Part shown: positions 1 through 64,000 of the stretch, piece by piece
How positions within the stretch are numbered: position 1 is the first letter of the stretch
Layout: each line of letters begins with the position of its first letter
Assembly: GCA_009773315.1 (NCBI GenBank)
Contig: WRPE01000005.1
Location: 1-64,000, forward strand
From: Syntrophaceae bacterium
GTDB lineage: Bacteria > Desulfobacterota > Syntrophia > Syntrophales > Smithellaceae
Direction of reading: 5' to 3'
DNA: 64,000 bases
The notes under the pieces: model-generated
What the model saw: only the letters and a program-made list of their open reading frames with translations
Database searches by the model: none
What the model was told of the DNA's origin: nothing
Program-made: the position numbers and the translations under genes

Positions 1-125
1 TATATGCCATATTTTAAATATTTTGTCAAGAAAAAATTGCTGTTTATTGAATTATTTTAATGCGTTAAATGACTTTTGACTTTTTACAGGGGCATCAAAC
101 TTAAATCTTAAAACTTAAAACTTTT

Positions 126-1697
126 TTACAACGGTATATTATTATGCTTCTTTTCCAGGCGCGCTTCTTTCTTATCCTTCATAACATCGAGCACTGCGAT
201 AATACGTTTGCGCGTTTCCCGCGGAAGGATAATTTCTTCAATAGCACCCAGCGAGGCCGCGAAATATGGGTTATTGAATTTTGCTTCATAGCCCGCGATC
301 AGTTCCGCGCGTTTGGCAGTCGGATCGGTTGCGGCGGCGATTTCACTGCGGTAAATGATGTTGCAGGCGCCTTCCGCGCCCATCACGGCGATTTCCGCCG
401 TCGGCCAGGCCATAACATAATCCGCCCCTAACTGCTTGCAGCACATGCCGATATAAGATCCACCGTAATCTTTACGGGTCACGACGGTAATTTTCGGGAC
501 GGTGGCCTCGGAATAAGCGTGCAGCAGTTTCGCGCCGTGGCGGATAATGCCCGCCCATTCCTGATCCTTACCGGGCATGTAACCGGGCACGTCGGCAAAG
601 GTCAAAAGCGGAATATTGAAGGCGTCACAAAAACGGATGAAGCGTGAAGCCTTGTCCGAGGCGTTTACATTGAGCACGCCCGCGTAAAACATGGGATTGT
701 TGGCAATGACACCGACTGGTTTGCCCATGACGCGAATCAGCGCGACGATAATATTTTGCGCCCATTGTTCGTGCAGTTCAAATATTTCGTTATGATCGGC
801 AACGGCTTTAATAACATTTTTCATATTGTAGGCGCGGGCTGCCTTATCCGGGATGGCTTTATCCAGTTCCGGACATTCCCGGTCGGGTTTGTCGGTTGAC
901 AGAACCACGGGCAGTGGCGAATTGCAACTGTCGGGCAGGTATGAAAGCAGAATTTTTATCTTGTCGATGCAGTCTTTATCATTATCCGTCACAACATGGC
1001 AAACGCCGCTTTTGGACGCATGCGCGACTGCGCCGCCCAACTGTTCCTGCGTGACGTCTTCACCGATCACCGCCTTGATCACTTCCGGACCGGTGATGTA
1101 CATATAGGATGTGTTTTTCACCATGAATATCCAATCGGTAAGCGCGGGCGAATAAACCGCACCGCCCGCCGTCGGCCCCATGATAGCCGTGATTTGAGGA
1201 ATGTAACCGGAGGCGATGGTATTGCGGTAAAAGATGCCGCCATAGCCTTCCAGAGAGGGGACGCCTTCCTGAATTCTGGCGCCACCGGAATCGTTGATGG
1301 CGATAAATGGCTTTTGCGCGGCAATGGCCATGTCCATCACTTTCCAGATTTTCTTGGCGTGCATTTCGCCCAGCGTGCCGCCCGCGCTGGTGAAGTCCTG
1401 GGAAGCGGCAAACACGGTGCGGCAGTTAACTTTGCCAAAACCCGTGATGACGCCGTCGGCCGGAATGTCCTTTTTATCCATGCCAAACAGGGTCGAATGG
1501 TGCTGCACAAAAAGCTGAACTTCCTGAAAAGTTCCCTGATCGAATAAATGATCCAGACGTTCACGGGCCGTCAGCTTCCCGCCGTCATGTTGTTTTTTTA
1601 CCTGCTTTGCGCCGCCCATCTGCATCAGGGCCCCAACTTTTTCTTCAAATATTTTGATTTTCCCCTGGGTGGTCGCTTTTTGTAAATCGTCACTCAT
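126..1697 (-). CDS. Acyl-CoA carboxyltransferase subunit (propionyl/methylmalonyl-CoA type)
   Basis: Biotin-dependent carboxyltransferase of the PccB/MmdA family, 523 aa, the family's usual length. It moves CO2 between biotin and an acyl-CoA; in anaerobes the same fold serves as the alpha subunit of Na+-pumping decarboxylases. The crotonase-like halves are visible: an N-half with SGGARIQEGV (about residue 137) and GPTAGGAVYSPAL, and a C-half with PGYMPG and KQLGADYVMAWPTAE. The ORF track starts at 1805, but the start is ATG 1697 (MSDDLQK), preceded by AAGGAGA with a 6-nt spacer; the upstream 36 codons are unlike the family. No biotin carrier, biotin carboxylase or membrane beta subunit lies next to it, so carboxylase versus decarboxylase cannot be decided. 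Confidence 0.88.
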   Translation of the reverse strand: MSDDLQKATTQGKIKIFEEKVGALMQMGGAKQVKKQHDGGKLTARERLDHLFDQGTFQEVQLFVQHHSTLFGMDKKDIPADGVITGFGKVNCRTVFAASQDFTSAGGTLGEMHAKKIWKVMDMAIAAQKPFIAINDSGGARIQEGVPSLEGYGGIFYRNTIASGYIPQITAIMGPTAGGAVYSPALTDWIFMVKNTSYMYITGPEVIKAVIGEDVTQEQLGGAVAHASKSGVCHVVTDNDKDCIDKIKILLSYLPDSCNSPLPVVLSTDKPDRECPELDKAIPDKAARAYNMKNVIKAVADHNEIFELHEQWAQNIIVALIRVMGKPVGVIANNPMFYAGVLNVNASDKASRFIRFCDAFNIPLLTFADVPGYMPGKDQEWAGIIRHGAKLLHAYSEATVPKITVVTRKDYGGSYIGMCCKQLGADYVMAWPTAEIAVMGAEGACNIIYRSEIAAATDPTAKRAELIAGYEAKFNNPYFAASLGAIEEIILPRETRKRIIAVLDVMKDKKEARLEKKHNNIPL

Positions 1698-1858
1698 AAA
1701 TAGTCTCCTTGATGTTGAGTTTTTTGTCTTGACCCGATTTTGGGCGTCAGTTACTATCACGACTGATAAAACATTGCCTTGAGAAGGCCATGGATTGAAG
1801 TCCATTGATTTTATGCTTAACCTTTTTGGAAAAAACTGGCAAGTACTATTAATAAGAT

Positions 1859-2596
1859 ATGCGTAACTTTAAAATTATTATAGAATATGACGGTGCGGCA
1901 TACGTCGGCTGGCAGAGGCAGAAAAACGGTGTTTCGATTCAGCAGCTACTGGAAGAAGCCTTTGGCGTGATCACCGCCGGCAAGGTCACTTTGGTCGGCT
2001 CAGGCCGGACAGATGCCGGTGTGCATGCCATCAATCAGGTCGCCAATTTCAGAAGTCCCACGATGCTGCCGGTTGAAAGACTATTCCGGGGCGTCAACAG
2101 TATTTTACCTCCGGATATCGTGGTGAAGAAGCTCGAGGAGGTTCCTATCGATTTTCACGCCCAACACGACGTCAAAAGCAAGGTGTATGTTTACCGGATC
2201 TGCAATCAGAATTTAAGACAGGTTTTGGGGCGCGAATACTTCTGGTTCATCCGTTATCCGCTGGATTTGGAAAAAATGCGCAAAGCAGCGCAATACCTGC
2301 CGGGCACCCATGATTTTTCCTGTTTTTGCGCCACCGGCACGGATGTTAAGGATCGCGTGCGGACGATCACCGATATCGTCATTGAAACCGGCCCCGACGG
2401 TTTGATTGAAATTACAGTGGAAGCAAGGGGATTTTTGAAGTATATGGTGCGTAATATCGTCGGGACGCTTACGGAAGTCGCCCGCGGTAAAAGACAACCG
2501 GAAGAGATGAAGGAAATTATTGATTCACGCAACCGCAACATTGCCGGGGCAACTGCACCCGCCTGCGGTCTCTTTTTGAAAGAGGTCAAATACTGA
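1859..2596 (+). CDS. truA: tRNA pseudouridine(38-40) synthase TruA
   Basis: Converts uridines 38-40 of the tRNA anticodon arm to pseudouridine. The protein is 245 aa, standard length, with the family start (IIEYDGAAYVGWQRQ) and the catalytic motif GRTDAGVHA, whose Asp is residue 52. The later YMVRNIVGTLTEVARG segment is also typical. The ATG at 1859 is the only sensible start. It is divergent from the carboxyltransferase (161-nt gap). The stop TGA is separated from the next gene's ATG by only three bases, so truA and rfbD are probably co-transcribed. Confidence 0.95.
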   Translation: MRNFKIIIEYDGAAYVGWQRQKNGVSIQQLLEEAFGVITAGKVTLVGSGRTDAGVHAINQVANFRSPTMLPVERLFRGVNSILPPDIVVKKLEEVPIDFHAQHDVKSKVYVYRICNQNLRQVLGREYFWFIRYPLDLEKMRKAAQYLPGTHDFSCFCATGTDVKDRVRTITDIVIETGPDGLIEITVEARGFLKYMVRNIVGTLTEVARGKRQPEEMKEIIDSRNRNIAGATAPACGLFLKEVKY

Positions 2597-2599
2597 TTG

Positions 2600-3463
2600 A
2601 TGAAAATATTGTTATTGGGACATAAAGGAATGCTGGGCAACGATTTGGCCGCACAGTTTCGTTATCGGCATGACGTGATCGGCATGGATATGGGCGATAT
2701 CGACATCACCCGCGAGGATGAATGCCAAAAAGCGATTCGGGAAACCAAACCACAGATTGTGCTGAACGCCGCCGGCTATACCAACGTGGACGGCTGCGAA
2801 AAAGCCAAAGAAGAATGCTTTGCCGTAAACGCCGAAGCGGTAAAGAATATTGCCCACGCCTGCCGCGGCCGGAACATTACCATCGTTCATTTCAGCACGG
2901 ACTATGTGTTTGACGGAACCGGCAACCGCCCCTATGTGGAAGAGGATATCTGCAATCCGATCAATGTATATGGGGCGTCCAAACTGGCCGGTGAGAATCA
3001 TCTGCGAACGATTACCGACAACTATATTCTGATCCGCTCGGCCTGGCTTTATGGCGCGAAGGGGAAAAACTTTGTGCAGGCCATTCTGGACCAGGCGAAG
3101 GCGACGGGCAAACTAACCGTGGTGGATGATCAAACGGGTTCGCCCACTTGCACGCGAGATCTGGCCGCCGCGACGGAGTTGCTGCTCGATAAAAATACCC
3201 GGGGCGTCTTTCATCTCACCAACCGCGGGCATTGCACCTGGTATGAATTCGCGAAAAAAATATTAAAAGAAGCGCACATGGACCATGTCGAAATCTCCCC
3301 GATCAAAACCGCCGAGGCGCAAAGGGCAGCCCTGAGACCGGCCTACAGCGTTCTCGGCATGCAAAAGTTCATTGCCGCAACAGGGAAGACCATGCAGCCC
3401 TGGCAACTGGCCTTTCAGGATTATTATCAGCATCTGACCAGCCGGACGTGCTGCAGTGCTTGA
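2600..3463 (+). CDS. rfbD: dTDP-4-dehydrorhamnose reductase
   Basis: Short-chain dehydrogenase-type sugar reductase of the RmlD family (287 aa), which makes dTDP-L-rhamnose for surface polysaccharide. The Rossmann motif GHKGMLGNDL is at the N-terminus. FSTDYVFDG and the YGASK catalytic Tyr-x3-Lys (Y124, K128) are in place, as are the late family motifs GSPTCTRDLA and the RPAYSVL substrate segment. The track's start is a TTG at 2597; the ATG three bases on is preferred. The rest of the rhamnose pathway (rfbA, B, C) is not in this window. Confidence 0.9.
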   Translation: MKILLLGHKGMLGNDLAAQFRYRHDVIGMDMGDIDITREDECQKAIRETKPQIVLNAAGYTNVDGCEKAKEECFAVNAEAVKNIAHACRGRNITIVHFSTDYVFDGTGNRPYVEEDICNPINVYGASKLAGENHLRTITDNYILIRSAWLYGAKGKNFVQAILDQAKATGKLTVVDDQTGSPTCTRDLAAATELLLDKNTRGVFHLTNRGHCTWYEFAKKILKEAHMDHVEISPIKTAEAQRAALRPAYSVLGMQKFIAATGKTMQPWQLAFQDYYQHLTSRTCCSA

Positions 3464-3552
3464 GATTTATATACGCGAGTGAAAAGAAAGTATTCAGGCA
3501 GGATGTCGTTTGTGTTAATTAATTTCTCCGCATAAATTATGGAGGACAAATC

Positions 3553-6300
3553 ATGAGCAAAAAAACAAAACAACTGATGCCTTTACTGATCATTCCGGCG
3601 GTTATTTTTCTGCAGAGCTGCCTGGTCTCAACACCATCCACCCTCATCACACCCGAAATCCGATCCTTGTATGGAGGGGAATATAAAGTCGGTCCCTACA
3701 TGAAAGAGCATATTCCCCTCTCGGTTGCCGTTTTGCCTTTTATTGATTTATCCGGAAGCAAAGAAGGGGCAACCGCCATGCGGCTGGGATTCTATAACCA
3801 TTTCAGCTCCGTTCCCTTCAAAGATATGGAACTCTATAAGGTGGATGATTTACTGACCAAAGCGGGACTCACCGATCCGGCCGTGATCCACAAAACATCG
3901 CCGCAAAAACTGGGTGCCATTCTGGGTGTTGACGCGGTTATTTTGGGAGAGGTATCAGACTTCGATAAATATTTTTTAGTTCTCTATTCACAGGTTGCCG
4001 TGGGCGCAGAGGTCAAAATGTACGATACAAAGACCGGCACGTTTCTCTGGAGCGGCAAGCACAAGGTGCGCAAGCACGAAGGTGGTATCTCCACCAATCC
4101 GGTTGGCCTTATCGCCACGGTGATTGCGACGGCGCTAAATGTCCGCGATATTCAACTGCTGCGCGCCAACGATGACCTGTTCCGCGATATGGTCAAAACC
4201 ATTCCAGCGCCCTCGCTGGCCCAGGCCAAACGCCCGCCGACCATTGCACTTTTAACCCAGGATACCAAAGGGCAGCCCAAAAAAGCAGGCGATGAAATCA
4301 AGGTTGTTATTCAGGGAGCGCCAAATATGCAGGCCTCATTTGACATTGGTCAATACCGGAAGCGAATTGAAATGCAGGAGGTCGAACCGGGCGGTTATTA
4401 TGGCGTCTATAAAGTTGTGCCGGGGGACAATATTGAAAAAGCCATCGTGACCGGTTACCTGACGGACGATTCCGGAAATACCACCCAATGGGTGGATGCG
4501 ATAGGGTCCGTCACGCTCGATACCACCGCACCGGAAAAACCGGAGCACATCACCTGCATCGGTCGCAATCAGATCGTCGGGCTTCGCTGGGATAAATCCG
4601 CGGCGGCGGATCTGTCCGGTTATATCATTTACCGTTCCGACTCACCGCTCTCCGGCCACATCCGGATCGGTAAAACGGAATTTAACGAATTTAGCGACAT
4701 GGATAAAAATCTGGTTAACGCCAAGATGTATTATTACCGCGTGACGGCCGTGGATTTTGCCGGAAATGAAAGCCAGATGGCACAAGCGCAGGGCATGCCG
4801 GTTGCCCCGGGACCAACGCCTGTCTCCGGCGTCATCGAAACGGATACCGTCTGGTATTCCGGCGCCAGCCCATACATCATTATTGCTGACGTGGTTGTGA
4901 AAGACAAGGCGCTTTTGACCATCGAACCGGGAACGAAAATCAAATCAAAAAATGGCGGTTTGATCATTGAAGGACGCATTGCGGCGCAGGGAGACAATGA
5001 TAACATTATCAGTTTTGATGCGCTGGAAGACGACAAATTGTGGTCGGGAATTACATTTTCGGGCGTCAAAGACCGGGAAAACAAAATGATGTTTGTCCGG
5101 GTGAAGGGTGCACGGACAGCCATCAACTGCCAGGCGTCCTCGCCGCTCATTGAAAATTCCGAGTTTGCGGGCAATGCCGATGTGCTGAAAATTGCGGGCG
5201 CGTTTTCCAAACCGCTCATCATCAAGAATGCCATTTATAAAAACAAGGGCGTTGCCATATCCGTAAGCGACGGGGCATCGCCCAGAATCGTGGGAAATTC
5301 CATCTACGATAATAGCGGCGCCGGTCTGACCGCGCAATCCGCCACACCGGAGATTGTCCAAAATACCATCACGCGAAACAGGAATAACGGAATTGAAGTT
5401 CGGGGCGCGCAGGCTATTATTCGCCAAAACAATCTGTCCGATAATTCTCCGTATAATATGACCAGTGCGATGAACGGCACCTCCGTCAAAGCACAAGACA
5501 ACTGGTGGGGCAGCGCGAAAGCTTCGGACATCCTTGCAGGCATTTCCGGACGTGTCGATATTCGTTTTGTGCTTGATGCGCCCTGGCCGCAGGGGAAGCC
5601 CCTGGCCGTGCCTGTCTTGGACAAACATCTCGGCGGCGCGATCAAGACGGATTCCTATTTGATTCTATCCAACAGTCCATACCGGATTACGAAGGATGTG
5701 GTGATTGACGGTGGGGCAACGCTTTACATCGAGGCGGGTGTTGTTCTGGAATTTGAGCAAAAATCGACGTTTATAACGCAAAACGGAGGCATCATCGCAC
5801 GAGGAACCAAAGAAAGACCCATTACATTCACAGCCGCTTCCGCGTCGCCCGCGCCCGGTTTTTACGCCAGTGTCGTGCAATTTGTCGCCCCCACCCGGGT
5901 CAACAGTTCCTTTTCGTACTGTATCGTGAAATACGCCGCAACCGCGTTTGATATTTACGCGGGGTCGCCGGAAATTTCGCACAGCTACATCGCGCATTCC
6001 TCTCAGAGCGCCATATACTGCCGCAAGGAAGCGACACCGGTCATTTCCTTTAACACCTTCGCAACAAATGCGGGTGAAGGCGCGATTGTGTGCTTCGGAA
6101 GAGCCAATCCTAAAATATTTCAGAATAATTTTATCGGCAATGTCTGGGCTATTCAGAGCGTTTCATCAATTTATATCGACGCTCGTCATAACTGGTGGGG
6201 CGCGTCGCCTCCCGATCCCAAAGTGATTTGGGGAGAAAACATCAACATTAAACCCTGGTTGACAAAAGAAAACCCCGACGCTTTCAAGATAAATCATTGA
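3553..6300 (+). CDS. Lipoprotein: GNA1162-like (DUF799) domain + FN3 + parallel beta-helix
   Basis: A 915-aa predicted lipoprotein. The signal peptide ends in a lipobox-like LQSC (Cys about residue 23), so it is probably anchored to the outer membrane. Residues about 50-215 resemble the GNA1162/DUF799 family (VAVLPFIDLSG, then ILGVDAVILGEVSDF). A Big/FN3-like stretch at about 235-415 contains DTTAPEKP and YYYRVTAVDFAGNES. The rest carries two NosD/PbH1-type beta-helix blocks, each starting with an IEPG/IEAG 'heater' motif and each ending in the same HNWWG/DNWWG turn. RBS GGAGGACAAATC precedes the ATG. The ligand is unknown; an envelope polysaccharide- or metal-related role is guesswork. The fusion of these three parts is unusual. 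Confidence 0.75.
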   Translation: MSKKTKQLMPLLIIPAVIFLQSCLVSTPSTLITPEIRSLYGGEYKVGPYMKEHIPLSVAVLPFIDLSGSKEGATAMRLGFYNHFSSVPFKDMELYKVDDLLTKAGLTDPAVIHKTSPQKLGAILGVDAVILGEVSDFDKYFLVLYSQVAVGAEVKMYDTKTGTFLWSGKHKVRKHEGGISTNPVGLIATVIATALNVRDIQLLRANDDLFRDMVKTIPAPSLAQAKRPPTIALLTQDTKGQPKKAGDEIKVVIQGAPNMQASFDIGQYRKRIEMQEVEPGGYYGVYKVVPGDNIEKAIVTGYLTDDSGNTTQWVDAIGSVTLDTTAPEKPEHITCIGRNQIVGLRWDKSAAADLSGYIIYRSDSPLSGHIRIGKTEFNEFSDMDKNLVNAKMYYYRVTAVDFAGNESQMAQAQGMPVAPGPTPVSGVIETDTVWYSGASPYIIIADVVVKDKALLTIEPGTKIKSKNGGLIIEGRIAAQGDNDNIISFDALEDDKLWSGITFSGVKDRENKMMFVRVKGARTAINCQASSPLIENSEFAGNADVLKIAGAFSKPLIIKNAIYKNKGVAISVSDGASPRIVGNSIYDNSGAGLTAQSATPEIVQNTITRNRNNGIEVRGAQAIIRQNNLSDNSPYNMTSAMNGTSVKAQDNWWGSAKASDILAGISGRVDIRFVLDAPWPQGKPLAVPVLDKHLGGAIKTDSYLILSNSPYRITKDVVIDGGATLYIEAGVVLEFEQKSTFITQNGGIIARGTKERPITFTAASASPAPGFYASVVQFVAPTRVNSSFSYCIVKYAATAFDIYAGSPEISHSYIAHSSQSAIYCRKEATPVISFNTFATNAGEGAIVCFGRANPKIFQNNFIGNVWAIQSVSSIYIDARHNWWGASPPDPKVIWGENINIKPWLTKENPDAFKINH

Positions 6301-6352
6301 CGTCGATATTCAATTTTCCAATAGTCCCACTGATTTGAAACAGGAGCAGTCC

Positions 6353-8311
6353 GTGATCTATTTCCGCAATGTCAGTTTGTCTTTTTTAGACAAACAGTTA
6401 TTTGATCAAATCAACTGGACGATTCATCCGAAAGGCCGCATCGGTCTGGTAGGCGATAACGGCACCGGCAAAACCACGCTCTTTCGCGCCATCCTTGATC
6501 AGGTGCATCTCGATTCGGGTTTTATAGACATACCCGACCGGAAACAAAAAAAGATCGGCTACCTACCGCAGGATCTGGTCGAACTCGAAGCAACAGGCCT
6601 GATCGAGTATCTCCGGAAGAAAAGCGGCATTGCCGATCTGGAAGAATCCATCAGAGGACTGGAACAAAGTATTTCGCACGTTAAACCCGACACCCATGAA
6701 TACAGAGAGTTGGCCCGCCACTATGCCGATGCAACAGCTGAATTTTCCGCCCGCGACGGTTATGCTTTTGAAGCGCGGGCCAAGCAAATCCTCAAGGGGT
6801 TCGGCTTTGGCGAAAGTGATTTTGCCAAAACCTGCGATTTGTTCTCCGGTGGATGGAAAATGCGGATTCTCTTGACCGCCATCCTCCTTGAACAACCGGA
6901 CATCATGCTCTTGGACGAACCGACCAACCACCTGGATACGGAAAGTATGGAGTGGCTGGAAAGCTACCTTAAGGATTACCCCGGAACCATCCTGGTGGTG
7001 TCCCACGATCATTTTTTTCTCGACAAAATCGCCACGCAAATCGCGGAACTAGCCGCTTGCCGCATCCACATCTACAAGGGTAACTATACCTATTACTTGT
7101 CTGAAAAAGACCGGCGGATGGAGGCGCTCAAGAAGGAAATGGAGCTGCAAAAAGCGCAAATTAAAAAAATTGAAGAATTCGTAGAACGTTTCCGCTACAA
7201 GGCAAGCAAAGCCGCCCAGGTGCAAAGCCGGGTCAAGATGCTGGAGAAATTTAAGGATATTAAACTGGAGGGCAACTCCCGCAGCGTCGTTATGAGATTC
7301 CCGGAAGGTAAAAAAAGTGTGAAGGAAGTCGTTAAGGTTGTTGATCTTGGGCACTCCTATGGCGATCTAACGGTCTTCTCCGGACTGAATTTTTCGCTTT
7401 TCCGCGGCGACAAGGTTGCCTTCGTGGGTGTGAACGGATCGGGCAAATCAACGCTATCGAGGCTTTTGAGCCTCTCGGAACAGCCCGCCGCAGGTGTCGT
7501 GAAATACGGCGACGGGGTCAACATGGCGTTCTTTTCGCAGGAAACCTCGCAAAATCTCAACTACGCAAACACGATCTGGGAAGAAATCAATTCTGTACCG
7601 ACGACAGCCTGTGACCAGACCAAACGCAATCTGCTGGGTGCGTTTCTCTTTTCCGGCGATGATATTTTCAAATCCGTCGGCATGCTATCAGGCGGCGAAA
7701 AATCGCGTCTGGCTCTTTTAAAAATCATGCTCCTGGACACCAACTTCCTGGTTTTGGATGAACCCACCAACCATCTGGATATCAAGACCAAAGATATTTT
7801 TCAAAACGCGCTGATCAATTATTCCGGTACGGTAGCCATTGTCTCCCATGACCGCTACTTTCTGGATCATCTGGTTAACAAAGTGTTTGAGCTTAAAGAC
7901 GGCAAGATTTTTGATTATCCGGGCAATTATTCCTACTTCATTGAAAAGCGCTCACAAAATGCGGCTGACACGACAGCAAAAAACAATCGCGGCGAGATCG
8001 CTCTCGACCAAACATTAACGTTGAAAGATAAAAAAAGGATTGAAGCAGAAGAACGCAATCGACTCTCGAAGATCAGAAGCACGTTGAAAAAAGAACTGGT
8101 CGCCGTGGAGGGAAAAATCGCAAGCATGGAAGCCAGAAAAGCCGCCCATGAAAAATCTCTGTGCGATCCTGAGACACACAGGAACTCGGTTAAAATCAAG
8201 GAACTCCAGATCGATTTTAAAACCGTTGAAAACGATCTGGAAAACGCCTACCATATCTGGACGGAACTCACCTGCAAGCTGGAAGAGACGGACCCGGCAG
8301 GCGCCGCCTGA
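6353..8311 (+). CDS. ABC-F family ATPase (ribosome-associated type)
   Basis: Soluble tandem-ABC protein (652 aa) without membrane segments, as in the ABC-F translation-factor family (Uup/YheS/EttA). Walker A motifs GDNGTGKTT and GVNGSGKST are paired with LSGG-type signatures (FSGGWKM, LSGGEKSR) and Walker B LLDEPTNHLD / VLDEPTNHLD. The inter-domain linker is the typical charged helix with FRYKASKAAQVQSR. A C-terminal coiled coil (KDKKRIEAEERNRL onward) resembles that of Uup. The start is probably GTG 6353 (MIYFRN), 6 nt after AGGAG; the track begins at a TTG six codons upstream. It sits 52 nt after the lipoprotein gene. Confidence 0.88.
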   Translation: MIYFRNVSLSFLDKQLFDQINWTIHPKGRIGLVGDNGTGKTTLFRAILDQVHLDSGFIDIPDRKQKKIGYLPQDLVELEATGLIEYLRKKSGIADLEESIRGLEQSISHVKPDTHEYRELARHYADATAEFSARDGYAFEARAKQILKGFGFGESDFAKTCDLFSGGWKMRILLTAILLEQPDIMLLDEPTNHLDTESMEWLESYLKDYPGTILVVSHDHFFLDKIATQIAELAACRIHIYKGNYTYYLSEKDRRMEALKKEMELQKAQIKKIEEFVERFRYKASKAAQVQSRVKMLEKFKDIKLEGNSRSVVMRFPEGKKSVKEVVKVVDLGHSYGDLTVFSGLNFSLFRGDKVAFVGVNGSGKSTLSRLLSLSEQPAAGVVKYGDGVNMAFFSQETSQNLNYANTIWEEINSVPTTACDQTKRNLLGAFLFSGDDIFKSVGMLSGGEKSRLALLKIMLLDTNFLVLDEPTNHLDIKTKDIFQNALINYSGTVAIVSHDRYFLDHLVNKVFELKDGKIFDYPGNYSYFIEKRSQNAADTTAKNNRGEIALDQTLTLKDKKRIEAEERNRLSKIRSTLKKELVAVEGKIASMEARKAAHEKSLCDPETHRNSVKIKELQIDFKTVENDLENAYHIWTELTCKLEETDPAGAA

Positions 8312-8331
8312 CCTGCCAACTTCCTGATTAT

Positions 8332-8850
8332 TTACGCCCCGTCCAATCCCGATTTTTCCACATGCTGATACCAGGTGGCCGGATCGGCCAGAAATTCTCC
8401 CGTATCCTTAAGCGACAGCAGATGCTCGCGCTCGACTGCGGCTAGCATATTAAAAAACGCTATCTCTTTCGGGTCCGTGCATTGGCTTCCCAGTTTGGTG
8501 TATAGCGCGACACCACGCGCTTCAAAATCAATGGCCGTGCGGATGGCTTTGAGTTCATCCTCCGTGCCGGTAATACGGGCAGACTTTTTACCGGACATGG
8601 ATTTTAAGATGGTCCCTGCTAATGATTTCTTCACTTTCAGGGGAACGGTGGCCGGCCATTTCTTCTGCTCGGTCCATTTATCATGGAGTTTTTTCAGCAT
8701 TTCGTGATGTTCTTTTTCCTCATCAGCAATCTGCTTGAACATGTTTTTACCCGCCATATTCTTGGTTTTCCGAGCCTGGCCCAGGTAAAACTCGCGCTCT
8801 TTTTCTTCATTTTCCAGAGCAAAAGCCAATGCGTTCATTCTTCTATCCAT
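8332..8850 (-). CDS. Ferritin-like / rubrerythrin-family diiron protein
   Basis: A 172-aa ferritin-like four-helix protein without a rubredoxin tail. The Glu/ExxH ligands are visible: ENEEKEREFY, then DEEKEHHEML, then DFEARGVALYTKL and AAVEREHLLSL. Members act in peroxide defence or iron handling in anaerobes; the substrate here is unknown. The start is ATG 8850, preceded by AAGGGGGT with a 7-nt spacer; the track start at 8982 would add 44 unrelated residues. It lies downstream of the Na/Pi transporter on the same strand, converging with the ABC-F gene. Confidence 0.85.
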   Translation of the reverse strand: MDRRMNALAFALENEEKEREFYLGQARKTKNMAGKNMFKQIADEEKEHHEMLKKLHDKWTEQKKWPATVPLKVKKSLAGTILKSMSGKKSARITGTEDELKAIRTAIDFEARGVALYTKLGSQCTDPKEIAFFNMLAAVEREHLLSLKDTGEFLADPATWYQHVEKSGLDGA

Positions 8851-8942
8851 GAATAGTACCCCCTTTGGCGGATGATCATATTTGTGCAACATTATAGAAG
8901 ATATTATCAATTCGGGCAATACGTTTTTCAAACGACATGCTG

Positions 8943-9323
8943 CTACTGAATATCCCGGATATATTCTGCCATATTGTTGCAAAGATCAGATATGCGTTCC
9001 AGATGACCAAGCATTTCAACAAAGATGGGACCGGCTTCCGGGCTGCATTCGCGCTGATGGAATCTTTTCAGATGATTATCAAGCGATTCCTTGACCCGAA
9101 CATCGACGTCCTCCTCACGGCGGATGACGTCCTTCACTGTTTCAGCATTGAAAATTTCCGTCAAAATCGAGGCGTCACGAAGATTGCACTCCACCAGTGA
9201 AAGAATGTCCTGAAGTTCTCTTTCTCCGCAATTGCTGAACTTTATCTTACGCGAAGCCTGCTCTCCGGCCAGAGCGCTGATCGACTGGATATGGTTGCCG
9301 ATGCTTTTAATATCTCCGGCCAT
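8943..9323 (-). CDS. PhoU-like C-terminal domain of the Na/Pi cotransporter (out of frame)
   Basis: This frame encodes a helical PhoU-like stretch from MAGDIKSIGNHIQSIS to LGHLERISDLCNNMAEYI, the usual C-terminal domain of NptA-type transporters. The ORF track extends it upstream to 9527, but that part is a shadow of the membrane domain. One extra base before the ATG at 9323 would join the two frames into one protein, so this is either a natural single-base deletion, an assembly error, or a separate 126-aa protein started from ATG 9323. No ribosome-binding site precedes that ATG, which favours the frameshift reading. Confidence 0.7.
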   Translation of the reverse strand: MAGDIKSIGNHIQSISALAGEQASRKIKFSNCGERELQDILSLVECNLRDASILTEIFNAETVKDVIRREEDVDVRVKESLDNHLKRFHQRECSPEAGPIFVEMLGHLERISDLCNNMAEYIRDIQ

Positions 9324-10258
9324 AGCGGCAGCGCTTCGTCTTCGCCGGGTAAAACTTTTTTCATCAACGCGGCAAAGGGGCGCAGAAAAAAAATAAAAAC
9401 GCCAACAATCACCAGGTTCAGTAAAAAATGCGCCAAAGCGATCTGCTGGGGGACGCTGGTAGATAGACTCTTCAGGATTTCGATAAAAAAGGGCAGAAAA
9501 ATCAGGCAGAGCAAAACGCCGACGCATTTAAAAATCAGGTGAGACACGGCGGTTTTTTTACCGCTGATATTGGCAACGCTTCCGGCGAACAGAGCCGTCA
9601 CCGTCGTACCAATATTGGCGCCCAGAATAACAGGCACGGCATTTTCCAACCCGACCAGATCCTGTTGCGCCAGAACAGCCAGAATACTGATAGGTATCGA
9701 GGAGGCGTGGACAACGGCTGCAACCACCATCCCCACCCCAATTCCGAATAGCGGATTTTTGATCTGAGTAAAATAATTAATAAAAGAGGGTGATTGCTTG
9801 AGGGGCGCCGCCACCTGGCCGATGATATCCAGACCAAAGAACATCAGGCCGAAATAAAAAATCATTTCACCGGCGGTTTTCCATCCACCTCGGCAAGTCA
9901 GCCACAAAAGTCCGCCGATGGAAATGAAAAAAGGAGAAAATTCCGTAAACCGCCAGATGACAAACTGCACGGTCAGGGTTGTACCGATGTCCGCGCCCAG
10001 AATGATGGCCAGGGAACTGTAAAAGCTGATCAGACCGGCACTGACCAAACCAATCGTGAGCGCGGTTGACGCCGAAGAGCTCTGAAAGACGATCGCGGAG
10101 ACGATACCGGTGACCAACCCATAAAGTGGTTTCTCCACGGCATATTTGACCAATTCTTTTATCCTGGCGTCCATCATATGACGGACGGCGGCAGAAAGGC
10201 GAATCATGCCGACCAGAAAAAAAATGATGCCGCTTGCGGCGATCAAAGCTTCTTTCAT
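9242..10258 (-). CDS. Na/Pi cotransporter family protein, membrane part (frameshifted)
   Basis: Polytopic membrane protein of the NptA/Na-Pi cotransporter II family. It has two inverted halves marked by VFQSSSASTALTIG followed by ILGADIGTTLT, and VVHASSIP followed by ILGANIGTTVT, with about eight hydrophobic segments. Homologues usually continue into a cytoplasmic PhoU-like helical domain. Here the frame leaves homology after PGEDEALPL (near 9322) and ends about 27 codons later in non-family sequence, while the PhoU-like domain continues in the -1 frame (next feature). The second repeat has HASS in place of QSSS. Start ATG 10258 lies 20 nt after the rubrerythrin gene, without a clear ribosome-binding site. 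Confidence 0.8.
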   Translation of the reverse strand: MKEALIAASGIIFFLVGMIRLSAAVRHMMDARIKELVKYAVEKPLYGLVTGIVSAIVFQSSSASTALTIGLVSAGLISFYSSLAIILGADIGTTLTVQFVIWRFTEFSPFFISIGGLLWLTCRGGWKTAGEMIFYFGLMFFGLDIIGQVAAPLKQSPSFINYFTQIKNPLFGIGVGMVVAAVVHASSIPISILAVLAQQDLVGLENAVPVILGANIGTTVTALFAGSVANISGKKTAVSHLIFKCVGVLLCLIFLPFFIEILKSLSTSVPQQIALAHFLLNLVIVGVFIFFLRPFAALMKKVLPGEDEALPLWPEILKASATISSRSALWPESRLRVR

Positions 10259-10278
10259 TTAGCAAATCAATTTCGTTA

Positions 10279-10776
10279 TCAATCAACTTTTTTAAACATC
10301 TTGCCTTTGGCGCCGCAGACGGGGCAGGTTTCCGGCGCTTCTTTTTCTGCGGTAAAACCGCAGACGGGACAAACATAGTAGCTGTAAGCGTCTTTTGCAG
10401 CATCCGGAGAATCGAGCATCTGCTGATAAAGACGGGCATGAATTTTTTCCACGTCATTGGCGAAATTGAATGAACGTTCGGCCTCTTTGTGCCCTTCGGC
10501 TTTGGCGCTCTCAATCATCGCCGGATACATGCTCATAAACTCGTGTGTTTCACCGGCGAACGCTTCCTGCAAGTTCTCTTTAGTGGAACGGATGCCTTTC
10601 ATTGCCCGCAAGTGGGCGTGGGCATGGACCGTCTCCGCTTCCGCTGCCGCGCGAAACAGCCTGGCGGCCTGGGCAAATCCCTCCGCCTCCGCTTTGGCGG
10701 CAAACGCCAGATATTTACGGTTGGCCTGTGACTCACCGGCAAAGGCTTCTTTTAAATTGTCTTCCGTTTTTGACAT
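10279..10776 (-). CDS. Rubrerythrin
   Basis: Classical 165-aa rubrerythrin: an N-terminal diiron ferritin-like domain and a C-terminal rubredoxin-like FeCys4 site formed by two CPVCG knuckles. It reduces hydrogen peroxide in the cytoplasm of anaerobes. The start is ATG 10776 (MSKTEDNLKEAF), 5 nt after AGGAGA; the upstream ATG at 10782 sits right on that SD sequence. The two flanking downstream genes (Na/Pi transporter, ferritin-like protein) are on the same strand. Confidence 0.95.
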   Translation of the reverse strand: MSKTEDNLKEAFAGESQANRKYLAFAAKAEAEGFAQAARLFRAAAEAETVHAHAHLRAMKGIRSTKENLQEAFAGETHEFMSMYPAMIESAKAEGHKEAERSFNFANDVEKIHARLYQQMLDSPDAAKDAYSYYVCPVCGFTAEKEAPETCPVCGAKGKMFKKVD

Positions 10777-10950
10777 AATCATCTCCTTTTCCTTGTTTTT
10801 TATAATGGAATTCCTTTTATCATGACAAATTTATTGTAAAACCACAAGCGCAATGATTATGCAATCCGGATGCAAACCAAACAGAATTTCTGAACAAAGG
10901 ACACCGCCGTTCCGCTTCACAGCAGAAAAATACAGGTCATCAGTTTGTAT

Positions 10951-10980
10951 TTGACAATCAATAGTTTATTTGTTTATAAA
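10951..10980 (+). promoter_or_regulatory. Sigma-70-like promoter for the PilZ/kinase operon
   Basis: TTGACA at 10951-10956 and TATAAA at 10975-10980, separated by 18 bases, lie about 70 bases before the PilZ-protein ATG. The surrounding sequence is AT-rich. Seen directly as a consensus match; activity is inferred. Confidence 0.55.
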
Positions 10981-11051
10981 TTGTACGTAAATATGAAATC
11001 GGTTGTTATCTTAAACTTAATGTTCTTGTGGCTCGAAGGGTGGATAATATT

Positions 11052-13127
11052 ATGAAGGAAGAAAATGTTAGCCCCGCCGATTCAATGCTCCAAAACGTCT
11101 CCCCGCATAACGCCCTACCTTGGCTTTTTCAACATCAGAAACTTTTCATTACGGAGGATACCGACCAATCTCTGGCTCTAAAAAATCTGATTAACAAATT
11201 AAATTATATTAATTTTACTGATGGACACATATTTTTCCTTCTAAATCAGAACTACACCGGCGCACAAATAATGATTAAAGCCTATCCTCAACCCTGTGCA
11301 AAAAACGAGCTTGTTTCCCACTTGGACCCATCGGATACTTTAGCTTTGACGGACCTCAAAAACCATGGATTAAATAATCTGGTGATTGATGAAGGCCACA
11401 CAGCCATATTAGCCCCGGTTCAACTCATCAGCCTTGAAGGCGGTATTTTAAGAACAAGCTTGCCGGAGGTTAGTAAAATAAAAACTCTTCGCAAGATAAA
11501 ACGATTTCCATGTGATGCCTTAAATTGTAAAATCATCCAGGGTGATTTTCATGCACCGGGCCGATTAATTGATTTTAGCGCAGGAGGACTGGGAATCAGC
11601 CTCAACGGAAGGAAAAATATCAAGGGATTCGATGACTCAAAACCGGCTTTACTCAACATCAATCAAAACGGCATTCAAATATACTCCGGTTTGTGCCAAT
11701 GTGTTCGTAATGGAATAGATTCCCTCGACAATAAAGTTGTGTTCGTGCCACTAAACAATCAGTTTTCTCTATTCCCCAAAAGAGAAATGCGCAACGCTCG
11801 CCAACAGGTCGGGCCATCATTTTCAGTAAGCTTTCAACATCCATTTTTCAAAGGCCATATAGAAAGAGATCTATTCGATATTTCCCAAGCGGGATTTTCC
11901 ATTAAAGATAAAACAGAGGAAGATATTCTCCTGCCCGGCCTGTTCATACCGGACATATCCATCATTTATGCCGGCATTGTGAAAATGAAGTGTTCCGCGC
12001 AGGTTGTTTACCGGGAGGTGGAGGCTGAAACAAATATGATTAAGTACGGCCTGGCTATCGCCGATATGAATCTGGAGTCTTTCACGCATCTGAGCCAAAT
12101 TCTCGGAACATCTAATGTTAGTTACGCCAGCATCTCCACGGAAGTGGAAATGGATACTTTATGGGAATTCTTTTTTGATACCGGATTTATTTATGGTGAA
12201 AAATACAAAAATATCCAATCCTCCCGAAATTCCTTTAAAGAACTTTACAAAAAATTATACCATGACAATCCGGATATCGGCCGACATCTTTTATATAAAA
12301 AAAACGGCAAGATCTATGGACATATCGCCATGGTTCACGCCTATGAACATTCCTGGTTGATCCATCATTTTGCAGCGCGAAGAATGAGCAATCGTCTGCC
12401 CGGAATGACGGTATTAAAGCATATTTTTCAATATGCGGGATCGTATAACCGATTGCCGTCAGCGGGCATGAATCATGTGATGACTTATTATCGACCTAAT
12501 AATGATATCATCGAACGGATCTTCGGAAATTTTACCCGGCACTTAAATGACAGCAAGAAAAGTTCCGTGGATGTATTTTCATATATGCTGTTTCACAAAG
12601 AAAATTCTGCCAGGAAACTTCCAGATGATTGGGTTTTAAGAGAAATCACTCTCCGAGATCTATCGAAGTTGAAAGATTTTTATGAGTCGACTTCCGGCGG
12701 TCTATTATTGAGCGCCATCGGACTTGATGTTCCATCCGAATCGTTAAAAAAATCATTTGCCGACGCCGGCTTCATAAGGGAGTACCGGACATACTGTCTT
12801 TGCTACAAGGACAAACATATAGCTTTTTTTATCCTGGACCAATCGGACATCAAACTGAACCTCTCCGATTTAATTAACGGCCTCAAAATTATTATCACAG
12901 AACCGGACATATTGTCATGGGCCATGCTCGCTGCGGTCGTTAATGGCCTGGGCGGATATTATCCGGAAGCCAGTATCCCATTACTTATTTTTCCTTCCTG
13001 TTTTTTGACTCTGCAAAACATAACGGTGGAAAAGCAATATGCTCTGTGGATTCTGCACGCCAAAGCCTGTGATGATTTACTTGTATACATGAATCGACTG
13101 ATTAATCTTCAGACAAGAAGGCAATAA
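11052..13127 (+). CDS. PilZ-domain protein with long C-terminal acyltransferase-like region
   Basis: A soluble 691-aa protein. A PilZ-like signature begins near residue 150: KIKRFPCDALNCKII, then LIDFSAGGLGISL, matching the RxxxR...D/NxSxxG c-di-GMP-binding pattern although the first Arg cluster is irregular. A second, weaker PilZ-like barrel follows (DLFDISQAGFSI). The C-terminal 330 residues (from about EMDTLWEFFFDTGF) look like tandem GNAT-type folds by eye, a weak assignment. Start options are GTG 11028 and ATG 11052; ATG is preferred, with GGGTGG upstream. Its stop overlaps the next gene's ATG by one base (TAATG), so it is translationally coupled to the histidine kinase and is likely its partner. 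Confidence 0.7.
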   Translation: MKEENVSPADSMLQNVSPHNALPWLFQHQKLFITEDTDQSLALKNLINKLNYINFTDGHIFFLLNQNYTGAQIMIKAYPQPCAKNELVSHLDPSDTLALTDLKNHGLNNLVIDEGHTAILAPVQLISLEGGILRTSLPEVSKIKTLRKIKRFPCDALNCKIIQGDFHAPGRLIDFSAGGLGISLNGRKNIKGFDDSKPALLNINQNGIQIYSGLCQCVRNGIDSLDNKVVFVPLNNQFSLFPKREMRNARQQVGPSFSVSFQHPFFKGHIERDLFDISQAGFSIKDKTEEDILLPGLFIPDISIIYAGIVKMKCSAQVVYREVEAETNMIKYGLAIADMNLESFTHLSQILGTSNVSYASISTEVEMDTLWEFFFDTGFIYGEKYKNIQSSRNSFKELYKKLYHDNPDIGRHLLYKKNGKIYGHIAMVHAYEHSWLIHHFAARRMSNRLPGMTVLKHIFQYAGSYNRLPSAGMNHVMTYYRPNNDIIERIFGNFTRHLNDSKKSSVDVFSYMLFHKENSARKLPDDWVLREITLRDLSKLKDFYESTSGGLLLSAIGLDVPSESLKKSFADAGFIREYRTYCLCYKDKHIAFFILDQSDIKLNLSDLINGLKIIITEPDILSWAMLAAVVNGLGGYYPEASIPLLIFPSCFLTLQNITVEKQYALWILHAKACDDLLVYMNRLINLQTRRQ

Positions 13128-16018
13128 TGGAAGATAGTCCTCTTTATAACAGCATGCTTATTCAAAATTATCTGGAATATTTGAGGAATGATTATCCGGA
13201 TTTAAATATAGAGGACTTACTCAAAAACGCCGGCATTACCTTTCAGGAAATTGAAGACCGCGGACACTGGTTGACGCAGACACAGGTTAATCGCTTTCAA
13301 CAATGCGTCGATAAAGCAACGGGGCACCCTCATGTGGCCAGAGATGCGGGAAGATATGTGGCCTCGCCGAAGTCGTCAAGCATCTTTCGTCAGATTATTT
13401 CAAGTTTTTTATCGCCGGCAATCGCCTACTGGGCGGCGGAAAAAATGTCGTTGTCGCTCAGTCGCCACCTGTCATTACAAAGCAAATCCTTGGCTCACAA
13501 TAAAATTGAAATTGTCGCAAAGGTAAAATCCGATGTAAAAGAAGAGCTTTTCCAATGTGAAAATCGCATTGGAATATTTGAAGCGATCGCAAAATTTTAT
13601 ACAGATAAATATGCTCACGTCGAACACCCCCAATGCCTTCATCGAGGCGACAGATATTGCCGCTACATCATCTCATGGCAGGTATCGCGATCTTTAAAAT
13701 GGGAAAAAGCCAGTTTTTACGTTGCCATCTCAAGTTTGATTATTGTTCTCCCCTTTCTGTTTTTTTTAAATTTTAAAGATTGGTTAATCTTTTTCTTTTC
13801 CGCCGCCTTACTATCAACCGGCACGCTACTATTCAGTTCTTTAATCCGGAACAAAGAATTGGCCACAAATTTGAGTGACCAGGGACAAGCTGCCGACGAA
13901 GTTGTCAAACAAGTTAATCTTCGCTACAATGAAATTCTACTCATTAGCGAAATTGGTGAAGCGGCTTCCAGTATTCTCGACCCTGGCGAGTTATTAATTT
14001 ATATCGTTAATGCCCTGCAGAAACGCATACCTTTCAATCGGGGTATCGTGATGCTTGCCAACAAAGAAAGAACCCACCTGGATTACATTACCGGTTACGG
14101 TTATACATCTCAGGAAGAAGCGCTACTGAAAAAAACAAATTTCAACCTCACCAATCCGAACTCCAAAGGCGTGTTTTATCGTGCGTACAAGGAACAAAAA
14201 CCTTTCCTGATCAACAGTTTTCACGATGTTGAAAAAGATCTTTCGCAAAAGAGCTCCGGCGTTGCCAAAGAATTTAGTATTAATGCCTTTATTTGTGTTC
14301 CTATTGTTTACAAAGGGAAGTCGGAAGGCATTCTTGCGGTGGATAATACCATAGGAAAAAGTACGCCGACACAAAGCGACTTAAGCTTAATGATGGGTAT
14401 TGCCCATGAGATTGGCATCAGCTTAAATAATGCATTCTCCCATAAGAAACTTCAAGAAAGTGAAGAACGTTTCCGCAATCTGAGTAACAGCTCTCCTGAT
14501 ATTATCTATCAACTGGATCATGAAGGACGGATTAAATATATAAATCCCGCTTGGAAAGAGATCTTGGGGCAGGACAAAAATGACCTCGAGGGCAAACATA
14601 TTTCTGATTTTATACGTCAGGAAGACCATCAAGCGCTTACCGAAACATTGCAAAGCATTCTTACCGATAAATTGAGAGTCAGAGATAAATATTTTACCAT
14701 TTTCAATTCAAAAGGCTTGCCGCATTACATCACCCTGACCGGCGCGCCTGATTATGATGCAGAAGGCAATGTCATCGGAATCGTCGGAACGATTAAAGAC
14801 ATCTCTAAATTACGCAGTATGGAAGCACAGCTTCTGCAGGCTTCCAAGATGGAAGCCGTGGGTACTTTAACCAGCGGCATCGCTCATGATTTTAACAATA
14901 TCATTCAGGCGATTATGGGCTACAATCAATTAATGATTTCCGGCAGACTCGGCAACGAAACGGATATGCCTTACCTCAGCAGCATCGGGGAACTCCTCAC
15001 GCGGTCCCGCGAACTTGTCCGGCAACTGCTTCTTTTCAGCAGAAAGGTTGAACCCATCGCTAAAGCGATCAACATCAATGAAGAGATCAAAAGTATCCAC
15101 AGCCTGCTCGATAAATCGATTTCCAAAATGATCGAGATTAAAACCGATCTTAGCGAAGACATTTCCCTGATTAACGCAGATGCAAATCAGATCGGACAGA
15201 TCATCATGAATCTGGTCATCAACGCCCGCGATGCAATGGGTGACAGCGGTATCATTACGATCAGGACCGCAAATCTGGTTTTACATGAAAAAAACATGAT
15301 TGACGTCTTTCACATCGATCCCGGCACTTATGTTCAATTGTCTATTGCGGACACGGGCTGCGGGATGGATCCGGAAATGACGAAACGCATCTTTGAACCT
15401 TTTTTCACCACCAAGAAACCGGGCAAAGGCACCGGCCTGGGGCTGGCGGTCGTTTACGGCATTGTAAAAAACCACAACGGTTTTATTTACTGTGAAAGCG
15501 AACCGCATAAGGGCACAATCTTTTCCGTTATTCTTCCCGCTTCAGCGGCGGAAAGAGAACCGCAGAAGGTTCAAGAAAAGCCAAAGCAAAACGATTACGG
15601 CACGGAAAAAATACTTTTGGCTGATGATGAAAAAAGCATCCTGGAGACGGTTAGAGACACTTTAAAGTTATTTGGCTACCAGGTTGTAACGGCGGAAAGC
15701 GGCGAGGAGGCGTTGGAGATCTATCGCCACAAGAAAGATGAAATCGATCTGGTCATTCTTGACCTGATCATGCCGGGCGGCGGCGGCAAAAAATGTTTGC
15801 ACGATTTGCTGGAAATCAATCACAACGTCAAAGTGCTGATGACCAGTGGCTATTCCAGTAACCAGCAAATAGCAGATTTAAAACTCGCCGGCGCAGCCGG
15901 ATTTATTCATAAGCCATACCGACCCGAAGATTTACTGTTCAAGATCCGGGAAATTATTGATACGCGGAATCATTCTGAAGACGACCGGATTCCCTTGCAT
16001 AACAACAATGGCGTGTAG
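13127..16018 (+). CDS. Hybrid sensor histidine kinase (V4R-like, 2 TM, GAF, PAS, HK, REC)
   Basis: A 963-aa membrane kinase. The N-terminal region has a V4R/haem-NO-binding-like end motif ([13 protein letters not shown], about residue 170), followed by two transmembrane helices (about 195-245), a GAF domain (about 270-430), a PAS domain (about 445-560) and a HisKA H-box [11 protein letters not shown]. The HATPase has an N-box ([12 protein letters not shown]) and [11 protein letters not shown]. The C-terminal receiver has ADDE and the acceptor Asp in [10 protein letters not shown] plus a conserved Lys (HKPYRP). No dedicated response-regulator gene follows. It is coupled to the upstream PilZ gene. 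Its 3' end overlaps the convergent methyltransferase by 49 bp. Confidence 0.88.
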
Positions 16019-16815
16019 GTGAAACGCCTGGGATCCACGAGGTATTTCTCAAGGTCGACATAAAACTGCCGATGGCCACCTGGATATTCCTCAATCAAGT
16101 CTCCTGATTTTTTTGCCGCGATTTCCAGTTTTTTAGTCCAGTTATACTTATCTTTTTCTCTGATTTCGCCAAAAATTAAGTTGTGGCCCATCAGTTCCAC
16201 GTCAATATTTTGAAAACCGTTGTCATACAGGAAGGAATAAAGCTTACGCCCGACAAACGTATCAAAGTTATACTGTTCATCAAGCGTTTTCATGATCTTG
16301 TCAAGCACAGCCGAAAGGGGCGCTGGCATGTCATAGTGCGTAAGACAATTGTAGTCCAGGTCGATCAGACACAGAGTGCCGCCGGGCTTCAGACAATTTT
16401 TGAGATTTCTTACAATATCCAATGCTTCCTTCCGGAAATACTCCAAAACAAACCGAACCCAGATCAGATCGAATTCACCCAGCTTATCCATCGGCTCACA
16501 CAAGTTCTGAAGGCTAAATGTAATTCCTTTTTTACCACCGTAATGTCCATGAGCGTATGATATTCTTTGTTCGGAAAAATCAATGCCCACAATACTGCCT
16601 TGAGGTTGAATCATGTCATAGAGCAGCGATGTGGTTCTTCCCGGTCCACAGCAGCAATCTAAAATCCTCATGCCCGGTTTGACGCCACACCAGGCGGCCT
16701 GCCTGCGTAATGCATCAGCGTCCGTTTTAATATCGAGCCGAATGGCTTCCTCTTCGCTTTCCATGAGATAATCGCTTGCTGCGTTAAATTTATTCACTAA
16801 TAATTTGTTTTGCAT
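15970..16815 (-). CDS. Class I SAM-dependent methyltransferase
   Basis: A 281-aa soluble methyltransferase with a Rossmann SAM-binding motif I MRILDCCCGPGRT, motif II acidic residue in VGIDFSE, and a post-motif LKPGGTLCLIDLDY. Substrate unknown; it resembles generic methyltransferase_11/UbiE-like enzymes. Start ATG 16815 follows GGGACGGATC. Its last 16 codons overlap the 3' end of the kinase on the other strand, but both proteins have intact cores upstream of the overlap. Confidence 0.83.
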   Translation of the reverse strand: MQNKLLVNKFNAASDYLMESEEEAIRLDIKTDADALRRQAAWCGVKPGMRILDCCCGPGRTTSLLYDMIQPQGSIVGIDFSEQRISYAHGHYGGKKGITFSLQNLCEPMDKLGEFDLIWVRFVLEYFRKEALDIVRNLKNCLKPGGTLCLIDLDYNCLTHYDMPAPLSAVLDKIMKTLDEQYNFDTFVGRKLYSFLYDNGFQNIDVELMGHNLIFGEIREKDKYNWTKKLEIAAKKSGDLIEEYPGGHRQFYVDLEKYLVDPRRFTYTPLLLCKGIRSSSE

Positions 16816-17038
16816 GATCCGTCCCTAGAGAAGAATTGAGATATCCATTGCGGATGACTGTTAAATAATGTTGTCCGCAGCAATCCATTGCCACCTTATC
16901 TACACGACGTTTTTAACAGATCTGTAGCATTCACGCAAGAAAATTGAATTGCCGGTTCCCAATAGCTAAAGACTCTGTAATGATTTTTGCTTTCATATCA
17001 GGGTAACAATCTCTCTTCTTCTGACAATTCTGAGATAC

Positions 17039-19582
17039 TTACCAAGTTATGATAAACGCAGCCCAATCGGACGGTCCATATCCCCTTTGAATCATTCCAT
17101 TCTGCGCCACTCTTAATGCATCGGCCGCACTGCCGCTTTTCCCCAGATTTTTATAAAACATCTCCATCAATACCGCTTTCGATTTATCCTCAACCTCCCA
17201 GAGTTGAGTCACTACCTGCGGGCTGACGGCATAAAGCCATGCGCTTGTTAAAGCCGGCATTCCCACACCCTTTGAAGATAAACCTCTTACCGCCCGGCAT
17301 GAGCTCAACACAGCCGTGCGCCCACTCAGTTGCAGGCGGAAAATATCACGAACGCTCAGACATCCATGACGTGATTCGGTTACAGCCGGAGGCAAACAGG
17401 AATCGAGCGGCGCCTCGTCCGTCAAATAGCAATTCAGGACAAAGTGAATAATATCATAGTCGCCGGTTAACTTTTGCAAATAATCACTGGATGAAGCGTC
17501 TTGGGCAACATAATCAGCCTGCGGAAATATTCTTTTCAGCGTCTTGATCTCCTCTCCGGCGCGCGCGACAGTTGGTTGTTTTTCGACACACGGAGAGTCG
17601 GCCAGGATGATCGCCTTCTTCTCTCCCGACATTGGCTTCTTTGCCGGCAGATGTTTCAGCAGGCTGGCATGGGACAGATGAAAAATCGTAAAACCGTTCA
17701 CCAGATAAGACCGCGCATAACGCATCGAGGCAAAAGGCAGGTTGTAAAGCGCTCCATGGGGCACAAAACCCACTCGGTCCCCGTAAACAAATGGAATAAC
17801 CGGTTTTAAAAATGTGTCGTAAAGTTTTTCAGCCAGAGCATTGGCCTGACTTCTATCCTTCGACATCATCGCATGGCCATGGGTGCGTATCAGCCGGTCA
17901 ACGTCGTTGCGGGACATCCTGATTCTTTCCTGATGGAATCCATTTTTACTGATCACCCAAATATATAAATATTGTTCTCCGACATAATAGGTAAAAAGAG
18001 TTGTATTATGATCCAGCAGTCGCTGAATATCGCCCATCTCCGGAGAGACAACACCGACGAGTAAATATAGAGCTTCGTCCTGCTCTTTAATCCAGGAAAG
18101 CTTTTCAACATAGGCTCTGCGAGATTTATCTATTTTATCAACCGTCTCCATAAAGACCGCGGCGCTGCCGACCGGTGATAAAAGCCTTTTGTGAAGCCTG
18201 GCCAATTGTTGACGATAAACGTACATTTGCTTTAAACCGTCCAAAACAACGGGTGTTTTCCCGATAATGTCTCTTGACAGCCGGTCGGCCATCATGGCCG
18301 CTTTTGATCGTTCGGCCGTTTTGAAAGCCCCTATTTCGTCGTTCTTTCCGACGTGCAGCTCTAGAAGCGCTTCGTAAATCGCCTGACGCTGGAAAGATCC
18401 GATTCCCCTCACGTCCTCATGACATAAAAGCCATGGGCCATGATCTTCCATCAGCGTCAGTGCCTTGTTCATGGCATTCATCGTTGGGTCAACGTCGCCC
18501 ATTCCTTGATAATGATGTGCAAGAATCATGTTCGCCCAGATCGAATAAAAAGCCAGCTGATACCGATCGGCGATTGTGGCAAGGGCTTGACCCGCTTTGA
18601 TCCCTTCGGACCTGTTTTTATCGAGGAGATAAACCTGATTGAGAAAAAAAATACCGTCGGCTTCACCCAAGTGATAATCGGTTTTCTGCGCTATGCTGAC
18701 AGCCGTTTCAAGATTTTTAACGGCTTCCGGCACATTTCCCGCGATCCCGTAAGCTAATCCCAGCAAATTGTGCACATCACATGCCATAGACGACGGGATG
18801 ATCTCCGGAAAATAGCGACGGACTTTTGTATTCAGAATATTCTTATTTAAAGCGGAAGCCTGCTCCAGATGCAATAGACCTTCGGAAATATTCCGACGGA
18901 TATTTTGATAAAAGCCCTCATCGAAATCCGACAGACCTAGTCGGCCGGATACGGCCGGAAAGTAATCCGCCAGGATCAGTGTCATGCCATATCCCAGCTC
19001 GGTATCGCGCCTGAGCGCCAGCAAGTCCGGATTGTTGGAATCGTTTGGATTGGCCGCCAGGGCTTGTCCGAAGTATTTACGCGCCTTGGCATAATCGCCA
19101 TTTTTTAAATGGTAATTGCCGTAATTATAGAAGATAAATGCATTGAAGGGACCCTTGGACCATTTTTTTCCCTGCTCTTCCAGAGCGCGGTAAGCCGTTT
19201 GAAGGTTGCCCAAGCGGACCAGCACAGATATTTTTCGGCTGAAAGCAGTTCCTTCCCCAAGGGCATTGTTCCGTTTACGAAATTCATCAATCGCGCGGTT
19301 GAAAAAATGAATGGACCGTTCCTGATCGCCGGCTGACTCAAAATGGGTTGCCACACGGATGAAAATATAAGGCACAGCCCAGTCCAGCATGAGGCTTGCG
19401 CTTTTGATCGAATTGGCTTCACGGGTTGGAATATCCGCGTCATAAGGACCATTGAGTTCAATTGGAACTAAAAAAGCAGGAGGCGTCGGCATGGTTTCCA
19501 TCAAGTTGGCACAACCCCAAAAACCCATCAGGAATACCATCAAGAGAAACCATTGTATCCGGCAAAAAAAAGAATGACGCAT
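17039..19582 (-). CDS. TPR-CHAT lipoprotein, probably protease-dead
   Basis: An 847-aa predicted lipoprotein (hydrophobic leader, lipobox-like GFWGC at about residue 24). The middle contains TPR-type helical repeats (for example NAFIFYNYGNYHLKNGDYAKA). The C-terminal third is a CHAT (caspase-like) domain: FTYYVGEQYLYIWVI, VPHGALYNLPFASM, then IIHFVLNCYL and TAVLSSCRAVRG. CHAT proteases use a His in an xTHGx motif and a Cys in LSxC. The Cys is present, but the THG position reads LNC, so the catalytic His appears to be Asn. Start ATG 19582 is preferred over the TTG two codons upstream. No partner gene is evident. Confidence 0.8.
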   Translation of the reverse strand: MRHSFFCRIQWFLLMVFLMGFWGCANLMETMPTPPAFLVPIELNGPYDADIPTREANSIKSASLMLDWAVPYIFIRVATHFESAGDQERSIHFFNRAIDEFRKRNNALGEGTAFSRKISVLVRLGNLQTAYRALEEQGKKWSKGPFNAFIFYNYGNYHLKNGDYAKARKYFGQALAANPNDSNNPDLLALRRDTELGYGMTLILADYFPAVSGRLGLSDFDEGFYQNIRRNISEGLLHLEQASALNKNILNTKVRRYFPEIIPSSMACDVHNLLGLAYGIAGNVPEAVKNLETAVSIAQKTDYHLGEADGIFFLNQVYLLDKNRSEGIKAGQALATIADRYQLAFYSIWANMILAHHYQGMGDVDPTMNAMNKALTLMEDHGPWLLCHEDVRGIGSFQRQAIYEALLELHVGKNDEIGAFKTAERSKAAMMADRLSRDIIGKTPVVLDGLKQMYVYRQQLARLHKRLLSPVGSAAVFMETVDKIDKSRRAYVEKLSWIKEQDEALYLLVGVVSPEMGDIQRLLDHNTTLFTYYVGEQYLYIWVISKNGFHQERIRMSRNDVDRLIRTHGHAMMSKDRSQANALAEKLYDTFLKPVIPFVYGDRVGFVPHGALYNLPFASMRYARSYLVNGFTIFHLSHASLLKHLPAKKPMSGEKKAIILADSPCVEKQPTVARAGEEIKTLKRIFPQADYVAQDASSSDYLQKLTGDYDIIHFVLNCYLTDEAPLDSCLPPAVTESRHGCLSVRDIFRLQLSGRTAVLSSCRAVRGLSSKGVGMPALTSAWLYAVSPQVVTQLWEVEDKSKAVLMEMFYKNLGKSGSAADALRVAQNGMIQRGYGPSDWAAFIITW

Positions 19583-19650
19583 GATCAAGTCCGCTTTATT
19601 CTGAACGGGTAAAAACAGGTCTGCTCTTCGCCAGGGTCTGCCGCGCTATG

Positions 19651-20571
19651 CTATTTCAGGAAGCCCTGAATGATCCGGTTCACTGCCTGGTCATACGTCA
19701 ATCCCAGGCTCATCAGTTTGGTCAGTTGATCACTCGCAATTTTCCCGATCGAAGCTTCATGGGTCAATTCTGCGTCGGGATGACCGGCTTTGAGTGACGG
19801 CATAGTTTCATTGGTTCCGTTATCCATAATAATCGCATCGCATTCAATATGACCGAAACATTTGTTCTGCGCGTCCATCGTCGCGTAGAACGTCTGTTTG
19901 GAATTACCCTTCATCACCGACCGCGATATCATGTTGGCACGGCTTCCCGCGCCTTTTAAAACAATATTGTTTGTTGATACGGCTGTCTGCTCCCCATCCG
20001 TTAAAACTCTTTCCGTAATCAGCAAAAGACTGTCCGGTCCCAACACCGCTTCATTGAGCCGGTTGGCTTCATCCACGCCGCTGATCTGGGTCAACTCCAT
20101 CTCTGCGTGCGCGCCTTCAGCCAGAAATACTTTGGTGGTCGGATTGAGCGTCCTTCGGCCCTTACCATCGCCTGAGGCATAGTGTTTTTCAACATAGGTA
20201 ACCTTTGCCCCTTTGCCGACCTGGAAATCATGGACGCCGGCATGTCCTTCCGGCTCGGACGAACCGCAGTGAATGCCGCAGCCGGCGACAATCGTCACCT
20301 CGGCGTCATCCCCAATGATAAAGGAATTATAGACAACATCATAAAGACCGGCCTGACTCAAAATAACAGGAATATGAACCGATTCGTTTTTCGTCCCCGG
20401 TTTAATCGTGATAATAATACCGGTTCCTTCGGCATTACTTTCAATATTGATATTGGCCGATACCTGCCGGCTCAGGAGCTTGCCGTTTTTTCGTATATTG
20501 TAGGCGCCTTTGGGCAGGCTTTCCAGATCAGCGACCGTTTTTAATAATGATTTATCTATAGCATCCAGCAT
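19651..20571 (-). CDS. SufB/SufD-family FeS scaffold protein
   Basis: A 306-aa SufB/D-type beta-helix core protein that works with SufC in FeS cluster assembly. Typical segments are visible: VGKGAKVTYVEKHYA, IVLKGAGSRANMISRSVMKG, CFGHIECDAIIMDNG and SLKAGHPDAELTHEASIGKI. It is shorter than E. coli SufB (about 495 aa) and matches the single-subunit proteins of two-gene minimal SUF systems (SmsB-like). The start is ATG 20571 after AAGGAGATCGTG; the track start at 20610 lies upstream of this SD. It overlaps the end of sufC by 20 bp. No sufS/sufU is next to it. Confidence 0.88.
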   Translation of the reverse strand: MLDAIDKSLLKTVADLESLPKGAYNIRKNGKLLSRQVSANINIESNAEGTGIIITIKPGTKNESVHIPVILSQAGLYDVVYNSFIIGDDAEVTIVAGCGIHCGSSEPEGHAGVHDFQVGKGAKVTYVEKHYASGDGKGRRTLNPTTKVFLAEGAHAEMELTQISGVDEANRLNEAVLGPDSLLLITERVLTDGEQTAVSTNNIVLKGAGSRANMISRSVMKGNSKQTFYATMDAQNKCFGHIECDAIIMDNGTNETMPSLKAGHPDAELTHEASIGKIASDQLTKLMSLGLTYDQAVNRIIQGFLK

Positions 20572-21310
20572 CACGATCTCCTTCACAGCTGTCCCGATAA
20601 GTGCACACACTCAAATCATCCAGAAGCGGCAAAGCGCCTTCCAGGTTTCCGCTATAGACAACCTTGCCTGAATTGATGATCATCACAACATCCGCCGCCT
20701 CCAGAAAGGCCCTGTTATGACTGACGACGATGGTGGTTGTGTGATTTTCGGCCAGTTCTTTTTTCAGAAGACTCACCATCGGACCAATTGTCCATAAATC
20801 GATCCCCGTATCCGGTTCATCGTATATCGCCAGCTTGGGATTGGCGGCAATAGTTATTGCCAGCTCGATTTTCTTGATTTCACCGCCCGACAGTTTGGCA
20901 TCCACCTCTTTATCCAAAAAGGATAATGGACAAATGCCCACTCTGGAAAGAATCTCCAGAAGTTTATTTTCATCCTCAATACCGGTGGCAACGGTCAGCA
21001 GATCGCGAAAGGTGATACCCTTGAAGCGCGCCGGTTGTTGAAAGCTGTAGGCGATACCGGCTTTTGCCCGCTCAGTGATCGTCCAGGCGGAAATATCCTG
21101 TCCCTTGAAAATGATCGCGCCCTGCGATACCGGATTAACACCCATGATCAATTTAGCCAGCGTGGTCTTGCCGCTGCCGTTAGGCCCGGTGATCGCGTAA
21201 AATTTGCCATCTTCGAAAGTAAAATTGATTCCGTCGATGATGTTGCGCAAGCCGCCGCTATTTTCTTCTCTCTCCTGTACGGTGAAATATACATTCTTTA
21301 ATTCCAGCAT
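20552..21310 (-). CDS. sufC: SufC-type ABC ATPase for FeS cluster assembly
   Basis: Cytoplasmic ABC ATPase (252 aa) of the SufC family: Walker A GPNGSGKTTLAK, Q-loop FQQPARFKG, signature KLSGGEIKKIE and Walker B AIYDEPDTGIDLW, the last being characteristic of SufC. It pairs with the overlapping sufB-like gene to form a minimal SufCB scaffold. The C-terminus has three extra Cys (VCTYRDSCEGDRDAGC) not usual in SufC. The ATG at 21310 is the first possible start. Confidence 0.9.
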   Translation of the reverse strand: MLELKNVYFTVQEREENSGGLRNIIDGINFTFEDGKFYAITGPNGSGKTTLAKLIMGVNPVSQGAIIFKGQDISAWTITERAKAGIAYSFQQPARFKGITFRDLLTVATGIEDENKLLEILSRVGICPLSFLDKEVDAKLSGGEIKKIELAITIAANPKLAIYDEPDTGIDLWTIGPMVSLLKKELAENHTTTIVVSHNRAFLEAADVVMIINSGKVVYSGNLEGALPLLDDLSVCTYRDSCEGDRDAGCYR

Positions 21311-21397
21311 GAATTGGATCTGCCTTTACTTTGATAATTTTTACGCTTTGGCTATATGCCGGTTTATTTCTTCTGTCAATGGGGAAGGGGGGAGTGA

Positions 21398-21533
21398 GAC
21401 TGAAGGCTTTTAGGCTGAAGGCCGAAGGTTAAGAAGAAGGCGCAAAACGCGCCGTCATGCCGGCAGAAGCCGGCATCCAGAAAGATAAAATGGCGCAGAA
21501 GGCTTACAAAATAGACCTTCAGTCTTCAGCCTA
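21398..21533. repeat. Structured intergenic repeat (nested and interleaved inverted repeats)
   Basis: The 235-bp gap between sufC and the FGGY kinase holds a perfect hairpin ATGCCGGC-AGAA-GCCGGCAT (21457-21476), of the dispersed GTCATgCCGGC type common in proteobacteria. It is flanked by two arm pairs: GACTGAAGG/CCTTCAGTC (21398/21516) and TAGGCTGAAG/CTTCAGCCTA (21411/21524). The arms occur in the order A-B-A'-B', so they cannot form one simple cruciform. Function unknown; probably a REP/MITE-type insertion. Confidence 0.6.
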
Positions 21534-21545
21534 ATGACCTTATCC

Positions 21546-23117
21546 CTACTCTTCCCCTGCCCTTTTAGGATAGCCGGTGATGTCGCGGATTTCCTCATAG
21601 AGGGGCTTTAACCTCTTATACATTTGTTTGTAAACACGTTTATAGAGCTGATCGTATGTTTTGTGCGTATTCAGATCCGGTTCGAAATACTGTCCGATGT
21701 GTGTCATCTCGGCAACAGCTTTCTTGAAGTTCCGATGCAGTTTCAGGCCGACCGCCGCGTCGATAGCCGCACCCAGTCCCGATGTTTCATAAATATGTGA
21801 GCGTGCTGTCGGCATGCCGAAAATATCAGCGGTGAGCTGCATGGCCGCGTCGCTTTGCGAGCCGCCGCCGGAGACCCGCAGTTCAGTAATATCCACGCCG
21901 CTGCGCTTTTCCTGACGCTCCTTACCCTCCCTGAGGGCGTAGGCCAGACCCTCCAGCATAGCGCGATAAAGGTGCGCCCTGTTATGCACATCGCCAAAGC
22001 CGATCACGGCGCCCTTGGCCTCCGGCCCCGGCACTTTAATGCCCGGCGACCAGTAGGGCTGGAGAATCAGCCCCATGGAACCCGGCGGCACTTGATGTAA
22101 GAGATCTTCAATAAGCGTTTCGACTTCAACACCCCGTTCCTCGGCGATCTGCTGCTCCAACTGCGCAAACTGTTCCGTAAACCAACTGACCATCCAATAG
22201 CCCCGGTAAATCATTATTTCCAGACTGTAGGCATCCGGCACTGCTGAGGGATAAGGGGGAATCAGTGGAATGGCTTCAATATATTTATAGTGCGTCGTAT
22301 TGATCGTGGCAGTTGTGCCGTAACTCAGGCAGCCGATATGCGGTTCAAGACATCCGGCGCCGATCACTTCGCAGGCTTTGTCCGCAGCGGCAGCAATCAC
22401 CGGCAATCCTTCCGGTATTCCCGTATCCGCGGCTGCCTGACGGGTAATTTCTCCCAGCACACCCGAAGGCTCAACTAAATCCGGCAGCATGTGAGGCTCA
22501 ACCTGCGTAACCTCCCATTTCCAGTTCCGCGAAGAGGCCCAAGCCTTCTTTTTATAATCGAAGGGTACATAGCCGACCTGACATCCGACGGAGTCAACAA
22601 ACCGGCCGGTCAGACAATAGGTCAGATAGCCGGAAAGAAATAAAAACTTATGCGTCTTCTCCCAGATGTCAGGCTGATAACGTTTAATCCAATTGCTCTC
22701 CGCTTCCGCCTGCAGGTAAGCCACGGTTTCACTCATGCCCGAGAATTTAAAAGCCATCCCCCACAATCCGCCTATCGGTTTCAAGCCGCTGGTGCGTCTC
22801 TGATCCAGCCAGACCATCGCCCGCCGCAACGGCTTGCCGTTTTTATCGAGATTGATCAGGGTGGAACGTTGTGTTGTCAGTGTGACTCCCACAATCGCTT
22901 CCTTCGGCACGGTTGTTTCATGCCAAAGCATTTGACAGGCCTGACAAAGCGATTTCCAGTAATAGTCGACATCCTGTTCCGCCCAACCCGGTTCACGTGA
23001 AATATAAGGCTTCATCGGAACCCTTTTTTTAAAAAGCAGGTTACCCTTTAAATCGAAAATAAGTGCCCGGACGGACTGAGTGCCGTTGTCGATACTGAGA
23101 ATTAAGTCTCTGGTCAT
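21546..23117 (-). CDS. FGGY-family carbohydrate kinase (xylulokinase-like)
   Basis: A 523-aa FGGY kinase. The N-domain phosphate loop [16 protein letters not shown] and a C-domain loop [15 protein letters not shown] are both present, with [11 protein letters not shown] in the sugar-binding region. It phosphorylates a sugar or polyol in the cytoplasm; the substrate cannot be read from sequence and no sugar transporter or isomerase is adjacent. Start ATG 23117 is preceded by AGAGGTGATTC. The gene stands alone between repeat-containing gaps. Confidence 0.85.
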
Positions 23118-23314
23118 GAATCACCTCTATAGTGCGAAACGCAAATGCAAGATTCACTCGTCATGAGAAAACGTCATCATTCCGAAATGAATAAAAGTTG
23201 GATATTCATAGCACTGAATTCTTTTTTTTAAAACATGGTTTATTTTTTACATTAGTCAATACAATGGATAAGTAAGAAATTGCCGGAAAAGAGCGAAAGG
23301 AATGTCTTTGAAAC

Positions 23315-23351
23315 TTAAAGAGCAGGACAACGCAAGCTGCCTGCTCTTTAA
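23315..23351 (-). terminator. Hairpin terminator after the KKA-repeat gene
   Basis: TTAAAGAGCAGG and CCTGCTCTTTAA form a perfect 12-bp stem with a 13-nt loop, 20 bases after the stop of the KKA-repeat gene on the minus strand. The U-run is short (UUU), so intrinsic termination is probable rather than certain. Confidence 0.6.
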
Positions 23352-23371
23352 ATGATCATTGTTCATGGATG

Positions 23372-23554
23372 TTACTTTTTAGCTGCAGCCTTCTTGACAA
23401 CTTTCTTGGCGACGGCTTTCTTCACAACCTTCTTCACTGCAGCCTTCTTGACAACTTTCTTGGCGACGGCTTTCTTCACAACTTTCTTGGCTGCCACTTT
23501 TTTTGCGGCGGGCTTTGCAGCCTTCTTTACTACTTTCTTTGCTGTTGCTGTCAT
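23372..23554 (-). CDS. Histone H1-like Lys/Ala-rich repeat protein
   Basis: A 60-aa protein made almost entirely of Lys, Ala and Val: MTATAKKVVKKAAK, then repeats of (A)KKVVKKA. This is the composition of bacterial histone-H1-like DNA-binding proteins (HctA/AlgP tail type), so nucleoid or polyanion binding is likely. It is supported as a real gene by GGAGG 9 nt before the ATG and by a strong hairpin just after the stop. The near-identical DNA repeat units (about 51 bp period) make it prone to length variation. The antisense ORF 23352-23624 is its mirror and is not a gene. Confidence 0.78.
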   Translation of the reverse strand: MTATAKKVVKKAAKPAAKKVAAKKVVKKAVAKKVVKKAAVKKVVKKAVAKKVVKKAAAKK

Positions 23555-23775
23555 TGGGTTTAGCCTCCTTTTATTGAGTTTACTTCTTGGTTACAGAATT
23601 AGTAACCTTTCATGTGTTAGTTAATTTTACTTTATTTTTTCCCTCCGGTCAACAAAAACTACCAAATAATTATTATATTTTTTATTTTTAATTCCGGTAA
23701 GAAAAATTATTCTTATCAATGAAGCACAAATCGAAAATTCGCATCCACCGGGCGTCAGTGCTGCAGGCATGACGA

Positions 23776-24567
23776 TCACAGATAATTTCTTGCTCCGACA
23801 TAATGTTTGGCGAAGTATTCATCGGATAAAGAGTTGATGCGGATCCTTTTGCCGCGAGACGGTGCATGAATAAACCGACCATCGCCGATGTAGATGCCCA
23901 CATGCGACACTTTCCCGCGACCTTTTATCAAAAAAAAGACCAGATCGCCTTTTTGTAAATCGTTTTGGTCAATCGCATCGCCTGCGTCATACTGTGTCCT
24001 TGAATGCCGCGGCAGATCCAGACCATTTAACTGATAAACCGTCATGGTGAGACCGCTGCAATCAAATCCCGTCTCGGCGGACGATCCGCCCCACAGATAA
24101 GGTACCCCGATAAAGTCCCGGGCGCTTTTCACCAGCGACTCTCTTAAATAATCCGTACCATATTGCTTTCGCTTTGCCGCCGCGGAATCTTCCGGCAGCA
24201 CGATATAGAATTCTTCGATCACGCCAGCACTTTGCAGTGATTGTGCGCGCAGACGCGCCTGATCTTTGGATGAGAAGTTGCCGAAACGAACTTTAAACAA
24301 ACCATCGGCTGCTTTGAAATAGGTAGCGTCCAGGCCTTGGCTTTTGAGCTTTTCCGTCAGACGCACCGCGTTTTCCGCCTGCGAGAATGCTCCCGCCTGA
24401 ATCGTGGTTCCCATGATCGCCAGCGGTCTCTTTTGCGGCCGTGGTGACACAGCGCTAACTTTCTCTCCACGGCTCGCGCAGCCCTCCATCAACATTACAA
24501 GAATTAGAAACAACACAATATTCAGGCTGATTTTTTTTATTTTTTCCACACTGTTTTTATCCTGCAT
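23776..24567 (-). CDS. SPOR + NlpC/P60 peptidoglycan hydrolase lipoprotein
   Basis: A 263-aa predicted lipoprotein (lipobox-like MEGC, Cys about residue 30). Residues about 50-125 form a SPOR-like domain (TIQAGAFSQAENAVRLTEKL), which binds denuded peptidoglycan. Residues about 145-263 are an NlpC/P60 cysteine peptidase: Cys in FDCSGLTMTVYQL, His in SHVGIYIGDG and a third polar His in RFIHAP. It would cut peptide stems of murein at the cell envelope. The ATG lies 9 nt after the cca stop, so it is probably the last gene of the thi-cca transcript. Confidence 0.9.
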   Translation of the reverse strand: MQDKNSVEKIKKISLNIVLFLILVMLMEGCASRGEKVSAVSPRPQKRPLAIMGTTIQAGAFSQAENAVRLTEKLKSQGLDATYFKAADGLFKVRFGNFSSKDQARLRAQSLQSAGVIEEFYIVLPEDSAAAKRKQYGTDYLRESLVKSARDFIGVPYLWGGSSAETGFDCSGLTMTVYQLNGLDLPRHSRTQYDAGDAIDQNDLQKGDLVFFLIKGRGKVSHVGIYIGDGRFIHAPSRGKRIRINSLSDEYFAKHYVGARNYL

Positions 24568-24576
24568 AAAGCCATA

Positions 24577-25926
24577 TCATAATTTCCAGCGGGTTTGCAC
24601 AAAGGCCGCCGCTTCTTCACTATTATGTATTCTGTTTTCCAGTTGCTCTTCTTCCAGAGTCCGCAAGACTTCCCCGATAAGCTTCCCGGGTGTAAATCCC
24701 ATCGCCATTAAGTCATGGCCGCTCAAAAGACGCGGCGGATGCAGCGCTTCGTGTTCCAGATTCTGCAGCTGATGGCGGCAAAAATCGTAATGGTCCAGCA
24801 TCCCGTGACTGGCCAGGCAATCCAGGCGATGTAATTGTAGATGCAGATGAAAATCCGGCATCCGCAAAAATCGCTTTAACCGGGCGGGCCGCATTTTCTG
24901 CACGTTCATAAAGGCCATGTGGTGATGGATCAGACTCAGCACTGTATCCTTTTGAGCGCGTGAGAATCTCAACCGCTGGAGAATGCCTTCGGCTATAGCC
25001 TCCCCCAATTTCACATGTCCATAAAAATGGACGCCGTCATCATCCTCCTTACGCGACAAGGGCTTGCCGACATCGTGTAAAAGCGCTCCCCAGGCCAGCG
25101 CCGGATCAATATCCGGACTGGTTTCATCCGACAATATCTCCAGCATAATCATCGTATGCTGCCAGACATCGCCTTCGGGATGAAAACGAGGCGGCTGCGA
25201 CACACCGCGCATCCTGTCCACTTCCGGTAGTATCTGCTGCAAGATTCCTGTATCGGCCATTAATTCAAAACCAGGGCGGGCACCGCCACGGGTTAGTATT
25301 TTGTGAAGCTCTTCGGCAATTCGTTCGGCGCTGATTCCCTTAATGCTTGCGGCATGGTGTTGAATAGCGTCCCGGGTTTGTGGATCCATGGAAAAATTGA
25401 GATTGGCGGCAAAACGGATCGCTCGCAGCATCCTTAAATAGTCTTCATTGAAACGAACGGCAGGATCACCGATGGTTCGAATGACTTTTCTTTCAATATC
25501 CGCCCGTCCGTCAACATAATCGATGATTTGTTTTGTTTCAGGATCCATCAGCAACCCGTTGATTGTAAAATCACGCCGGAAAACATCTTCCTTTGCCGAT
25601 GAAAAATGAACGCAAGTAGGCCTCCTGCCGTCTTCATAAGCATCGTCCCTGCGAAAAGTCGCTACGTCATAGGAATGACCATCCGCGATCACCACAATCA
25701 CGCCGAATTTCACGCCTACAGCAACCGTGCGTTTAAATAACGCCACGACTTGATCCGGCAGAGCGGATGTGACGATGTCATAGTCGCCCGGCAAAACGCC
25801 GCGCAGACTATCCCGCACGCAGCCGCCCACGAAATAAGCATCATAACCCGCATGCTTCAAGCGGCTGATGATTGCCTCCGCCTTGCCGCGCTTTTCATCT
25901 TTATTTTCCGCCGTCCGAGTTAACAT
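24577..25926 (-). CDS. tRNA CCA nucleotidyltransferase / poly(A) polymerase family with HD domain
   Basis: A 449-aa class II nucleotidyltransferase: YFVGGCVRDSLRG and the catalytic DYDIVTSALP (DxD) at about residues 35-65, RRDFTINGL, the RMLRAIRFA ATP/CTP-selecting region, and an HD phosphohydrolase domain in the middle (WQHTMIML, LLHDVGKP). It repairs or adds the 3' CCA of tRNAs. In bacteria with this architecture the job may be CCA, CC or A addition, and PcnB-type polymerases look similar. ATG 25926 has GGGAG upstream and lies 15 nt after thiC. Confidence 0.88.
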   Translation of the reverse strand: MLTRTAENKDEKRGKAEAIISRLKHAGYDAYFVGGCVRDSLRGVLPGDYDIVTSALPDQVVALFKRTVAVGVKFGVIVVIADGHSYDVATFRRDDAYEDGRRPTCVHFSSAKEDVFRRDFTINGLLMDPETKQIIDYVDGRADIERKVIRTIGDPAVRFNEDYLRMLRAIRFAANLNFSMDPQTRDAIQHHAASIKGISAERIAEELHKILTRGGARPGFELMADTGILQQILPEVDRMRGVSQPPRFHPEGDVWQHTMIMLEILSDETSPDIDPALAWGALLHDVGKPLSRKEDDDGVHFYGHVKLGEAIAEGILQRLRFSRAQKDTVLSLIHHHMAFMNVQKMRPARLKRFLRMPDFHLHLQLHRLDCLASHGMLDHYDFCRHQLQNLEHEALHPPRLLSGHDLMAMGFTPGKLIGEVLRTLEEEQLENRIHNSEEAAAFVQTRWKL

Positions 25927-25941
25927 GGCTCCCTTAACAGG

Positions 25942-27213
25942 TTACCGCTTTCCCAATTTGATCGCACAGAATTCACCGCACATCGTGCAGCCTTCATCCT
26001 GGGCGCTCTTACTTTTTTCCAGAAGAGCAACCGTTTTTTCCGGGTCAATGGATAAATTCACCTGCCCTTGCCAATCAAAATTTTTCCGGCATTGAGACAT
26101 TTTCCGGTCCCGCTCTCTGGCTCCCTGAATACCTTTGGCAATATCCGCAATGTGCGCGGCAATCCGTGCGGCAATGACGCCGTCGCGCACGTCGGCCAAT
26201 GTCGGCAGGCGCAGATGCTCGGCGGGTGTCACGTAACAAAGAAAATCGGCCCCGGCTGCTCCGGCAATCGCGCCGCCAATGGCAGAGGTTATATGATCAT
26301 AGCCAGGCGCAATGTCCGTCGGCAGCGGTCCCAAAACATAAAACGGAGCGCCCTGGCATATTTTCTTCTGGAGCTTGATATTGGCTTCCACTTCGGTAAT
26401 CGGCACATGGCCGGGCCCTTCAATCATGACCTGGACCCCCGCATCGCGAGCGCGGCAGGCCAGCTGCCCCAAAATGATCAGCTCCTGTAACTGCCCCCGG
26501 TCGGTTGCGTCGTCAATGGCGCCGGGACGCAAACCGTCACCCAGAGACAAAACCATGTCATAGCGGTGAGCAATTTCCAGCAGGCGGTCATACTCTTCAT
26601 AAAGCGGATTTTCCCGATCATTGCAGTGCATCCAGTTGGCTGTCATGGAACCACCCCGGCTGACAATACCCAAAACTCTTCCTTGATTCTCCACTGTGGC
26701 CACACTCAGACGATTGACACCACAGTGCACCGTGATGAAATCGACACCATCCCGACCGTTTTCTTCGATTACGGCAAACATATCCTCCGATGTCATTTCC
26801 GCAATCGCTTTTTTCTCGCCCAGAATTTTAACCGCCGCCTGATAAATCGGCACCGTCCCGATAGCGACGGTGGCTTTTTCCATGACCGCCTTGCGAATTT
26901 GAGCCAGATCACCGCCGGTGGAAAGATCCATTACCGCATCGGCGCCCGCGTCTGTGGCGATTTTTAATTTTTCCAATTCCAAAGCCAAATCATTATTGTC
27001 TCTGGATGTGCCGATATTGGCGTTGACTTTCGTACGCAATCCAAGGCCTATGGCGAGCGGCTTGATTTTCTGATGGTTCACATTACGGCAAATTACGATA
27101 GTACCATCGACCATGCCCTGCTTGATAAATTCCGCCTCAACACCTTCCTGTACCGCGCAGATTTTCATCTCTTCCGAAATGATCCCTTTGCGGGCTTTTT
27201 CTAACTGTGTCAT
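25942..27213 (-). CDS. thiC: Phosphomethylpyrimidine synthase ThiC (short form)
   Basis: Non-canonical radical-SAM enzyme that converts AIR to HMP-P in thiamine synthesis. The 423-aa length matches the short clade of anaerobes and archaea, not the 630-aa E. coli form. Key stretches: DLSTGGDLAQIRKAV, FITVHCGVNRL, SRGGSMTANWM, LSLGDGLRPG, EGPGHVPI. The C-terminal cluster motif reads CTMCGEFC. BzaF-type hydroxybenzimidazole synthases are close relatives, but the thiN-thiD neighbours and TPP riboswitch support ThiC. The start is ATG 27213, 5 nt after GGAGG; the track starts four codons upstream. Confidence 0.94.
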   Translation of the reverse strand: MTQLEKARKGIISEEMKICAVQEGVEAEFIKQGMVDGTIVICRNVNHQKIKPLAIGLGLRTKVNANIGTSRDNNDLALELEKLKIATDAGADAVMDLSTGGDLAQIRKAVMEKATVAIGTVPIYQAAVKILGEKKAIAEMTSEDMFAVIEENGRDGVDFITVHCGVNRLSVATVENQGRVLGIVSRGGSMTANWMHCNDRENPLYEEYDRLLEIAHRYDMVLSLGDGLRPGAIDDATDRGQLQELIILGQLACRARDAGVQVMIEGPGHVPITEVEANIKLQKKICQGAPFYVLGPLPTDIAPGYDHITSAIGGAIAGAAGADFLCYVTPAEHLRLPTLADVRDGVIAARIAAHIADIAKGIQGARERDRKMSQCRKNFDWQGQVNLSIDPEKTVALLEKSKSAQDEGCTMCGEFCAIKLGKR

Positions 27214-27237
27214 TATTGCCTCCAAACTTTTTTAATA

Positions 27238-28035
27238 TCATTTACCCAAAATGTTCACCGGCCCATGACCTTTTCCCAGGAACAGTGAATTTTTAATTGC
27301 TTCAGTTACCATCCTTTTCGCCTGCTCGACAGCCGGATACATCCTTTTACCTTGCGCAAGATTTGCTGCCAGCACCGAGGCAAATGTGCAGCCGGTGCCA
27401 TGTGTGTTTTTTGTTTTGATCCAATCTTCTGAAAACTCGTAATACTGATTCCCGTCATAGAGGATATCAATGCTGCCGGAGTTCCTTCTGCCGGGCAAAT
27501 GCCCCCCTTTGATAACAATATTTTCCACACCCAGATCGACAATGACGGCAGCAGCTTTCTTCATCCCCGCAGCCGAACGGATTTTCATCTGAGCCAGAGA
27601 TTCCGCTTCCGGAATATTCGGTGTGAGAACCCGGGTCAGCGGCAGAAGCCTTTTGACCAGCGCCTGTCGGGCCTGCTCCTGCATCATCGTCCAGCCTCCC
27701 TTGGCAATCATCACCGGATCGACAACGACATTTTTTATTCTGTATTGTTCAATCTTCCTGACCACTGTATTGACCGCACCCGCCGTCAGCATCATGCCGG
27801 TTTTTAAAGCATCCGCGCCAATATCGCTCAAGACGGCATCCAGTTGCGCTGCAATGAATCTTTGCGGCACAGGAAAAATATCCTGAACCCCGCGGGTATT
27901 CTGAGCCGTGAGCGCTGTAATCACCGTCAGGCCATAGCAGCCGCAGGCGTGAACGGCTTTCAGGTCCGCCTGAACGCCTGCTCCGCCACCGGAGTCGGAA
28001 CCACCAATACATAATATTTTGAACAGCCTATTCAC
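27238..28035 (-). CDS. thiD: Hydroxymethylpyrimidine (phosphate) kinase ThiD
   Basis: A 265-aa ribokinase-fold enzyme phosphorylating HMP-P to HMP-PP. Motifs: CIGGSDSGGGAGVQADLK at the N-terminus, VDPVMIAKGG, LTPNIPEAE and the anion-hole segment NTHGTGCTFASVLAANLAQG. It starts with GTG 28035, immediately after the thiN stop (TGAGTG), and GGAGG lies 8 nt upstream. The head-to-tail arrangement indicates coupled translation. Confidence 0.94.
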   Translation of the reverse strand: MNRLFKILCIGGSDSGGGAGVQADLKAVHACGCYGLTVITALTAQNTRGVQDIFPVPQRFIAAQLDAVLSDIGADALKTGMMLTAGAVNTVVRKIEQYRIKNVVVDPVMIAKGGWTMMQEQARQALVKRLLPLTRVLTPNIPEAESLAQMKIRSAAGMKKAAAVIVDLGVENIVIKGGHLPGRRNSGSIDILYDGNQYYEFSEDWIKTKNTHGTGCTFASVLAANLAQGKRMYPAVEQAKRMVTEAIKNSLFLGKGHGPVNILGK

Positions 28036-28707
28036 TCAGTTCGCCTCCGGAAAAACATCTTTTTGCCAGTACCGGATCACCAGCAGATTTCCCGACTGGA
28101 TACGGATGACGGCTGGATTACCGGAAATAATATTACTGACACCCCGCGATTCAGACATCATCAACGCCTCGTCGCTGAGGGTATAGAGAAATCCCCGAAG
28201 GGTAACGCCCTCGACTCTGGGACAAAGCGCGATAAGAGAAACCAGACAACCGATGGCGTCTGCAAATAGGACTTCGCCGTCCGGCACAAAAGCTTCGCAG
28301 TATTCATCCATCAGGCCGGTTTTAATTCCCGCTTCCTTGCCTTTAATCAGCAAAAATAGATTGGCCAGCGCGTGATCCATCCTTCCACCTTGCGCGCCCC
28401 AGATCTCAATGGTTTCCGGTTGCTGCGATAGCGCATAATCCAGGGCCAGAGCCGTATCGGTAAAATCCTTCCTGGCCGGAAGCTTAATGATCTTTACTCC
28501 CGAACGTTCGTAATGCGCCAGTTGCGACGGCTCAATGGAGTCCATGTCACCCACCAGCATATCCGGCGTCAACGAGGCTGCTGCCAGGTGGCGCGTGCCG
28601 CCGTCACAGCCGATCAACACGCGGTTGCCCGTTTGAGCCATTCTTTTCTGGAAAAAATCCGGATTCCCCAGGCGACCGCCACTGACAATGATAATGTTTT
28701 GATGCAT
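28036..28707 (-). CDS. thiN: Thiamine diphosphokinase
   Basis: A 223-aa thiamine pyrophosphokinase (ThiN/TPK) making TPP from thiamine. It has the family's GCDGGTRHLA, VGDMDSIEPS and ARKDFTDTALALDYA motifs and the substrate-binding WGAQGGRMDHALANL. It is the first gene of the TPP-riboswitch operon, in keeping with salvage and de novo branches being switched together. The start is taken as ATG 28707 (MHQNIII); the TTG at 28719 is the alternative. Confidence 0.93.
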   Translation of the reverse strand: MHQNIIIVSGGRLGNPDFFQKRMAQTGNRVLIGCDGGTRHLAAASLTPDMLVGDMDSIEPSQLAHYERSGVKIIKLPARKDFTDTALALDYALSQQPETIEIWGAQGGRMDHALANLFLLIKGKEAGIKTGLMDEYCEAFVPDGEVLFADAIGCLVSLIALCPRVEGVTLRGFLYTLSDEALMMSESRGVSNIISGNPAVIRIQSGNLLVIRYWQKDVFPEAN

Positions 28708-28752
28708 AATGAACCCCAAACCACGGGCATTCTGCCCTCCGCTTTGCGGGAT

Positions 28753-28826
28753 AAGTGAAACGAATCAATTCCGACCTGTGACCATTAGGTTACGCGTTTC
28801 ACTTTCGGAATTGAGGTTTCACTAAC
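28753..28826. repeat. Dispersed repeat copy with interleaved inverted arms in the thi leader
   Basis: Arms AAGTGAAACG (28753), TCAATTCCGA (28765), CGTTTCACTT (28795) and TCGGAATTGA (28805) occur in the order A-B-A'-B'; both pairs are perfect 10-mers. Sequence related to the 5' half recurs at 37690-37722, and sequence related to the 3' half at 60309-60346. It lies between the riboswitch hairpin and thiN, so it would be part of the thi 5' leader. Confidence 0.6.
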
Positions 28827-28866
28827 AAATAAGCCATACCCTTACACCTGAAAAGGATATGGCTTA
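28827..28866 (-). terminator. Candidate riboswitch expression-platform hairpin
   Basis: Directly 3' of the TPP aptamer on the minus strand. AAGCCATA/TATGGCTT forms an 8-bp stem extended by AAGG/CCTT pairing, and is followed by AUUUGUU, a weak U-tract. Position and structure fit a TPP-dependent terminator; the weak U-run leaves some doubt. Confidence 0.5.
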
Positions 28867-28880
28867 GATTGGTTTAGAAT

Positions 28881-28972
28881 GATCGCCACTCCCTACGCCG
28901 GCATTACCCGGGTCAGGTTCAAAGGGTATAATCTCAGCCGTCCGTTCCACGGATTAAACGGCACCCCGCGAA
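28881..28972 (-). ncRNA. TPP riboswitch (THI element)
   Basis: The minus strand contains the conserved THI-box core: GCGGGGTGCC at the 5' side, GGCTGAGA, then ACCCTTTGAACCTGAC, GGGTAATGCCGGCGTAGGGA and GTGG closing P1. The GGCUGAGA and CUUUGAACCUGA elements are the invariant TPP-binding parts. It precedes thiN-thiD-thiC and should repress them when TPP is plentiful. Confidence 0.95.
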
Positions 28973-29101
28973 CAAAAATTAATACATTAACTTTCAAAAA
29001 GCAATCTCAATTTCACAACCGTTCGGATCTCCGGCAATACTGCATATGCCGTTACCCGGCTGCTGAATAACTTCAAATTTTCCTGCTTCATTGCAGAAGA
29101 T

Positions 29102-30442
29102 TTATTTCATCTCGGCCAATTTTCGTTGCAACTGGCGAAGTGTAATGCCAAGAATCCGGGCGGTCTCGCGGCGGTTGCCGCCGGTGGAATTTAAAACAAA
29201 CATCATGTGGGCCGTGTCATTTTCTTTGAGTGTGCAAAGACTGCGGCTCGATAAGGAAGGCGGAACCTCGGGCGCTCCATTCCCGCCTAAATGCGCAGGC
29301 AGGATGACCGGTCCGTAGGCCAGTAAAACGGCATTCTCGACCATCTGTGACAATTCACGGATGTTTCCGGGGTAATCTTTATGCGTAAGCAGTTGCATGG
29401 CTTCGGGGCTGATGCCATCAATGCTTTTTTTATGACGCAGACAAGCCTTCTGCAAAAAGTGGGCGGCCAGAAGCGCGATATCCCCTCTTCTCTCTCTGAG
29501 CGGCGGCAGGCAGACATAAGCGGACTTGAGCCGGTACATCAGATCGATACGAAATTTTCCTTCCTGACAGGCCGCTTCCAGATTGGTATTGGTCGCTGAA
29601 ATAAGCCGGATGTCCACACGCACGGGACTTTTCGCGCCGAGTGGCGTGAAGGTCTTGTCTTCCAGAACGCGCAGGAGCTTGGATTGTAATCCAATCGGCA
29701 GTTCGCCGATTTCATCCAGAAAAAGTGTACCCCTGTCCGCCTGTTCAAAAAAACCCGCGTGGGCGCTCTCGGCACCGGTGAATGCCCCTCTGGCGTGCCC
29801 GAAAAACTGGCTCTCAAACATCGTCGCAGGTATGGCGGATACATTGACGGCCACAAAAGGGCCGGCAGGCCCCGGTCCCGCCCGGTGAATTCCCCGCGCC
29901 ATCAATTCCTTTCCTGTTCCCGACTCGCCGGTGATCAGAATCGGATTGCCGCTGCGCGCCATCACCTGAGCGTAGGATATCAGGGCCTTCACCTGTTTAT
30001 CCTGCGTAATCGTGTCGGCAAACGCCGTCGGAATGTCAACCGCCTCACGACTGGCGTTGATGGAAAGACCGGCCAGCAGCCCTTTTCTTTCATAGGCTCT
30101 TTCGATGGATAAAAAAAGCAATTCATTGTCCACGGGTTTGACCAGATAATCATAAGCACCTTGGCGCATGGCCCGCACGGTGGTCTGAATATCATCAACG
30201 GCGGTCAGAATGATAAATTCCGTCCCCGAACAAAAAGGCTTGGTGGATTCGAGCACCTGCATCCCGTCAATATCAGGCATCAGCAGGTCCAGAAGAACAA
30301 TGTCAAAGTTTTCCTGTCGAATCCTCTTAATCGCTTCCCTGCCGTTATCGCAGGCCTCGGCGTTCTTAATGCCGCGCCACTTGAGAATTCTCTTTACCGA
30401 AGAAAGAGACACCTCTTCATCATCGACAATCAATATTTTCAT
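29102..30442 (-). CDS. Sigma-54-dependent response regulator (NtrC family)
   Basis: A 446-aa REC-AAA+-Fis activator. Receiver: IVDDEE, acceptor Asp in IVLLDLLMPDIDG, Lys in YLVKPVD. The sigma-54 interaction domain at about 145-380 has Walker A GESGTGKELMARG, the GAFTGA loop and Walker B LFLDEIGELP. The C-terminal Fis-type helix-turn-helix reads NRRETARILGITLRQLQRKL. It activates unknown sigma-54 promoters. Its ATG overlaps the stop of the upstream kinase (ATGA), so the two form a two-component pair. Confidence 0.93.
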   Translation of the reverse strand: MKILIVDDEEVSLSSVKRILKWRGIKNAEACDNGREAIKRIRQENFDIVLLDLLMPDIDGMQVLESTKPFCSGTEFIILTAVDDIQTTVRAMRQGAYDYLVKPVDNELLFLSIERAYERKGLLAGLSINASREAVDIPTAFADTITQDKQVKALISYAQVMARSGNPILITGESGTGKELMARGIHRAGPGPAGPFVAVNVSAIPATMFESQFFGHARGAFTGAESAHAGFFEQADRGTLFLDEIGELPIGLQSKLLRVLEDKTFTPLGAKSPVRVDIRLISATNTNLEAACQEGKFRIDLMYRLKSAYVCLPPLRERRGDIALLAAHFLQKACLRHKKSIDGISPEAMQLLTHKDYPGNIRELSQMVENAVLLAYGPVILPAHLGGNGAPEVPPSLSSRSLCTLKENDTAHMMFVLNSTGGNRRETARILGITLRQLQRKLAEMK

Positions 30443-32661
30443 AGCTGTTGTCTCCCCAAGTCATGGATGATCTTTTGAAGCTGATCGATGTTAAACGGTT
30501 TATGCAGCGTGTGGTCAGGCACTATCTTGATCTGAGCAGGCGGCTTGAGCGCTTTGCGGTCGGTCGCGTACAGAATGACCGGAAGGAGCGGAAATTTCGC
30601 GCGGATTTTTTCCAGCAGATACCAGCCGTCAAACCCCTTGAGGCGTATTTCCGATACGACGATATCCACCTCCGGATTCTCCGCCAGGAAGTTGAGAACG
30701 TCCTCTGGTTTGTCCTCGGCTTCCGAACGCCAGATCACGGCATCCACGAAATTGGCCTTGAGTTCTTTGAGATATTTAACATTGTGGTCCACGCATAAAA
30801 TAGCCGGATAAAAGCTGATGTCGGTCTCGCCGTCCACAGGGAGATAAATGGAAAAACGGCTGCCCTTGCCCGGACGCGATAAAACGCTGATCAGCCCATG
30901 GTGTTCCTTGATCAGACCATAGGAAATGGAAAGCCCCAGCCCCGTCCCTTCACGCTCCCGTCTGGTTGTAAAAAAGGGGTCGAAAATCTGCTCCATAATT
31001 TTGCGTTCAATCCCCTTCCCGTTGTCTTCAATATCTACCACAACGGCTTTTAAACGTTCGATATGACGGCAGCGGATCCGAATCAAGCCTTTTTGCCCCG
31101 CTGGAATCGCCTGATGGGCGTTAATGAGCAGATTGGCAATCACCTGCTCGATTTTCTGAAAATGCCCGGAGATGGGAGGAATATTTTCGGAAATTTCCTG
31201 ATCGATTTTGGATACGGTTCTTCTGACCTGCGCGCCCACAATCATCAGGGCGCCCGCGATCACCTCCGGCACGGCGACCAGTTTCTTCTGAGCGGTCTCA
31301 TCGGAACGTGAAAACTCCTTCAAGCTGGTAATGACCCGGCTGATCCGGTTGGCTCCGATTTTAAACGCCTGGATAATCTCCTGCATGTTATGGCAGACTT
31401 CTTCATAGGACAAGCCGCGTTTTTCCCAATCGGGATGATGGGCGCTCGAGCGGGAGAGAATGGTCTCCACCGTGTTCCAGATTTCTTCCAGAATCGGAAC
31501 ATTATAGGCAATAAAGCTGACGGGGTTATTGATTTCGTGCGCAACACCGGCTACCACCTCGCCCAGTGCGGTCAGCTTGTGCGTTTGAATCATCTGCTGG
31601 AGCCGCAGCTCTCCTTCCTGACGGATTCTCTTGTCTTCCGTCACATCCTGCCATGCGCCGACAATGTAACTGGTGGAACCGGCCGGATGCTGAACAATCC
31701 GCCAGTAATCGGAAAACCAGCGGTAGGAATCATCCATTACCCGGAAACGGTAACTATAACGGTGAAACCCCTTGGCGCGTTCGTTTTGCAAATCGGCAAG
31801 GATGCGTTCCTGATCGTCCGGATGAATATGCTCTCTCCAGAAGCTCTCGTCATCGACAAAACACGGCGCGGGATAGCCGGTAATCTCCTCAATCGTGTTA
31901 CTGACAAAAGTCAGCGCGCAATTCCCATCGGCCTTGCGGGTATAGGACACAATCGGCAGGGATTCCAGAAGCAGGGAAAGATGATCGGTGGTCTGTTTGA
32001 GGGCTTTTTGCGTGCGGTGACGCTCCATCAGTTCATTGAGCAGCGCCTCGTTGACCTGGGCCAGTTCCGCCGTTCTGGTCTGAACGCGTTCTTCCAGCTC
32101 TTCTTGCGCCTTCAGTAACGCTTCCTTCGCTTTCTTCCGTCGGGTAATATCTTCCAGCGTTTCGATCGCGCCGATCAGTTCACCAGCCGCGTTGCGAACA
32201 ATGGCTGCCGTAAATCGCAGCCATTTGCCCTGATTGCCCAACTCCGGAAAAAAATCTATGGCTTCATAGGCTTCATCCAGCAGTTTGGACTTGGTATACT
32301 TGCCGGCATACCATCTGGAAAGATTGTCCTGTTCACGGCTCACCAGAAGATCCGCCATGCAGGGGCGCTTCTTGCTGTAAAATGCCCGCCATTGCTGGGA
32401 CGTACCGATGACGTCTTCGGCCTTGATTTTGGTGAGTTCCTCGAGGGCTTTATTCCAGTATAGGATGTGGTGATCTTTGCCGATCACAAACGCGGGAATA
32501 GGTGAACCGCCAATGACGCTCTTCAGACGCTGCTCGTTTTCTTTCAGCTCCTCTTCCGCGCGTTTTCTTTTGATTTCCGATTGCCGGAGCTCTTTGAGTT
32601 GACGTCGTAATGTCTGAATTTCCTGGATAGGATAGTCGTCACTGTCTGGTCTGCCCGTCAT
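30439..32661 (-). CDS. PAS-PAS histidine kinase with degenerate C-terminal receiver
   Basis: A 740-aa cytosolic kinase without membrane segments. Layout: short coiled coil, PAS (about 45-165), coiled coil, PAS (about 225-345), HisKA with H-box GVAHEINNPVSF, and HATPase (NLLINAHQAI, DNGKGI, GTGLGLSISYG). The last 120 residues have a receiver fold, but the acidic pocket reads CVDHN and the acceptor position reads VVSEIRLKG, Glu instead of Asp. The receiver probably cannot be phosphorylated. It is the cognate sensor for the overlapping NtrC-type regulator. ATG 32661 follows GGGGCGG, 12 nt after the HD-GYP gene. Confidence 0.9.
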   Translation of the reverse strand: MTGRPDSDDYPIQEIQTLRRQLKELRQSEIKRKRAEEELKENEQRLKSVIGGSPIPAFVIGKDHHILYWNKALEELTKIKAEDVIGTSQQWRAFYSKKRPCMADLLVSREQDNLSRWYAGKYTKSKLLDEAYEAIDFFPELGNQGKWLRFTAAIVRNAAGELIGAIETLEDITRRKKAKEALLKAQEELEERVQTRTAELAQVNEALLNELMERHRTQKALKQTTDHLSLLLESLPIVSYTRKADGNCALTFVSNTIEEITGYPAPCFVDDESFWREHIHPDDQERILADLQNERAKGFHRYSYRFRVMDDSYRWFSDYWRIVQHPAGSTSYIVGAWQDVTEDKRIRQEGELRLQQMIQTHKLTALGEVVAGVAHEINNPVSFIAYNVPILEEIWNTVETILSRSSAHHPDWEKRGLSYEEVCHNMQEIIQAFKIGANRISRVITSLKEFSRSDETAQKKLVAVPEVIAGALMIVGAQVRRTVSKIDQEISENIPPISGHFQKIEQVIANLLINAHQAIPAGQKGLIRIRCRHIERLKAVVVDIEDNGKGIERKIMEQIFDPFFTTRREREGTGLGLSISYGLIKEHHGLISVLSRPGKGSRFSIYLPVDGETDISFYPAILCVDHNVKYLKELKANFVDAVIWRSEAEDKPEDVLNFLAENPEVDIVVSEIRLKGFDGWYLLEKIRAKFPLLPVILYATDRKALKPPAQIKIVPDHTLHKPFNIDQLQKIIHDLGRQQL

Positions 32662-32673
32662 GATTCCGCCCCT

Positions 32674-34257
32674 TTACCTGAAGTTGAGAGCTAATTCGAT
32701 AGTCTCATCAACATAGATGGGAGGGAAATGTTCTCCGCGGTATTTCAGCAGGACATCCGCCATGCAGCCCAGGAACGCGGCTGCCACAGCAGGATCAAAT
32801 TGATTTCCGGCGCCACTTTCTAGAATGCGGAGAACCTTGGGCAAAGGCATGGGGTCGTAACTCATCGTTTCCGTCTCCGTATATTTCGGGTAATCACGGG
32901 CCGATGTCAGGGCATCAAAAACATCCGCTACTGCAAGAATTCGGGCGCACAGGGGAATATCCTCCCCCTGGAGTTTATCGGGATAGCCACTACCGTCGAA
33001 ACGTTCGTGGTGGTGAGACGCAATAAATGGTACTTGTGACAATGCTTTGGAGAAATGGAAGTTATCGAGGATTTCTTTTGTTCTTCCAGCGTGCATCTCC
33101 ATTTCCATCCGTTCCGCCGTCGTAAACTGGCCGCTTTTGAGGAGCACGGCGTCTTTAGTGCCGATCTTGCCGATATCATGAAGAAGGCCTGCATATTTGA
33201 TCAATTCCCTCTCTTCTGGTCCGATGCCCATACTGCGGGCAATCATCAGAGAATATTCCATTACCCGTTCCGAATGTCCGGCGGTCAGATGGTGTCTGGC
33301 GTCAACAGTCGCGGAAAGTGTGCGCATTGAACTTTCGAAAGAAAGCTTGAGCTCATCGATCAACTGAGCGTTTTCGATGGCAATCGCCATCTGGGAGGCC
33401 AACGACTTCAACAGGTTCTCATCCTCATCGTTAAATACCCCACCGCCCTGTTTATTTATTACCTGAATGACGGCGATTCTCCCCCCTGAACGATTGTTAA
33501 TCGGCATGCACAAAACGGTCTTTGTGCGGAAATTCTGTTGTAGATCAAACTCACGTTTGAAATAGGGCAGTTCCCAGGCATCTGCGGTGTTGACAATTTC
33601 TCCCGTTTTGGCCACAAACCCGCTGATTCCTTCCCCGATAGGCAGTGAGAAATACTCAATTTCTTCCGCAACGGTGGTCCAGATTTCATTTCGATCCCAG
33701 TCGATTAAATACAGGCTTGTTCGTTCGGCATTCATGATTTTGGTGACGCGGCTGATAATCAGGGGAAAGAGGTTTGCAAACTCCACTTCTGCCGTCAGGT
33801 CAAGGGCAATCTCCAGAAGATTAGATATTTTTTTATTTGACGAGATTTGCTTCGCTAGAAGTTGACTGTTATCAAAGGCCAGGCGCCGTTCTTTCAGGAT
33901 ACGATACAGCTTGCTATTGAGCTCTGTCGCTGTAAAAGGTTCTTTGATAAAATCATTGGCGCCGGCGGTAACAATTGATTCGTATGTAAAGTCATCATCA
34001 TAACCTGTAACGACTACGAAAGGAATATCAGATTGAATCTTGCGAACATCGGAAATTAAATGGAGACCCTCCATTGTTTCGATATCGGCAATCACTATAT
34101 CGAAGTGCCGCTTTTCGATAATATCCATGGCCGCATCCTTGCAATTCACCGCCATGCATTGAAATCCGCAGGAGATCACAAGCTCCGTCATCATCAAACT
34201 GGCTTGGGGATCATTATCCACAACAAGAACTGCTTCGTGATTCGTCATGCTGTCCAT
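32674..34257 (-). CDS. Response regulator with GAF and HD-GYP domains
   Basis: A 527-aa REC-GAF-HD-GYP protein, predicted c-di-GMP phosphodiesterase. Receiver: VVDNDPQA, acceptor Asp in IVIADIETME, Lys in FIKEPFT. GAF at about 160-320. The HD-GYP domain has HSERV, LLHDIGKIG, HHERFDGSGYPDKL and ILAVADVFDAL, so its metal and GYP residues are intact. The start is taken as ATG 34257 (MDSMTNHEAV) with GGTGA upstream; the track start at 34356 adds an unrelated leader. It is first in the operon with the kinase and NtrC-type regulator, which links c-di-GMP turnover to that pathway. Confidence 0.88.
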   Translation of the reverse strand: MDSMTNHEAVLVVDNDPQASLMMTELVISCGFQCMAVNCKDAAMDIIEKRHFDIVIADIETMEGLHLISDVRKIQSDIPFVVVTGYDDDFTYESIVTAGANDFIKEPFTATELNSKLYRILKERRLAFDNSQLLAKQISSNKKISNLLEIALDLTAEVEFANLFPLIISRVTKIMNAERTSLYLIDWDRNEIWTTVAEEIEYFSLPIGEGISGFVAKTGEIVNTADAWELPYFKREFDLQQNFRTKTVLCMPINNRSGGRIAVIQVINKQGGGVFNDEDENLLKSLASQMAIAIENAQLIDELKLSFESSMRTLSATVDARHHLTAGHSERVMEYSLMIARSMGIGPEERELIKYAGLLHDIGKIGTKDAVLLKSGQFTTAERMEMEMHAGRTKEILDNFHFSKALSQVPFIASHHHERFDGSGYPDKLQGEDIPLCARILAVADVFDALTSARDYPKYTETETMSYDPMPLPKVLRILESGAGNQFDPAVAAAFLGCMADVLLKYRGEHFPPIYVDETIELALNFR

Positions 34258-34403
34258 TGCTATCACCAATTGTTGTTTGAATAGAATATTAAAAAGATTA
34301 TAATGGATTGTATGGACCGTGTCAATGCCGGAGACAATAGGCATATGCCTGCGCATCTATTTCATCAAGGCGTGCGGCAAAAATGGTTTTTCCCTGACCG
34401 GTA

Positions 34404-35057
34404 CTAATATTTAATCATGTCAATCTTTGTCAGCACCGACTGATTCGAGACACGCGGGGCATTCACCATATTCCATGCAACATACTGCTCAGCGTAGGTA
34501 CTTTCAGCAGACATCCCATCCACGGGCACGATGACCTGCATCCCCCGGAATGCCGCCCCGCTGGCCGTATACAGAACTGCCCCGTGCGCTGCCGTCCCTG
34601 TTACAATGACAGTTTTTATACCCTTTTCCTTAAGGATTTTCTCCAGATCCGTCCCAAGGAATTTATCGGGCCCCGATGTCACCACAGGCTCCTTCCCGAG
34701 AGGCGCCAACTCCTTGGCAATATCGGCAACAGTTGCCCCGGGGGAAAGGCTGTACACCACGAAGATCCCTTTCGAGCGCGCCTCCGTAAGAAGCTTTTGA
34801 ACCTTCGGAATAGAAGCAATACAGCGGGGGCGTCTTTCTGTATTACAGGTCTGCTTGTTAAAATCGAGCAGCAGGAGCGCTGTCACCTTCGGATCTACCG
34901 TCACAGATTTTAATTCCGGCGCAGAAGGAACCTTCACTGTGCTCCATTCTTCAATGATATTCTGTGCTGATACGGGGTAGCAAAGTAGAACCATTGCACA
35001 AAGGCAACAAATTAAAAGCGCAGCTTGCCGACATGCCGTTTTTTGTATCGTCTTCAT
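34404..35057 (-). CDS. Exported isochorismatase-fold protein lacking the catalytic Cys
   Basis: A 217-aa isochorismatase-superfamily (cysteine hydrolase) protein with a Sec signal peptide (LICCLCAMVLLCYPVSAQ), so periplasmic. The catalytic Asp (LLLDFNKQ) and Lys (GPDKFLG) are present. The nucleophile loop reads TGTAAHGAVLYTA, where amidases of the family have TGxxTxxCVxxTA, so Cys is replaced by Ala. It cannot be a typical nicotinamidase/N-carbamoyl amidase. The start is ATG 35057 after GGAAAGGAGAGTAAA; the track start at 35192 is upstream of this SD. No pathway neighbours. Confidence 0.78.
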   Translation of the reverse strand: MKTIQKTACRQAALLICCLCAMVLLCYPVSAQNIIEEWSTVKVPSAPELKSVTVDPKVTALLLLDFNKQTCNTERRPRCIASIPKVQKLLTEARSKGIFVVYSLSPGATVADIAKELAPLGKEPVVTSGPDKFLGTDLEKILKEKGIKTVIVTGTAAHGAVLYTASGAAFRGMQVIVPVDGMSAESTYAEQYVAWNMVNAPRVSNQSVLTKIDMIKY

Positions 35058-35578
35058 TTTACTCTCCTTTCCAATTAGCATTACTACAAAAATCATATCT
35101 GATGCCGTCAACAACCATCGTGCAAGATAAATGAAGCTGAAAACTTTGGAAGAACCGGTGTGATAAAAACACACCTCTCTATTAACTGTCAATCTTTTAT
35201 ACTGAGTTCGGCTTTACACGAGCCATCGCATCATCAATCAACCACCTCGCGAGCTCGCTTTCGAGTATGAAATGAACGTCATTATATCGTGAGCAAGCTC
35301 ACGGAGAATTAACGCTCGTCCCGCAAAAGCGGGATTAAAAGGCTTGAAATATCTGGCGATATTTTATTCAACGATTACATCTTGACACGCCTGCCCCGTT
35401 ACCTTATAAAACCCATCGTCCGGTAAACGGAAACAAAGCTCGTTTTCCTGCGATTCTTTCTGGCGTTGCGCATTCAGGATGATACCACGCGGCAAGGAGA
35501 AAGGCGGCAATATTTCGCCCATGCAGGCTTATGACACGGGATATCAAATCAGGACTGCCGGGCGAAAGGAGTAATCTG
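35058..35578. other. 521-bp divergent intergenic region
   Basis: No convincing gene. It contains small hairpins GTGAGC-AA-GCTCAC (about 35289) and CCCGC-AAAA-GCGGG (about 35322) in a stretch that looks like a dispersed repeat, then a consensus promoter for the plus-strand acyl-CoA synthetase (listed separately). Confidence 0.6.
35382..35410 (+). promoter_or_regulatory. Sigma-70-like promoter for the acyl-CoA synthetase
   Basis: TTGACA (35382-35387), a 17-base spacer, and TATAAA (35405-35410). It predicts a 5' UTR of about 160 nt before ATG 35579. The consensus match is seen directly; activity is inferred. Confidence 0.6.
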
Positions 35579-37666
35579 ATGTTGGAAAAATTCTTCAACC
35601 CCCGCAGTATTGTCGTCTTCGGCGCTTCCGCCACCAAAATGAATCTGGGACAAATCGTTCTACTTAACAACAAACAAGTCGGTTATGAGGGAAATCTCTA
35701 CGGCGTCGGCTCTCAGGAAGGAGACGTGAGCGGCGTTCATATCTATACAAGCGTTGCCGATCTGCCCGAAACGCCGGATGTGGCCATTTTTCTGACACCC
35801 GCCAAAACCGTGCCCGGTCTGATGGAGGAATGCGGTAAAAAAGGCATCACCCATATTGTGATCGAATCGGGTGGTTTCAGCGAATATTCGCACGGCGACC
35901 ACACACTGGAAGAAGACGTGCTGGTCGTTGCTGATCAATACGGCATGAAAGTCATCGGCCCGAATTGCGTGGGCACCGTCAATTTTGATTTAAAAATGAT
36001 GATGCCGTTTGCCTTCTTCAAGGATATTCCCATCGGCGGCAGGCTGGGACTCATTTCTCAAAGTGGCGGCGTGGGTGGTTCCTATCTGCGCGCGATGTCA
36101 GGCTACGGAATCAAACCCGGAAAATTCGTGGCCATAGGCAATAAACTCCAGCTCGATGAAGTGGACTTTCTGGATTACTTCATGCAGGACGGCAAAACCG
36201 ATATCATTGCTCTGTATCTGGAAGGTTTTAAAAAAGGCAGGGTATTTTTCGACCTGGCCCGCAAATCGCAAAAGCCGATTGTCATCCAAAAGTCGAACCG
36301 CTCGCCGATCAGTGCGAAAATCGCGCAGTCCCATACGACGGCGCTGTCCAGCGACGATACCGTTGTCGATGGCGCGCTCAAGCAGGCCGCGGCCATTCGT
36401 GTGGATGACGAACTGGAGTTCATCAACGCCATCAAGATCGTTCGCCTGCCGCTCATGAAAGGGCGGCGTATTGCAGTCCTTTCGCGCTCGGGAGGCCATG
36501 CGGTGTTGTCCGCCGACGCCTGCGCGAAATTCGGCTTTGAGATGGTTCCCTTTCCCCCGTCTTATATCGAACAGCTCAAAACGATTTACCACACGCGTGT
36601 CATCGCACATCAGAACCCCCTGGATCTGGGTGAAATCTTCGATTACACAATATTTACCAAGATTCTGGAAGAAGCGCTGAAACTGGACACCTACGACGGC
36701 GTACTCTTCAATCATCTGTATTCATCGGATTTTGAGGGAGCGATGTCGCGAACATTTCTGGCGGGCGTGGAAAAGCTGGTTGCCAAATATGCCAAACCGG
36801 TTTCTCTCACCATGATCTCTGACCGGGAAGAAATTCTAAAAGTGCAGCAGAGTCAACCCTTTCCCATTTTCACTTCCCCGCTGGAGGCTGCCGCCGCGTT
36901 GAATGTCTCTCTGACCTATTATGAACAAAAAGCGGCGCGGGACAACCGGGGCAAAACGCCAAACCATAAAATGGATCTGCGCACCGTGGCAGCCATCCGG
37001 GAGCGTTGCGCACGTGAAGAAAGAATCCCTTTAACGGATGAGGCTCTCACCATCTGCGCCGCAGCCGGTTTGACACCAATCCCCCATCTGGTCATCCGCA
37101 ATGAACAAGAGTTAAAAAAAATGCCCCTGCATTACCCCTTGGCCGTGAAACTGATTTCGCGCGACGCGTCGCATAAATCCGACGTGGGCGGCGTGCTCTT
37201 GAATATCGGTTCGAAAAAGGAATTGTTATCCGCTATCTCCGGCATTCAAAAGGCGGTGCGTCAGGCAAAATCGCGTCCCGCCATCGACGGTTTCCTGCTT
37301 CAGGAAATGTCGCCCGAAGGCGTCGAATGCTTTGTCGGCGGACGGCAAGACCCGGCCTTTGGCCCGGTTATCATGGTCGGACTGGGGGGCGTATTTATTG
37401 AAATATTCAAAGACACGGCGCTGAGGCTCGCGCCTGTTACAAAAAATGAAGCTGAAGGCATGCTCAAAGAGTTGAGGGCGTATCCGCTGCTCACCGGCGC
37501 CAGAGGCAGAAAACCGGCGGACGTTAAATCCCTTGTGGATGTCGTTTGCCGGGTGTCCGCTCTGCTTGCCGCCTGCCCGGCAATCAGCGAGATTGACCTT
37601 AATCCGGTTATTGTTCATCCCAAAGGACAAGGTGTGTCGCTGGTCGATGCGCGCGTCTTTTTCTGA
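35579..37666 (+). CDS. ADP-forming acyl-CoA synthetase (acetate-CoA ligase, NDP type)
   Basis: A 695-aa fused alpha-beta NDP-forming acyl-CoA synthetase that interconverts an acyl-CoA plus ADP and Pi with acid plus ATP. Order: CoA-binding Rossmann domain (VVFGASATKMNLGQ), succinyl-CoA-ligase-like domain with the phospho-His loop QSHTTALSSDD, and a C-terminal ATP-grasp domain (YPLAVKLISRDASHKSDVGGV, LLQEMSPEGVECFVG). In fermentative or syntrophic anaerobes this enzyme conserves energy. Start ATG 35579 follows AAAGGAG with a 7-nt spacer. The preferred acyl group cannot be read from sequence. The usual loop ends in HTGALAG; here it is HTTALSS. Confidence 0.88.
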   Translation: MLEKFFNPRSIVVFGASATKMNLGQIVLLNNKQVGYEGNLYGVGSQEGDVSGVHIYTSVADLPETPDVAIFLTPAKTVPGLMEECGKKGITHIVIESGGFSEYSHGDHTLEEDVLVVADQYGMKVIGPNCVGTVNFDLKMMMPFAFFKDIPIGGRLGLISQSGGVGGSYLRAMSGYGIKPGKFVAIGNKLQLDEVDFLDYFMQDGKTDIIALYLEGFKKGRVFFDLARKSQKPIVIQKSNRSPISAKIAQSHTTALSSDDTVVDGALKQAAAIRVDDELEFINAIKIVRLPLMKGRRIAVLSRSGGHAVLSADACAKFGFEMVPFPPSYIEQLKTIYHTRVIAHQNPLDLGEIFDYTIFTKILEEALKLDTYDGVLFNHLYSSDFEGAMSRTFLAGVEKLVAKYAKPVSLTMISDREEILKVQQSQPFPIFTSPLEAAAALNVSLTYYEQKAARDNRGKTPNHKMDLRTVAAIRERCAREERIPLTDEALTICAAAGLTPIPHLVIRNEQELKKMPLHYPLAVKLISRDASHKSDVGGVLLNIGSKKELLSAISGIQKAVRQAKSRPAIDGFLLQEMSPEGVECFVGGRQDPAFGPVIMVGLGGVFIEIFKDTALRLAPVTKNEAEGMLKELRAYPLLTGARGRKPADVKSLVDVVCRVSALLAACPAISEIDLNPVIVHPKGQGVSLVDARVFF

Positions 37667-38107
37667 AAAGAATCACGGGCGTGAATCCCCCTTTGCGGGA
37701 TAAGTGAAATTAATCAATTCCCGCTTGTAGCTTTCAGGTGTCCCGACCTATACTTGACTTAACAGACAGTGCCCAATTAAGTTTTGCCTTGACACTCATA
37801 ACACCTACGAGTCCTTAACCGCGGTAGCTGTCGCTATTTGATGGTTATTTATTGAAGTCGGTATTTTGGGGAAATGAGTTCGTGTAGTAGAGTACTTTTG
37901 GTAATGCTCAATTACAGTCCGCAAAAGCTGATATCATTATGATCATTTTTCTTGACGATTCGCAAGAAGTGTCTATGAAAGCCCGTCACCCAGCCCTTAA
38001 TAAACCTGATGCTATGGAATATCCTCGTTCCAAGCGGTCAATGATGATTTATTTCCCTGGGTTTACGGTTCTATGTACGTTCTGGCTCTATTCCCAAACT
38101 AAGAATG
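37667..38107. other. 441-bp gap at the edge of the defence island
   Basis: No supported gene. The stretch 37690-37722 (CTTTGCGGGATAAGTGAAA...AATCAATTCC) is a partial copy of the repeat in the thi leader at 28741-28772. This is where the island's last minus-strand gene converges with the acyl-CoA synthetase, so a junction or terminator could lie here. Confidence 0.5.
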
Positions 38108-38809
38108 TCATGCCAATTCAAGAAGTCCTTTCCGAAAATCATACAGCACTCCGTCTGCTTGAAGACAACCCGTCATAAGCCATTGCACCCATTCGTCTAG
38201 AATTTTCAAGGCGTCACTTCCCAAGCAGAACGGTGTGCATTCATATGCTTTTTGATCCGTACCAATGGGTTGAATGTGGTCCAAACGCAAAATGGAGGAA
38301 TTAGTTTTCTCCGGTAATTTATCCCACATGTACTGGGGATATTCGCACTCTTGGACTCGTTTTACAAAATCCGGATTCCAGCCGCCCGTTTTTCCGGAGA
38401 ACTCTGCGCCATAATAGGGCGCAACTAAAATGTATGGAAGAAACTGCCATGCCGCACCACCAGCCCGCTGGCGCTTCGGGACTTCAGGAGGTTCAGAACC
38501 AACAACCAGAACGGGATGTTTTTTCATGCGATACACAGCACGAACTTCGCCGGCATAAGAGGGTAATGCGGCAATAGGAAGTTTGGGGTATTCATGCAGC
38601 TTCTTTATCTGTAGGGGCTCAATTTTGTAGTTGGCCTTGGAATGATCCATCGGAGAGGATCGCCCCTCAGGCACCAGGATCATGGGTTGTTGATCCATAT
38701 GAGGAATGAAGGCCCATAAGAGTCTTCCCCTGCGCAGATCGCAGGTATTGTCATTAATCCACCAATCGTCAATGAAATATTGAATCGAATGTTCAGAATA
38801 TTCCTTCAT
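38108..38809 (-). CDS. Unknown protein, candidate toxin partner of the Panacea-type antitoxin
   Basis: I do not recognise this 233-aa protein. It is Trp- and Pro-rich, without signal or membrane segments. Its C-terminal half (LPYILVAPYYGAEFSG, then SILRLDHIQPIG) vaguely recalls PemK/MazF-like SH3 barrels, which is only an impression. The start is taken as ATG 38809 (MKEYSEH); the gene then overlaps its upstream neighbour by 17 bp, which indicates coupling. Position directly after a DUF4065 protein suggests a two-gene toxin-antitoxin-like pair at the tail of the BREX-like operon. Confidence 0.6.
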   Translation of the reverse strand: MKEYSEHSIQYFIDDWWINDNTCDLRRGRLLWAFIPHMDQQPMILVPEGRSSPMDHSKANYKIEPLQIKKLHEYPKLPIAALPSYAGEVRAVYRMKKHPVLVVGSEPPEVPKRQRAGGAAWQFLPYILVAPYYGAEFSGKTGGWNPDFVKRVQECEYPQYMWDKLPEKTNSSILRLDHIQPIGTDQKAYECTPFCLGSDALKILDEWVQWLMTGCLQADGVLYDFRKGLLELA

Positions 38810-39596
38810 CGGATCTCGCCCGGGATTTCCATATTTCATCCGAAAAAATGATTTCGCCGGTACTCGGCAGGATAGGTGCGCCCGCCAGTTCATCAAGCCA
38901 GGCAACTCCATCAAAAAAGATGTCATCGTATCTCGGAGCGGGTTCCGGTCTTACCATTTTTTGATTCCGCTCCTTTTCCGCCAAACGGCTTTTAATTCTT
39001 TCTTTTAATATCGCCAATTGTTCTTTCCTTTGCTTCATTTCCTTTTTCGAAAGTGCAGCTGTCTGCGGTGCCTCTACACTCTTCTCTTTTTTTGAATCCA
39101 TCGTACCTTGGTCTTGCGGGCGCGTGAAGGAAAGTCGCTCAAGGGGTGCTGCGTGCAGCATCGGCCAGGTGGTATAGACATGGTGCAAGAGGCCCGTTGT
39201 ATCATCGCCAAATTCATGGACTGCATCCCTTATGGCGTGACGCACCTCAAAGGGCAACAAAGATTGTAATGATTCATACAATTCGTCATCCTGTAATCTC
39301 CACCGCACAAAGTCCGACTTGTATTTATAGGACGTTATTGTTCGTTCCGTTGCGTTGACATCCTGAACAACTGTTTTTATTCGTGAATAAACATCTGGTG
39401 ACCAAGGACCATAGTGATAGAATTGCCATTCTGCGCCGGTTAAAGTCTCACCCTCATGAGCTTCCGCGAAAGCTAAGTCCGCCAGATAGACGTATTTCAC
39501 TATATGGATGGGACCAAGCTCCTGGTTCCCAAAATCATCTTGGCCAGCTGCGGCAAGGATATACTTCACTATGAGATCAATTTTTGCTGTATCCAT
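38793..39596 (-). CDS. DUF4065 / Panacea (SocA-like) antitoxin-type protein
   Basis: A 267-aa protein whose N-terminal 150 residues have the DUF4065 pattern: HIVKYVYLADLAFAEAH and WQFYHYGPWSPDVYSRI. In characterised systems this domain is a promiscuous antitoxin (PanA). The C-terminal part is a charged coiled coil (KKEMKQRKEQLAILKERI) followed by an acidic tail. It lies 55 nt after the brxL-like gene and overlaps the unknown downstream gene, its likely partner. Confidence 0.72.
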   Translation of the reverse strand: MDTAKIDLIVKYILAAAGQDDFGNQELGPIHIVKYVYLADLAFAEAHEGETLTGAEWQFYHYGPWSPDVYSRIKTVVQDVNATERTITSYKYKSDFVRWRLQDDELYESLQSLLPFEVRHAIRDAVHEFGDDTTGLLHHVYTTWPMLHAAPLERLSFTRPQDQGTMDSKKEKSVEAPQTAALSKKEMKQRKEQLAILKERIKSRLAEKERNQKMVRPEPAPRYDDIFFDGVAWLDELAGAPILPSTGEIIFSDEIWKSRARSDEGIF

Positions 39597-39651
39597 TACG
39601 CCACTCAGTATATAGGTTTTGCTCTCGTGTCAATATTTCCTTCTTAATCGG

Positions 39652-41631
39652 TCAACCATTTTTCACATAGGTTATCATCGTCGCCTTGCAGCGGCGCTTG
39701 GTCTGATCGACGAAGCCAAGCGTGAATTTTCCTTCCGGTTTTTGGAAGATATCCAATCCGCGGCCAAGGATGATTTTCCATCCCGTGTCGGCTTCAATCG
39801 AGCGGTCGTGTAAGCCTGTTTCAAAACGATAGGTAAGGCTGATGCGATCTTGGGCAAGGCTTTCTTTGAGTTCCTCCAGCTTTGCCGAGGCATCTTCTTC
39901 CTGTCTTTTGGCATCTGATCCCGTCACGAGTTCAATCGCTAATCCTGTCTCTGAAGAACTTAAGCCCTCACAGAAATTAAGAAAATTGTGAATTTGATAG
40001 TCATAACGGATAAAGGGGTCAACCAATCTGATAATTCTTGCCCCTTTCAAGTAGGGGTTGAACAGCCGGACGTATGAAACCCCGCGCTGTCCTTCGTTAA
40101 TGTTTAATGTGGTCTCAATAGGTTTTCTGTCTGTTGACAAGCTGTCAGCCGGTTCAGCTACTTTTTCCGGCTCAGGTTTTTCTTCGGGATGAGACATCTG
40201 AAAATCATCCGGCTGTTCGCTCTTTATCGTGACCCATTGATATTCTTGATCCAACCTGGCCAATTCATCCCGAATTTGTTGCCGCATCCGAACAGCTGGA
40301 TTGACGCAATACTCGACAAATTCTTCATCTGTAACCTGCAAATCGGGGAACAATAGTTTAAGAAAGCCCTCGGCAATCCGAGCGACAGCCTTGTGATCGC
40401 GCATATCATCACAGGAGGGAAGACGCATGCTATGGGAGACATAGTCGGCATATTGCAGATCGCTTCGCAACTCATGGAGGACTTCGCTGAAAAAGTCTCC
40501 TTTGAATCCCAGGCTTTTTGAAGGCGTATTCTTCGTGATGCGCGGCATAAACCACCCCTCAAGCAGACCATGCAAGCGATCCACAAAAGCCGATTCCTGA
40601 AGGGATGAAGGCAGTTCCTTGAAAATGCCATTTGTTTCATAGAGGGGCCGTCTATCGGGGCCAATGGTAATATTGCCCAGAATGGCGAAGCCGCATTCGG
40701 CTGTACCCATATCGCCGGTGGCCCTGCGATAACGGCCGCTTTCCAAATACATCTTAAGCGCCGCCATTGCCTCTCCGGCCGCATCCGTGTGGATCTTCTG
40801 AACCTCATCAATAACGACCACGTCATATCTGGGTATCAGTCCGAGCTGTTTGCTCTGACTGTTAAAGAACAAGGTAGGTGCGGACAGTTTACCTCCCGGG
40901 ATAACAGCGGCATACCGACTAATATTGTCAAAAACAAAGGATTTTCCTGTGCCTTTAGGGGCGAGCTCGGCAAGGTTGATCCGCGGCTGAACCAAGGGAA
41001 TGATACGGCTAAGCAAAAGCATCTTCTGGGGGAGGGTGTGCGTATCTGGATTAAATTGACAGCTCGATATCAACAAATCGATCCACTCCGGGAGAGTGAA
41101 ATGTTTTCGACAGTCCCGGAAATATTTCAGATCCACCCCGGGACTCTGAAACGGTTTAAAATCTACCATCCAGATCTGTCCCTTTTTGACTTCTTCCCCG
41201 TCGGGCGGGACATAGCGCAGGGTGCCAAGTCCCCACATGCCTGTCTTGAGTAGCATCTGATTTTCATCAATGATGCCCTTTTGAACCATAGCGCTATTTG
41301 TATCCAGCACAGGAATACTCAATTCATGGGTATTCCTGGCGAGGTTGACGTTGACCCGAAAGTCGTCAATAATCTTCACTTCTTCCTGTTCCTTCAAGCG
41401 ATTGAGGAGGATGTTTTTATCTGCCTTCTGCGGCAGATAAGAGGATACAATCTTGATAATTTCCTCACGTCCGCCTTCTGTCAATACATCTTCTGCGAGG
41501 AATTGGCTGATGATCCATTCACCCACATACACAGGGATAGCTCGTGCCCCGAAACCGGCTTTTGACATCAGTCCCTTATTGATGACCACCTCTCCGTAGT
41601 AGTCTCTCGCTTTTGTTTCAAATGATTTCAT
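39652..41631 (-). CDS. brxL: BrxL-like AAA+ protein with MITD1-like (MIT_C) C-terminus instead of Lon
   Basis: A 659-aa protein. Residues 1-160 match the BrxL N-terminal region (YYGEVVINKGL, IPVYVGEWIISQF). The ATPase has Walker A ELAPKGTGKSFVFDN and Walker B DVVVIDEVQKI. After a charged linker, residues about 505-659 do not look like a Lon protease. They resemble the phospholipase-D-like C-terminal domain of eukaryotic MITD1: LVDPFIRYDYQIHNFLNFCE, HDRSIEADTGWKIILGRGLD, then FTLGFVDQTKRRC. In BREX, BrxL is a DNA-binding AAA+ factor needed for phage exclusion. It lies 16 nt after pglZ in one operon. Confidence 0.85.
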   Translation of the reverse strand: MKSFETKARDYYGEVVINKGLMSKAGFGARAIPVYVGEWIISQFLAEDVLTEGGREEIIKIVSSYLPQKADKNILLNRLKEQEEVKIIDDFRVNVNLARNTHELSIPVLDTNSAMVQKGIIDENQMLLKTGMWGLGTLRYVPPDGEEVKKGQIWMVDFKPFQSPGVDLKYFRDCRKHFTLPEWIDLLISSCQFNPDTHTLPQKMLLLSRIIPLVQPRINLAELAPKGTGKSFVFDNISRYAAVIPGGKLSAPTLFFNSQSKQLGLIPRYDVVVIDEVQKIHTDAAGEAMAALKMYLESGRYRRATGDMGTAECGFAILGNITIGPDRRPLYETNGIFKELPSSLQESAFVDRLHGLLEGWFMPRITKNTPSKSLGFKGDFFSEVLHELRSDLQYADYVSHSMRLPSCDDMRDHKAVARIAEGFLKLLFPDLQVTDEEFVEYCVNPAVRMRQQIRDELARLDQEYQWVTIKSEQPDDFQMSHPEEKPEPEKVAEPADSLSTDRKPIETTLNINEGQRGVSYVRLFNPYLKGARIIRLVDPFIRYDYQIHNFLNFCEGLSSSETGLAIELVTGSDAKRQEEDASAKLEELKESLAQDRISLTYRFETGLHDRSIEADTGWKIILGRGLDIFQKPEGKFTLGFVDQTKRRCKATMITYVKNG

Positions 41632-41647
41632 TGCCTTGCCTTTCTTA

Positions 41648-44038
41648 TTATAGATCCGTCAAACTGAACCCGCCCGTTAGAGCTGATCGGAATTCCGCTG
41701 CTGTTTCTATTTTCATAACCCTCTCTTCTCCGGCTATTTCATAGGCGCATTGCACTATCAGCGATTCCTGACTAATGGCGGATTTGTTGAAATAGCAATC
41801 CAATTGAATGGTCGTGGTTTTCTCTTTTATCAAGACGGGAATTACCTGCCCTTTAATCTCCGCGATAGGTTTCACGACCGTCATGCGCAGGATTCGGATA
41901 TCTTCCGGATTAGGGTTCAACATCTCTATCCTTAAAGGAGTGATCCGCTGAATGTGAAAAACCGCTTTACCCGATGCAGTATCCACTCTTAAGTCCAAGA
42001 AACGTGCTTTCGGCGCATTCCAGGCAGCCTTCACAGCTTTAAAGAAAGCCGCCGGGACGATCACCTCCTCCGGTGTGGCGCCCCCGTGCGTATATCCCTT
42101 CCCCCTCTTACCGGCGCGAACGGTATGGTGGCCTCGTGGAATAAAGAAGACATTGTCGCCGATCGTAAAGGGTGGGATAAAACGGTATCCTAAATCCCAA
42201 AGATTCGCCGGCACTGCATCGGCAATGCCTTTTTCGATCACGGCAAAGCGGCGGCGTTCATCAGGAAATAGTTTATTCAGCGTCTTTGACTCGAATGCCT
42301 GAGCTTCACTATCCAAGATGAAACAGGCGCCATGGTCTGTCAAGACATAGAGACCGAAGGATTCTCTTTGGCCAGGGCAACGGTCCAGGAGCGCGGCGAC
42401 CGTGTCACTCACCCGCATGAACAATCGATGGAGTTCTCCCTCATGGGTCTCACCTTTCGCTTCCGGATCGCCATGAAGTATCTCATCGCCGGCAAGTAAA
42501 TTGAGGTAAAGAACCGTCGGCTCGGTGGGCGCTGAGAAATCAGCAAGCTTTTTTAGATCCGACAAGTAGATGACTTTCTTGCCATCCCAGTCATTCGCTG
42601 CTCGTTCATGGAGGAGCGCGTCATAAGACTTTGGCGGAGAGTTCCAGGCCCCACTGAACAGAGCCGGTTTCACAAACTCCGTATCCGTTGGCAGGGGCGC
42701 AAAGCGATACGCCAGGGCATGGCGATTTAAACCCGTTTTCCGCAAGGCATCTTCAAATATCGGCCAGAATGTTACCGGAAGCCCATCTGCCAAGATGATC
42801 AACGAAAGCGATTCACTGCGGATAGAATCGCGAAAAGAATGGAGGGTATGAATCGAGCTTATTTCAGCGTTCTGATGAACAGCCGCATAGTCTCGGATAT
42901 ACCAATCCGTAAATAATCGCACGGCCTCCTCCACATCTTCATCATAGTGGCTATTTTTCGTCTGCCAATACCGATACGGCAAGTAGGAATCCACTGCCCA
43001 GGCTGCCCACGCCGATGGACTATTCAGCGAATCCTTATCCGGTAGAGCCGGTTTGGGTGGCACCACCAGGTAATCAAGGGTTGTCAACTCGGTAGTTTCT
43101 AACCCAGTACATTGTCGGAATTTTTCCTTCACGGTGGCAATATCTTGCGCTACCGGGGCAAACCGGCCGGCTTTCAAAAGGCTTTTTACCAGCTTGAATT
43201 CCAAAATCAGTAGTCCAGAGGCAACCTTAACTACTTTTTGAAAGGCATTGCTGGAATCAACTTCCTGAACGATGTCCTTAAAGAATAATGCTATTTGTAT
43301 CGCCGCTTCTTCAATGGCTAAAAGCTCCAGGGGAAGATCCTTCAATAACGCCAGAGGGATGCTCCGTAAAATGTTTGCCTGCTGCAATGATATGACATAT
43401 TCAAGAAGTTTAGGAGGGTATGCTCCGAGCAGTACATAAAGGCTCATGTCCCGCCATAGATTTTCCGCCCGACTGATAAGCACGGGTAACAATACCTTTT
43501 CCCAATCCTGATCGGCATGCGAAAGCCAGATTTCCCCTTGCTCAAGCAAACAACGGGAAAGAAGAGGATAACGATCAAATACACTTTTCGCTTCCTCGCG
43601 GTAAAGAGCGGGCACTATTTCGGCAATACGGCTTCGATCGAATTGATTCCCGCGAAATGAAGGCCCTAAGAGATGGACCAGGAGCGCTTCTGCAAAAGGG
43701 CAGAGCTTTTCATTCTTTACATCCAAATCGAGAAGCTTTTGCGATACAACGTCCTCATCCGTTAACCATTCCGGCAAGGTAACATTCCACGTCTCAGAAA
43801 GGATGAGCCGCGCCGTTTTCTCAACACAATCAAAGGGCAATTGGATCTGCTCGCAAAAATGCTGCAGCCAGGCAAAGAGATAACGCTTCCGTACCCAGAT
43901 TTTCAGAGATTTATTCTTGGATACTTGAGCGATAAGGGCGTGACAGGCTTTCACGTAACCCGCCTCCCCCTCTGCCAGAAAAACGCCCTCAGGCAAGACA
44001 TGGCTATAGTCGCCAATGTAGCTGATTTCAAATTTCAT
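41648..44038 (-). CDS. pglZ: PglZ-domain alkaline-phosphatase-superfamily protein
   Basis: A 796-aa protein with an all-helical N-terminal half and a C-terminal PglZ domain, the hallmark of BREX/Pgl systems. Metal-site-like segments are SLIILADGLPVTFW (about residue 405) and YVLTDHGACFIL (about 575). Between them is the family-like AYRFAPLPTDTEFVKPAL. PglZ proteins are predicted metal-dependent phosphatases or nucleases, essential for BREX. Its ATG overlaps the brxC-like stop (ATGA), so the two are translationally coupled. I cannot place it firmly in a numbered PglZ subtype. Confidence 0.85.
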   Translation of the reverse strand: MKFEISYIGDYSHVLPEGVFLAEGEAGYVKACHALIAQVSKNKSLKIWVRKRYLFAWLQHFCEQIQLPFDCVEKTARLILSETWNVTLPEWLTDEDVVSQKLLDLDVKNEKLCPFAEALLVHLLGPSFRGNQFDRSRIAEIVPALYREEAKSVFDRYPLLSRCLLEQGEIWLSHADQDWEKVLLPVLISRAENLWRDMSLYVLLGAYPPKLLEYVISLQQANILRSIPLALLKDLPLELLAIEEAAIQIALFFKDIVQEVDSSNAFQKVVKVASGLLILEFKLVKSLLKAGRFAPVAQDIATVKEKFRQCTGLETTELTTLDYLVVPPKPALPDKDSLNSPSAWAAWAVDSYLPYRYWQTKNSHYDEDVEEAVRLFTDWYIRDYAAVHQNAEISSIHTLHSFRDSIRSESLSLIILADGLPVTFWPIFEDALRKTGLNRHALAYRFAPLPTDTEFVKPALFSGAWNSPPKSYDALLHERAANDWDGKKVIYLSDLKKLADFSAPTEPTVLYLNLLAGDEILHGDPEAKGETHEGELHRLFMRVSDTVAALLDRCPGQRESFGLYVLTDHGACFILDSEAQAFESKTLNKLFPDERRRFAVIEKGIADAVPANLWDLGYRFIPPFTIGDNVFFIPRGHHTVRAGKRGKGYTHGGATPEEVIVPAAFFKAVKAAWNAPKARFLDLRVDTASGKAVFHIQRITPLRIEMLNPNPEDIRILRMTVVKPIAEIKGQVIPVLIKEKTTTIQLDCYFNKSAISQESLIVQCAYEIAGEERVMKIETAAEFRSALTGGFSLTDL

Positions 44039-47000
44039 GAATCACTCTTCCCTACCAGATTTTCATGAATGGCCTTTACCAGCTTTTCCCTGGCTTCTAT
44101 TGATAGTAGGCCCTGTGCAACGCCCTGTTGCAAAAGTGACTTCAGGACGGCAACTAAACCCTCGCGACTATCGGGAAACTTAAATGAAGCTTTTTTGTTT
44201 CCAAAAAGATCCCTATCCACGGCAACTTCATATTTTTTTGCTTTGTTGACCACCTCAATGGCAACCACATCGCTTAAGTTGCCATGCTCGTCCCGAGCGC
44301 GCATTTTGACAATGACACTTGCCTTTTCTTTTACAAAATCGGAAAGATCCATTTCTTCCTTGACGCGTAAGGCAGTTTCTGAATTTTTAGGATCATCCCC
44401 TGTGATGGTGTAGATCATTTCTGCGGCGCCCTTAGGTACGAAAATAACCGGCTTTTCGCCTTCGCCGATTTCATAAGTTTTTTTGGCTATTTTAGGAATG
44501 GGAACATCGGGTTTGGCCTCGTCTATTAAGACCTTGGCCTGCTTAATTTTTGCCACATAATCCGCTGTTTGGACAGTCGTCCAGTCTACCACTGGTGTAA
44601 ATCCATACGCCTCGGGCAGTTTTTTGTAGAGTCGCGTCTTCATGTCATCAGATTTGGCCAGTTGTGAAAGCAACCCGTAAGCTTCACCTTCATCATATTT
44701 CGATGGGTCACGCTGGTTTGGGTTCAACCCTTTGTACCACTTATCAAGAGCGGCCTCGCATTCCACAACATCACCCGTTGCATCAAAGACTTTACAAACT
44801 GCCTGGGCAATGGAATTTTGAAGACTCTGAAGCCCGGCATCAAAAAGTTTGACGTCGGAAGCGAACGCCTCACCAATGGCCTGAACATTCTTTTCCAAAA
44901 GATTATCTCCGGCTGGCTCATTGCTATACAGGGATGGCAGTCCATGCAAAATAAGATCAAAGCGTTCAATGTGCCCAGCATCATCAAGCAATGCTTTCAA
45001 CTGCTTCAATCTCGGCTGTTCTTTCTTTTCATAGAGATCCACAATCCTGGCTGCCTTGGGAAGTTCTCGCCACCATGTCTTTACCAGTTCTACCGTTTTT
45101 TCAACGGAGCGGACTTCACCGTGCTTCAGAGCCGGCGCATGAACCGCCTTGGCAACGACATCCACCAATTTGCGCTGAGCTTCTGAAATCTGGAAAACCT
45201 CCACAACGACCTTTGTGGCCGGGTCCGCCACAATTTGAATGACGTCTTCATAAGTCCTGATATTCTTTTCCACAGTTTTTGTCGTGTCGGTATATATTCG
45301 CAAGCTCTCACCAAAAGCGCGGAGCACATGCGCAAGAGCAAGAGTCTGAGCTGTCCCGCCGGCACCATAAGGCGGTTTCCCGACATCGCAAAGGAAATTG
45401 CCCAATGCCAGCATTTTGCCTGCCGGCAGGCTTTTAAGTTCCGTGCACAATGCCTTCAGCACAGGGTAGTTATCTGAAATCTTACCGGGGTCACTTTCAC
45501 AATCAAAATACGTTACTGTTCCTTCCTTTCCAATCATTCTTAGTGCGCCCGCGCCCTTTAGAAGAACTTTCTCTAAGTAGCGCTTTTCTCCGTGATTATC
45601 AGGGTTCCCATTGTCAATCATCACCCGATCCGATTCGAGCAATACCTTGACTGCCTGCTTCAATGCATTGTTCTTGCCTGTTCGCCATTTATCATCATGG
45701 CAGGTATTCAAGTCGGGGTGACTTATGCGACAGCGTTTCTTATATAGATTTTCGCAGAGCTGGTCTGCCGGGCGGTGTGGCTGAGGAGGCTGGTCCACTA
45801 GAACCTGCTCATCCTTCCCATACCAGCATGCCTTTTCGCCGCTTGAGATGTCCCGGAGTATCCGTTGCAACTGGACACGGTAACCGTCCTCGCCGTTTTC
45901 AAAAATATCGCGCAATCTTGACTCCGTCTGTGCACTAATCTTGACAGCCTCATTCGGAGGCAAGTAATAACGGCAGGCTTTAACACGCAGCAGTGTATCG
46001 ATGAAGGGTTGCGGAGCGTGAGGAATCGCGACGGCTATGTTCTCATTGGGAACGTCCTTGACAGCGTTTCTGGCAATTTGAATATCCGTCTCGTTCTCAC
46101 AAAGGGCATAAATAACCGTTCCTTCGCTTCTATTCTTATCCTTGGCCAAGTCCTGCTCACATTCCTGCTGGATATCTTTCCAAAGCTTTTTTCCAATGTC
46201 CTTCGGACGAACAAAACGCCTCTGAAACCTTTTGTCTTCACTGAATGCCAGGTTAAACTGCTTGGCATAGAGGAATTCAAGTTCCTGGGGATCACCAGCC
46301 TCCGCAAGCAAGGCTTCGATCTCGTCTTTGGGATGGAGAGACTCATCAGTCAAAAAGCGGTCAATGAGGTCGTAGGGGTCTTCTCCTGTGCCTGCGGCAA
46401 GCTCGTATGTTTTGGATTGCTGCCGGAAAAATATCGCCCCAGTCTTCACGAGGACCTTCAGATGACTCTCCATCTTTTTCTTTTCAACTGCGGAAAGACA
46501 GTAGATGCCAAACTGTAGATTCTCCAGGTTGGTAGGAATTTGACAGAGCTCATAGATGAGGATGGTTCGTAGAATTACGAGGCGCTCATCCATCAGATCA
46601 CCGAACATATCACCCTCGTCGACCTTCCTAAGCGCTTCAATGCTGGCGTAGTAACCATTTACGAGCTGGCGCTGCCGTTCACGCAATTCTGTATTTTTCA
46701 GGGATAGCTCCTTCTGAAAGAAGCCAAATAATTGATCCACAACATAGAGATTAAGTTTGCCGCCGCTAATAGTGATATCCGACTTGGCAATGAAATCGGC
46801 AAACGACCCTTCCGCACCGCCGACATCCCCGGAAAAGAAGGTGAACGTGCTGCGAGCGTCTGATCCTATCTCGGAAGAGAGTTTCAAAAGACAGGCCAGA
46901 GCCATGGGATGCATACCGTAGATATCTTCCAGAACCTTTTCTCGGATTTTCTTCATGTCCTCAAGCCAGGGGAAAAGTTTCAGAGAAGTGCAAACCGGCA

Positions 47001-48078
47001 GGAATGAGTCAAACAGGGTTGTTTTCGGTTGTATCTCCTGCTTCCATATCGCGGAGTCCTTTTCCACTTCCACAATAGCGCCGATGATCTCCTCAACCCC
47101 TTCGTTTAATAGATCCACCTGGGTTATACGCGCGCTCATCACAGCCGCATCGTCCTTGCTGTAACGATCCGCATAGGCCTTAAAATCCTTATGAATGCAG
47201 CCGACGAACATGATATTGGGCTCATTCTTACAAAGGGTTTCCATGAAGCCCTGGAGAATGTCTTTCGAATATGTCGCCTTTTCGAGCGTGAAGCCAAATT
47301 CGTCATAGAGAATGGCAACCCCTTTAAATCGTTCCTTGAACTCTTTATTTTTAATCAAATTCCTGATGATGGGGATGATATTGCCGGACTGGGCTTGAAA
47401 GACCAATCCCCCCATGATCTCCTGGAAAGCTGTGTGAAAGAGGTTTAACGTATCCGTATCGAATTCCTTTAGGCGCGACCTCAATTGCTTCACCGATATG
47501 CCGGGGGCCGTTTTTGCCAAGGCTTTCTCAAAATCCTCGTAAAAATTCCGAACTCCTTTGCCGCCTTTTTTCTCCCATTCATCGAGAATGCGCAGGACTT
47601 CATCGAATTCCGTCTGCAACTGCGCGTCAAGCCCCATCGCACGGCAGGCATCGAATATCGCCTTTAAGACAACTTCTTCAAAGCGTTTTCCTGAATGATA
47701 ATCACAAATGACTACCAGATACTGGCCGTCCTTTCGGACATTTCTGAGCATCTTGGCCTTATTGGGATCGAGTTTTTCATAATTGCTGTAAAATCCTTTC
47801 ACCCCCGGATCACCGCTGGAACGGCTGAGGGCATTGGCCAGCATAAGGGAGAGATGGGACTTCCCTGTTCCATAAGAGCCGCTGAGCAGGTAAAATTTTC
47901 GGTCGTTCGGCTGGTACAACCCTTGGCAGATGCGCTCGAAAGCAGCCCGATGCGACTTAGTTGGACGATACATGGCCATACGATCGTCATTTTCCTTCGC
48001 CTCTTCGTAGGCGCTTTTTAGGTTCACAAAGTTGGCGTACCCAGTCTTTAGCTTTACGACATCCGCAATTTTCCCCAT
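44035..48078 (-). CDS. brxC: BrxC/PglY-like large P-loop ATPase
   Basis: A 1347-aa ATPase with Walker A SGSYGTGKSHLSLML (about residue 63), Walker B VAILYDEFGFTLE and a sensor region FVGCIHKDFKAY. The large helical remainder is typical of BrxC/PglY. It ends with an Ig-like stretch and a helical tail. It is expected to act as the core ATPase with PglZ in phage exclusion. The start is ATG 48078 after GAGG and a 6-nt spacer; the in-frame ATG 48090 encodes that very GAGG. It is first in a five-gene operon running to 38108, with its own structured upstream region. Confidence 0.82.
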   Translation of the reverse strand: MGKIADVVKLKTGYANFVNLKSAYEEAKENDDRMAMYRPTKSHRAAFERICQGLYQPNDRKFYLLSGSYGTGKSHLSLMLANALSRSSGDPGVKGFYSNYEKLDPNKAKMLRNVRKDGQYLVVICDYHSGKRFEEVVLKAIFDACRAMGLDAQLQTEFDEVLRILDEWEKKGGKGVRNFYEDFEKALAKTAPGISVKQLRSRLKEFDTDTLNLFHTAFQEIMGGLVFQAQSGNIIPIIRNLIKNKEFKERFKGVAILYDEFGFTLEKATYSKDILQGFMETLCKNEPNIMFVGCIHKDFKAYADRYSKDDAAVMSARITQVDLLNEGVEEIIGAIVEVEKDSAIWKQEIQPKTTLFDSFLPVCTSLKLFPWLEDMKKIREKVLEDIYGMHPMALACLLKLSSEIGSDARSTFTFFSGDVGGAEGSFADFIAKSDITISGGKLNLYVVDQLFGFFQKELSLKNTELRERQRQLVNGYYASIEALRKVDEGDMFGDLMDERLVILRTILIYELCQIPTNLENLQFGIYCLSAVEKKKMESHLKVLVKTGAIFFRQQSKTYELAAGTGEDPYDLIDRFLTDESLHPKDEIEALLAEAGDPQELEFLYAKQFNLAFSEDKRFQRRFVRPKDIGKKLWKDIQQECEQDLAKDKNRSEGTVIYALCENETDIQIARNAVKDVPNENIAVAIPHAPQPFIDTLLRVKACRYYLPPNEAVKISAQTESRLRDIFENGEDGYRVQLQRILRDISSGEKACWYGKDEQVLVDQPPQPHRPADQLCENLYKKRCRISHPDLNTCHDDKWRTGKNNALKQAVKVLLESDRVMIDNGNPDNHGEKRYLEKVLLKGAGALRMIGKEGTVTYFDCESDPGKISDNYPVLKALCTELKSLPAGKMLALGNFLCDVGKPPYGAGGTAQTLALAHVLRAFGESLRIYTDTTKTVEKNIRTYEDVIQIVADPATKVVVEVFQISEAQRKLVDVVAKAVHAPALKHGEVRSVEKTVELVKTWWRELPKAARIVDLYEKKEQPRLKQLKALLDDAGHIERFDLILHGLPSLYSNEPAGDNLLEKNVQAIGEAFASDVKLFDAGLQSLQNSIAQAVCKVFDATGDVVECEAALDKWYKGLNPNQRDPSKYDEGEAYGLLSQLAKSDDMKTRLYKKLPEAYGFTPVVDWTTVQTADYVAKIKQAKVLIDEAKPDVPIPKIAKKTYEIGEGEKPVIFVPKGAAEMIYTITGDDPKNSETALRVKEEMDLSDFVKEKASVIVKMRARDEHGNLSDVVAIEVVNKAKKYEVAVDRDLFGNKKASFKFPDSREGLVAVLKSLLQQGVAQGLLSIEAREKLVKAIHENLVGKSDS

Positions 48079-48224
48079 TTGATTCCTCATAATGTGGCGT
48101 TATTAATGACCGTCTTATCCGCGGCGCAATTGGCATTAAATAACACGATATAATATCGAGTACTTAAAAAATTGCATTACGCCGAACTTACGCCGTAATT
48201 GCGCCAATCCCATGCAAAAAACTA
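48079..48224 (-). promoter_or_regulatory. Structured control region before brxC
   Basis: This 146-bp gap holds a perfect palindrome CGATAT-A-ATATCG (48146-48158), arms GGCGCAATT/AATTGCGCC (48123/48197), and three copies of the motif TTACGCCG or its complement (about 48177, 48188, 48224). The arrangement looks like an operator/promoter for the brxC operon, separating it from abiEii. Confidence 0.5.
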
Positions 48225-49028
48225 TTACGGCGATGTCTTGTCTATTCTTGATACAATCTCCCGCACAACATAATCGAACGCTGCATCAAGGTCATAACTT
48301 GCGCCGTCCGGCAGCAGCGATTCGATATCGCTCGCAAAGCCCGGATGCTTCATTTTCTCCCGGAGGTTCTTTTCATAGGTCTTGCCATCGACGGTATTGC
48401 CTTCAAAATCCATGTAGCGCCGGAAGATTTCCACAACACGTTCAGCGCTTGCTTTCCCTTCCGTAAGACCCAACCACAAATCTATGAGGTCGCGCCCTTT
48501 TCTTCGCTGGTACAAGGCGCGCGTTTTCGTCCCGAGCAACTCCTCAATCGTGTATGTCGTGATCTCGCAGTTTCCCTGAAACCAGCGGGAATCGACTGAG
48601 AAAGGAATCTTCCGGAATCCCTCCACGGAAAAATGCTCCCGCGTATTGATTTCCACTTTCAAGCGCATGGAAACCACCGGAGATCCCTCAGATTCCATTC
48701 TATAAATCAAAGTCACGGTCCCTTCCGCCTGATTGCGACGGGGTTTCCCCAGGAATTCGCCCAGTATGCCTTGAATCTTGTCAATGACCGGTCCGATACC
48801 GCCAGGTTCGATCTGAACAAGGTCGATATCCTCCGAGTAACGGCGCGGCGGATTGAAGTGCAGCTTGTTCAAGGCCGTCCCTCCCCGAAAGGCCAACTTT
48901 CCGGCCAGGAATGGCTCCTGAAAGATGGCCACCAGCGCCCTGCTCATGATCAAGTCCTGTTCCACCTGGGCATGTGAGATCCAGGGCGCCAAACTGCGCC
49001 AGCCAACAATGTGCGCCGACGGAATCAT
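48225..49028 (-). CDS. abiEii: AbiEii-type nucleotidyltransferase toxin
   Basis: A 267-aa DUF1814 nucleotidyltransferase. The catalytic motif reads FRGGTALNKL...RYSEDIDLV, matching the GGTxLxK..R.SxDxDL pattern of AbiEii/MenT-type toxins, and the later RKGRDLIDLWLGL segment is also typical. Toxins of this type block translation through tRNA modification or similar. The start is ATG 49028, overlapping the antitoxin stop (ATGA); the 39 extra N-terminal residues in the track are shadow sequence. Confidence 0.88.
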   Translation of the reverse strand: MIPSAHIVGWRSLAPWISHAQVEQDLIMSRALVAIFQEPFLAGKLAFRGGTALNKLHFNPPRRYSEDIDLVQIEPGGIGPVIDKIQGILGEFLGKPRRNQAEGTVTLIYRMESEGSPVVSMRLKVEINTREHFSVEGFRKIPFSVDSRWFQGNCEITTYTIEELLGTKTRALYQRRKGRDLIDLWLGLTEGKASAERVVEIFRRYMDFEGNTVDGKTYEKNLREKMKHPGFASDIESLLPDGASYDLDAAFDYVVREIVSRIDKTSP

Positions 49029-49840
49029 ATATCCGCCTCCACTTCCGTATTGATCAGCAGTTGCCAGCGCGGATCTTTTTCTGCGCCCCGAATCGGCAAC
49101 GAAGGTTCCAGCTTGGCCGGCAGTGGGTTGCGTTCTCTGATCCATTCCCTCAGACCCTCTACCAATTCAGAATGACCGGCTCTTTCCAGCAACCATCCCA
49201 GCCGCTGTCCATACGCTAGATTGCCGTCGACTTTGACGGCATTTACCAGCTTTAACCGATCCATACTTTCCCCAAGTTCCTGCAGGACGGTCAATACACG
49301 GTCCAGGCCGCCGATCGCTCTGGCGTAGCGGATCAGATCGATTGCAGTTCCTTCTGGAGTTGAAACAGGAATAAAACCGGTTTGAACCTTGGTGGAGACA
49401 ACAGGGGTCGCCTTAAAGTTGGTCTTGGAAAAAAAGCGGACGGACAGGCTCCTGACTTGAAGCCTGCGCAGGGGACCGGTCGTGACAACTTGAAATTGCT
49501 GCGGCTGTTGATGGGCGGCACCGTGTAAAGCTGCGGCGCTTAGCAAACCGACGTAATAGGGCCGTCCCATATGGGTCATCAAATCAGAAATGAACCAGTC
49601 GGCGGGCAAAACGCGGGTAGAACTGAATTCAAGAGGGATTATAATGTAGAAACCGCTGAGAACTCGAAGTATTCTTTCTTTCTTCTGCAATCTGGAAACT
49701 GCCATCTTGAAGGCAATGTCACTCATTTGCAGGTTCTTGACAGCCTCCTCGCGGGAGAAGAAATAGAGCCCCTGGGCCTGACGGGCATCGACCCACTCGG
49801 CCAACTTGGCAGGAACCGGAGCATCCATCTTTTCGGCCAA
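49025..49840 (-). CDS. abiEi: AbiEi-type antitoxin / transcriptional repressor
   Basis: A 271-aa type IV antitoxin: an N-terminal winged helix (FSREEAVKNLQMSDIAFKMAVSRLQKK) and a C-terminal antitoxin domain (YYVGLLSAAALHGAAHQQ, TPEGTAIDLIRY). It starts with TTG 49840, strongly supported by GGAGG with a 6-nt spacer. AbiEi proteins repress their own operon by binding inverted repeats; a 7-bp inverted repeat lies 34 nt upstream. Confidence 0.87.
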   Translation of the reverse strand: MAEKMDAPVPAKLAEWVDARQAQGLYFFSREEAVKNLQMSDIAFKMAVSRLQKKERILRVLSGFYIIIPLEFSSTRVLPADWFISDLMTHMGRPYYVGLLSAAALHGAAHQQPQQFQVVTTGPLRRLQVRSLSVRFFSKTNFKATPVVSTKVQTGFIPVSTPEGTAIDLIRYARAIGGLDRVLTVLQELGESMDRLKLVNAVKVDGNLAYGQRLGWLLERAGHSELVEGLREWIRERNPLPAKLEPSLPIRGAEKDPRWQLLINTEVEADI

Positions 49841-49873
49841 GGCAAACCTCCATTAAAGTTAATTTTCGCAGAT

Positions 49874-49892
49874 AGTAGCGGAAGTCGCTACT
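49874..49892. promoter_or_regulatory. Candidate AbiEi operator (inverted repeat)
   Basis: AGTAGCG-GAAGT-CGCTACT, a perfect 7-bp inverted repeat 34 nt before the abiEi TTG. A second, looser pair TGCAAAC/GTTTGCA (49896/49938) lies just upstream. AbiEi homologues autoregulate via inverted repeats, so an operator is the likely role. On the plus strand it is followed by five Ts, but no plus-strand gene ends here. Confidence 0.5.
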
Positions 49893-49958
49893 TTTTGCAA
49901 ACGATAACTTTGCCATTGAGGCGATTCGGGGATCATTGTTTGCAGCGGGTATTTACTC

Positions 49959-50462
49959 TTATGTCAGCTTCTTGAACAGTATCCTTAATGCTTTCCCTTC
50001 TCGAATGTATTCCGTAAATGTTTTCTCCCAATGCCTGGGATAGAGGTTTTTCTTATGATAACCAGTGGTCCGGATAGTCTTTTCAATGCTGACTGCCCTT
50101 GCTTCAAGATTCATGAAAGCAAGCAGCTTAATGGCGGCCTGATCGCAGGTGCAGAAGATAAGCTCCTCATCATTCTGAATCAGACAGGCAATGGCTTCCA
50201 ACTCCCCGGGATCAATACCCAGCCGGGCTTCTTTGGCTTCGTCTCGTACCGTTTGCAAATGCTCCACAGCAACATTTTCAATAATGGTGACGCGATCGCT
50301 GATAGCGATTTTGGTCCTCGCGCCGTCTCTTTTAAAGTATGATGCCTCAGAAAGGACGGTCTTGGTTACATGGATTTCATAACCCTTGATGATCCTATCG
50401 AACAAGTCGAGGGTATGAAGGTCGATGATGACATCGGCGTCAAGCAGCAGCAATTTTTTCAT
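49959..50462 (-). CDS. PIN-like domain protein, putative toxin of an ImmA-linked module
   Basis: A 167-aa protein with PIN-nuclease features: LLLLDADVIIDLH at the N-terminus, an acidic GELEAIACLIQ in the middle, and FCTCDQAAIKLL near the second metal site. PIN proteins of this size are usually RNases in toxin-antitoxin pairs. Its ATG lies inside the end of the XRE-ImmA gene (23-bp overlap), the normal layout for such modules. Confidence 0.72.
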   Translation of the reverse strand: MKKLLLLDADVIIDLHTLDLFDRIIKGYEIHVTKTVLSEASYFKRDGARTKIAISDRVTIIENVAVEHLQTVRDEAKEARLGIDPGELEAIACLIQNDEELIFCTCDQAAIKLLAFMNLEARAVSIEKTIRTTGYHKKNLYPRHWEKTFTEYIREGKALRILFKKLT

Positions 50463-51591
50463 AGTTTTTTACCGCATACCCGGCAGCAGACAGATAATCA
50501 TCGATTGCGGACCGATCGATCTCCATATACTCGGCAAACAACCCTCGTGAAATTTTCCCCTCCATCAGGCAACGGCAAGCAAGAGAAACGTACCGTTGCG
50601 GGAACTTCTCCGGCTGATGCTCTTCATACAGCCCCCGGCGCAGGCCTCGATCCATGTTCCGAAATTCGGCATCACCGAGAATTTTTTCGACCTGGCCTTT
50701 CTTAAGTTTTTTGAGATTGACAAGCCTCCACAGAACGGCTTCCGAAGAAACGCCGAACTCTTTCGCCAGTTCGATGATGTCAACCAACTTCAGTTCCTGA
50801 TTCACCGCGATTTCCTTTAGAGCAGCAAGCAGATGTTCCTTCGGCAGGAGCAAACTCGCCGCAAAGCTATCGGCAAATTGCTCCGGCTTCGTTTTACGTG
50901 TCCCGTCTCCGATTTCCTCATGCGAGAATATTTTCCACGTGACGATGTGGAAGAGCTCATGGGCGAGATCGAAATTCCGCCGCCATGGCGCATCATGGAG
51001 ATTGATGAGGATGCCCACGCCAAGGGCGCTGTCCACGATGCTGGCGCCGGACAAACCTTCTCCCAGGTCCAGATGAATAACTTTGAAACGAAGCGTGTTC
51101 TCCAGGATGTTCAGAAGATTGCAGGCTGGGCGTGATCCCAGGTCAAAGCGCTTATGAATGTCGGCGCCAAGCTTGTCGGCCGCCGAAAATCCGTTTTCAA
51201 TGAAGTCATCACTGTCCAGACTGGTGAGGATTTCTTTCCAGCGCCGCTTCAAGCCGAGGAGATTTTCCAGGCGGCTGTAATTTTCGAGAAAGTTGAGAAA
51301 TTGACGCTGCTCCTTTTGAACATCGCTGCCTGCAGTTCGCCGCCAGAGGGGAACTGGGTCCGATGGGATATTGGCTTCGAAGAAATAATCCAGGGGCCTG
51401 CTGTAAAGACGGGCCATCAAGATGAGCTCGCCGGCGCTGACGTTCCGAGTTCCCTTTTCGACGGCGGAGAGGATCTGGTAATGCTTGAAACCGAGTTTCC
51501 GCGTTGCTTCCACCAGAGAAAAACCAGCATTTTCGCGCGCCTGAGCAAGCCTTTCGTGAAGATTTTTACCCTCGGTATTTGAAGAGTTCAT
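50440..51591 (-). CDS. XRE helix-turn-helix + ImmA/IrrE metallopeptidase, putative antitoxin/regulator
   Basis: A 383-aa protein. Residues about 12-70 are an XRE helix-turn-helix (LAQARENAGFSLVEATRKLGF). Residues about 180-290 are an ImmA/IrrE zinc peptidase with HELFH (an HExxH motif) and EQFADSFAASLLLP. It probably represses its own promoter and is paired with the overlapping PIN-like protein. Start ATG 51591 follows GGGAGG with a 5-nt spacer. Two operator-like palindromes lie just upstream. Confidence 0.85.
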   Translation of the reverse strand: MNSSNTEGKNLHERLAQARENAGFSLVEATRKLGFKHYQILSAVEKGTRNVSAGELILMARLYSRPLDYFFEANIPSDPVPLWRRTAGSDVQKEQRQFLNFLENYSRLENLLGLKRRWKEILTSLDSDDFIENGFSAADKLGADIHKRFDLGSRPACNLLNILENTLRFKVIHLDLGEGLSGASIVDSALGVGILINLHDAPWRRNFDLAHELFHIVTWKIFSHEEIGDGTRKTKPEQFADSFAASLLLPKEHLLAALKEIAVNQELKLVDIIELAKEFGVSSEAVLWRLVNLKKLKKGQVEKILGDAEFRNMDRGLRRGLYEEHQPEKFPQRYVSLACRCLMEGKISRGLFAEYMEIDRSAIDDYLSAAGYAVKNYEKIAAA

Positions 51592-51603
51592 AACCGCCTC
51601 CCG

Positions 51604-51618
51604 ATAAGATTATCTTAT
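51604..51618. promoter_or_regulatory. Operator-like palindrome O1 before the XRE-ImmA gene
   Basis: ATAAGAT-T-ATCTTAT is a perfect 15-bp palindrome directly upstream of the Shine-Dalgarno sequence of the XRE-ImmA gene. It is probably the autoregulatory site of the XRE domain. Confidence 0.62.
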
Positions 51619-51926
51619 GTTTAGTTTTAAATTATTTTCATATTGCATAAGATATTCTCATGGAGATGTCAATATCAAATATCACTCTGGGCTTTTGTCG
51701 CGGTTGTTTGTCAATTGGATTTCACTCTCGTCCTGATACGAATTGTTTCCATGATCATGCCCTACATAGAAAATAACGACTGTCTCCCCATAAATCTTTT
51801 CGGTCTTTAGATGAACGATTGGATGAAAAAGAGGCATCACAAATCCTTTGTGTTGTAACTCATGCAGAGGAGTAATCTTATGCATAAGGCTGCTATGAAG
51901 TAATGAAGCTAATTACCCTTCTCATT
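51619..51926. other. Gap between the XRE-ImmA module and the PIN-TM gene
   Basis: It contains operator O2. The 67-aa minus ORF 51682-51885 has no ribosome-binding site or recognisable motif and is not called. The promoter of the XRE-PIN module must lie here. Confidence 0.5.
51647..51661. promoter_or_regulatory. Operator-like palindrome O2
   Basis: ATAAGATATTCTCAT matches O1 at 12 of 15 positions and lies 43 bp further upstream (about four helical turns). The spacing suits cooperative repressor binding. Confidence 0.52.
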
Positions 51927-54062
51927 TCATGGTGTTTTGGCTGGCCCACCTAAGATTTGTAGAATCACGAACAAGATACCGAAAGCCCCAACACCCCAGA
52001 GTGATTTTCTCCAAGGCTTTACAACAAGCCCTACAATACCGAATGAAACCATAAAGCTTAAACATCCCTGTAAACCATAGCTGTTGGGATGGCGCAATAG
52101 CCAATCCCATCGCCAGGCACTATTAATCACGACTAAAAAGATCAGACTCGTAAGTAATGCAATAATGATACTGGAAAATTGCCGAATGCGAAGTGCTTTT
52201 AGCTCTGCTGTTCGGGCTTTTTCCTGTGCATTATCCTTGGCGATAGTGAGTTCTTCTGCTTCCTTCTTTTTTGCATTCAATAATTCATATGCTTTGGCGA
52301 TTTCTATAGAAGTCTCCTGTTTCTGTTGTTCCAGATCTTTTTCAACCCGCCCTTTATCAGTTGTTAACAAATCTATTTGTTTTGCCAAAGCTGCGCGTTC
52401 TTCAATTAGTGTTTGATTCTCTGCCGAGATGGCTGAATCCACCAGTTCTTGAAACTGTTCATCATTATCAACCGCACGTAATCGGTCGATAAGTAAATCA
52501 TTGGAAAGCAATTTAGCAGCCGTTTCTTCTGGGAAATCCTTGTAGCATGCAAGAAGATTAAGCATTTTTGAGCAAGCTTTAACAGCACCGCTTCCAATAG
52601 TTCTGAATTCCGGTATTGCGAATGTTTCAGCGAATGACTTGTCAAAATCCTGACTTGCAGGGATAAATGGACGGAGTATTTGCCACAAGACATTAGGTAA
52701 AACAACTGATCCATATGATTTGGATCTTCGGCTTTCATTGCTATCGAAACGATATAACGTATAGTCACATGTTAGAAGCAGGGCACCAGCATTAATGGTC
52801 GATTTGGTGCTTTTTCTTATTGACCGGACGCAATCAAGGACGGCCACATCATGGATTATAGATCCATCAGGTTTTTTCTTATAAATGCTTTCCAAAAACT
52901 TGATATAATTCTCCTGAAGTGTGCCTCGCTCAATTAGCCTATCCTCTAAAGGTTTATATTCATCGATCCCTTTTCCTTTCAGTAGGAGATCAATATGCTG
53001 GTACGGCCGCAAGAAAGAATCGACATCAATACCAGTTTCAACATTTTTCTGATGGTACTTTAGTGCAATACCTGAGATGTAGGGAGATTTCATGGCTGCT
53101 CTGCTTAGTGATTGTGGCCAGTGGTTTTTTTTCAATTCACCAGCATAATAGTTAATCGTATCAATCGCTTCCTCTAGAGTTCTTTCGTGGTATTTCAAGT
53201 AAAATGGAAGCTTATTGTCAGAAATTACTTTAAGTAAATTATGGGAAACTTCCACTTGCGAGTTGACATGAATATCAAGGATACCAAAAAGGAAGTTGGT
53301 GTCACAGAATATTACGAGTGGACTCAAATTCTCACGATAATTATTGGCAACATCTGGTGAAACCATCAAAGAGAAGTAGTTGAAAGCACCATCCGCACAC
53401 TCCGCAATATATTGTGTCCGATCCGGTTTATTACCTGCTGCAGATAGAAACTCCACAATTGCCGCCTTCGCAGTAGGCCAGTGCTTGCTATCAAAATGCG
53501 ACTTCACGGCATCTTTAAGCATAAGCGATAGGCTTTTAGAGTATTCCTCCGGGAGTTCTACTGAAGAATCGAGAAAAGCTACGGCCTGAATCCCATGGCG
53601 CAGAAATGCTTTTGCCAGGTACGCCTGTAAGGCATCCCACGCCGCATCACTAGGAAAATCAACATACTTTTTGGAGATCTCCATCATCCATTCACCACGA
53701 ATCCGTTTTTGTAAACATGACGCCTGTTCAATTTGGGCTTGAACGTTCATTCGCGATTCATCTGTGAGAACATAATTGGTTCCCAAAGGCTTGTGTATTC
53801 GACCATCTTGAATCAACCGATCCAGCGCCTCCTGGATTTGATGATTCGGAGCATCAATCCCAAACATCGTTGAGAGGACACCTGCTATATCATTTGCACT
53901 GCACAGGCTATCTCCTTCAAATGCAAGGATAGTATGGACAATTAATTCTCTGAGGCTCTCTTCAGGTGAACGAATATTTGAAATGGCCGCAAAACTACAC
54001 ATCTGTTGGAAATTCGTACTTGCTACCGAGATGCGAATAGTTTCTACATTAGGTTGCGTCAT
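51927..54062 (-). CDS. Membrane-anchored PIN-domain protein of the island
   Basis: A 711-aa protein. An N-terminal winged-helix-like region (about 40-105, DIAGVLSTMFGIDAPNHQIQ) is followed by a central PIN-like nuclease fold: LVIFCDTNFLFGIL (about residue 260), IIHDVAVLDCV and LLTCDYTLYRFD. A coiled coil follows (about 545-625, VEKDLEQQKQETSIEIAKAYEL), then three hydrophobic helices at the C-terminus (IIIALLTSLIFLVVI, LSFMVSFGIVGLVV, GAFGILFVILQIL). It is therefore probably tethered to the inner membrane. AAGGAGG precedes the start; it lies 27 nt after the methyltransferase gene, probably in its operon. Not a known BREX component. Confidence 0.68.
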   Translation of the reverse strand: MTQPNVETIRISVASTNFQQMCSFAAISNIRSPEESLRELIVHTILAFEGDSLCSANDIAGVLSTMFGIDAPNHQIQEALDRLIQDGRIHKPLGTNYVLTDESRMNVQAQIEQASCLQKRIRGEWMMEISKKYVDFPSDAAWDALQAYLAKAFLRHGIQAVAFLDSSVELPEEYSKSLSLMLKDAVKSHFDSKHWPTAKAAIVEFLSAAGNKPDRTQYIAECADGAFNYFSLMVSPDVANNYRENLSPLVIFCDTNFLFGILDIHVNSQVEVSHNLLKVISDNKLPFYLKYHERTLEEAIDTINYYAGELKKNHWPQSLSRAAMKSPYISGIALKYHQKNVETGIDVDSFLRPYQHIDLLLKGKGIDEYKPLEDRLIERGTLQENYIKFLESIYKKKPDGSIIHDVAVLDCVRSIRKSTKSTINAGALLLTCDYTLYRFDSNESRRSKSYGSVVLPNVLWQILRPFIPASQDFDKSFAETFAIPEFRTIGSGAVKACSKMLNLLACYKDFPEETAAKLLSNDLLIDRLRAVDNDEQFQELVDSAISAENQTLIEERAALAKQIDLLTTDKGRVEKDLEQQKQETSIEIAKAYELLNAKKKEAEELTIAKDNAQEKARTAELKALRIRQFSSIIIALLTSLIFLVVINSAWRWDWLLRHPNSYGLQGCLSFMVSFGIVGLVVKPWRKSLWGVGAFGILFVILQILGGPAKTP

Positions 54063-54089
54063 CAAGCGATCCCTCCTTATTCGAAATGT

Positions 54090-57000
54090 TTACAATAATA
54101 ATGTGGCTATGCGGTCGTATTCCTCCAGGCATTTGCGTTTGGACATGAATTCGCCGAAGGCTTGTTCTTCTTTGCGTTTCAGGACGGGGAAGGTGTCGAG
54201 AATGTAGGCAAATTCGTCACGAGACAGACCATAGAGATGGGCGACGCAGGCGTCAATTTCGGCCCGTAACTGGGCACGGTCTCCCGTGTCCCTCCGGTCG
54301 GGAGTGCGCTCATGGACACCGCAGGCGGTTGACCATTCCGGGGTCAGATTGGCGGCTTCCTCGTAAAGGCGACGACGGGTTTCCTGTTCGTGCTGGGGGC
54401 CATAGGTAAATTTTGCTTTTCCATCTGATGGGTACCAGAAGGCTGCATCCTTCCATCTATCTATTTGAATTTCCTTCCACAATTCTGAAAAGCGCTCATC
54501 TATACAGGTGAGGCGAGCAGTGCGTGCGGTAATTTCTGGATGGACGGGGCTGTTTTGCAGTTGTGGAAGCGGTAAATCCATATAAGTCGTGCTCAAATGA
54601 CTGGTCGTTTTGATCCGCGTGAGAAAATCGAATACGAAAGAGTTAACGACACCGCCCCAAAAGCAGATCTGTGACAAAGGATAGACGTTTTGAATGATTA
54701 TATTGTGGCCAGACAACCTCGGACAGTAATGTTCAAACGTCCTAATAGTATATGAATGAGGGGATGGTTTTGGCAATATAGCGGCAATAAAAGTACGTTC
54801 ATTCGTATCGGCAGCAACCTCTCTGAAGGCCAATCTGTATCGCTCAGGTGCCAGATCAATCTGGCCGTCTTTCGTTATTTTGAGAATGTCAATCTTTGAC
54901 TTCTTTTCAAGCTCCGCAACTCGATTAACGGAATCTTTTGAATAAAAAAGCCGATAGGCTGTTGGTTTTAAATAATGACTGGGCGCAGCAAAGTCACAAT
55001 CAAAATGCCAGATCATTTTCCCTTCAAACAGTTGTGGTCCACCTGTTTCACATGGCGAAAGACTTTCGGTGTGAGAAGTCAAGTCAATTTCCCGTGCCAC
55101 TGTTAAATTCAAATCTGGACCGATAAGGGGGAACGTTTTGTAGATATTGAGTGAAATTTTTAAGTCCTGCTGGCTTTTGAATTCCATGACGCTCAGGGTT
55201 TCGGGCGAGAATTTGCGGACGTGATCTAACTGCATCTCCAGCGCCCCGGCGTCGATGACGGGCAGGCGTTCCGGGTCGTGTTCCATGAAGGCGCAGCGGA
55301 AGGCCTCTGTTTTACCTCCCTTTTCCGTGCAGAAAAGGATGAACTTGAAGCGCCCGTCCACGGCAGTGAAAACCGTCGGCCAGCGGTTCTCAAAACCATA
55401 GAGGCAACAGATGCGGCTCTCGTTGAAAAAAAGCTCTCGCAACGGCTGACATCCCTGGTCTGTATAGAGTCCACTGGGCGTTACGATCCCCAGGCAGCCG
55501 CCCGGCCTGAGAAGAACGAAGAACCGCTCCAGAAAGAGCTTATAGGTGTTGATGTCCCCTTTGCCCAGGGCGCGGTAGGCGGCCGGCTGCCGAACATATT
55601 CGCTTTGCTGTTCAAAGTCCAGGCAACAGGTCTCCCACTTCCTGCGGATGGGCGGGTGTTCCGCCATGAGGTGTTCGGCTACCCGGTTGGCCTCCTGTTT
55701 CGTGTAACTGCGGAAGGCACTATCATAGGCGGAGAAGAACTCCTGAGAATTCGGTTTAAGGATATCCCAGGGCGGATTGCCGACGTCGGCGTCGAAACCA
55801 CCGTTTTCCTCGTTGAAGACCTCTGGAAACTCCAGCGGCCAATGGAAAAAGTGATGCCTACCCGCAAGGACTTTCGCCTTATCATCCAGTTCCATTTCGG
55901 CGATCGATGCCGGGGCTTCACCCTGTGCCAAACGCAGGAAGAGTCCATGATAATCATCTGGGTTTACTGCGCTGTCCATGAGATAGGCTGTGAAGAGATC
56001 CGCCAAGGGCAACAACGGGTTGATTCTTTCGCGCCGGGTCTCTTCATGGATCTCCTTCTGGCGATCCGTATCGTCCTCTGCAATCTGTGTGATGGACATC
56101 ATGTCTCGGGCGGCTTTTTGAAAGGCCTCCGTCAGTGTTTCAGGAAAAGGTAAGTCCTGCAGTTTCTTATCTTTCTGAAGCTTCTTTTTGGCATCCTTGC
56201 TACGTTCCGGGATTCTCTGCAATTGGGCAAGGTGTCGGATACCGATAAGGCTGTTGCCGCATCGCAGATGATGATCGAGAAAAGTCAATTTGTGTTCCCG
56301 GGCGAAGCAATTGAGCCACAGAGAAAGCTTGGCCAGGTGGACGGCAAGGGGATTCAAATCCACACCGTAGAGGCAATGTCGGGTTATGAGCCGCCGCCAG
56401 TGATTCGGGGCACAGGTCGTCGGCGAGGACATTCCCTCAACATCAGGGATTTCAGCAAGAAGGCTGACAATCAGATCGGTAATTTGGTCTGCGGCGTTGA
56501 CAAGAAAATGGCCGCTTCCCATACCGGGATCGCAGAGTCTGAAGATAAGGACGACTTCCTTGACGAAGCGTTCCACCAGGGCAATTGCCGACTGGGCTGC
56601 CCCACGCCGGACAGCCACATCATGCCCTTCTTGGGTTTCCCGGATAAAGAGATCGAAGCGCTCCCGGTAGTCCTGGGCGAAACGATCCTGCAGTGGCTGA
56701 ATGACCGTTTTTCCGTTGAGAAATCGGACCAGACTCTCCGGCGTGTAGTAAGATCCAGTCTGCTTGCGCTCCAAAGCGGACTCACCAAAATAAACATCGC
56801 CTTTTTTAATGAGACTGTCGCTCGTTTGGCGGGCAGTTTCCGAAGCCAGCAGGTTTTCTATGCCTTTCTTTGTCCGGCGACGAATACGATCCGCATCGGC
56901 TAAAGTGACATTAAATTCGAGAATATTCTCGTACATTTCACCTAAGTGACGCACCTCCAGATTGCGGTAGGGGATGGGGTATTCCTTATCCGGATCTGAA

Positions 57001-58115
57001 TCATAAGGATCTACATAGGCCATCAGATAGAGGGCGCGAGCAAGAAAGTCATTTCTCAGTTGCTGTTTCCCCAGAAATTTCTCTTGCTCATCATCAAACA
57101 GACCGCCATTATATCCCATGATTCCATACTCCGGATCGCCGTCGTTGACTGCATGGATCAGCCCTTTGAGGTGTTTCCAGAGATCATATCCTTCATGGTC
57201 TGTCCGGATTCCCCACCGGAAACGATGGGCCTCACGGCAGAGGGCCTGAATGGAATGCTTGGCATAAATCTCCTGCTTTTCCACCTGGGACGGCAGAAGG
57301 CTGCGGGACTCGGCGTAGAAGAGGAAAAGGCAACGATAGAGCAACTTGACGGCGCTTGCGAATATTTCCCCTCTCTCCTCCTCAGTGTATTCTTCACCTT
57401 TGCGGGGAGTATCCGCGATGAAACCATTACAAATATACTGGAGGGCTTCGTCAATCTGCTGGAGAAGCGGGGATTTCACTTTATCCTCGAGGAGCTTCTC
57501 AGATGCCGCCATGTCCTTGTCCAGAGGGCAAGTATAAACGCCGAGGTTGCGGGCGTCTTCCTTCCGTCCATCTTCTTTGTCCCCCGCTTCCGGCGTGAAG
57601 GAGTCCATATGGAAGAATGTCTCAAACAGGGCGTACTCTCCTTCATCATTCTGCGCCAAAGCCTCGGCAAGATTGAGTTCCACATATTCCTCAAATGGCT
57701 TGCCGGTGCGGTTTGTATAGAGGCGCCACCTTTCCCCATTCGTCAGGAGCCCCCAAGTCAGCTTGCGATGCCGCAGTTGCATGATCAATCTCGCCGGCCA
57801 GAAACGCCCGACCGAAGTATCATCCATATCCGCCCCCGGTTCTATGAGATAGAGAACTGCGACGCAGTTGGAATAATTGTAGTCCTCATACAGGGGATAA
57901 ACGCCGGGATTATCTGTACTGACCGGAGGGACAAAGGAAAGATAACTGAGAGCCTGTTTGATATAGGTATTCCAGAGAGACTTTAGATTGGTCCTGTCGC
58001 AATTCTTCCAGGTATGAGCAAGGGTCGCCATGCGGCCCTGACCGGCGTCGTCCAGTTTTGCTTCGGAACGGATTTTATCGATAAAAAGTGTGCTGAATAA
58101 TCCGTGGTTTCTCAT
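54090..58115 (-). CDS. Type-IIG-like adenine DNA methyltransferase (PglX-like role)
   Basis: A 1341-aa Eco57I/type-IIG-style protein. The N-terminal part resembles a nuclease domain (WGLLTNGERWRLY), but where active enzymes have ExK this reads LYLIEPGAD, so cleavage is probably lost. The methyltransferase has Q-x-TGSYYTPESLV, motif I CDPGMGSGHFLVNA and motif IV VGNPPWDIL (NPPW, adenine-N6 type). The C-terminus holds a target-recognition region. In BREX, PglX methylates host DNA at a non-palindromic site. The start is ATG 58115 after GAGGAGATT; upstream codons in the track are shadow. Confidence 0.82.
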   Translation of the reverse strand: MRNHGLFSTLFIDKIRSEAKLDDAGQGRMATLAHTWKNCDRTNLKSLWNTYIKQALSYLSFVPPVSTDNPGVYPLYEDYNYSNCVAVLYLIEPGADMDDTSVGRFWPARLIMQLRHRKLTWGLLTNGERWRLYTNRTGKPFEEYVELNLAEALAQNDEGEYALFETFFHMDSFTPEAGDKEDGRKEDARNLGVYTCPLDKDMAASEKLLEDKVKSPLLQQIDEALQYICNGFIADTPRKGEEYTEEERGEIFASAVKLLYRCLFLFYAESRSLLPSQVEKQEIYAKHSIQALCREAHRFRWGIRTDHEGYDLWKHLKGLIHAVNDGDPEYGIMGYNGGLFDDEQEKFLGKQQLRNDFLARALYLMAYVDPYDSDPDKEYPIPYRNLEVRHLGEMYENILEFNVTLADADRIRRRTKKGIENLLASETARQTSDSLIKKGDVYFGESALERKQTGSYYTPESLVRFLNGKTVIQPLQDRFAQDYRERFDLFIRETQEGHDVAVRRGAAQSAIALVERFVKEVVLIFRLCDPGMGSGHFLVNAADQITDLIVSLLAEIPDVEGMSSPTTCAPNHWRRLITRHCLYGVDLNPLAVHLAKLSLWLNCFAREHKLTFLDHHLRCGNSLIGIRHLAQLQRIPERSKDAKKKLQKDKKLQDLPFPETLTEAFQKAARDMMSITQIAEDDTDRQKEIHEETRRERINPLLPLADLFTAYLMDSAVNPDDYHGLFLRLAQGEAPASIAEMELDDKAKVLAGRHHFFHWPLEFPEVFNEENGGFDADVGNPPWDILKPNSQEFFSAYDSAFRSYTKQEANRVAEHLMAEHPPIRRKWETCCLDFEQQSEYVRQPAAYRALGKGDINTYKLFLERFFVLLRPGGCLGIVTPSGLYTDQGCQPLRELFFNESRICCLYGFENRWPTVFTAVDGRFKFILFCTEKGGKTEAFRCAFMEHDPERLPVIDAGALEMQLDHVRKFSPETLSVMEFKSQQDLKISLNIYKTFPLIGPDLNLTVAREIDLTSHTESLSPCETGGPQLFEGKMIWHFDCDFAAPSHYLKPTAYRLFYSKDSVNRVAELEKKSKIDILKITKDGQIDLAPERYRLAFREVAADTNERTFIAAILPKPSPHSYTIRTFEHYCPRLSGHNIIIQNVYPLSQICFWGGVVNSFVFDFLTRIKTTSHLSTTYMDLPLPQLQNSPVHPEITARTARLTCIDERFSELWKEIQIDRWKDAAFWYPSDGKAKFTYGPQHEQETRRRLYEEAANLTPEWSTACGVHERTPDRRDTGDRAQLRAEIDACVAHLYGLSRDEFAYILDTFPVLKRKEEQAFGEFMSKRKCLEEYDRIATLLL

Positions 58116-58122
58116 AATCTCC

Positions 58123-58593
58123 TCAAGTGAGTGCGAGGGTGTCCCGCTGGTCAATGACAAACTGGTATTGCTTGAATCGGTCAAACTTCTGCGCTGCAAG
58201 GGATCGGTCAAACTGCATGGCGAAAAGCAGGGCGGGCTTTTTGTCCCACGTCTCGATTTGCTGGGCAAACTGCTCCAGGACACCAGCTTGACCCGTCCAG
58301 GTTGCCTTCAAAAATTCCATGCCGGATATGATGAGTATTTTTTTATTATCGCCGCGCTCTGCAAGAAAACGAAAAAGGTCGTTGATAGAAAAGGTTCCAA
58401 CATTTTCAGAAAGCGTCTCATCTTCCGCAAAAACATCTAAAACATGCAGATGGGCGGCGACGGCTTGCCGCGCGAGTTCGGCGGCCCAGGATTCTTGTGA
58501 TAGATAATCGTGAGTGAAAACGATGCAGGCTCTGCCACGAGGGCGCTTGGGAAGAGATTTTGTCAGTTCAACAATGTCCACGACTTTATCCAA
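58123..58593 (-). CDS. Small protein of the BREX-like operon (P-loop remnant? BrxF-like position)
   Basis: A 156-aa soluble protein without clear family. ILIISGMEFLKATW could be a Walker-B-like strand and FRQYQFVI-type endings recall small STAND/BrxF proteins, but no Walker A (GxxxxGKS/T) is visible. It starts with TTG 58593, directly after the previous stop (TAATTG), with GGAGG 8 nt upstream, so it is real and translationally coupled. It probably acts with the DUF4007 protein and methyltransferase. Confidence 0.6.
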   Translation of the reverse strand: MDKVVDIVELTKSLPKRPRGRACIVFTHDYLSQESWAAELARQAVAAHLHVLDVFAEDETLSENVGTFSINDLFRFLAERGDNKKILIISGMEFLKATWTGQAGVLEQFAQQIETWDKKPALLFAMQFDRSLAAQKFDRFKQYQFVIDQRDTLALT

Positions 58594-59448
58594 TTAGCCG
58601 ACCTCCTTTTGCCTGGATTCAGGGCTGGCGCCTTCGTAATACCACTTTAGAAAGGTAAAAGCGGATAAGCCGTCCAAGAGACGAACCTGGTCAAGATGGT
58701 GTGTACTTTCATATCGCACCCATCCGTTTTGATGCAGCGGCTCTACAGCTTGGCGAAAGGTGGATTCATCAAAGCCGAATAAAAGGGAAGGCGACCCCTC
58801 TGCCTCTGCGATTTCCCGAACCTGCAGAAGGCTCTCCCCGCGCGTGGCGGCATAATCATATATCATGGCACTGAGGATGAGAGGCTCTACGCGCAGATGG
58901 CGCGTCCGGTATAACCGTCCATCGCTATGCTGGTGAAGGATTTCCAGCTTCTTAAGGTTTCTATTCAGGTAGGCATCTATGACGAAACGAACCTCCTGCT
59001 GTAGGTGCTTGCCGATGGTTCTATCGGTATATTGACCGGAAAGGGTAGTTCTTAAATTAGCCAACCAGCCGCTTTCGGTTATAGCCTGCTCTGCGGGAAG
59101 GATCGAGTTAAAGATTTCGTACCAGACGAGATTCTTGGAGCTACCTGCGCCCCGGTAATGGCACCATTGGAGGGTGCCGATCCTTTCCAGAAAGATATCG
59201 TGTGCGGCAATCAGTTCACCTGTCTGTGTCAGGGTTTGCATCCCTGGCTTAATCAGTCCCAGCGCACAACCGATACTCACGACACTTTCTATCTGGCGGT
59301 TAGACAATCCTGTGCTTTCTTGGATTGCCTCACGATAGATCCGCTTCATTGATGGGTTGGACAACAAAAAGTGCAAAACGCGGGACAACTGATCGAACGC
59401 GAAGAGATAACCATTGCTGAGCTGGAGTTTGCGGATTGGTTGAACCAT
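58594..59448 (-). CDS. DUF4007-family protein
   Basis: A 284-aa protein matching the DUF4007 pattern: a winged-helix-like N-terminal (LSNRQIESVVSIGCALGLI), LTQTGELIAAHDIFLERIGTLQWCHY, and VWYEIFN. The family is found in DNA-modification-based defence loci (Dnd and BREX contexts); its biochemical role is not known. The start is taken as ATG 59448 (MVQPIRKL) after AAAGG with a 6-nt spacer; the track start at 59541 lacks an SD. It is the first gene of the modification arm. Confidence 0.7.
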   Translation of the reverse strand: MVQPIRKLQLSNGYLFAFDQLSRVLHFLLSNPSMKRIYREAIQESTGLSNRQIESVVSIGCALGLIKPGMQTLTQTGELIAAHDIFLERIGTLQWCHYRGAGSSKNLVWYEIFNSILPAEQAITESGWLANLRTTLSGQYTDRTIGKHLQQEVRFVIDAYLNRNLKKLEILHQHSDGRLYRTRHLRVEPLILSAMIYDYAATRGESLLQVREIAEAEGSPSLLFGFDESTFRQAVEPLHQNGWVRYESTHHLDQVRLLDGLSAFTFLKWYYEGASPESRQKEVG

Positions 59449-59754
59449 TGAATGCCTTTTGTCGTAGAGAATGGTTTCTGCCGATAACGAAATTATTGCT
59501 TGTTTTTTCCTTGGCTGTCCATGTCCTCCCATAAATCTCATTTATTATGCGTTGTTAGATTGCATATTTATCACAATACGTCAATCATAGACTTAACAAA
59601 TTATTAGTTTGATAAATTGAAAGAAAATAGTGCCTCACAACTCTGCACCTTTCAAACCGAAGTCAATGAATGTAGCCGATGAGCGAAAGTGTTGAGTTGT
59701 ATTTGTACCCTTCAATGGTTATCGAAATCGGTCGGCCAGCGGACACGGATAATA
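59449..59754. other. Upstream region of the DUF4007 operon
   Basis: About 306 bp of AT-rich DNA with no supported gene. The promoter of the DUF4007-methyltransferase operon should be here; the stretch around 59560-59640 is the most AT-rich, but no consensus pair stands out. Confidence 0.45.
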
Positions 59755-60078
59755 TCAGGATTCGACATACTGAACCTCCGCTGCTACCATGACCTCATCC
59801 CGAAAGTAACGGCTTAGCTCCGCCGGTGTCCGCAAGTCCGCTTTGCGTCCCAGGATGTCGGAAAGCACCAGTTCCATCTCGGCCAGTCGGATGTAGCCGA
59901 CCCGTTGACCGGGTTGAAACTCTACTAGCACATCCACATCGCTTTCCGGCCGGAAGTCCTGCCGGAGAACCGATCCGAAAAAGGATAGTCGCCCGATATG
60001 ATATTTGATGCAGAATTGTTCGATCTGGTTTTTCTGAAATTGTATATTGGCGATCGTACCCATATTCATCAACCCCAT
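59755..60078 (-). CDS. MNT-type minimal nucleotidyltransferase (MntA-like antitoxin)
   Basis: A 107-aa minimal nucleotidyltransferase with the catalytic pattern LSFFGSVLRQDFRPESDVDVLVEF (GSxRx..SDxDxxV). Such proteins are usually antitoxins that AMPylate a HEPN toxin (HepT) encoded next door. No HEPN ORF is visible on either side, so this copy appears orphaned. ATG 60078 has AGGA with a 6-nt spacer; ATGs at 60069 and 60063 are alternatives. Confidence 0.8.
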   Translation of the reverse strand: MGLMNMGTIANIQFQKNQIEQFCIKYHIGRLSFFGSVLRQDFRPESDVDVLVEFQPGQRVGYIRLAEMELVLSDILGRKADLRTPAELSRYFRDEVMVAAEVQYVES

Positions 60079-60261
60079 TCAACATCCTGTTCCGTCGCTC
60101 AACGCGTGTAAGCAAGGTTGGTCGGATTTATTAACTCTCCGATTCCAGTCAAAATCCGCATCACCTGTCGTTCATTACCACAGAATAACCTATAACCAGT
60201 TGTAATCTTGCATAATCGATCATATTTATCAAGCAAACAGTTCAGCAGAAAGAAAGTCATA

Positions 60262-60286
60262 TTTCTTTACACCTTATGTAAAGAAA
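60262..60286. repeat. Perfect 10-bp inverted repeat
   Basis: TTTCTTTACA, a 5-nt spacer CCTTA, TGTAAAGAAA. It is AT-rich and not followed by a T-run long enough for a convincing terminator (AATT). It could be an operator at the island's right edge. Confidence 0.5.
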
Positions 60287-60308
60287 AATTCGTCCTAGGG
60301 CAAACCGG

Positions 60309-60346
60309 GTTATGCGCTTTGATCTTGGAATCGAAGTTTCACTAAC
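60309..60346. repeat. Degraded copy of the dispersed repeat
   Basis: A 38-nt stretch ending in GTTTCACTAAC aligns without gaps to 28789-28826 with about 28 of 38 identities. Confidence 0.5.
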
Positions 60347-60560
60347 CACTCTTTTTAATTGATTCTCACCCTGAAATGAACTAATAATTTCCCCTGACTA
60401 ATTATCATGCAAAGGCGGCCTATGGACGATTGATGATTAATTTTTTATCAGCTTATTTTGCAGTCAACAAACCCCTGTCACCGAAGAAAAATGCCGTCTT
60501 AAGGCTTGACGGGGGCTTTTCCCTTTTGTCGCTAAAAGTCAATAAAAGGAGCTGACCGAC

Positions 60561-63509
60561 ATGAATATTTTAAAAAAAATCCTGATTGTCATCATCGCTT
60601 TAGCGGTCTTTATCAGCATTGCCGGCTTCCTTGTTCTTCCCGCCGTTCTTAAACCTGTCCTGACCAAGAAGATTTCCGAGGCCTTACACCGGGAAACATC
60701 TATTGCTCAAATAAAAATTAATCCCTTTGCTCTTTCGGCAACGATTAAGGGATTTAAACTGGCTGACCCCGGAAAGAGTTCGCCGTTTGTCACATTTGAT
60801 GAGCTCTACGTCAACGTCAATGTCATGACGTCCATCTTCAGGCGGGCTTTACTCCTGGAAGAAATACGTCTTCATAAACCTTACGTTGGCGTTACACGAA
60901 AGAAAGACGGGTCCTATAATTTTTCCGATCTGATTCCGAAAACGGAAACCAAAAAAGAAGAGCCGGCCAAACCTTTTCTTTTTTCAGTCAACAATATTCA
61001 GATTGTAGGCGGAAATATTGATTTCCGCGACATGCCCAATAATACCGATCATGCAATACGGGAGCTTAATATCTCGGTTCCTTTTGTTTCCAATATCGAT
61101 TATTACATGAAAAATTATGTCGAACCTAAATTTTCGGCCATTGTGAATGGCCATACCTTTGCTGTAGCCGGAAAAACTCAGCCCTTCCTGACGTCGCGGG
61201 AAACCCTTTTTGATATTGAGATAAAGGATATTGATGTCCCCTTTTATTTGCAATATGTGCCGGTGAAGATGAACTTTAAACTCACTGAGGCGCGGCTGGA
61301 CACCAAGATTCAACTGAACTTCATCATGCACAAGGACAAATCGCCCGAATTGAAACTGACCGGTCAGGCCGCCTTAAGAAAAGTGACTCTGGACGATTTG
61401 CAGGGAAACAAGATCCTGCGACTTCCCGCTCTCACGGTGAATCTCGCCTCCGTCGAACCGTTTGTTCCCAAAGTTCATCTGACCCAAATTGCGCTCGATG
61501 CCCCTCAACTGGTGATCCGGCGAGATAAAAAGGGCAATATCAATCTGCTTAATCTTGTCGGGCCTGACAAAAAAGATGCACAAACCAAACCGCCGGACAC
61601 GCCGGGCAAGCCCGATGATGGGGCTAAAAAGAAAAAAGAACTGATCCTTCTCGTCGACAGTTTCTTGATCGACAAAGCCGATATAACGTTTATTGACGCA
61701 CAACCAACAAAGCCGGTGAAAATCGAGATCAACCCCTTGCACCTGAGCGTGTCCAAGATTTCCCTGAAGAAAGGTGACTTAGCCGATGTTGACCTGGCTT
61801 TGTTTATTGATAAAAAAAGCAACATAACGGCGAAAGGCCCGGTCGGCATCGATCCGCTTGCCGCCAATCTGGCGCTGGAAGTAAAGAACCTGGCCATCCG
61901 CCCGTTCCAGCCTTATTTTACCGAATCCGTTCAACTGGATGTCACACACGGCTCCATTTCGACTGCCGGGAATATTGCGCTGAATCTGGATGCGAAAAAC
62001 AAACCCAGCGTCAAATATACAGGCAACCTTTCCGTTTCCAATCTGGCAACCATTGACAAGGCACACTCGCTTGATTTTCTGAAATGGAAGCAACTGAATT
62101 TTCAGTCTCTCGCAGCAGGCTACAATCCACTCTTTGTGAACATCAAGGAAATCTCGCTTAAAGATTTCTTTACTAAAATCGTCATCAATCAGGGCGGCAG
62201 CACCAATATTCAGGATATCACCGGCGCGCCAAAGACAGAAACAGACAAGCCAAAAACACCTGAGGGGGCGCAGCCTCCTCCAGAAGCCAAGATCGCCAAA
62301 CCGGTCGAGAAGCCGCCGGATATCAAGATTGGCAAAGTGAACTTTCTGGGCGGCACGGTTGATTTTGCAGATTACAATATCAAACCGAACTACAGGGTAA
62401 ATATGCTCAACCTCAAGGGCAGCGTCACAGGATTGTCCTCGCAGGAAATCTCCCGAGCCAGGGTGGATTTGACAGGAAATGTCGGTTACGGGTCTTCCCT
62501 CGCAATCGCCGGCACGGTGAACCCGCTGAAAAAAGACCTTTTCGCCGATATTAAAATAAGCATTAAAGACCTTGAAATGAGTCCCGTCACACCCTATACC
62601 AGCAAATTCCTGGGCTATCCCATCATCAAGGGCAAGCTCAATTTCGAAGTATCCTACCTGATCGATCAGAGAAAACTCACCGCTGAAAACAAAGTTTTCT
62701 TTGACCAGTTGACCTTCGGCGATAAAGTGGACAGCCCCGACGCCATTAAAGCCCCTGTGACGCTGGCGGTCTCCCTTTTAACCGACCGCAAAGGACAGAT
62801 CAATCTGGATATTCCGCTCTCCGGAAGCCTTGATGACCCGAAATTTAAAATCTGGCCGATTGTCTGGCAGATCCTGGTTAACCTGATTACCAAAGCCGTC
62901 ACGGCCCCCTTCTCGCTTTTGTCCTCTCTAACCGGAGGGGGAGAGGAAATGAGTTTTGTCGAATTTGATTACGGCAGCGCCAGACTGCCAGAGGCGGGAC
63001 TTAAAAAAATCGACGCCCTGGCCAAAGCGCTTAACGACCGGCCCAATATCAAGCTGGAGATTGAAGCCTATGTTGATCCCGCGCAGGATAAAGAAGCTCT
63101 GAAAAAAGCCGAGTTCGACCGTCAGATCAAAACGCAAAAGCTCAAAGAAATGATCGATCGCGGCCAGGCACCTGTGCCGCTTGCGGAACTTACGATTGCT
63201 CAGGCTGAATATGAAAAATATCTGACCCTGGCCTATAAAGCGGCTAAGTTTTCGAAACCACGCTCAGCGCTGGGTATCGCCAAAGCCTTACCGCCGCCGG
63301 AAATGGAAAAACTGATCAATGACAACATTGCCATCACGGAGGGTGATTTGACGGAGCTTTCGGCCAAACGCGCCCAGACCGTTCGCGAGCAGCTGCTGGA
63401 GAAGGGTAAAGTCGAGCCGGCGCGGATATTTTTAGTCAAAGCTCCATCGCTTGCCCCAGAGAAAAAAGAAAAGGTGAAGGACAGTCGGGTAGGTTTTAAA
63501 TTGAAATAA
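60561..63509 (+). CDS. AsmA/DUF748-family envelope protein with OmpA-like C-terminus
   Basis: A 982-aa inner-membrane-anchored periplasmic protein. One N-terminal transmembrane helix (ILIVIIALAVFISIAGFLVL) is followed by long AsmA/DUF748 beta-rich repeats (ISEALHRETSIAQIKINPFAL; LDIPLSGSLDDPKFKIW). Pro/Lys-rich low-complexity linkers occur at about 340-360 and 555-590. The last about 180 residues resemble an OmpA-like module (VEFDYGSARLPEAGLKKIDALAKAL, then RAQTVREQLLEKGKV). AsmA-family proteins are implicated in lipid transport or outer-membrane homeostasis. RBS AAAAGGAG lies 9 nt before the ATG. Confidence 0.85.
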   Translation: MNILKKILIVIIALAVFISIAGFLVLPAVLKPVLTKKISEALHRETSIAQIKINPFALSATIKGFKLADPGKSSPFVTFDELYVNVNVMTSIFRRALLLEEIRLHKPYVGVTRKKDGSYNFSDLIPKTETKKEEPAKPFLFSVNNIQIVGGNIDFRDMPNNTDHAIRELNISVPFVSNIDYYMKNYVEPKFSAIVNGHTFAVAGKTQPFLTSRETLFDIEIKDIDVPFYLQYVPVKMNFKLTEARLDTKIQLNFIMHKDKSPELKLTGQAALRKVTLDDLQGNKILRLPALTVNLASVEPFVPKVHLTQIALDAPQLVIRRDKKGNINLLNLVGPDKKDAQTKPPDTPGKPDDGAKKKKELILLVDSFLIDKADITFIDAQPTKPVKIEINPLHLSVSKISLKKGDLADVDLALFIDKKSNITAKGPVGIDPLAANLALEVKNLAIRPFQPYFTESVQLDVTHGSISTAGNIALNLDAKNKPSVKYTGNLSVSNLATIDKAHSLDFLKWKQLNFQSLAAGYNPLFVNIKEISLKDFFTKIVINQGGSTNIQDITGAPKTETDKPKTPEGAQPPPEAKIAKPVEKPPDIKIGKVNFLGGTVDFADYNIKPNYRVNMLNLKGSVTGLSSQEISRARVDLTGNVGYGSSLAIAGTVNPLKKDLFADIKISIKDLEMSPVTPYTSKFLGYPIIKGKLNFEVSYLIDQRKLTAENKVFFDQLTFGDKVDSPDAIKAPVTLAVSLLTDRKGQINLDIPLSGSLDDPKFKIWPIVWQILVNLITKAVTAPFSLLSSLTGGGEEMSFVEFDYGSARLPEAGLKKIDALAKALNDRPNIKLEIEAYVDPAQDKEALKKAEFDRQIKTQKLKEMIDRGQAPVPLAELTIAQAEYEKYLTLAYKAAKFSKPRSALGIAKALPPPEMEKLINDNIAITEGDLTELSAKRAQTVREQLLEKGKVEPARIFLVKAPSLAPEKKEKVKDSRVGFKLK

Positions 63510-63515
63510 GAAATG

Positions 63516-63625
63516 CTAGTGTCTCGTCAATCAAGAAATGTCATTTCGACCGCAGGGAGAAATCTAAGATTTCTCAGTCGTTATGACTCCTTCGAAATGA
63601 CAGCGTATCGTTGACAGGACACTAG
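63516..63625. mobile_element. MITE-like element with nested inverted repeats
   Basis: A 110-bp element bounded by CTAGTGTC and GACACTAG. Internal paired arms are GTCAA/TTGAC, TGTCATTTCGA/TCGAAATGACA and GAGAAATCT/AGATTTCTC, so the whole element can fold back. It has no coding capacity. It starts 6 bp after the AsmA stop and may also act as its terminator. Confidence 0.68.
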
Positions 63626-63647
63626 GGGCACGCCGCGGCGTGCCCCT
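63624..63647. repeat. 24-bp perfect GC-rich palindrome
   Basis: AGGGGCACGCCG followed immediately by CGGCGTGCCCCT, abutting the MITE-like element. It is of the GGGGCGCGCCCC dispersed-palindrome type; role unknown. Confidence 0.6.
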
Positions 63648-63676
63648 ACCAATCCAATAACCAGAATATGGTGGCC

Positions 63677-64000
63677 ATGAAAAATATTCGATCAGCATTC
63701 AACCTATTTTGCCTGAGCATCCTGCTTGTCTCCTGTTCAACGTTTATACCGCTCCATCAAGGACAATGTCTTCCCGATTTCCCCTATCAAGACGGATGGT
63801 ATGGTGGGGATGGCGCCTATTCCATCGCTCTGGATAAACGGCGCACCCTTTGGATCTTCGGCGACACGTTTGTCTCAGAAGACAAGGGCAGAAAAGATCG
63901 GATCGGCATGGATGTCGTCCTGGGAACCACGCTGGCCGTCTCCACCTGCTCCACTAATCAGAAATTTTCCATTCAGTACTTTCTGAAAAAGAAAAACGGC
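63677..64000 (+). CDS. Lipoprotein, 5' part only (runs off the window)
   Basis: An open frame from ATG 63677 to the window edge (108 codons, no stop). It starts with a lipoprotein signal peptide ending in LLVSC (Cys about residue 20), then FPYQDGWYGGDGAYSIAL and RTLWIFGDTFV. The last motif recalls DUF5005/DUF4185-type beta-propeller proteins related to glycoside hydrolases, a weak assignment. GGTGG precedes the ATG. The track lists only a shadow frame here. Confidence 0.7.
   Translation, partial: MKNIRSAFNLFCLSILLVSCSTFIPLHQGQCLPDFPYQDGWYGGDGAYSIALDKRRTLWIFGDTFVSEDKGRKDRIGMDVVLGTTLAVSTCSTNQKFSIQYFLKKKNG

Follow-up and report, generated by a model that had tools for sequence, protein, structure and literature searches.

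The DNA between positions 38108 and 59448 of a 64,000-nucleotide stretch of contig WRPE01000005.1 from a Syntrophaceae bacterium (the whole stretch is termed the window) probably encodes a BREX defence system that relies on methylation and belongs to an as yet unnamed subtype, built on a type-4-like chassis. Six core families lie on the same strand in the window: a DUF4007 protein, a small protein, an N6-adenine methylase, BrxC, PglZ and BrxL. All six are found together in 22 loci from at least 10 phyla, the window included, where they are often contiguous, and their evolutionary distances indicate inheritance as a unit.

Gene content of the locus

The locus comprises 13 intact genes, every one on the minus strand. 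In the order of transcription these are:

58594..59448, minus strand: DUF4007 protein, SspB-like, candidate BrxA-equivalent DNA-binding component (PF13182, 6.8e-15; PADLOC BrxP 3.5e-10, SspB 2.3e-09)
58123..58593, minus strand: 156-aa protein of AAA+/STAND fold with an eroded P-loop, putatively a BrxB-like iSTAND protein (AlphaFold2 and Foldseek)
54090..58115, minus strand: N6-adenine DNA methylase, 1341 aa, putative BrxX/PglX role (PF07669, 2.6e-21, Eco57I-type)
51927..54065, minus strand: cargo, PIN-like protein of 712 aa, with transmembrane segments at the C-terminus (D255-x-N motif; hydrophobic peaks near residues 629-652 and 664-708)
50440..51591, minus strand: cargo, XRE-ImmA protein (PF01381, PF06114)
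49959..50462, minus strand: cargo, 167-aa PIN-like protein, putative partner of XRE-ImmA (sequence motif only, no HMM match)
49025..49840, minus strand: cargo, AbiEi antitoxin (PF09407, 2.7e-34)
48225..49145, minus strand: cargo, AbiEii toxin (PF08843, 1.6e-36)
44035..48090, minus strand: BrxC/SspC-like AAA+ ATPase, 1351 aa (PADLOC SspC 5.9e-34, weaker BrxC 1.3e-12)
41648..44038, minus strand: PglZ, 796 aa (weak PADLOC match, 5.9e-07; family profile against structures)
39652..41631, minus strand: BrxL with a C-terminal MIT_C/PLD-like (HKD-type) domain, 659 aa (PF13337, 1.7e-99; PF20442; PF16565, 2.1e-43)
38793..39596, minus strand: accessory, SocA/Panacea-domain protein (PF13274, 1.2e-06)
38108..38926, minus strand: accessory, 272-aa protein, possible Panacea partner (position only, no HMM match)

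Since all genes are co-directional and the gaps between modules amount to 335, 118 and 134 bp, one long transcript across the modules is possible, judged from the sequence. The initial annotation described two operons; two arms are indeed parted by accessory genes, but both run in the same direction, and relatives have the six genes either contiguous or interrupted by cargo only. The end of the locus proposed there (59448) holds as the likely true start of the DUF4007 gene, which from this point codes for 284 aa; the open reading frame runs on to 59541, and the L010 relative has its start at the corresponding methionine. The likely true start of the methylase is 58115, with GAGGAG upstream. 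In AbiEii the PF08843 match starts at residue 69, and the true start probably lies within the called reading frame.

The BREX-like character recognized initially is supported by HMMs, which detect a BrxC-type ATPase alongside PglZ and BrxL. This pair of ATPase and PglZ is the definition of the BREX superfamily in the main text of Rakesh and Krishnan (PMC12839542), and the window therefore falls within it. PADLOC 2.0.0 and the NCBIfam protein models did not assign the window to any BREX type.

Relatives, gene order and a variable cargo slot

Genome contigs were scanned with a BrxC profile, which yielded 74 loci, and family HMMs were then run over the reading frames of each locus. The scan gave around 40 relatives, which are, together with the window, referred to as the M clade. 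The scan used two peptide patterns, and the locus counts are therefore lower bounds. Of the 22 loci harbouring all six families, 20 were complete by reading frames and two (L011 and L019) by tblastn, which located the “missing” genes that the reading-frame filter had not called. Other apparent absences are due to contig ends or decayed copies (e.g., L037, L043). Most loci reside on contigs of metagenome-assembled genomes, and hence single taxon labels, such as that of the Thermococci assembly L041, need care. Isolates also carry the system, namely Pelolinea submarina MO-CFX1, Leptolinea tardivitalis YMTK-2, Clostridium homopropionicum DSM 5847 and Paenibacillus macerans MER 50.2.

Three gene orders are found. 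Order A (DUF4007-small protein-methylase-[slot]-BrxC-PglZ-BrxL) is that of the window and occurs in Thermodesulfobacteriota, Planctomycetota, Acidobacteriota, Hydrogenedentota and others; genome G154 (locus L010) shares it, with both arms, different intervening genes and no PIN-membrane gene. Order B (methylase-DUF4007-small protein-BrxC-PglZ-BrxL) is used by Paenibacillus, Clostridium, Rubrobacter, Abditibacteriota (in one bacterium of this phylum as a contiguous set on a plasmid) and part of the Chloroflexota. Order C (DUF4007-small protein-BrxC-methylase-(x)-PglZ-BrxL) is found in Anaerolineae. Contiguous six-gene operons are present in Abditibacteriota, Paenibacillus, Clostridium and Chloroflexota. 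The joint occurrence of the six families in 22 loci bears out the initial proposal that the two arms belong together, for which a lack of co-occurrence elsewhere had been named as a refutation.

In order A the interval between methylase and brxC is a slot with unrelated cargo from locus to locus. It houses Schlafen/AlbA proteins in L011, L016 and L020, GmrSD in L012 and L014, the N-terminal domain of GmrSD in L015 (NsnA-like) and L021, OLD-like HEC-01A ATPases in L013 and, by 78% identity, L014, and a TumE toxin-antitoxin module in L010 and, by identical reading-frame sizes, probably L027. In L018 merely 176 bp separate methylase and brxC, while the slot of the window contains the PIN-membrane, XRE-ImmA/PIN and AbiE genes and spaces the arms 6.0 kb apart. 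The PIN-membrane and toxin-antitoxin genes of the window are thus not core components, but occupants of this variable slot, which in most cases contains other defence genes or is empty. Such cargo can be likened to the accessory genes within type-1 BREX loci, e.g., the GmrSD homologue BrxU.

The 712-aa protein had been counted as a member of the second arm. This assignment is not supported, as M-clade loci, plasmids and 154 genomes of the class yielded no relative. Its designation as a PIN protein rests on the D-x-N motif, but it lacks any HMM match, and a PDB search returned noise only. The XRE-ImmA/PIN and AbiE modules had also been suggested to guard against the loss of either arm. Toxin-antitoxin genes in the slots of L010 and probably L027 would agree with guards that kill the cell once an arm is lost or inhibited, but different loci carry unrelated genes in the slot, and L018 and the contiguous operons have none; we consider a guard function of the toxin-antitoxin and PIN genes unlikely.

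The methylase

The methylase contains motif I (DPGMGSGHF) and motif IV (NPPW), and the SAM motif I as well as the catalytic NPPW/NPPY are present in every M-clade methylase aligned there. The protein was found in every M-clade locus with sufficient contig. It scores far below the cut-offs of the models for BREX-1 PglX (NF033452, 48.3 versus 500 bits) and for the MAD2 methylase of MADS (NF047738, 19.4 versus 720 bits). Its best PADLOC score is REase_MTase_IIG. The initial label “type IIG-like” describes similarity and not a demonstrated nuclease, as the aligned N-terminal region shows no PD-(D/E)xK motif. A fold search with the N-terminus gave weak matches only, to the type IIG enzyme BpuSI (best, E 0.39) and to HsdR. 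A type IIG restriction enzyme was rejected on the grounds of the missing nuclease motif in this region.

The PADLOC score and the 6.0 kb of toxin-antitoxin and PIN genes between the arms might also be read as two independent neighbours, a solitary type IIG-like restriction-modification unit next to a BREX fragment. Given the contiguity of the six genes in four lineages, the 176-bp interval in L018 and the N-terminus devoid of a visible PD-(D/E)xK motif, we attribute almost no probability to this explanation.

BrxC, PglZ and BrxL

The Walker A motif is conserved in 33/33 M-clade BrxC sequences. The window's protein reaches 11.3 bits with the BREX BrxC model NF033441 (cut-off 400), and the family profile matched nothing among PDB sequences. 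The PglZ family profile retrieved PorX structures (7.8e-13) and one PglZ structure (0.009). The catalytic residues T453 and H651 align with T538 and H741 of Escherichia fergusonii PglZ, the mutation of which abolishes or reduces nuclease activity (PMC12205998), and both are kept in all 29 M-clade sequences. Scores with the type-1 (TIGR02687, 20.4 bits) and type-4 (NF033445, 28.4 bits) PglZ models fall short of the cut-offs of 270 and 140, respectively. BrxL exceeds the cut-off of its family model TIGR02688 (437 versus 329 bits). Its MIT_C domain spans residues 517-657, and this tail, with a conserved HDR...GRGLDIF block, is typical of orders A and C and missing from most order-B loci and type 4.

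Shared inheritance of the six families

Phylogenetic trees were computed with type-1 references (the plasmid loci L084, L085, L087, L089 and L090, plus L009), type-4 references (L086, L077-L080, L083) and Ssp loci. The trees came from quick searches, and the branches that separate the types are long; we rely on the separation of groups, not on sister relations. All 33 M-clade BrxC sequences fall on one side of a branch with an SH-aLRT support of 100, apart from type 1, type 4 and Ssp. Likewise, the 31 M-clade BrxL sequences group with a support of 98, apart from types 1 and 4. The 29 M-clade PglZ sequences also stay together, with the type-4-like, long-branched L052 falling with them.

The distance matrices of the six families are correlated at r 0.90-0.97 in all 15 pairs (methylase versus BrxC, r 0.953), and permutations reached such values in 0/999 cases each. 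Shared descent alone yields correlations of this kind, and hence they indicate that the families were inherited together, not that their products interact physically. Phyla are mixed within clades, which suggests that the system is transferred as a unit. Chance neighbourhood of the genes is rejected by conserved synteny and the shared inheritance of the six families.

Absence of a PAPS reductase

The PAPS-reductase motif SGG[KMR][DT]S occurs in no M-clade locus. Moreover, no protein matching PF01507 was detected in the window's genome (2.98 Mb, 86 contigs, completeness 100) or in G154; as controls, 14/14 genomes were positive, and type-4 BrxP references matched at 6.2e-27 and 6.4e-30. The absence of the reductase from the loci and from the window's genome implies that the system is not a sulphur-based type 4. 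A phosphorothioate-based type-4 BREX with a reductase gene at another site and a methylase that merely happens to lie nearby would account for the best scores of BrxC and PglZ against SspC and type-4-like models and for the resemblance of the DUF4007 protein to SspB and to the C-terminus of BrxP. This explanation is largely refuted by the lack of PF01507 in both genomes and was rejected; it is further opposed by the methylase, whose presence in all loci with enough contig is matched by distances that track BrxC, and by the separation of M-clade BrxC and BrxL from type 4. We regard it as very improbable.

The DUF4007 protein and the small AAA-fold protein

M-clade loci contain 27 DUF4007 relatives of at least 240 aa; the profile matched nothing among PDB sequences. 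According to the main text of PMC12839542, DUF4007 proteins are the equivalent of BrxA across BREX, and inactive STAND proteins are the equivalent of BrxB. Based on this published model, the DUF4007 protein of the window would assume the BrxA role.

The small 156-aa protein was modelled by AlphaFold2 with a pLDDT of 94.8. The best PDB matches obtained with Foldseek are AAA+ ATPases (probability ~0.99, TM ~0.4-0.5, E ~1e-3), which fall short of E 0.001 and are informative on the fold class only. The P-loop is intact in 5/26 family members and eroded in 21/26, the window's copy among the latter. Profile-profile alignment by hhalign with type-1 BrxB (DUF1788) gave no sequence support for homology (probability 0.1%). 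The predicted AAA+ fold fits the published iSTAND class, and in this respect the small protein may be considered as resembling BrxB.

If the equivalences in the main text of PMC12839542 apply, the window holds all six type-1 roles. The second arm would then not be an unfamiliar gene set: its DUF4007 and small proteins would stand for BrxA and BrxB, respectively, and its methylase for BrxX/PglX.

Comparison with named systems

Functionally, the system would be a type-1 set assembled from type-4/Ssp-like parts. With type 1 (brxA brxB brxC pglX pglZ brxL) it would share the six roles, and it has in common an N6-adenine methylase together with BrxC, PglZ and BrxL, and the HKD-type BrxL tail, which is also found in the type-1 references L084, L087 and L090. 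In contrast to type 1, a DUF4007 instead of a DUF1819 protein would play the BrxA role, the small protein lacks detectable DUF1788 similarity, BrxC is nearer to SspC and forms part of a clade of its own, and the methylase remains far under the PglX cut-offs. Type 4 (brxP brxC pglZ brxL) has in common the core of DUF4007, BrxC, PglZ and BrxL, but here a methylase replaces the PAPS reductase, a separate small AAA-fold protein is present, BrxL often bears a C-terminal MIT_C domain, and the BrxC and BrxL clades are distinct. Ssp (sspB sspC sspD) is similar in the SspB-like DUF4007 protein and the SspC-like ATPase; here, SspD/PAPS reductase is absent, and PglZ, BrxL and the methylase are present. 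BREX-related capture (BRC), as outlined by Rakesh and Krishnan 2026 (PMC12839542), likewise combines PglZ, a BrxC-like ATPase, a STAND protein and DUF4007, but features HerA/FtsK and in part TGT/GNAT in place of methylase and BrxL; no gene of the window's locus matched a HerA/FtsK translocase. A BREX-related type 3 is not indicated, with BrxC lacking a Pfam DUF499 match and the locus a helicase, nor is DISARM: drmA, drmB and drmC found no match in the locus, and only the methylase resembles DrmMI.

The HMM libraries and the main text of the papers searched agree with the initial statement that no named BREX subtype has this gene set. A methylase on a DUF4007/SspC-like chassis was not described in the literature searched, which includes the main text of PMC12839542. 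Alternatively, the system might be part of a named subtype, type 1 or type 4, that escapes the models through divergence, and the survey may have placed it there. In functional terms the gene set would match that of type 1, and the survey's main text lists 457 type-4 taxa, 406 of which have a PAPS reductase. Some M-clade loci may thus already be counted, unnamed, among the remaining ~51. However, the same text describes type-4 BrxL as devoid of a C-terminal domain, which most loci here possess, BrxC, PglZ and the methylase score far under the cut-offs of the respective NCBIfam models (BrxC, PglZ, PglX) of types 1 and 4, and M-clade BrxC and BrxL form separate clades. We grant this alternative a small chance and favour an unnamed, methylating subtype.

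A model for self-marking and restriction

Complex formation, self-methylation and restriction by the proposed subtype can be outlined by analogy with characterised type-1 BREX. In type 1, methylation requires a BrxBCXZ complex and is not achieved by BrxX on its own (PMC11842806), a BrxB-BrxC-PglZ core switches between an idling and a restricting state (PMC13326643), and the PglZ nuclease contributes to defence (PMC12205998). Accordingly modelled, the chassis would consist of the DUF4007 protein (BrxA/SspB-like), the BrxB-like AAA-fold protein, the SspC-like BrxC and PglZ, joined by the N6-adenine methylase and BrxL. The methylase, together with the DUF4007 protein, would recognise a site, and host DNA would be methylated only when BrxC, PglZ and the BrxB-like protein have joined the methylase in a complex. 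Incoming unmethylated DNA would trigger a BrxC-dependent assembly that blocks replication, and restriction would be aided by PglZ as a phosphodiesterase and by BrxL, a motor that bears a nuclease-like tail. The slot between methylase and brxC accommodates accessory defence genes, in this case the PIN-membrane protein, XRE-ImmA/PIN and AbiE.

Implications

If correct, these assignments add a further branch to BREX, in which a methylase replaces the sulphur chemistry on type-4-like parts, and they offer a testable comparison of different self-marks on one chassis. Within the small-protein family, the distribution of intact and eroded P-loops by member may reveal the loss of ATPase activity in BrxB-like proteins. 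As named isolates carry the system, methylome and phage tests are practical.

More tentatively, and with somewhat less than even confidence, a single chassis of DUF4007 protein, STAND-type protein, BrxC and PglZ may serve at least three marks: methylation in the present subtype, phosphorothioation in type 4 and, in BRC, perhaps 7-deazaguanine. As a missing link, the subtype would then connect methylating BREX with the sulphur-based BREX/Ssp systems, and the marking chemistry would be exchangeable, while sensing and restriction remain unchanged.

Features Beside the Locus

Two further features of the window lie on the minus strand:
28873-28978, minus strand, TPP riboswitch (65.8 bits)
59755-60078, minus strand, minimal nucleotidyltransferase (PF01909)

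The nucleotidyltransferase is located 306 bp upstream of the DUF4007 gene, and no HEPN partner for it was found among the adjoining open reading frames of at least 80 amino acids. The riboswitch precedes minus-strand genes of the window.

BREX Loci in the Same Order

Two genomes of the order to which the window's host belongs harbour BREX loci. The first (G109; loci L008, L092 and L093) carries a BREX system of the other sub-clade, near the loci from Anaerolineae, and on a different contig encodes a PAPS reductase, the marker of sulphur-based type-4 BREX or Ssp systems, with a DUF4007 match approximately 3.5 kb away; together, these genes perhaps represent an Ssp set. The second (G073) contains a type-1-like locus (L009) with a methylase, PglZ and a BrxL bearing an HKD-type tail; this locus is placed close to the Methylomonas type-1 reference locus L084 in both trees.

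Mixed, Decaying and Solitary Loci

In Frackibacter sp. (L052), an Ssp-like set including a PAPS reductase stands directly before a second group of genes: DUF4007, a small AAA protein whose P-loop is intact, another BrxC, PglZ and a cut BrxL. This PglZ is the row that groups with the M clade, the clade of the window's locus and its relatives. At another locus (L055), a set of PAPS reductase, DUF4007 and BrxC, for which PglZ is not in view, is preceded by another DUF4007 and a BrxC of 1438 amino acids.

Two loci, L043 and L037, are copies in decay. The methylase of L043 is split over two frames and its BrxC is a fragment; BrxL is intact there and PglZ was not found. In L037 BrxC is in pieces and adjoined by a relative of the window's SocA. 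BrxL also occurs without BREX, on a Thermus oshimai plasmid (L088, 15049-16584), where MoxR, vWA, TROVE, tubulin-like and RecQ genes are its neighbours.

Four Anaerolineae loci (L031, L035, L036 and L044) encode a protein of 471-553 amino acids downstream of BrxL. This protein, which matches the methylase profile weakly and in the L036 copy contains DUF4268, is possibly a specificity or nuclease part.
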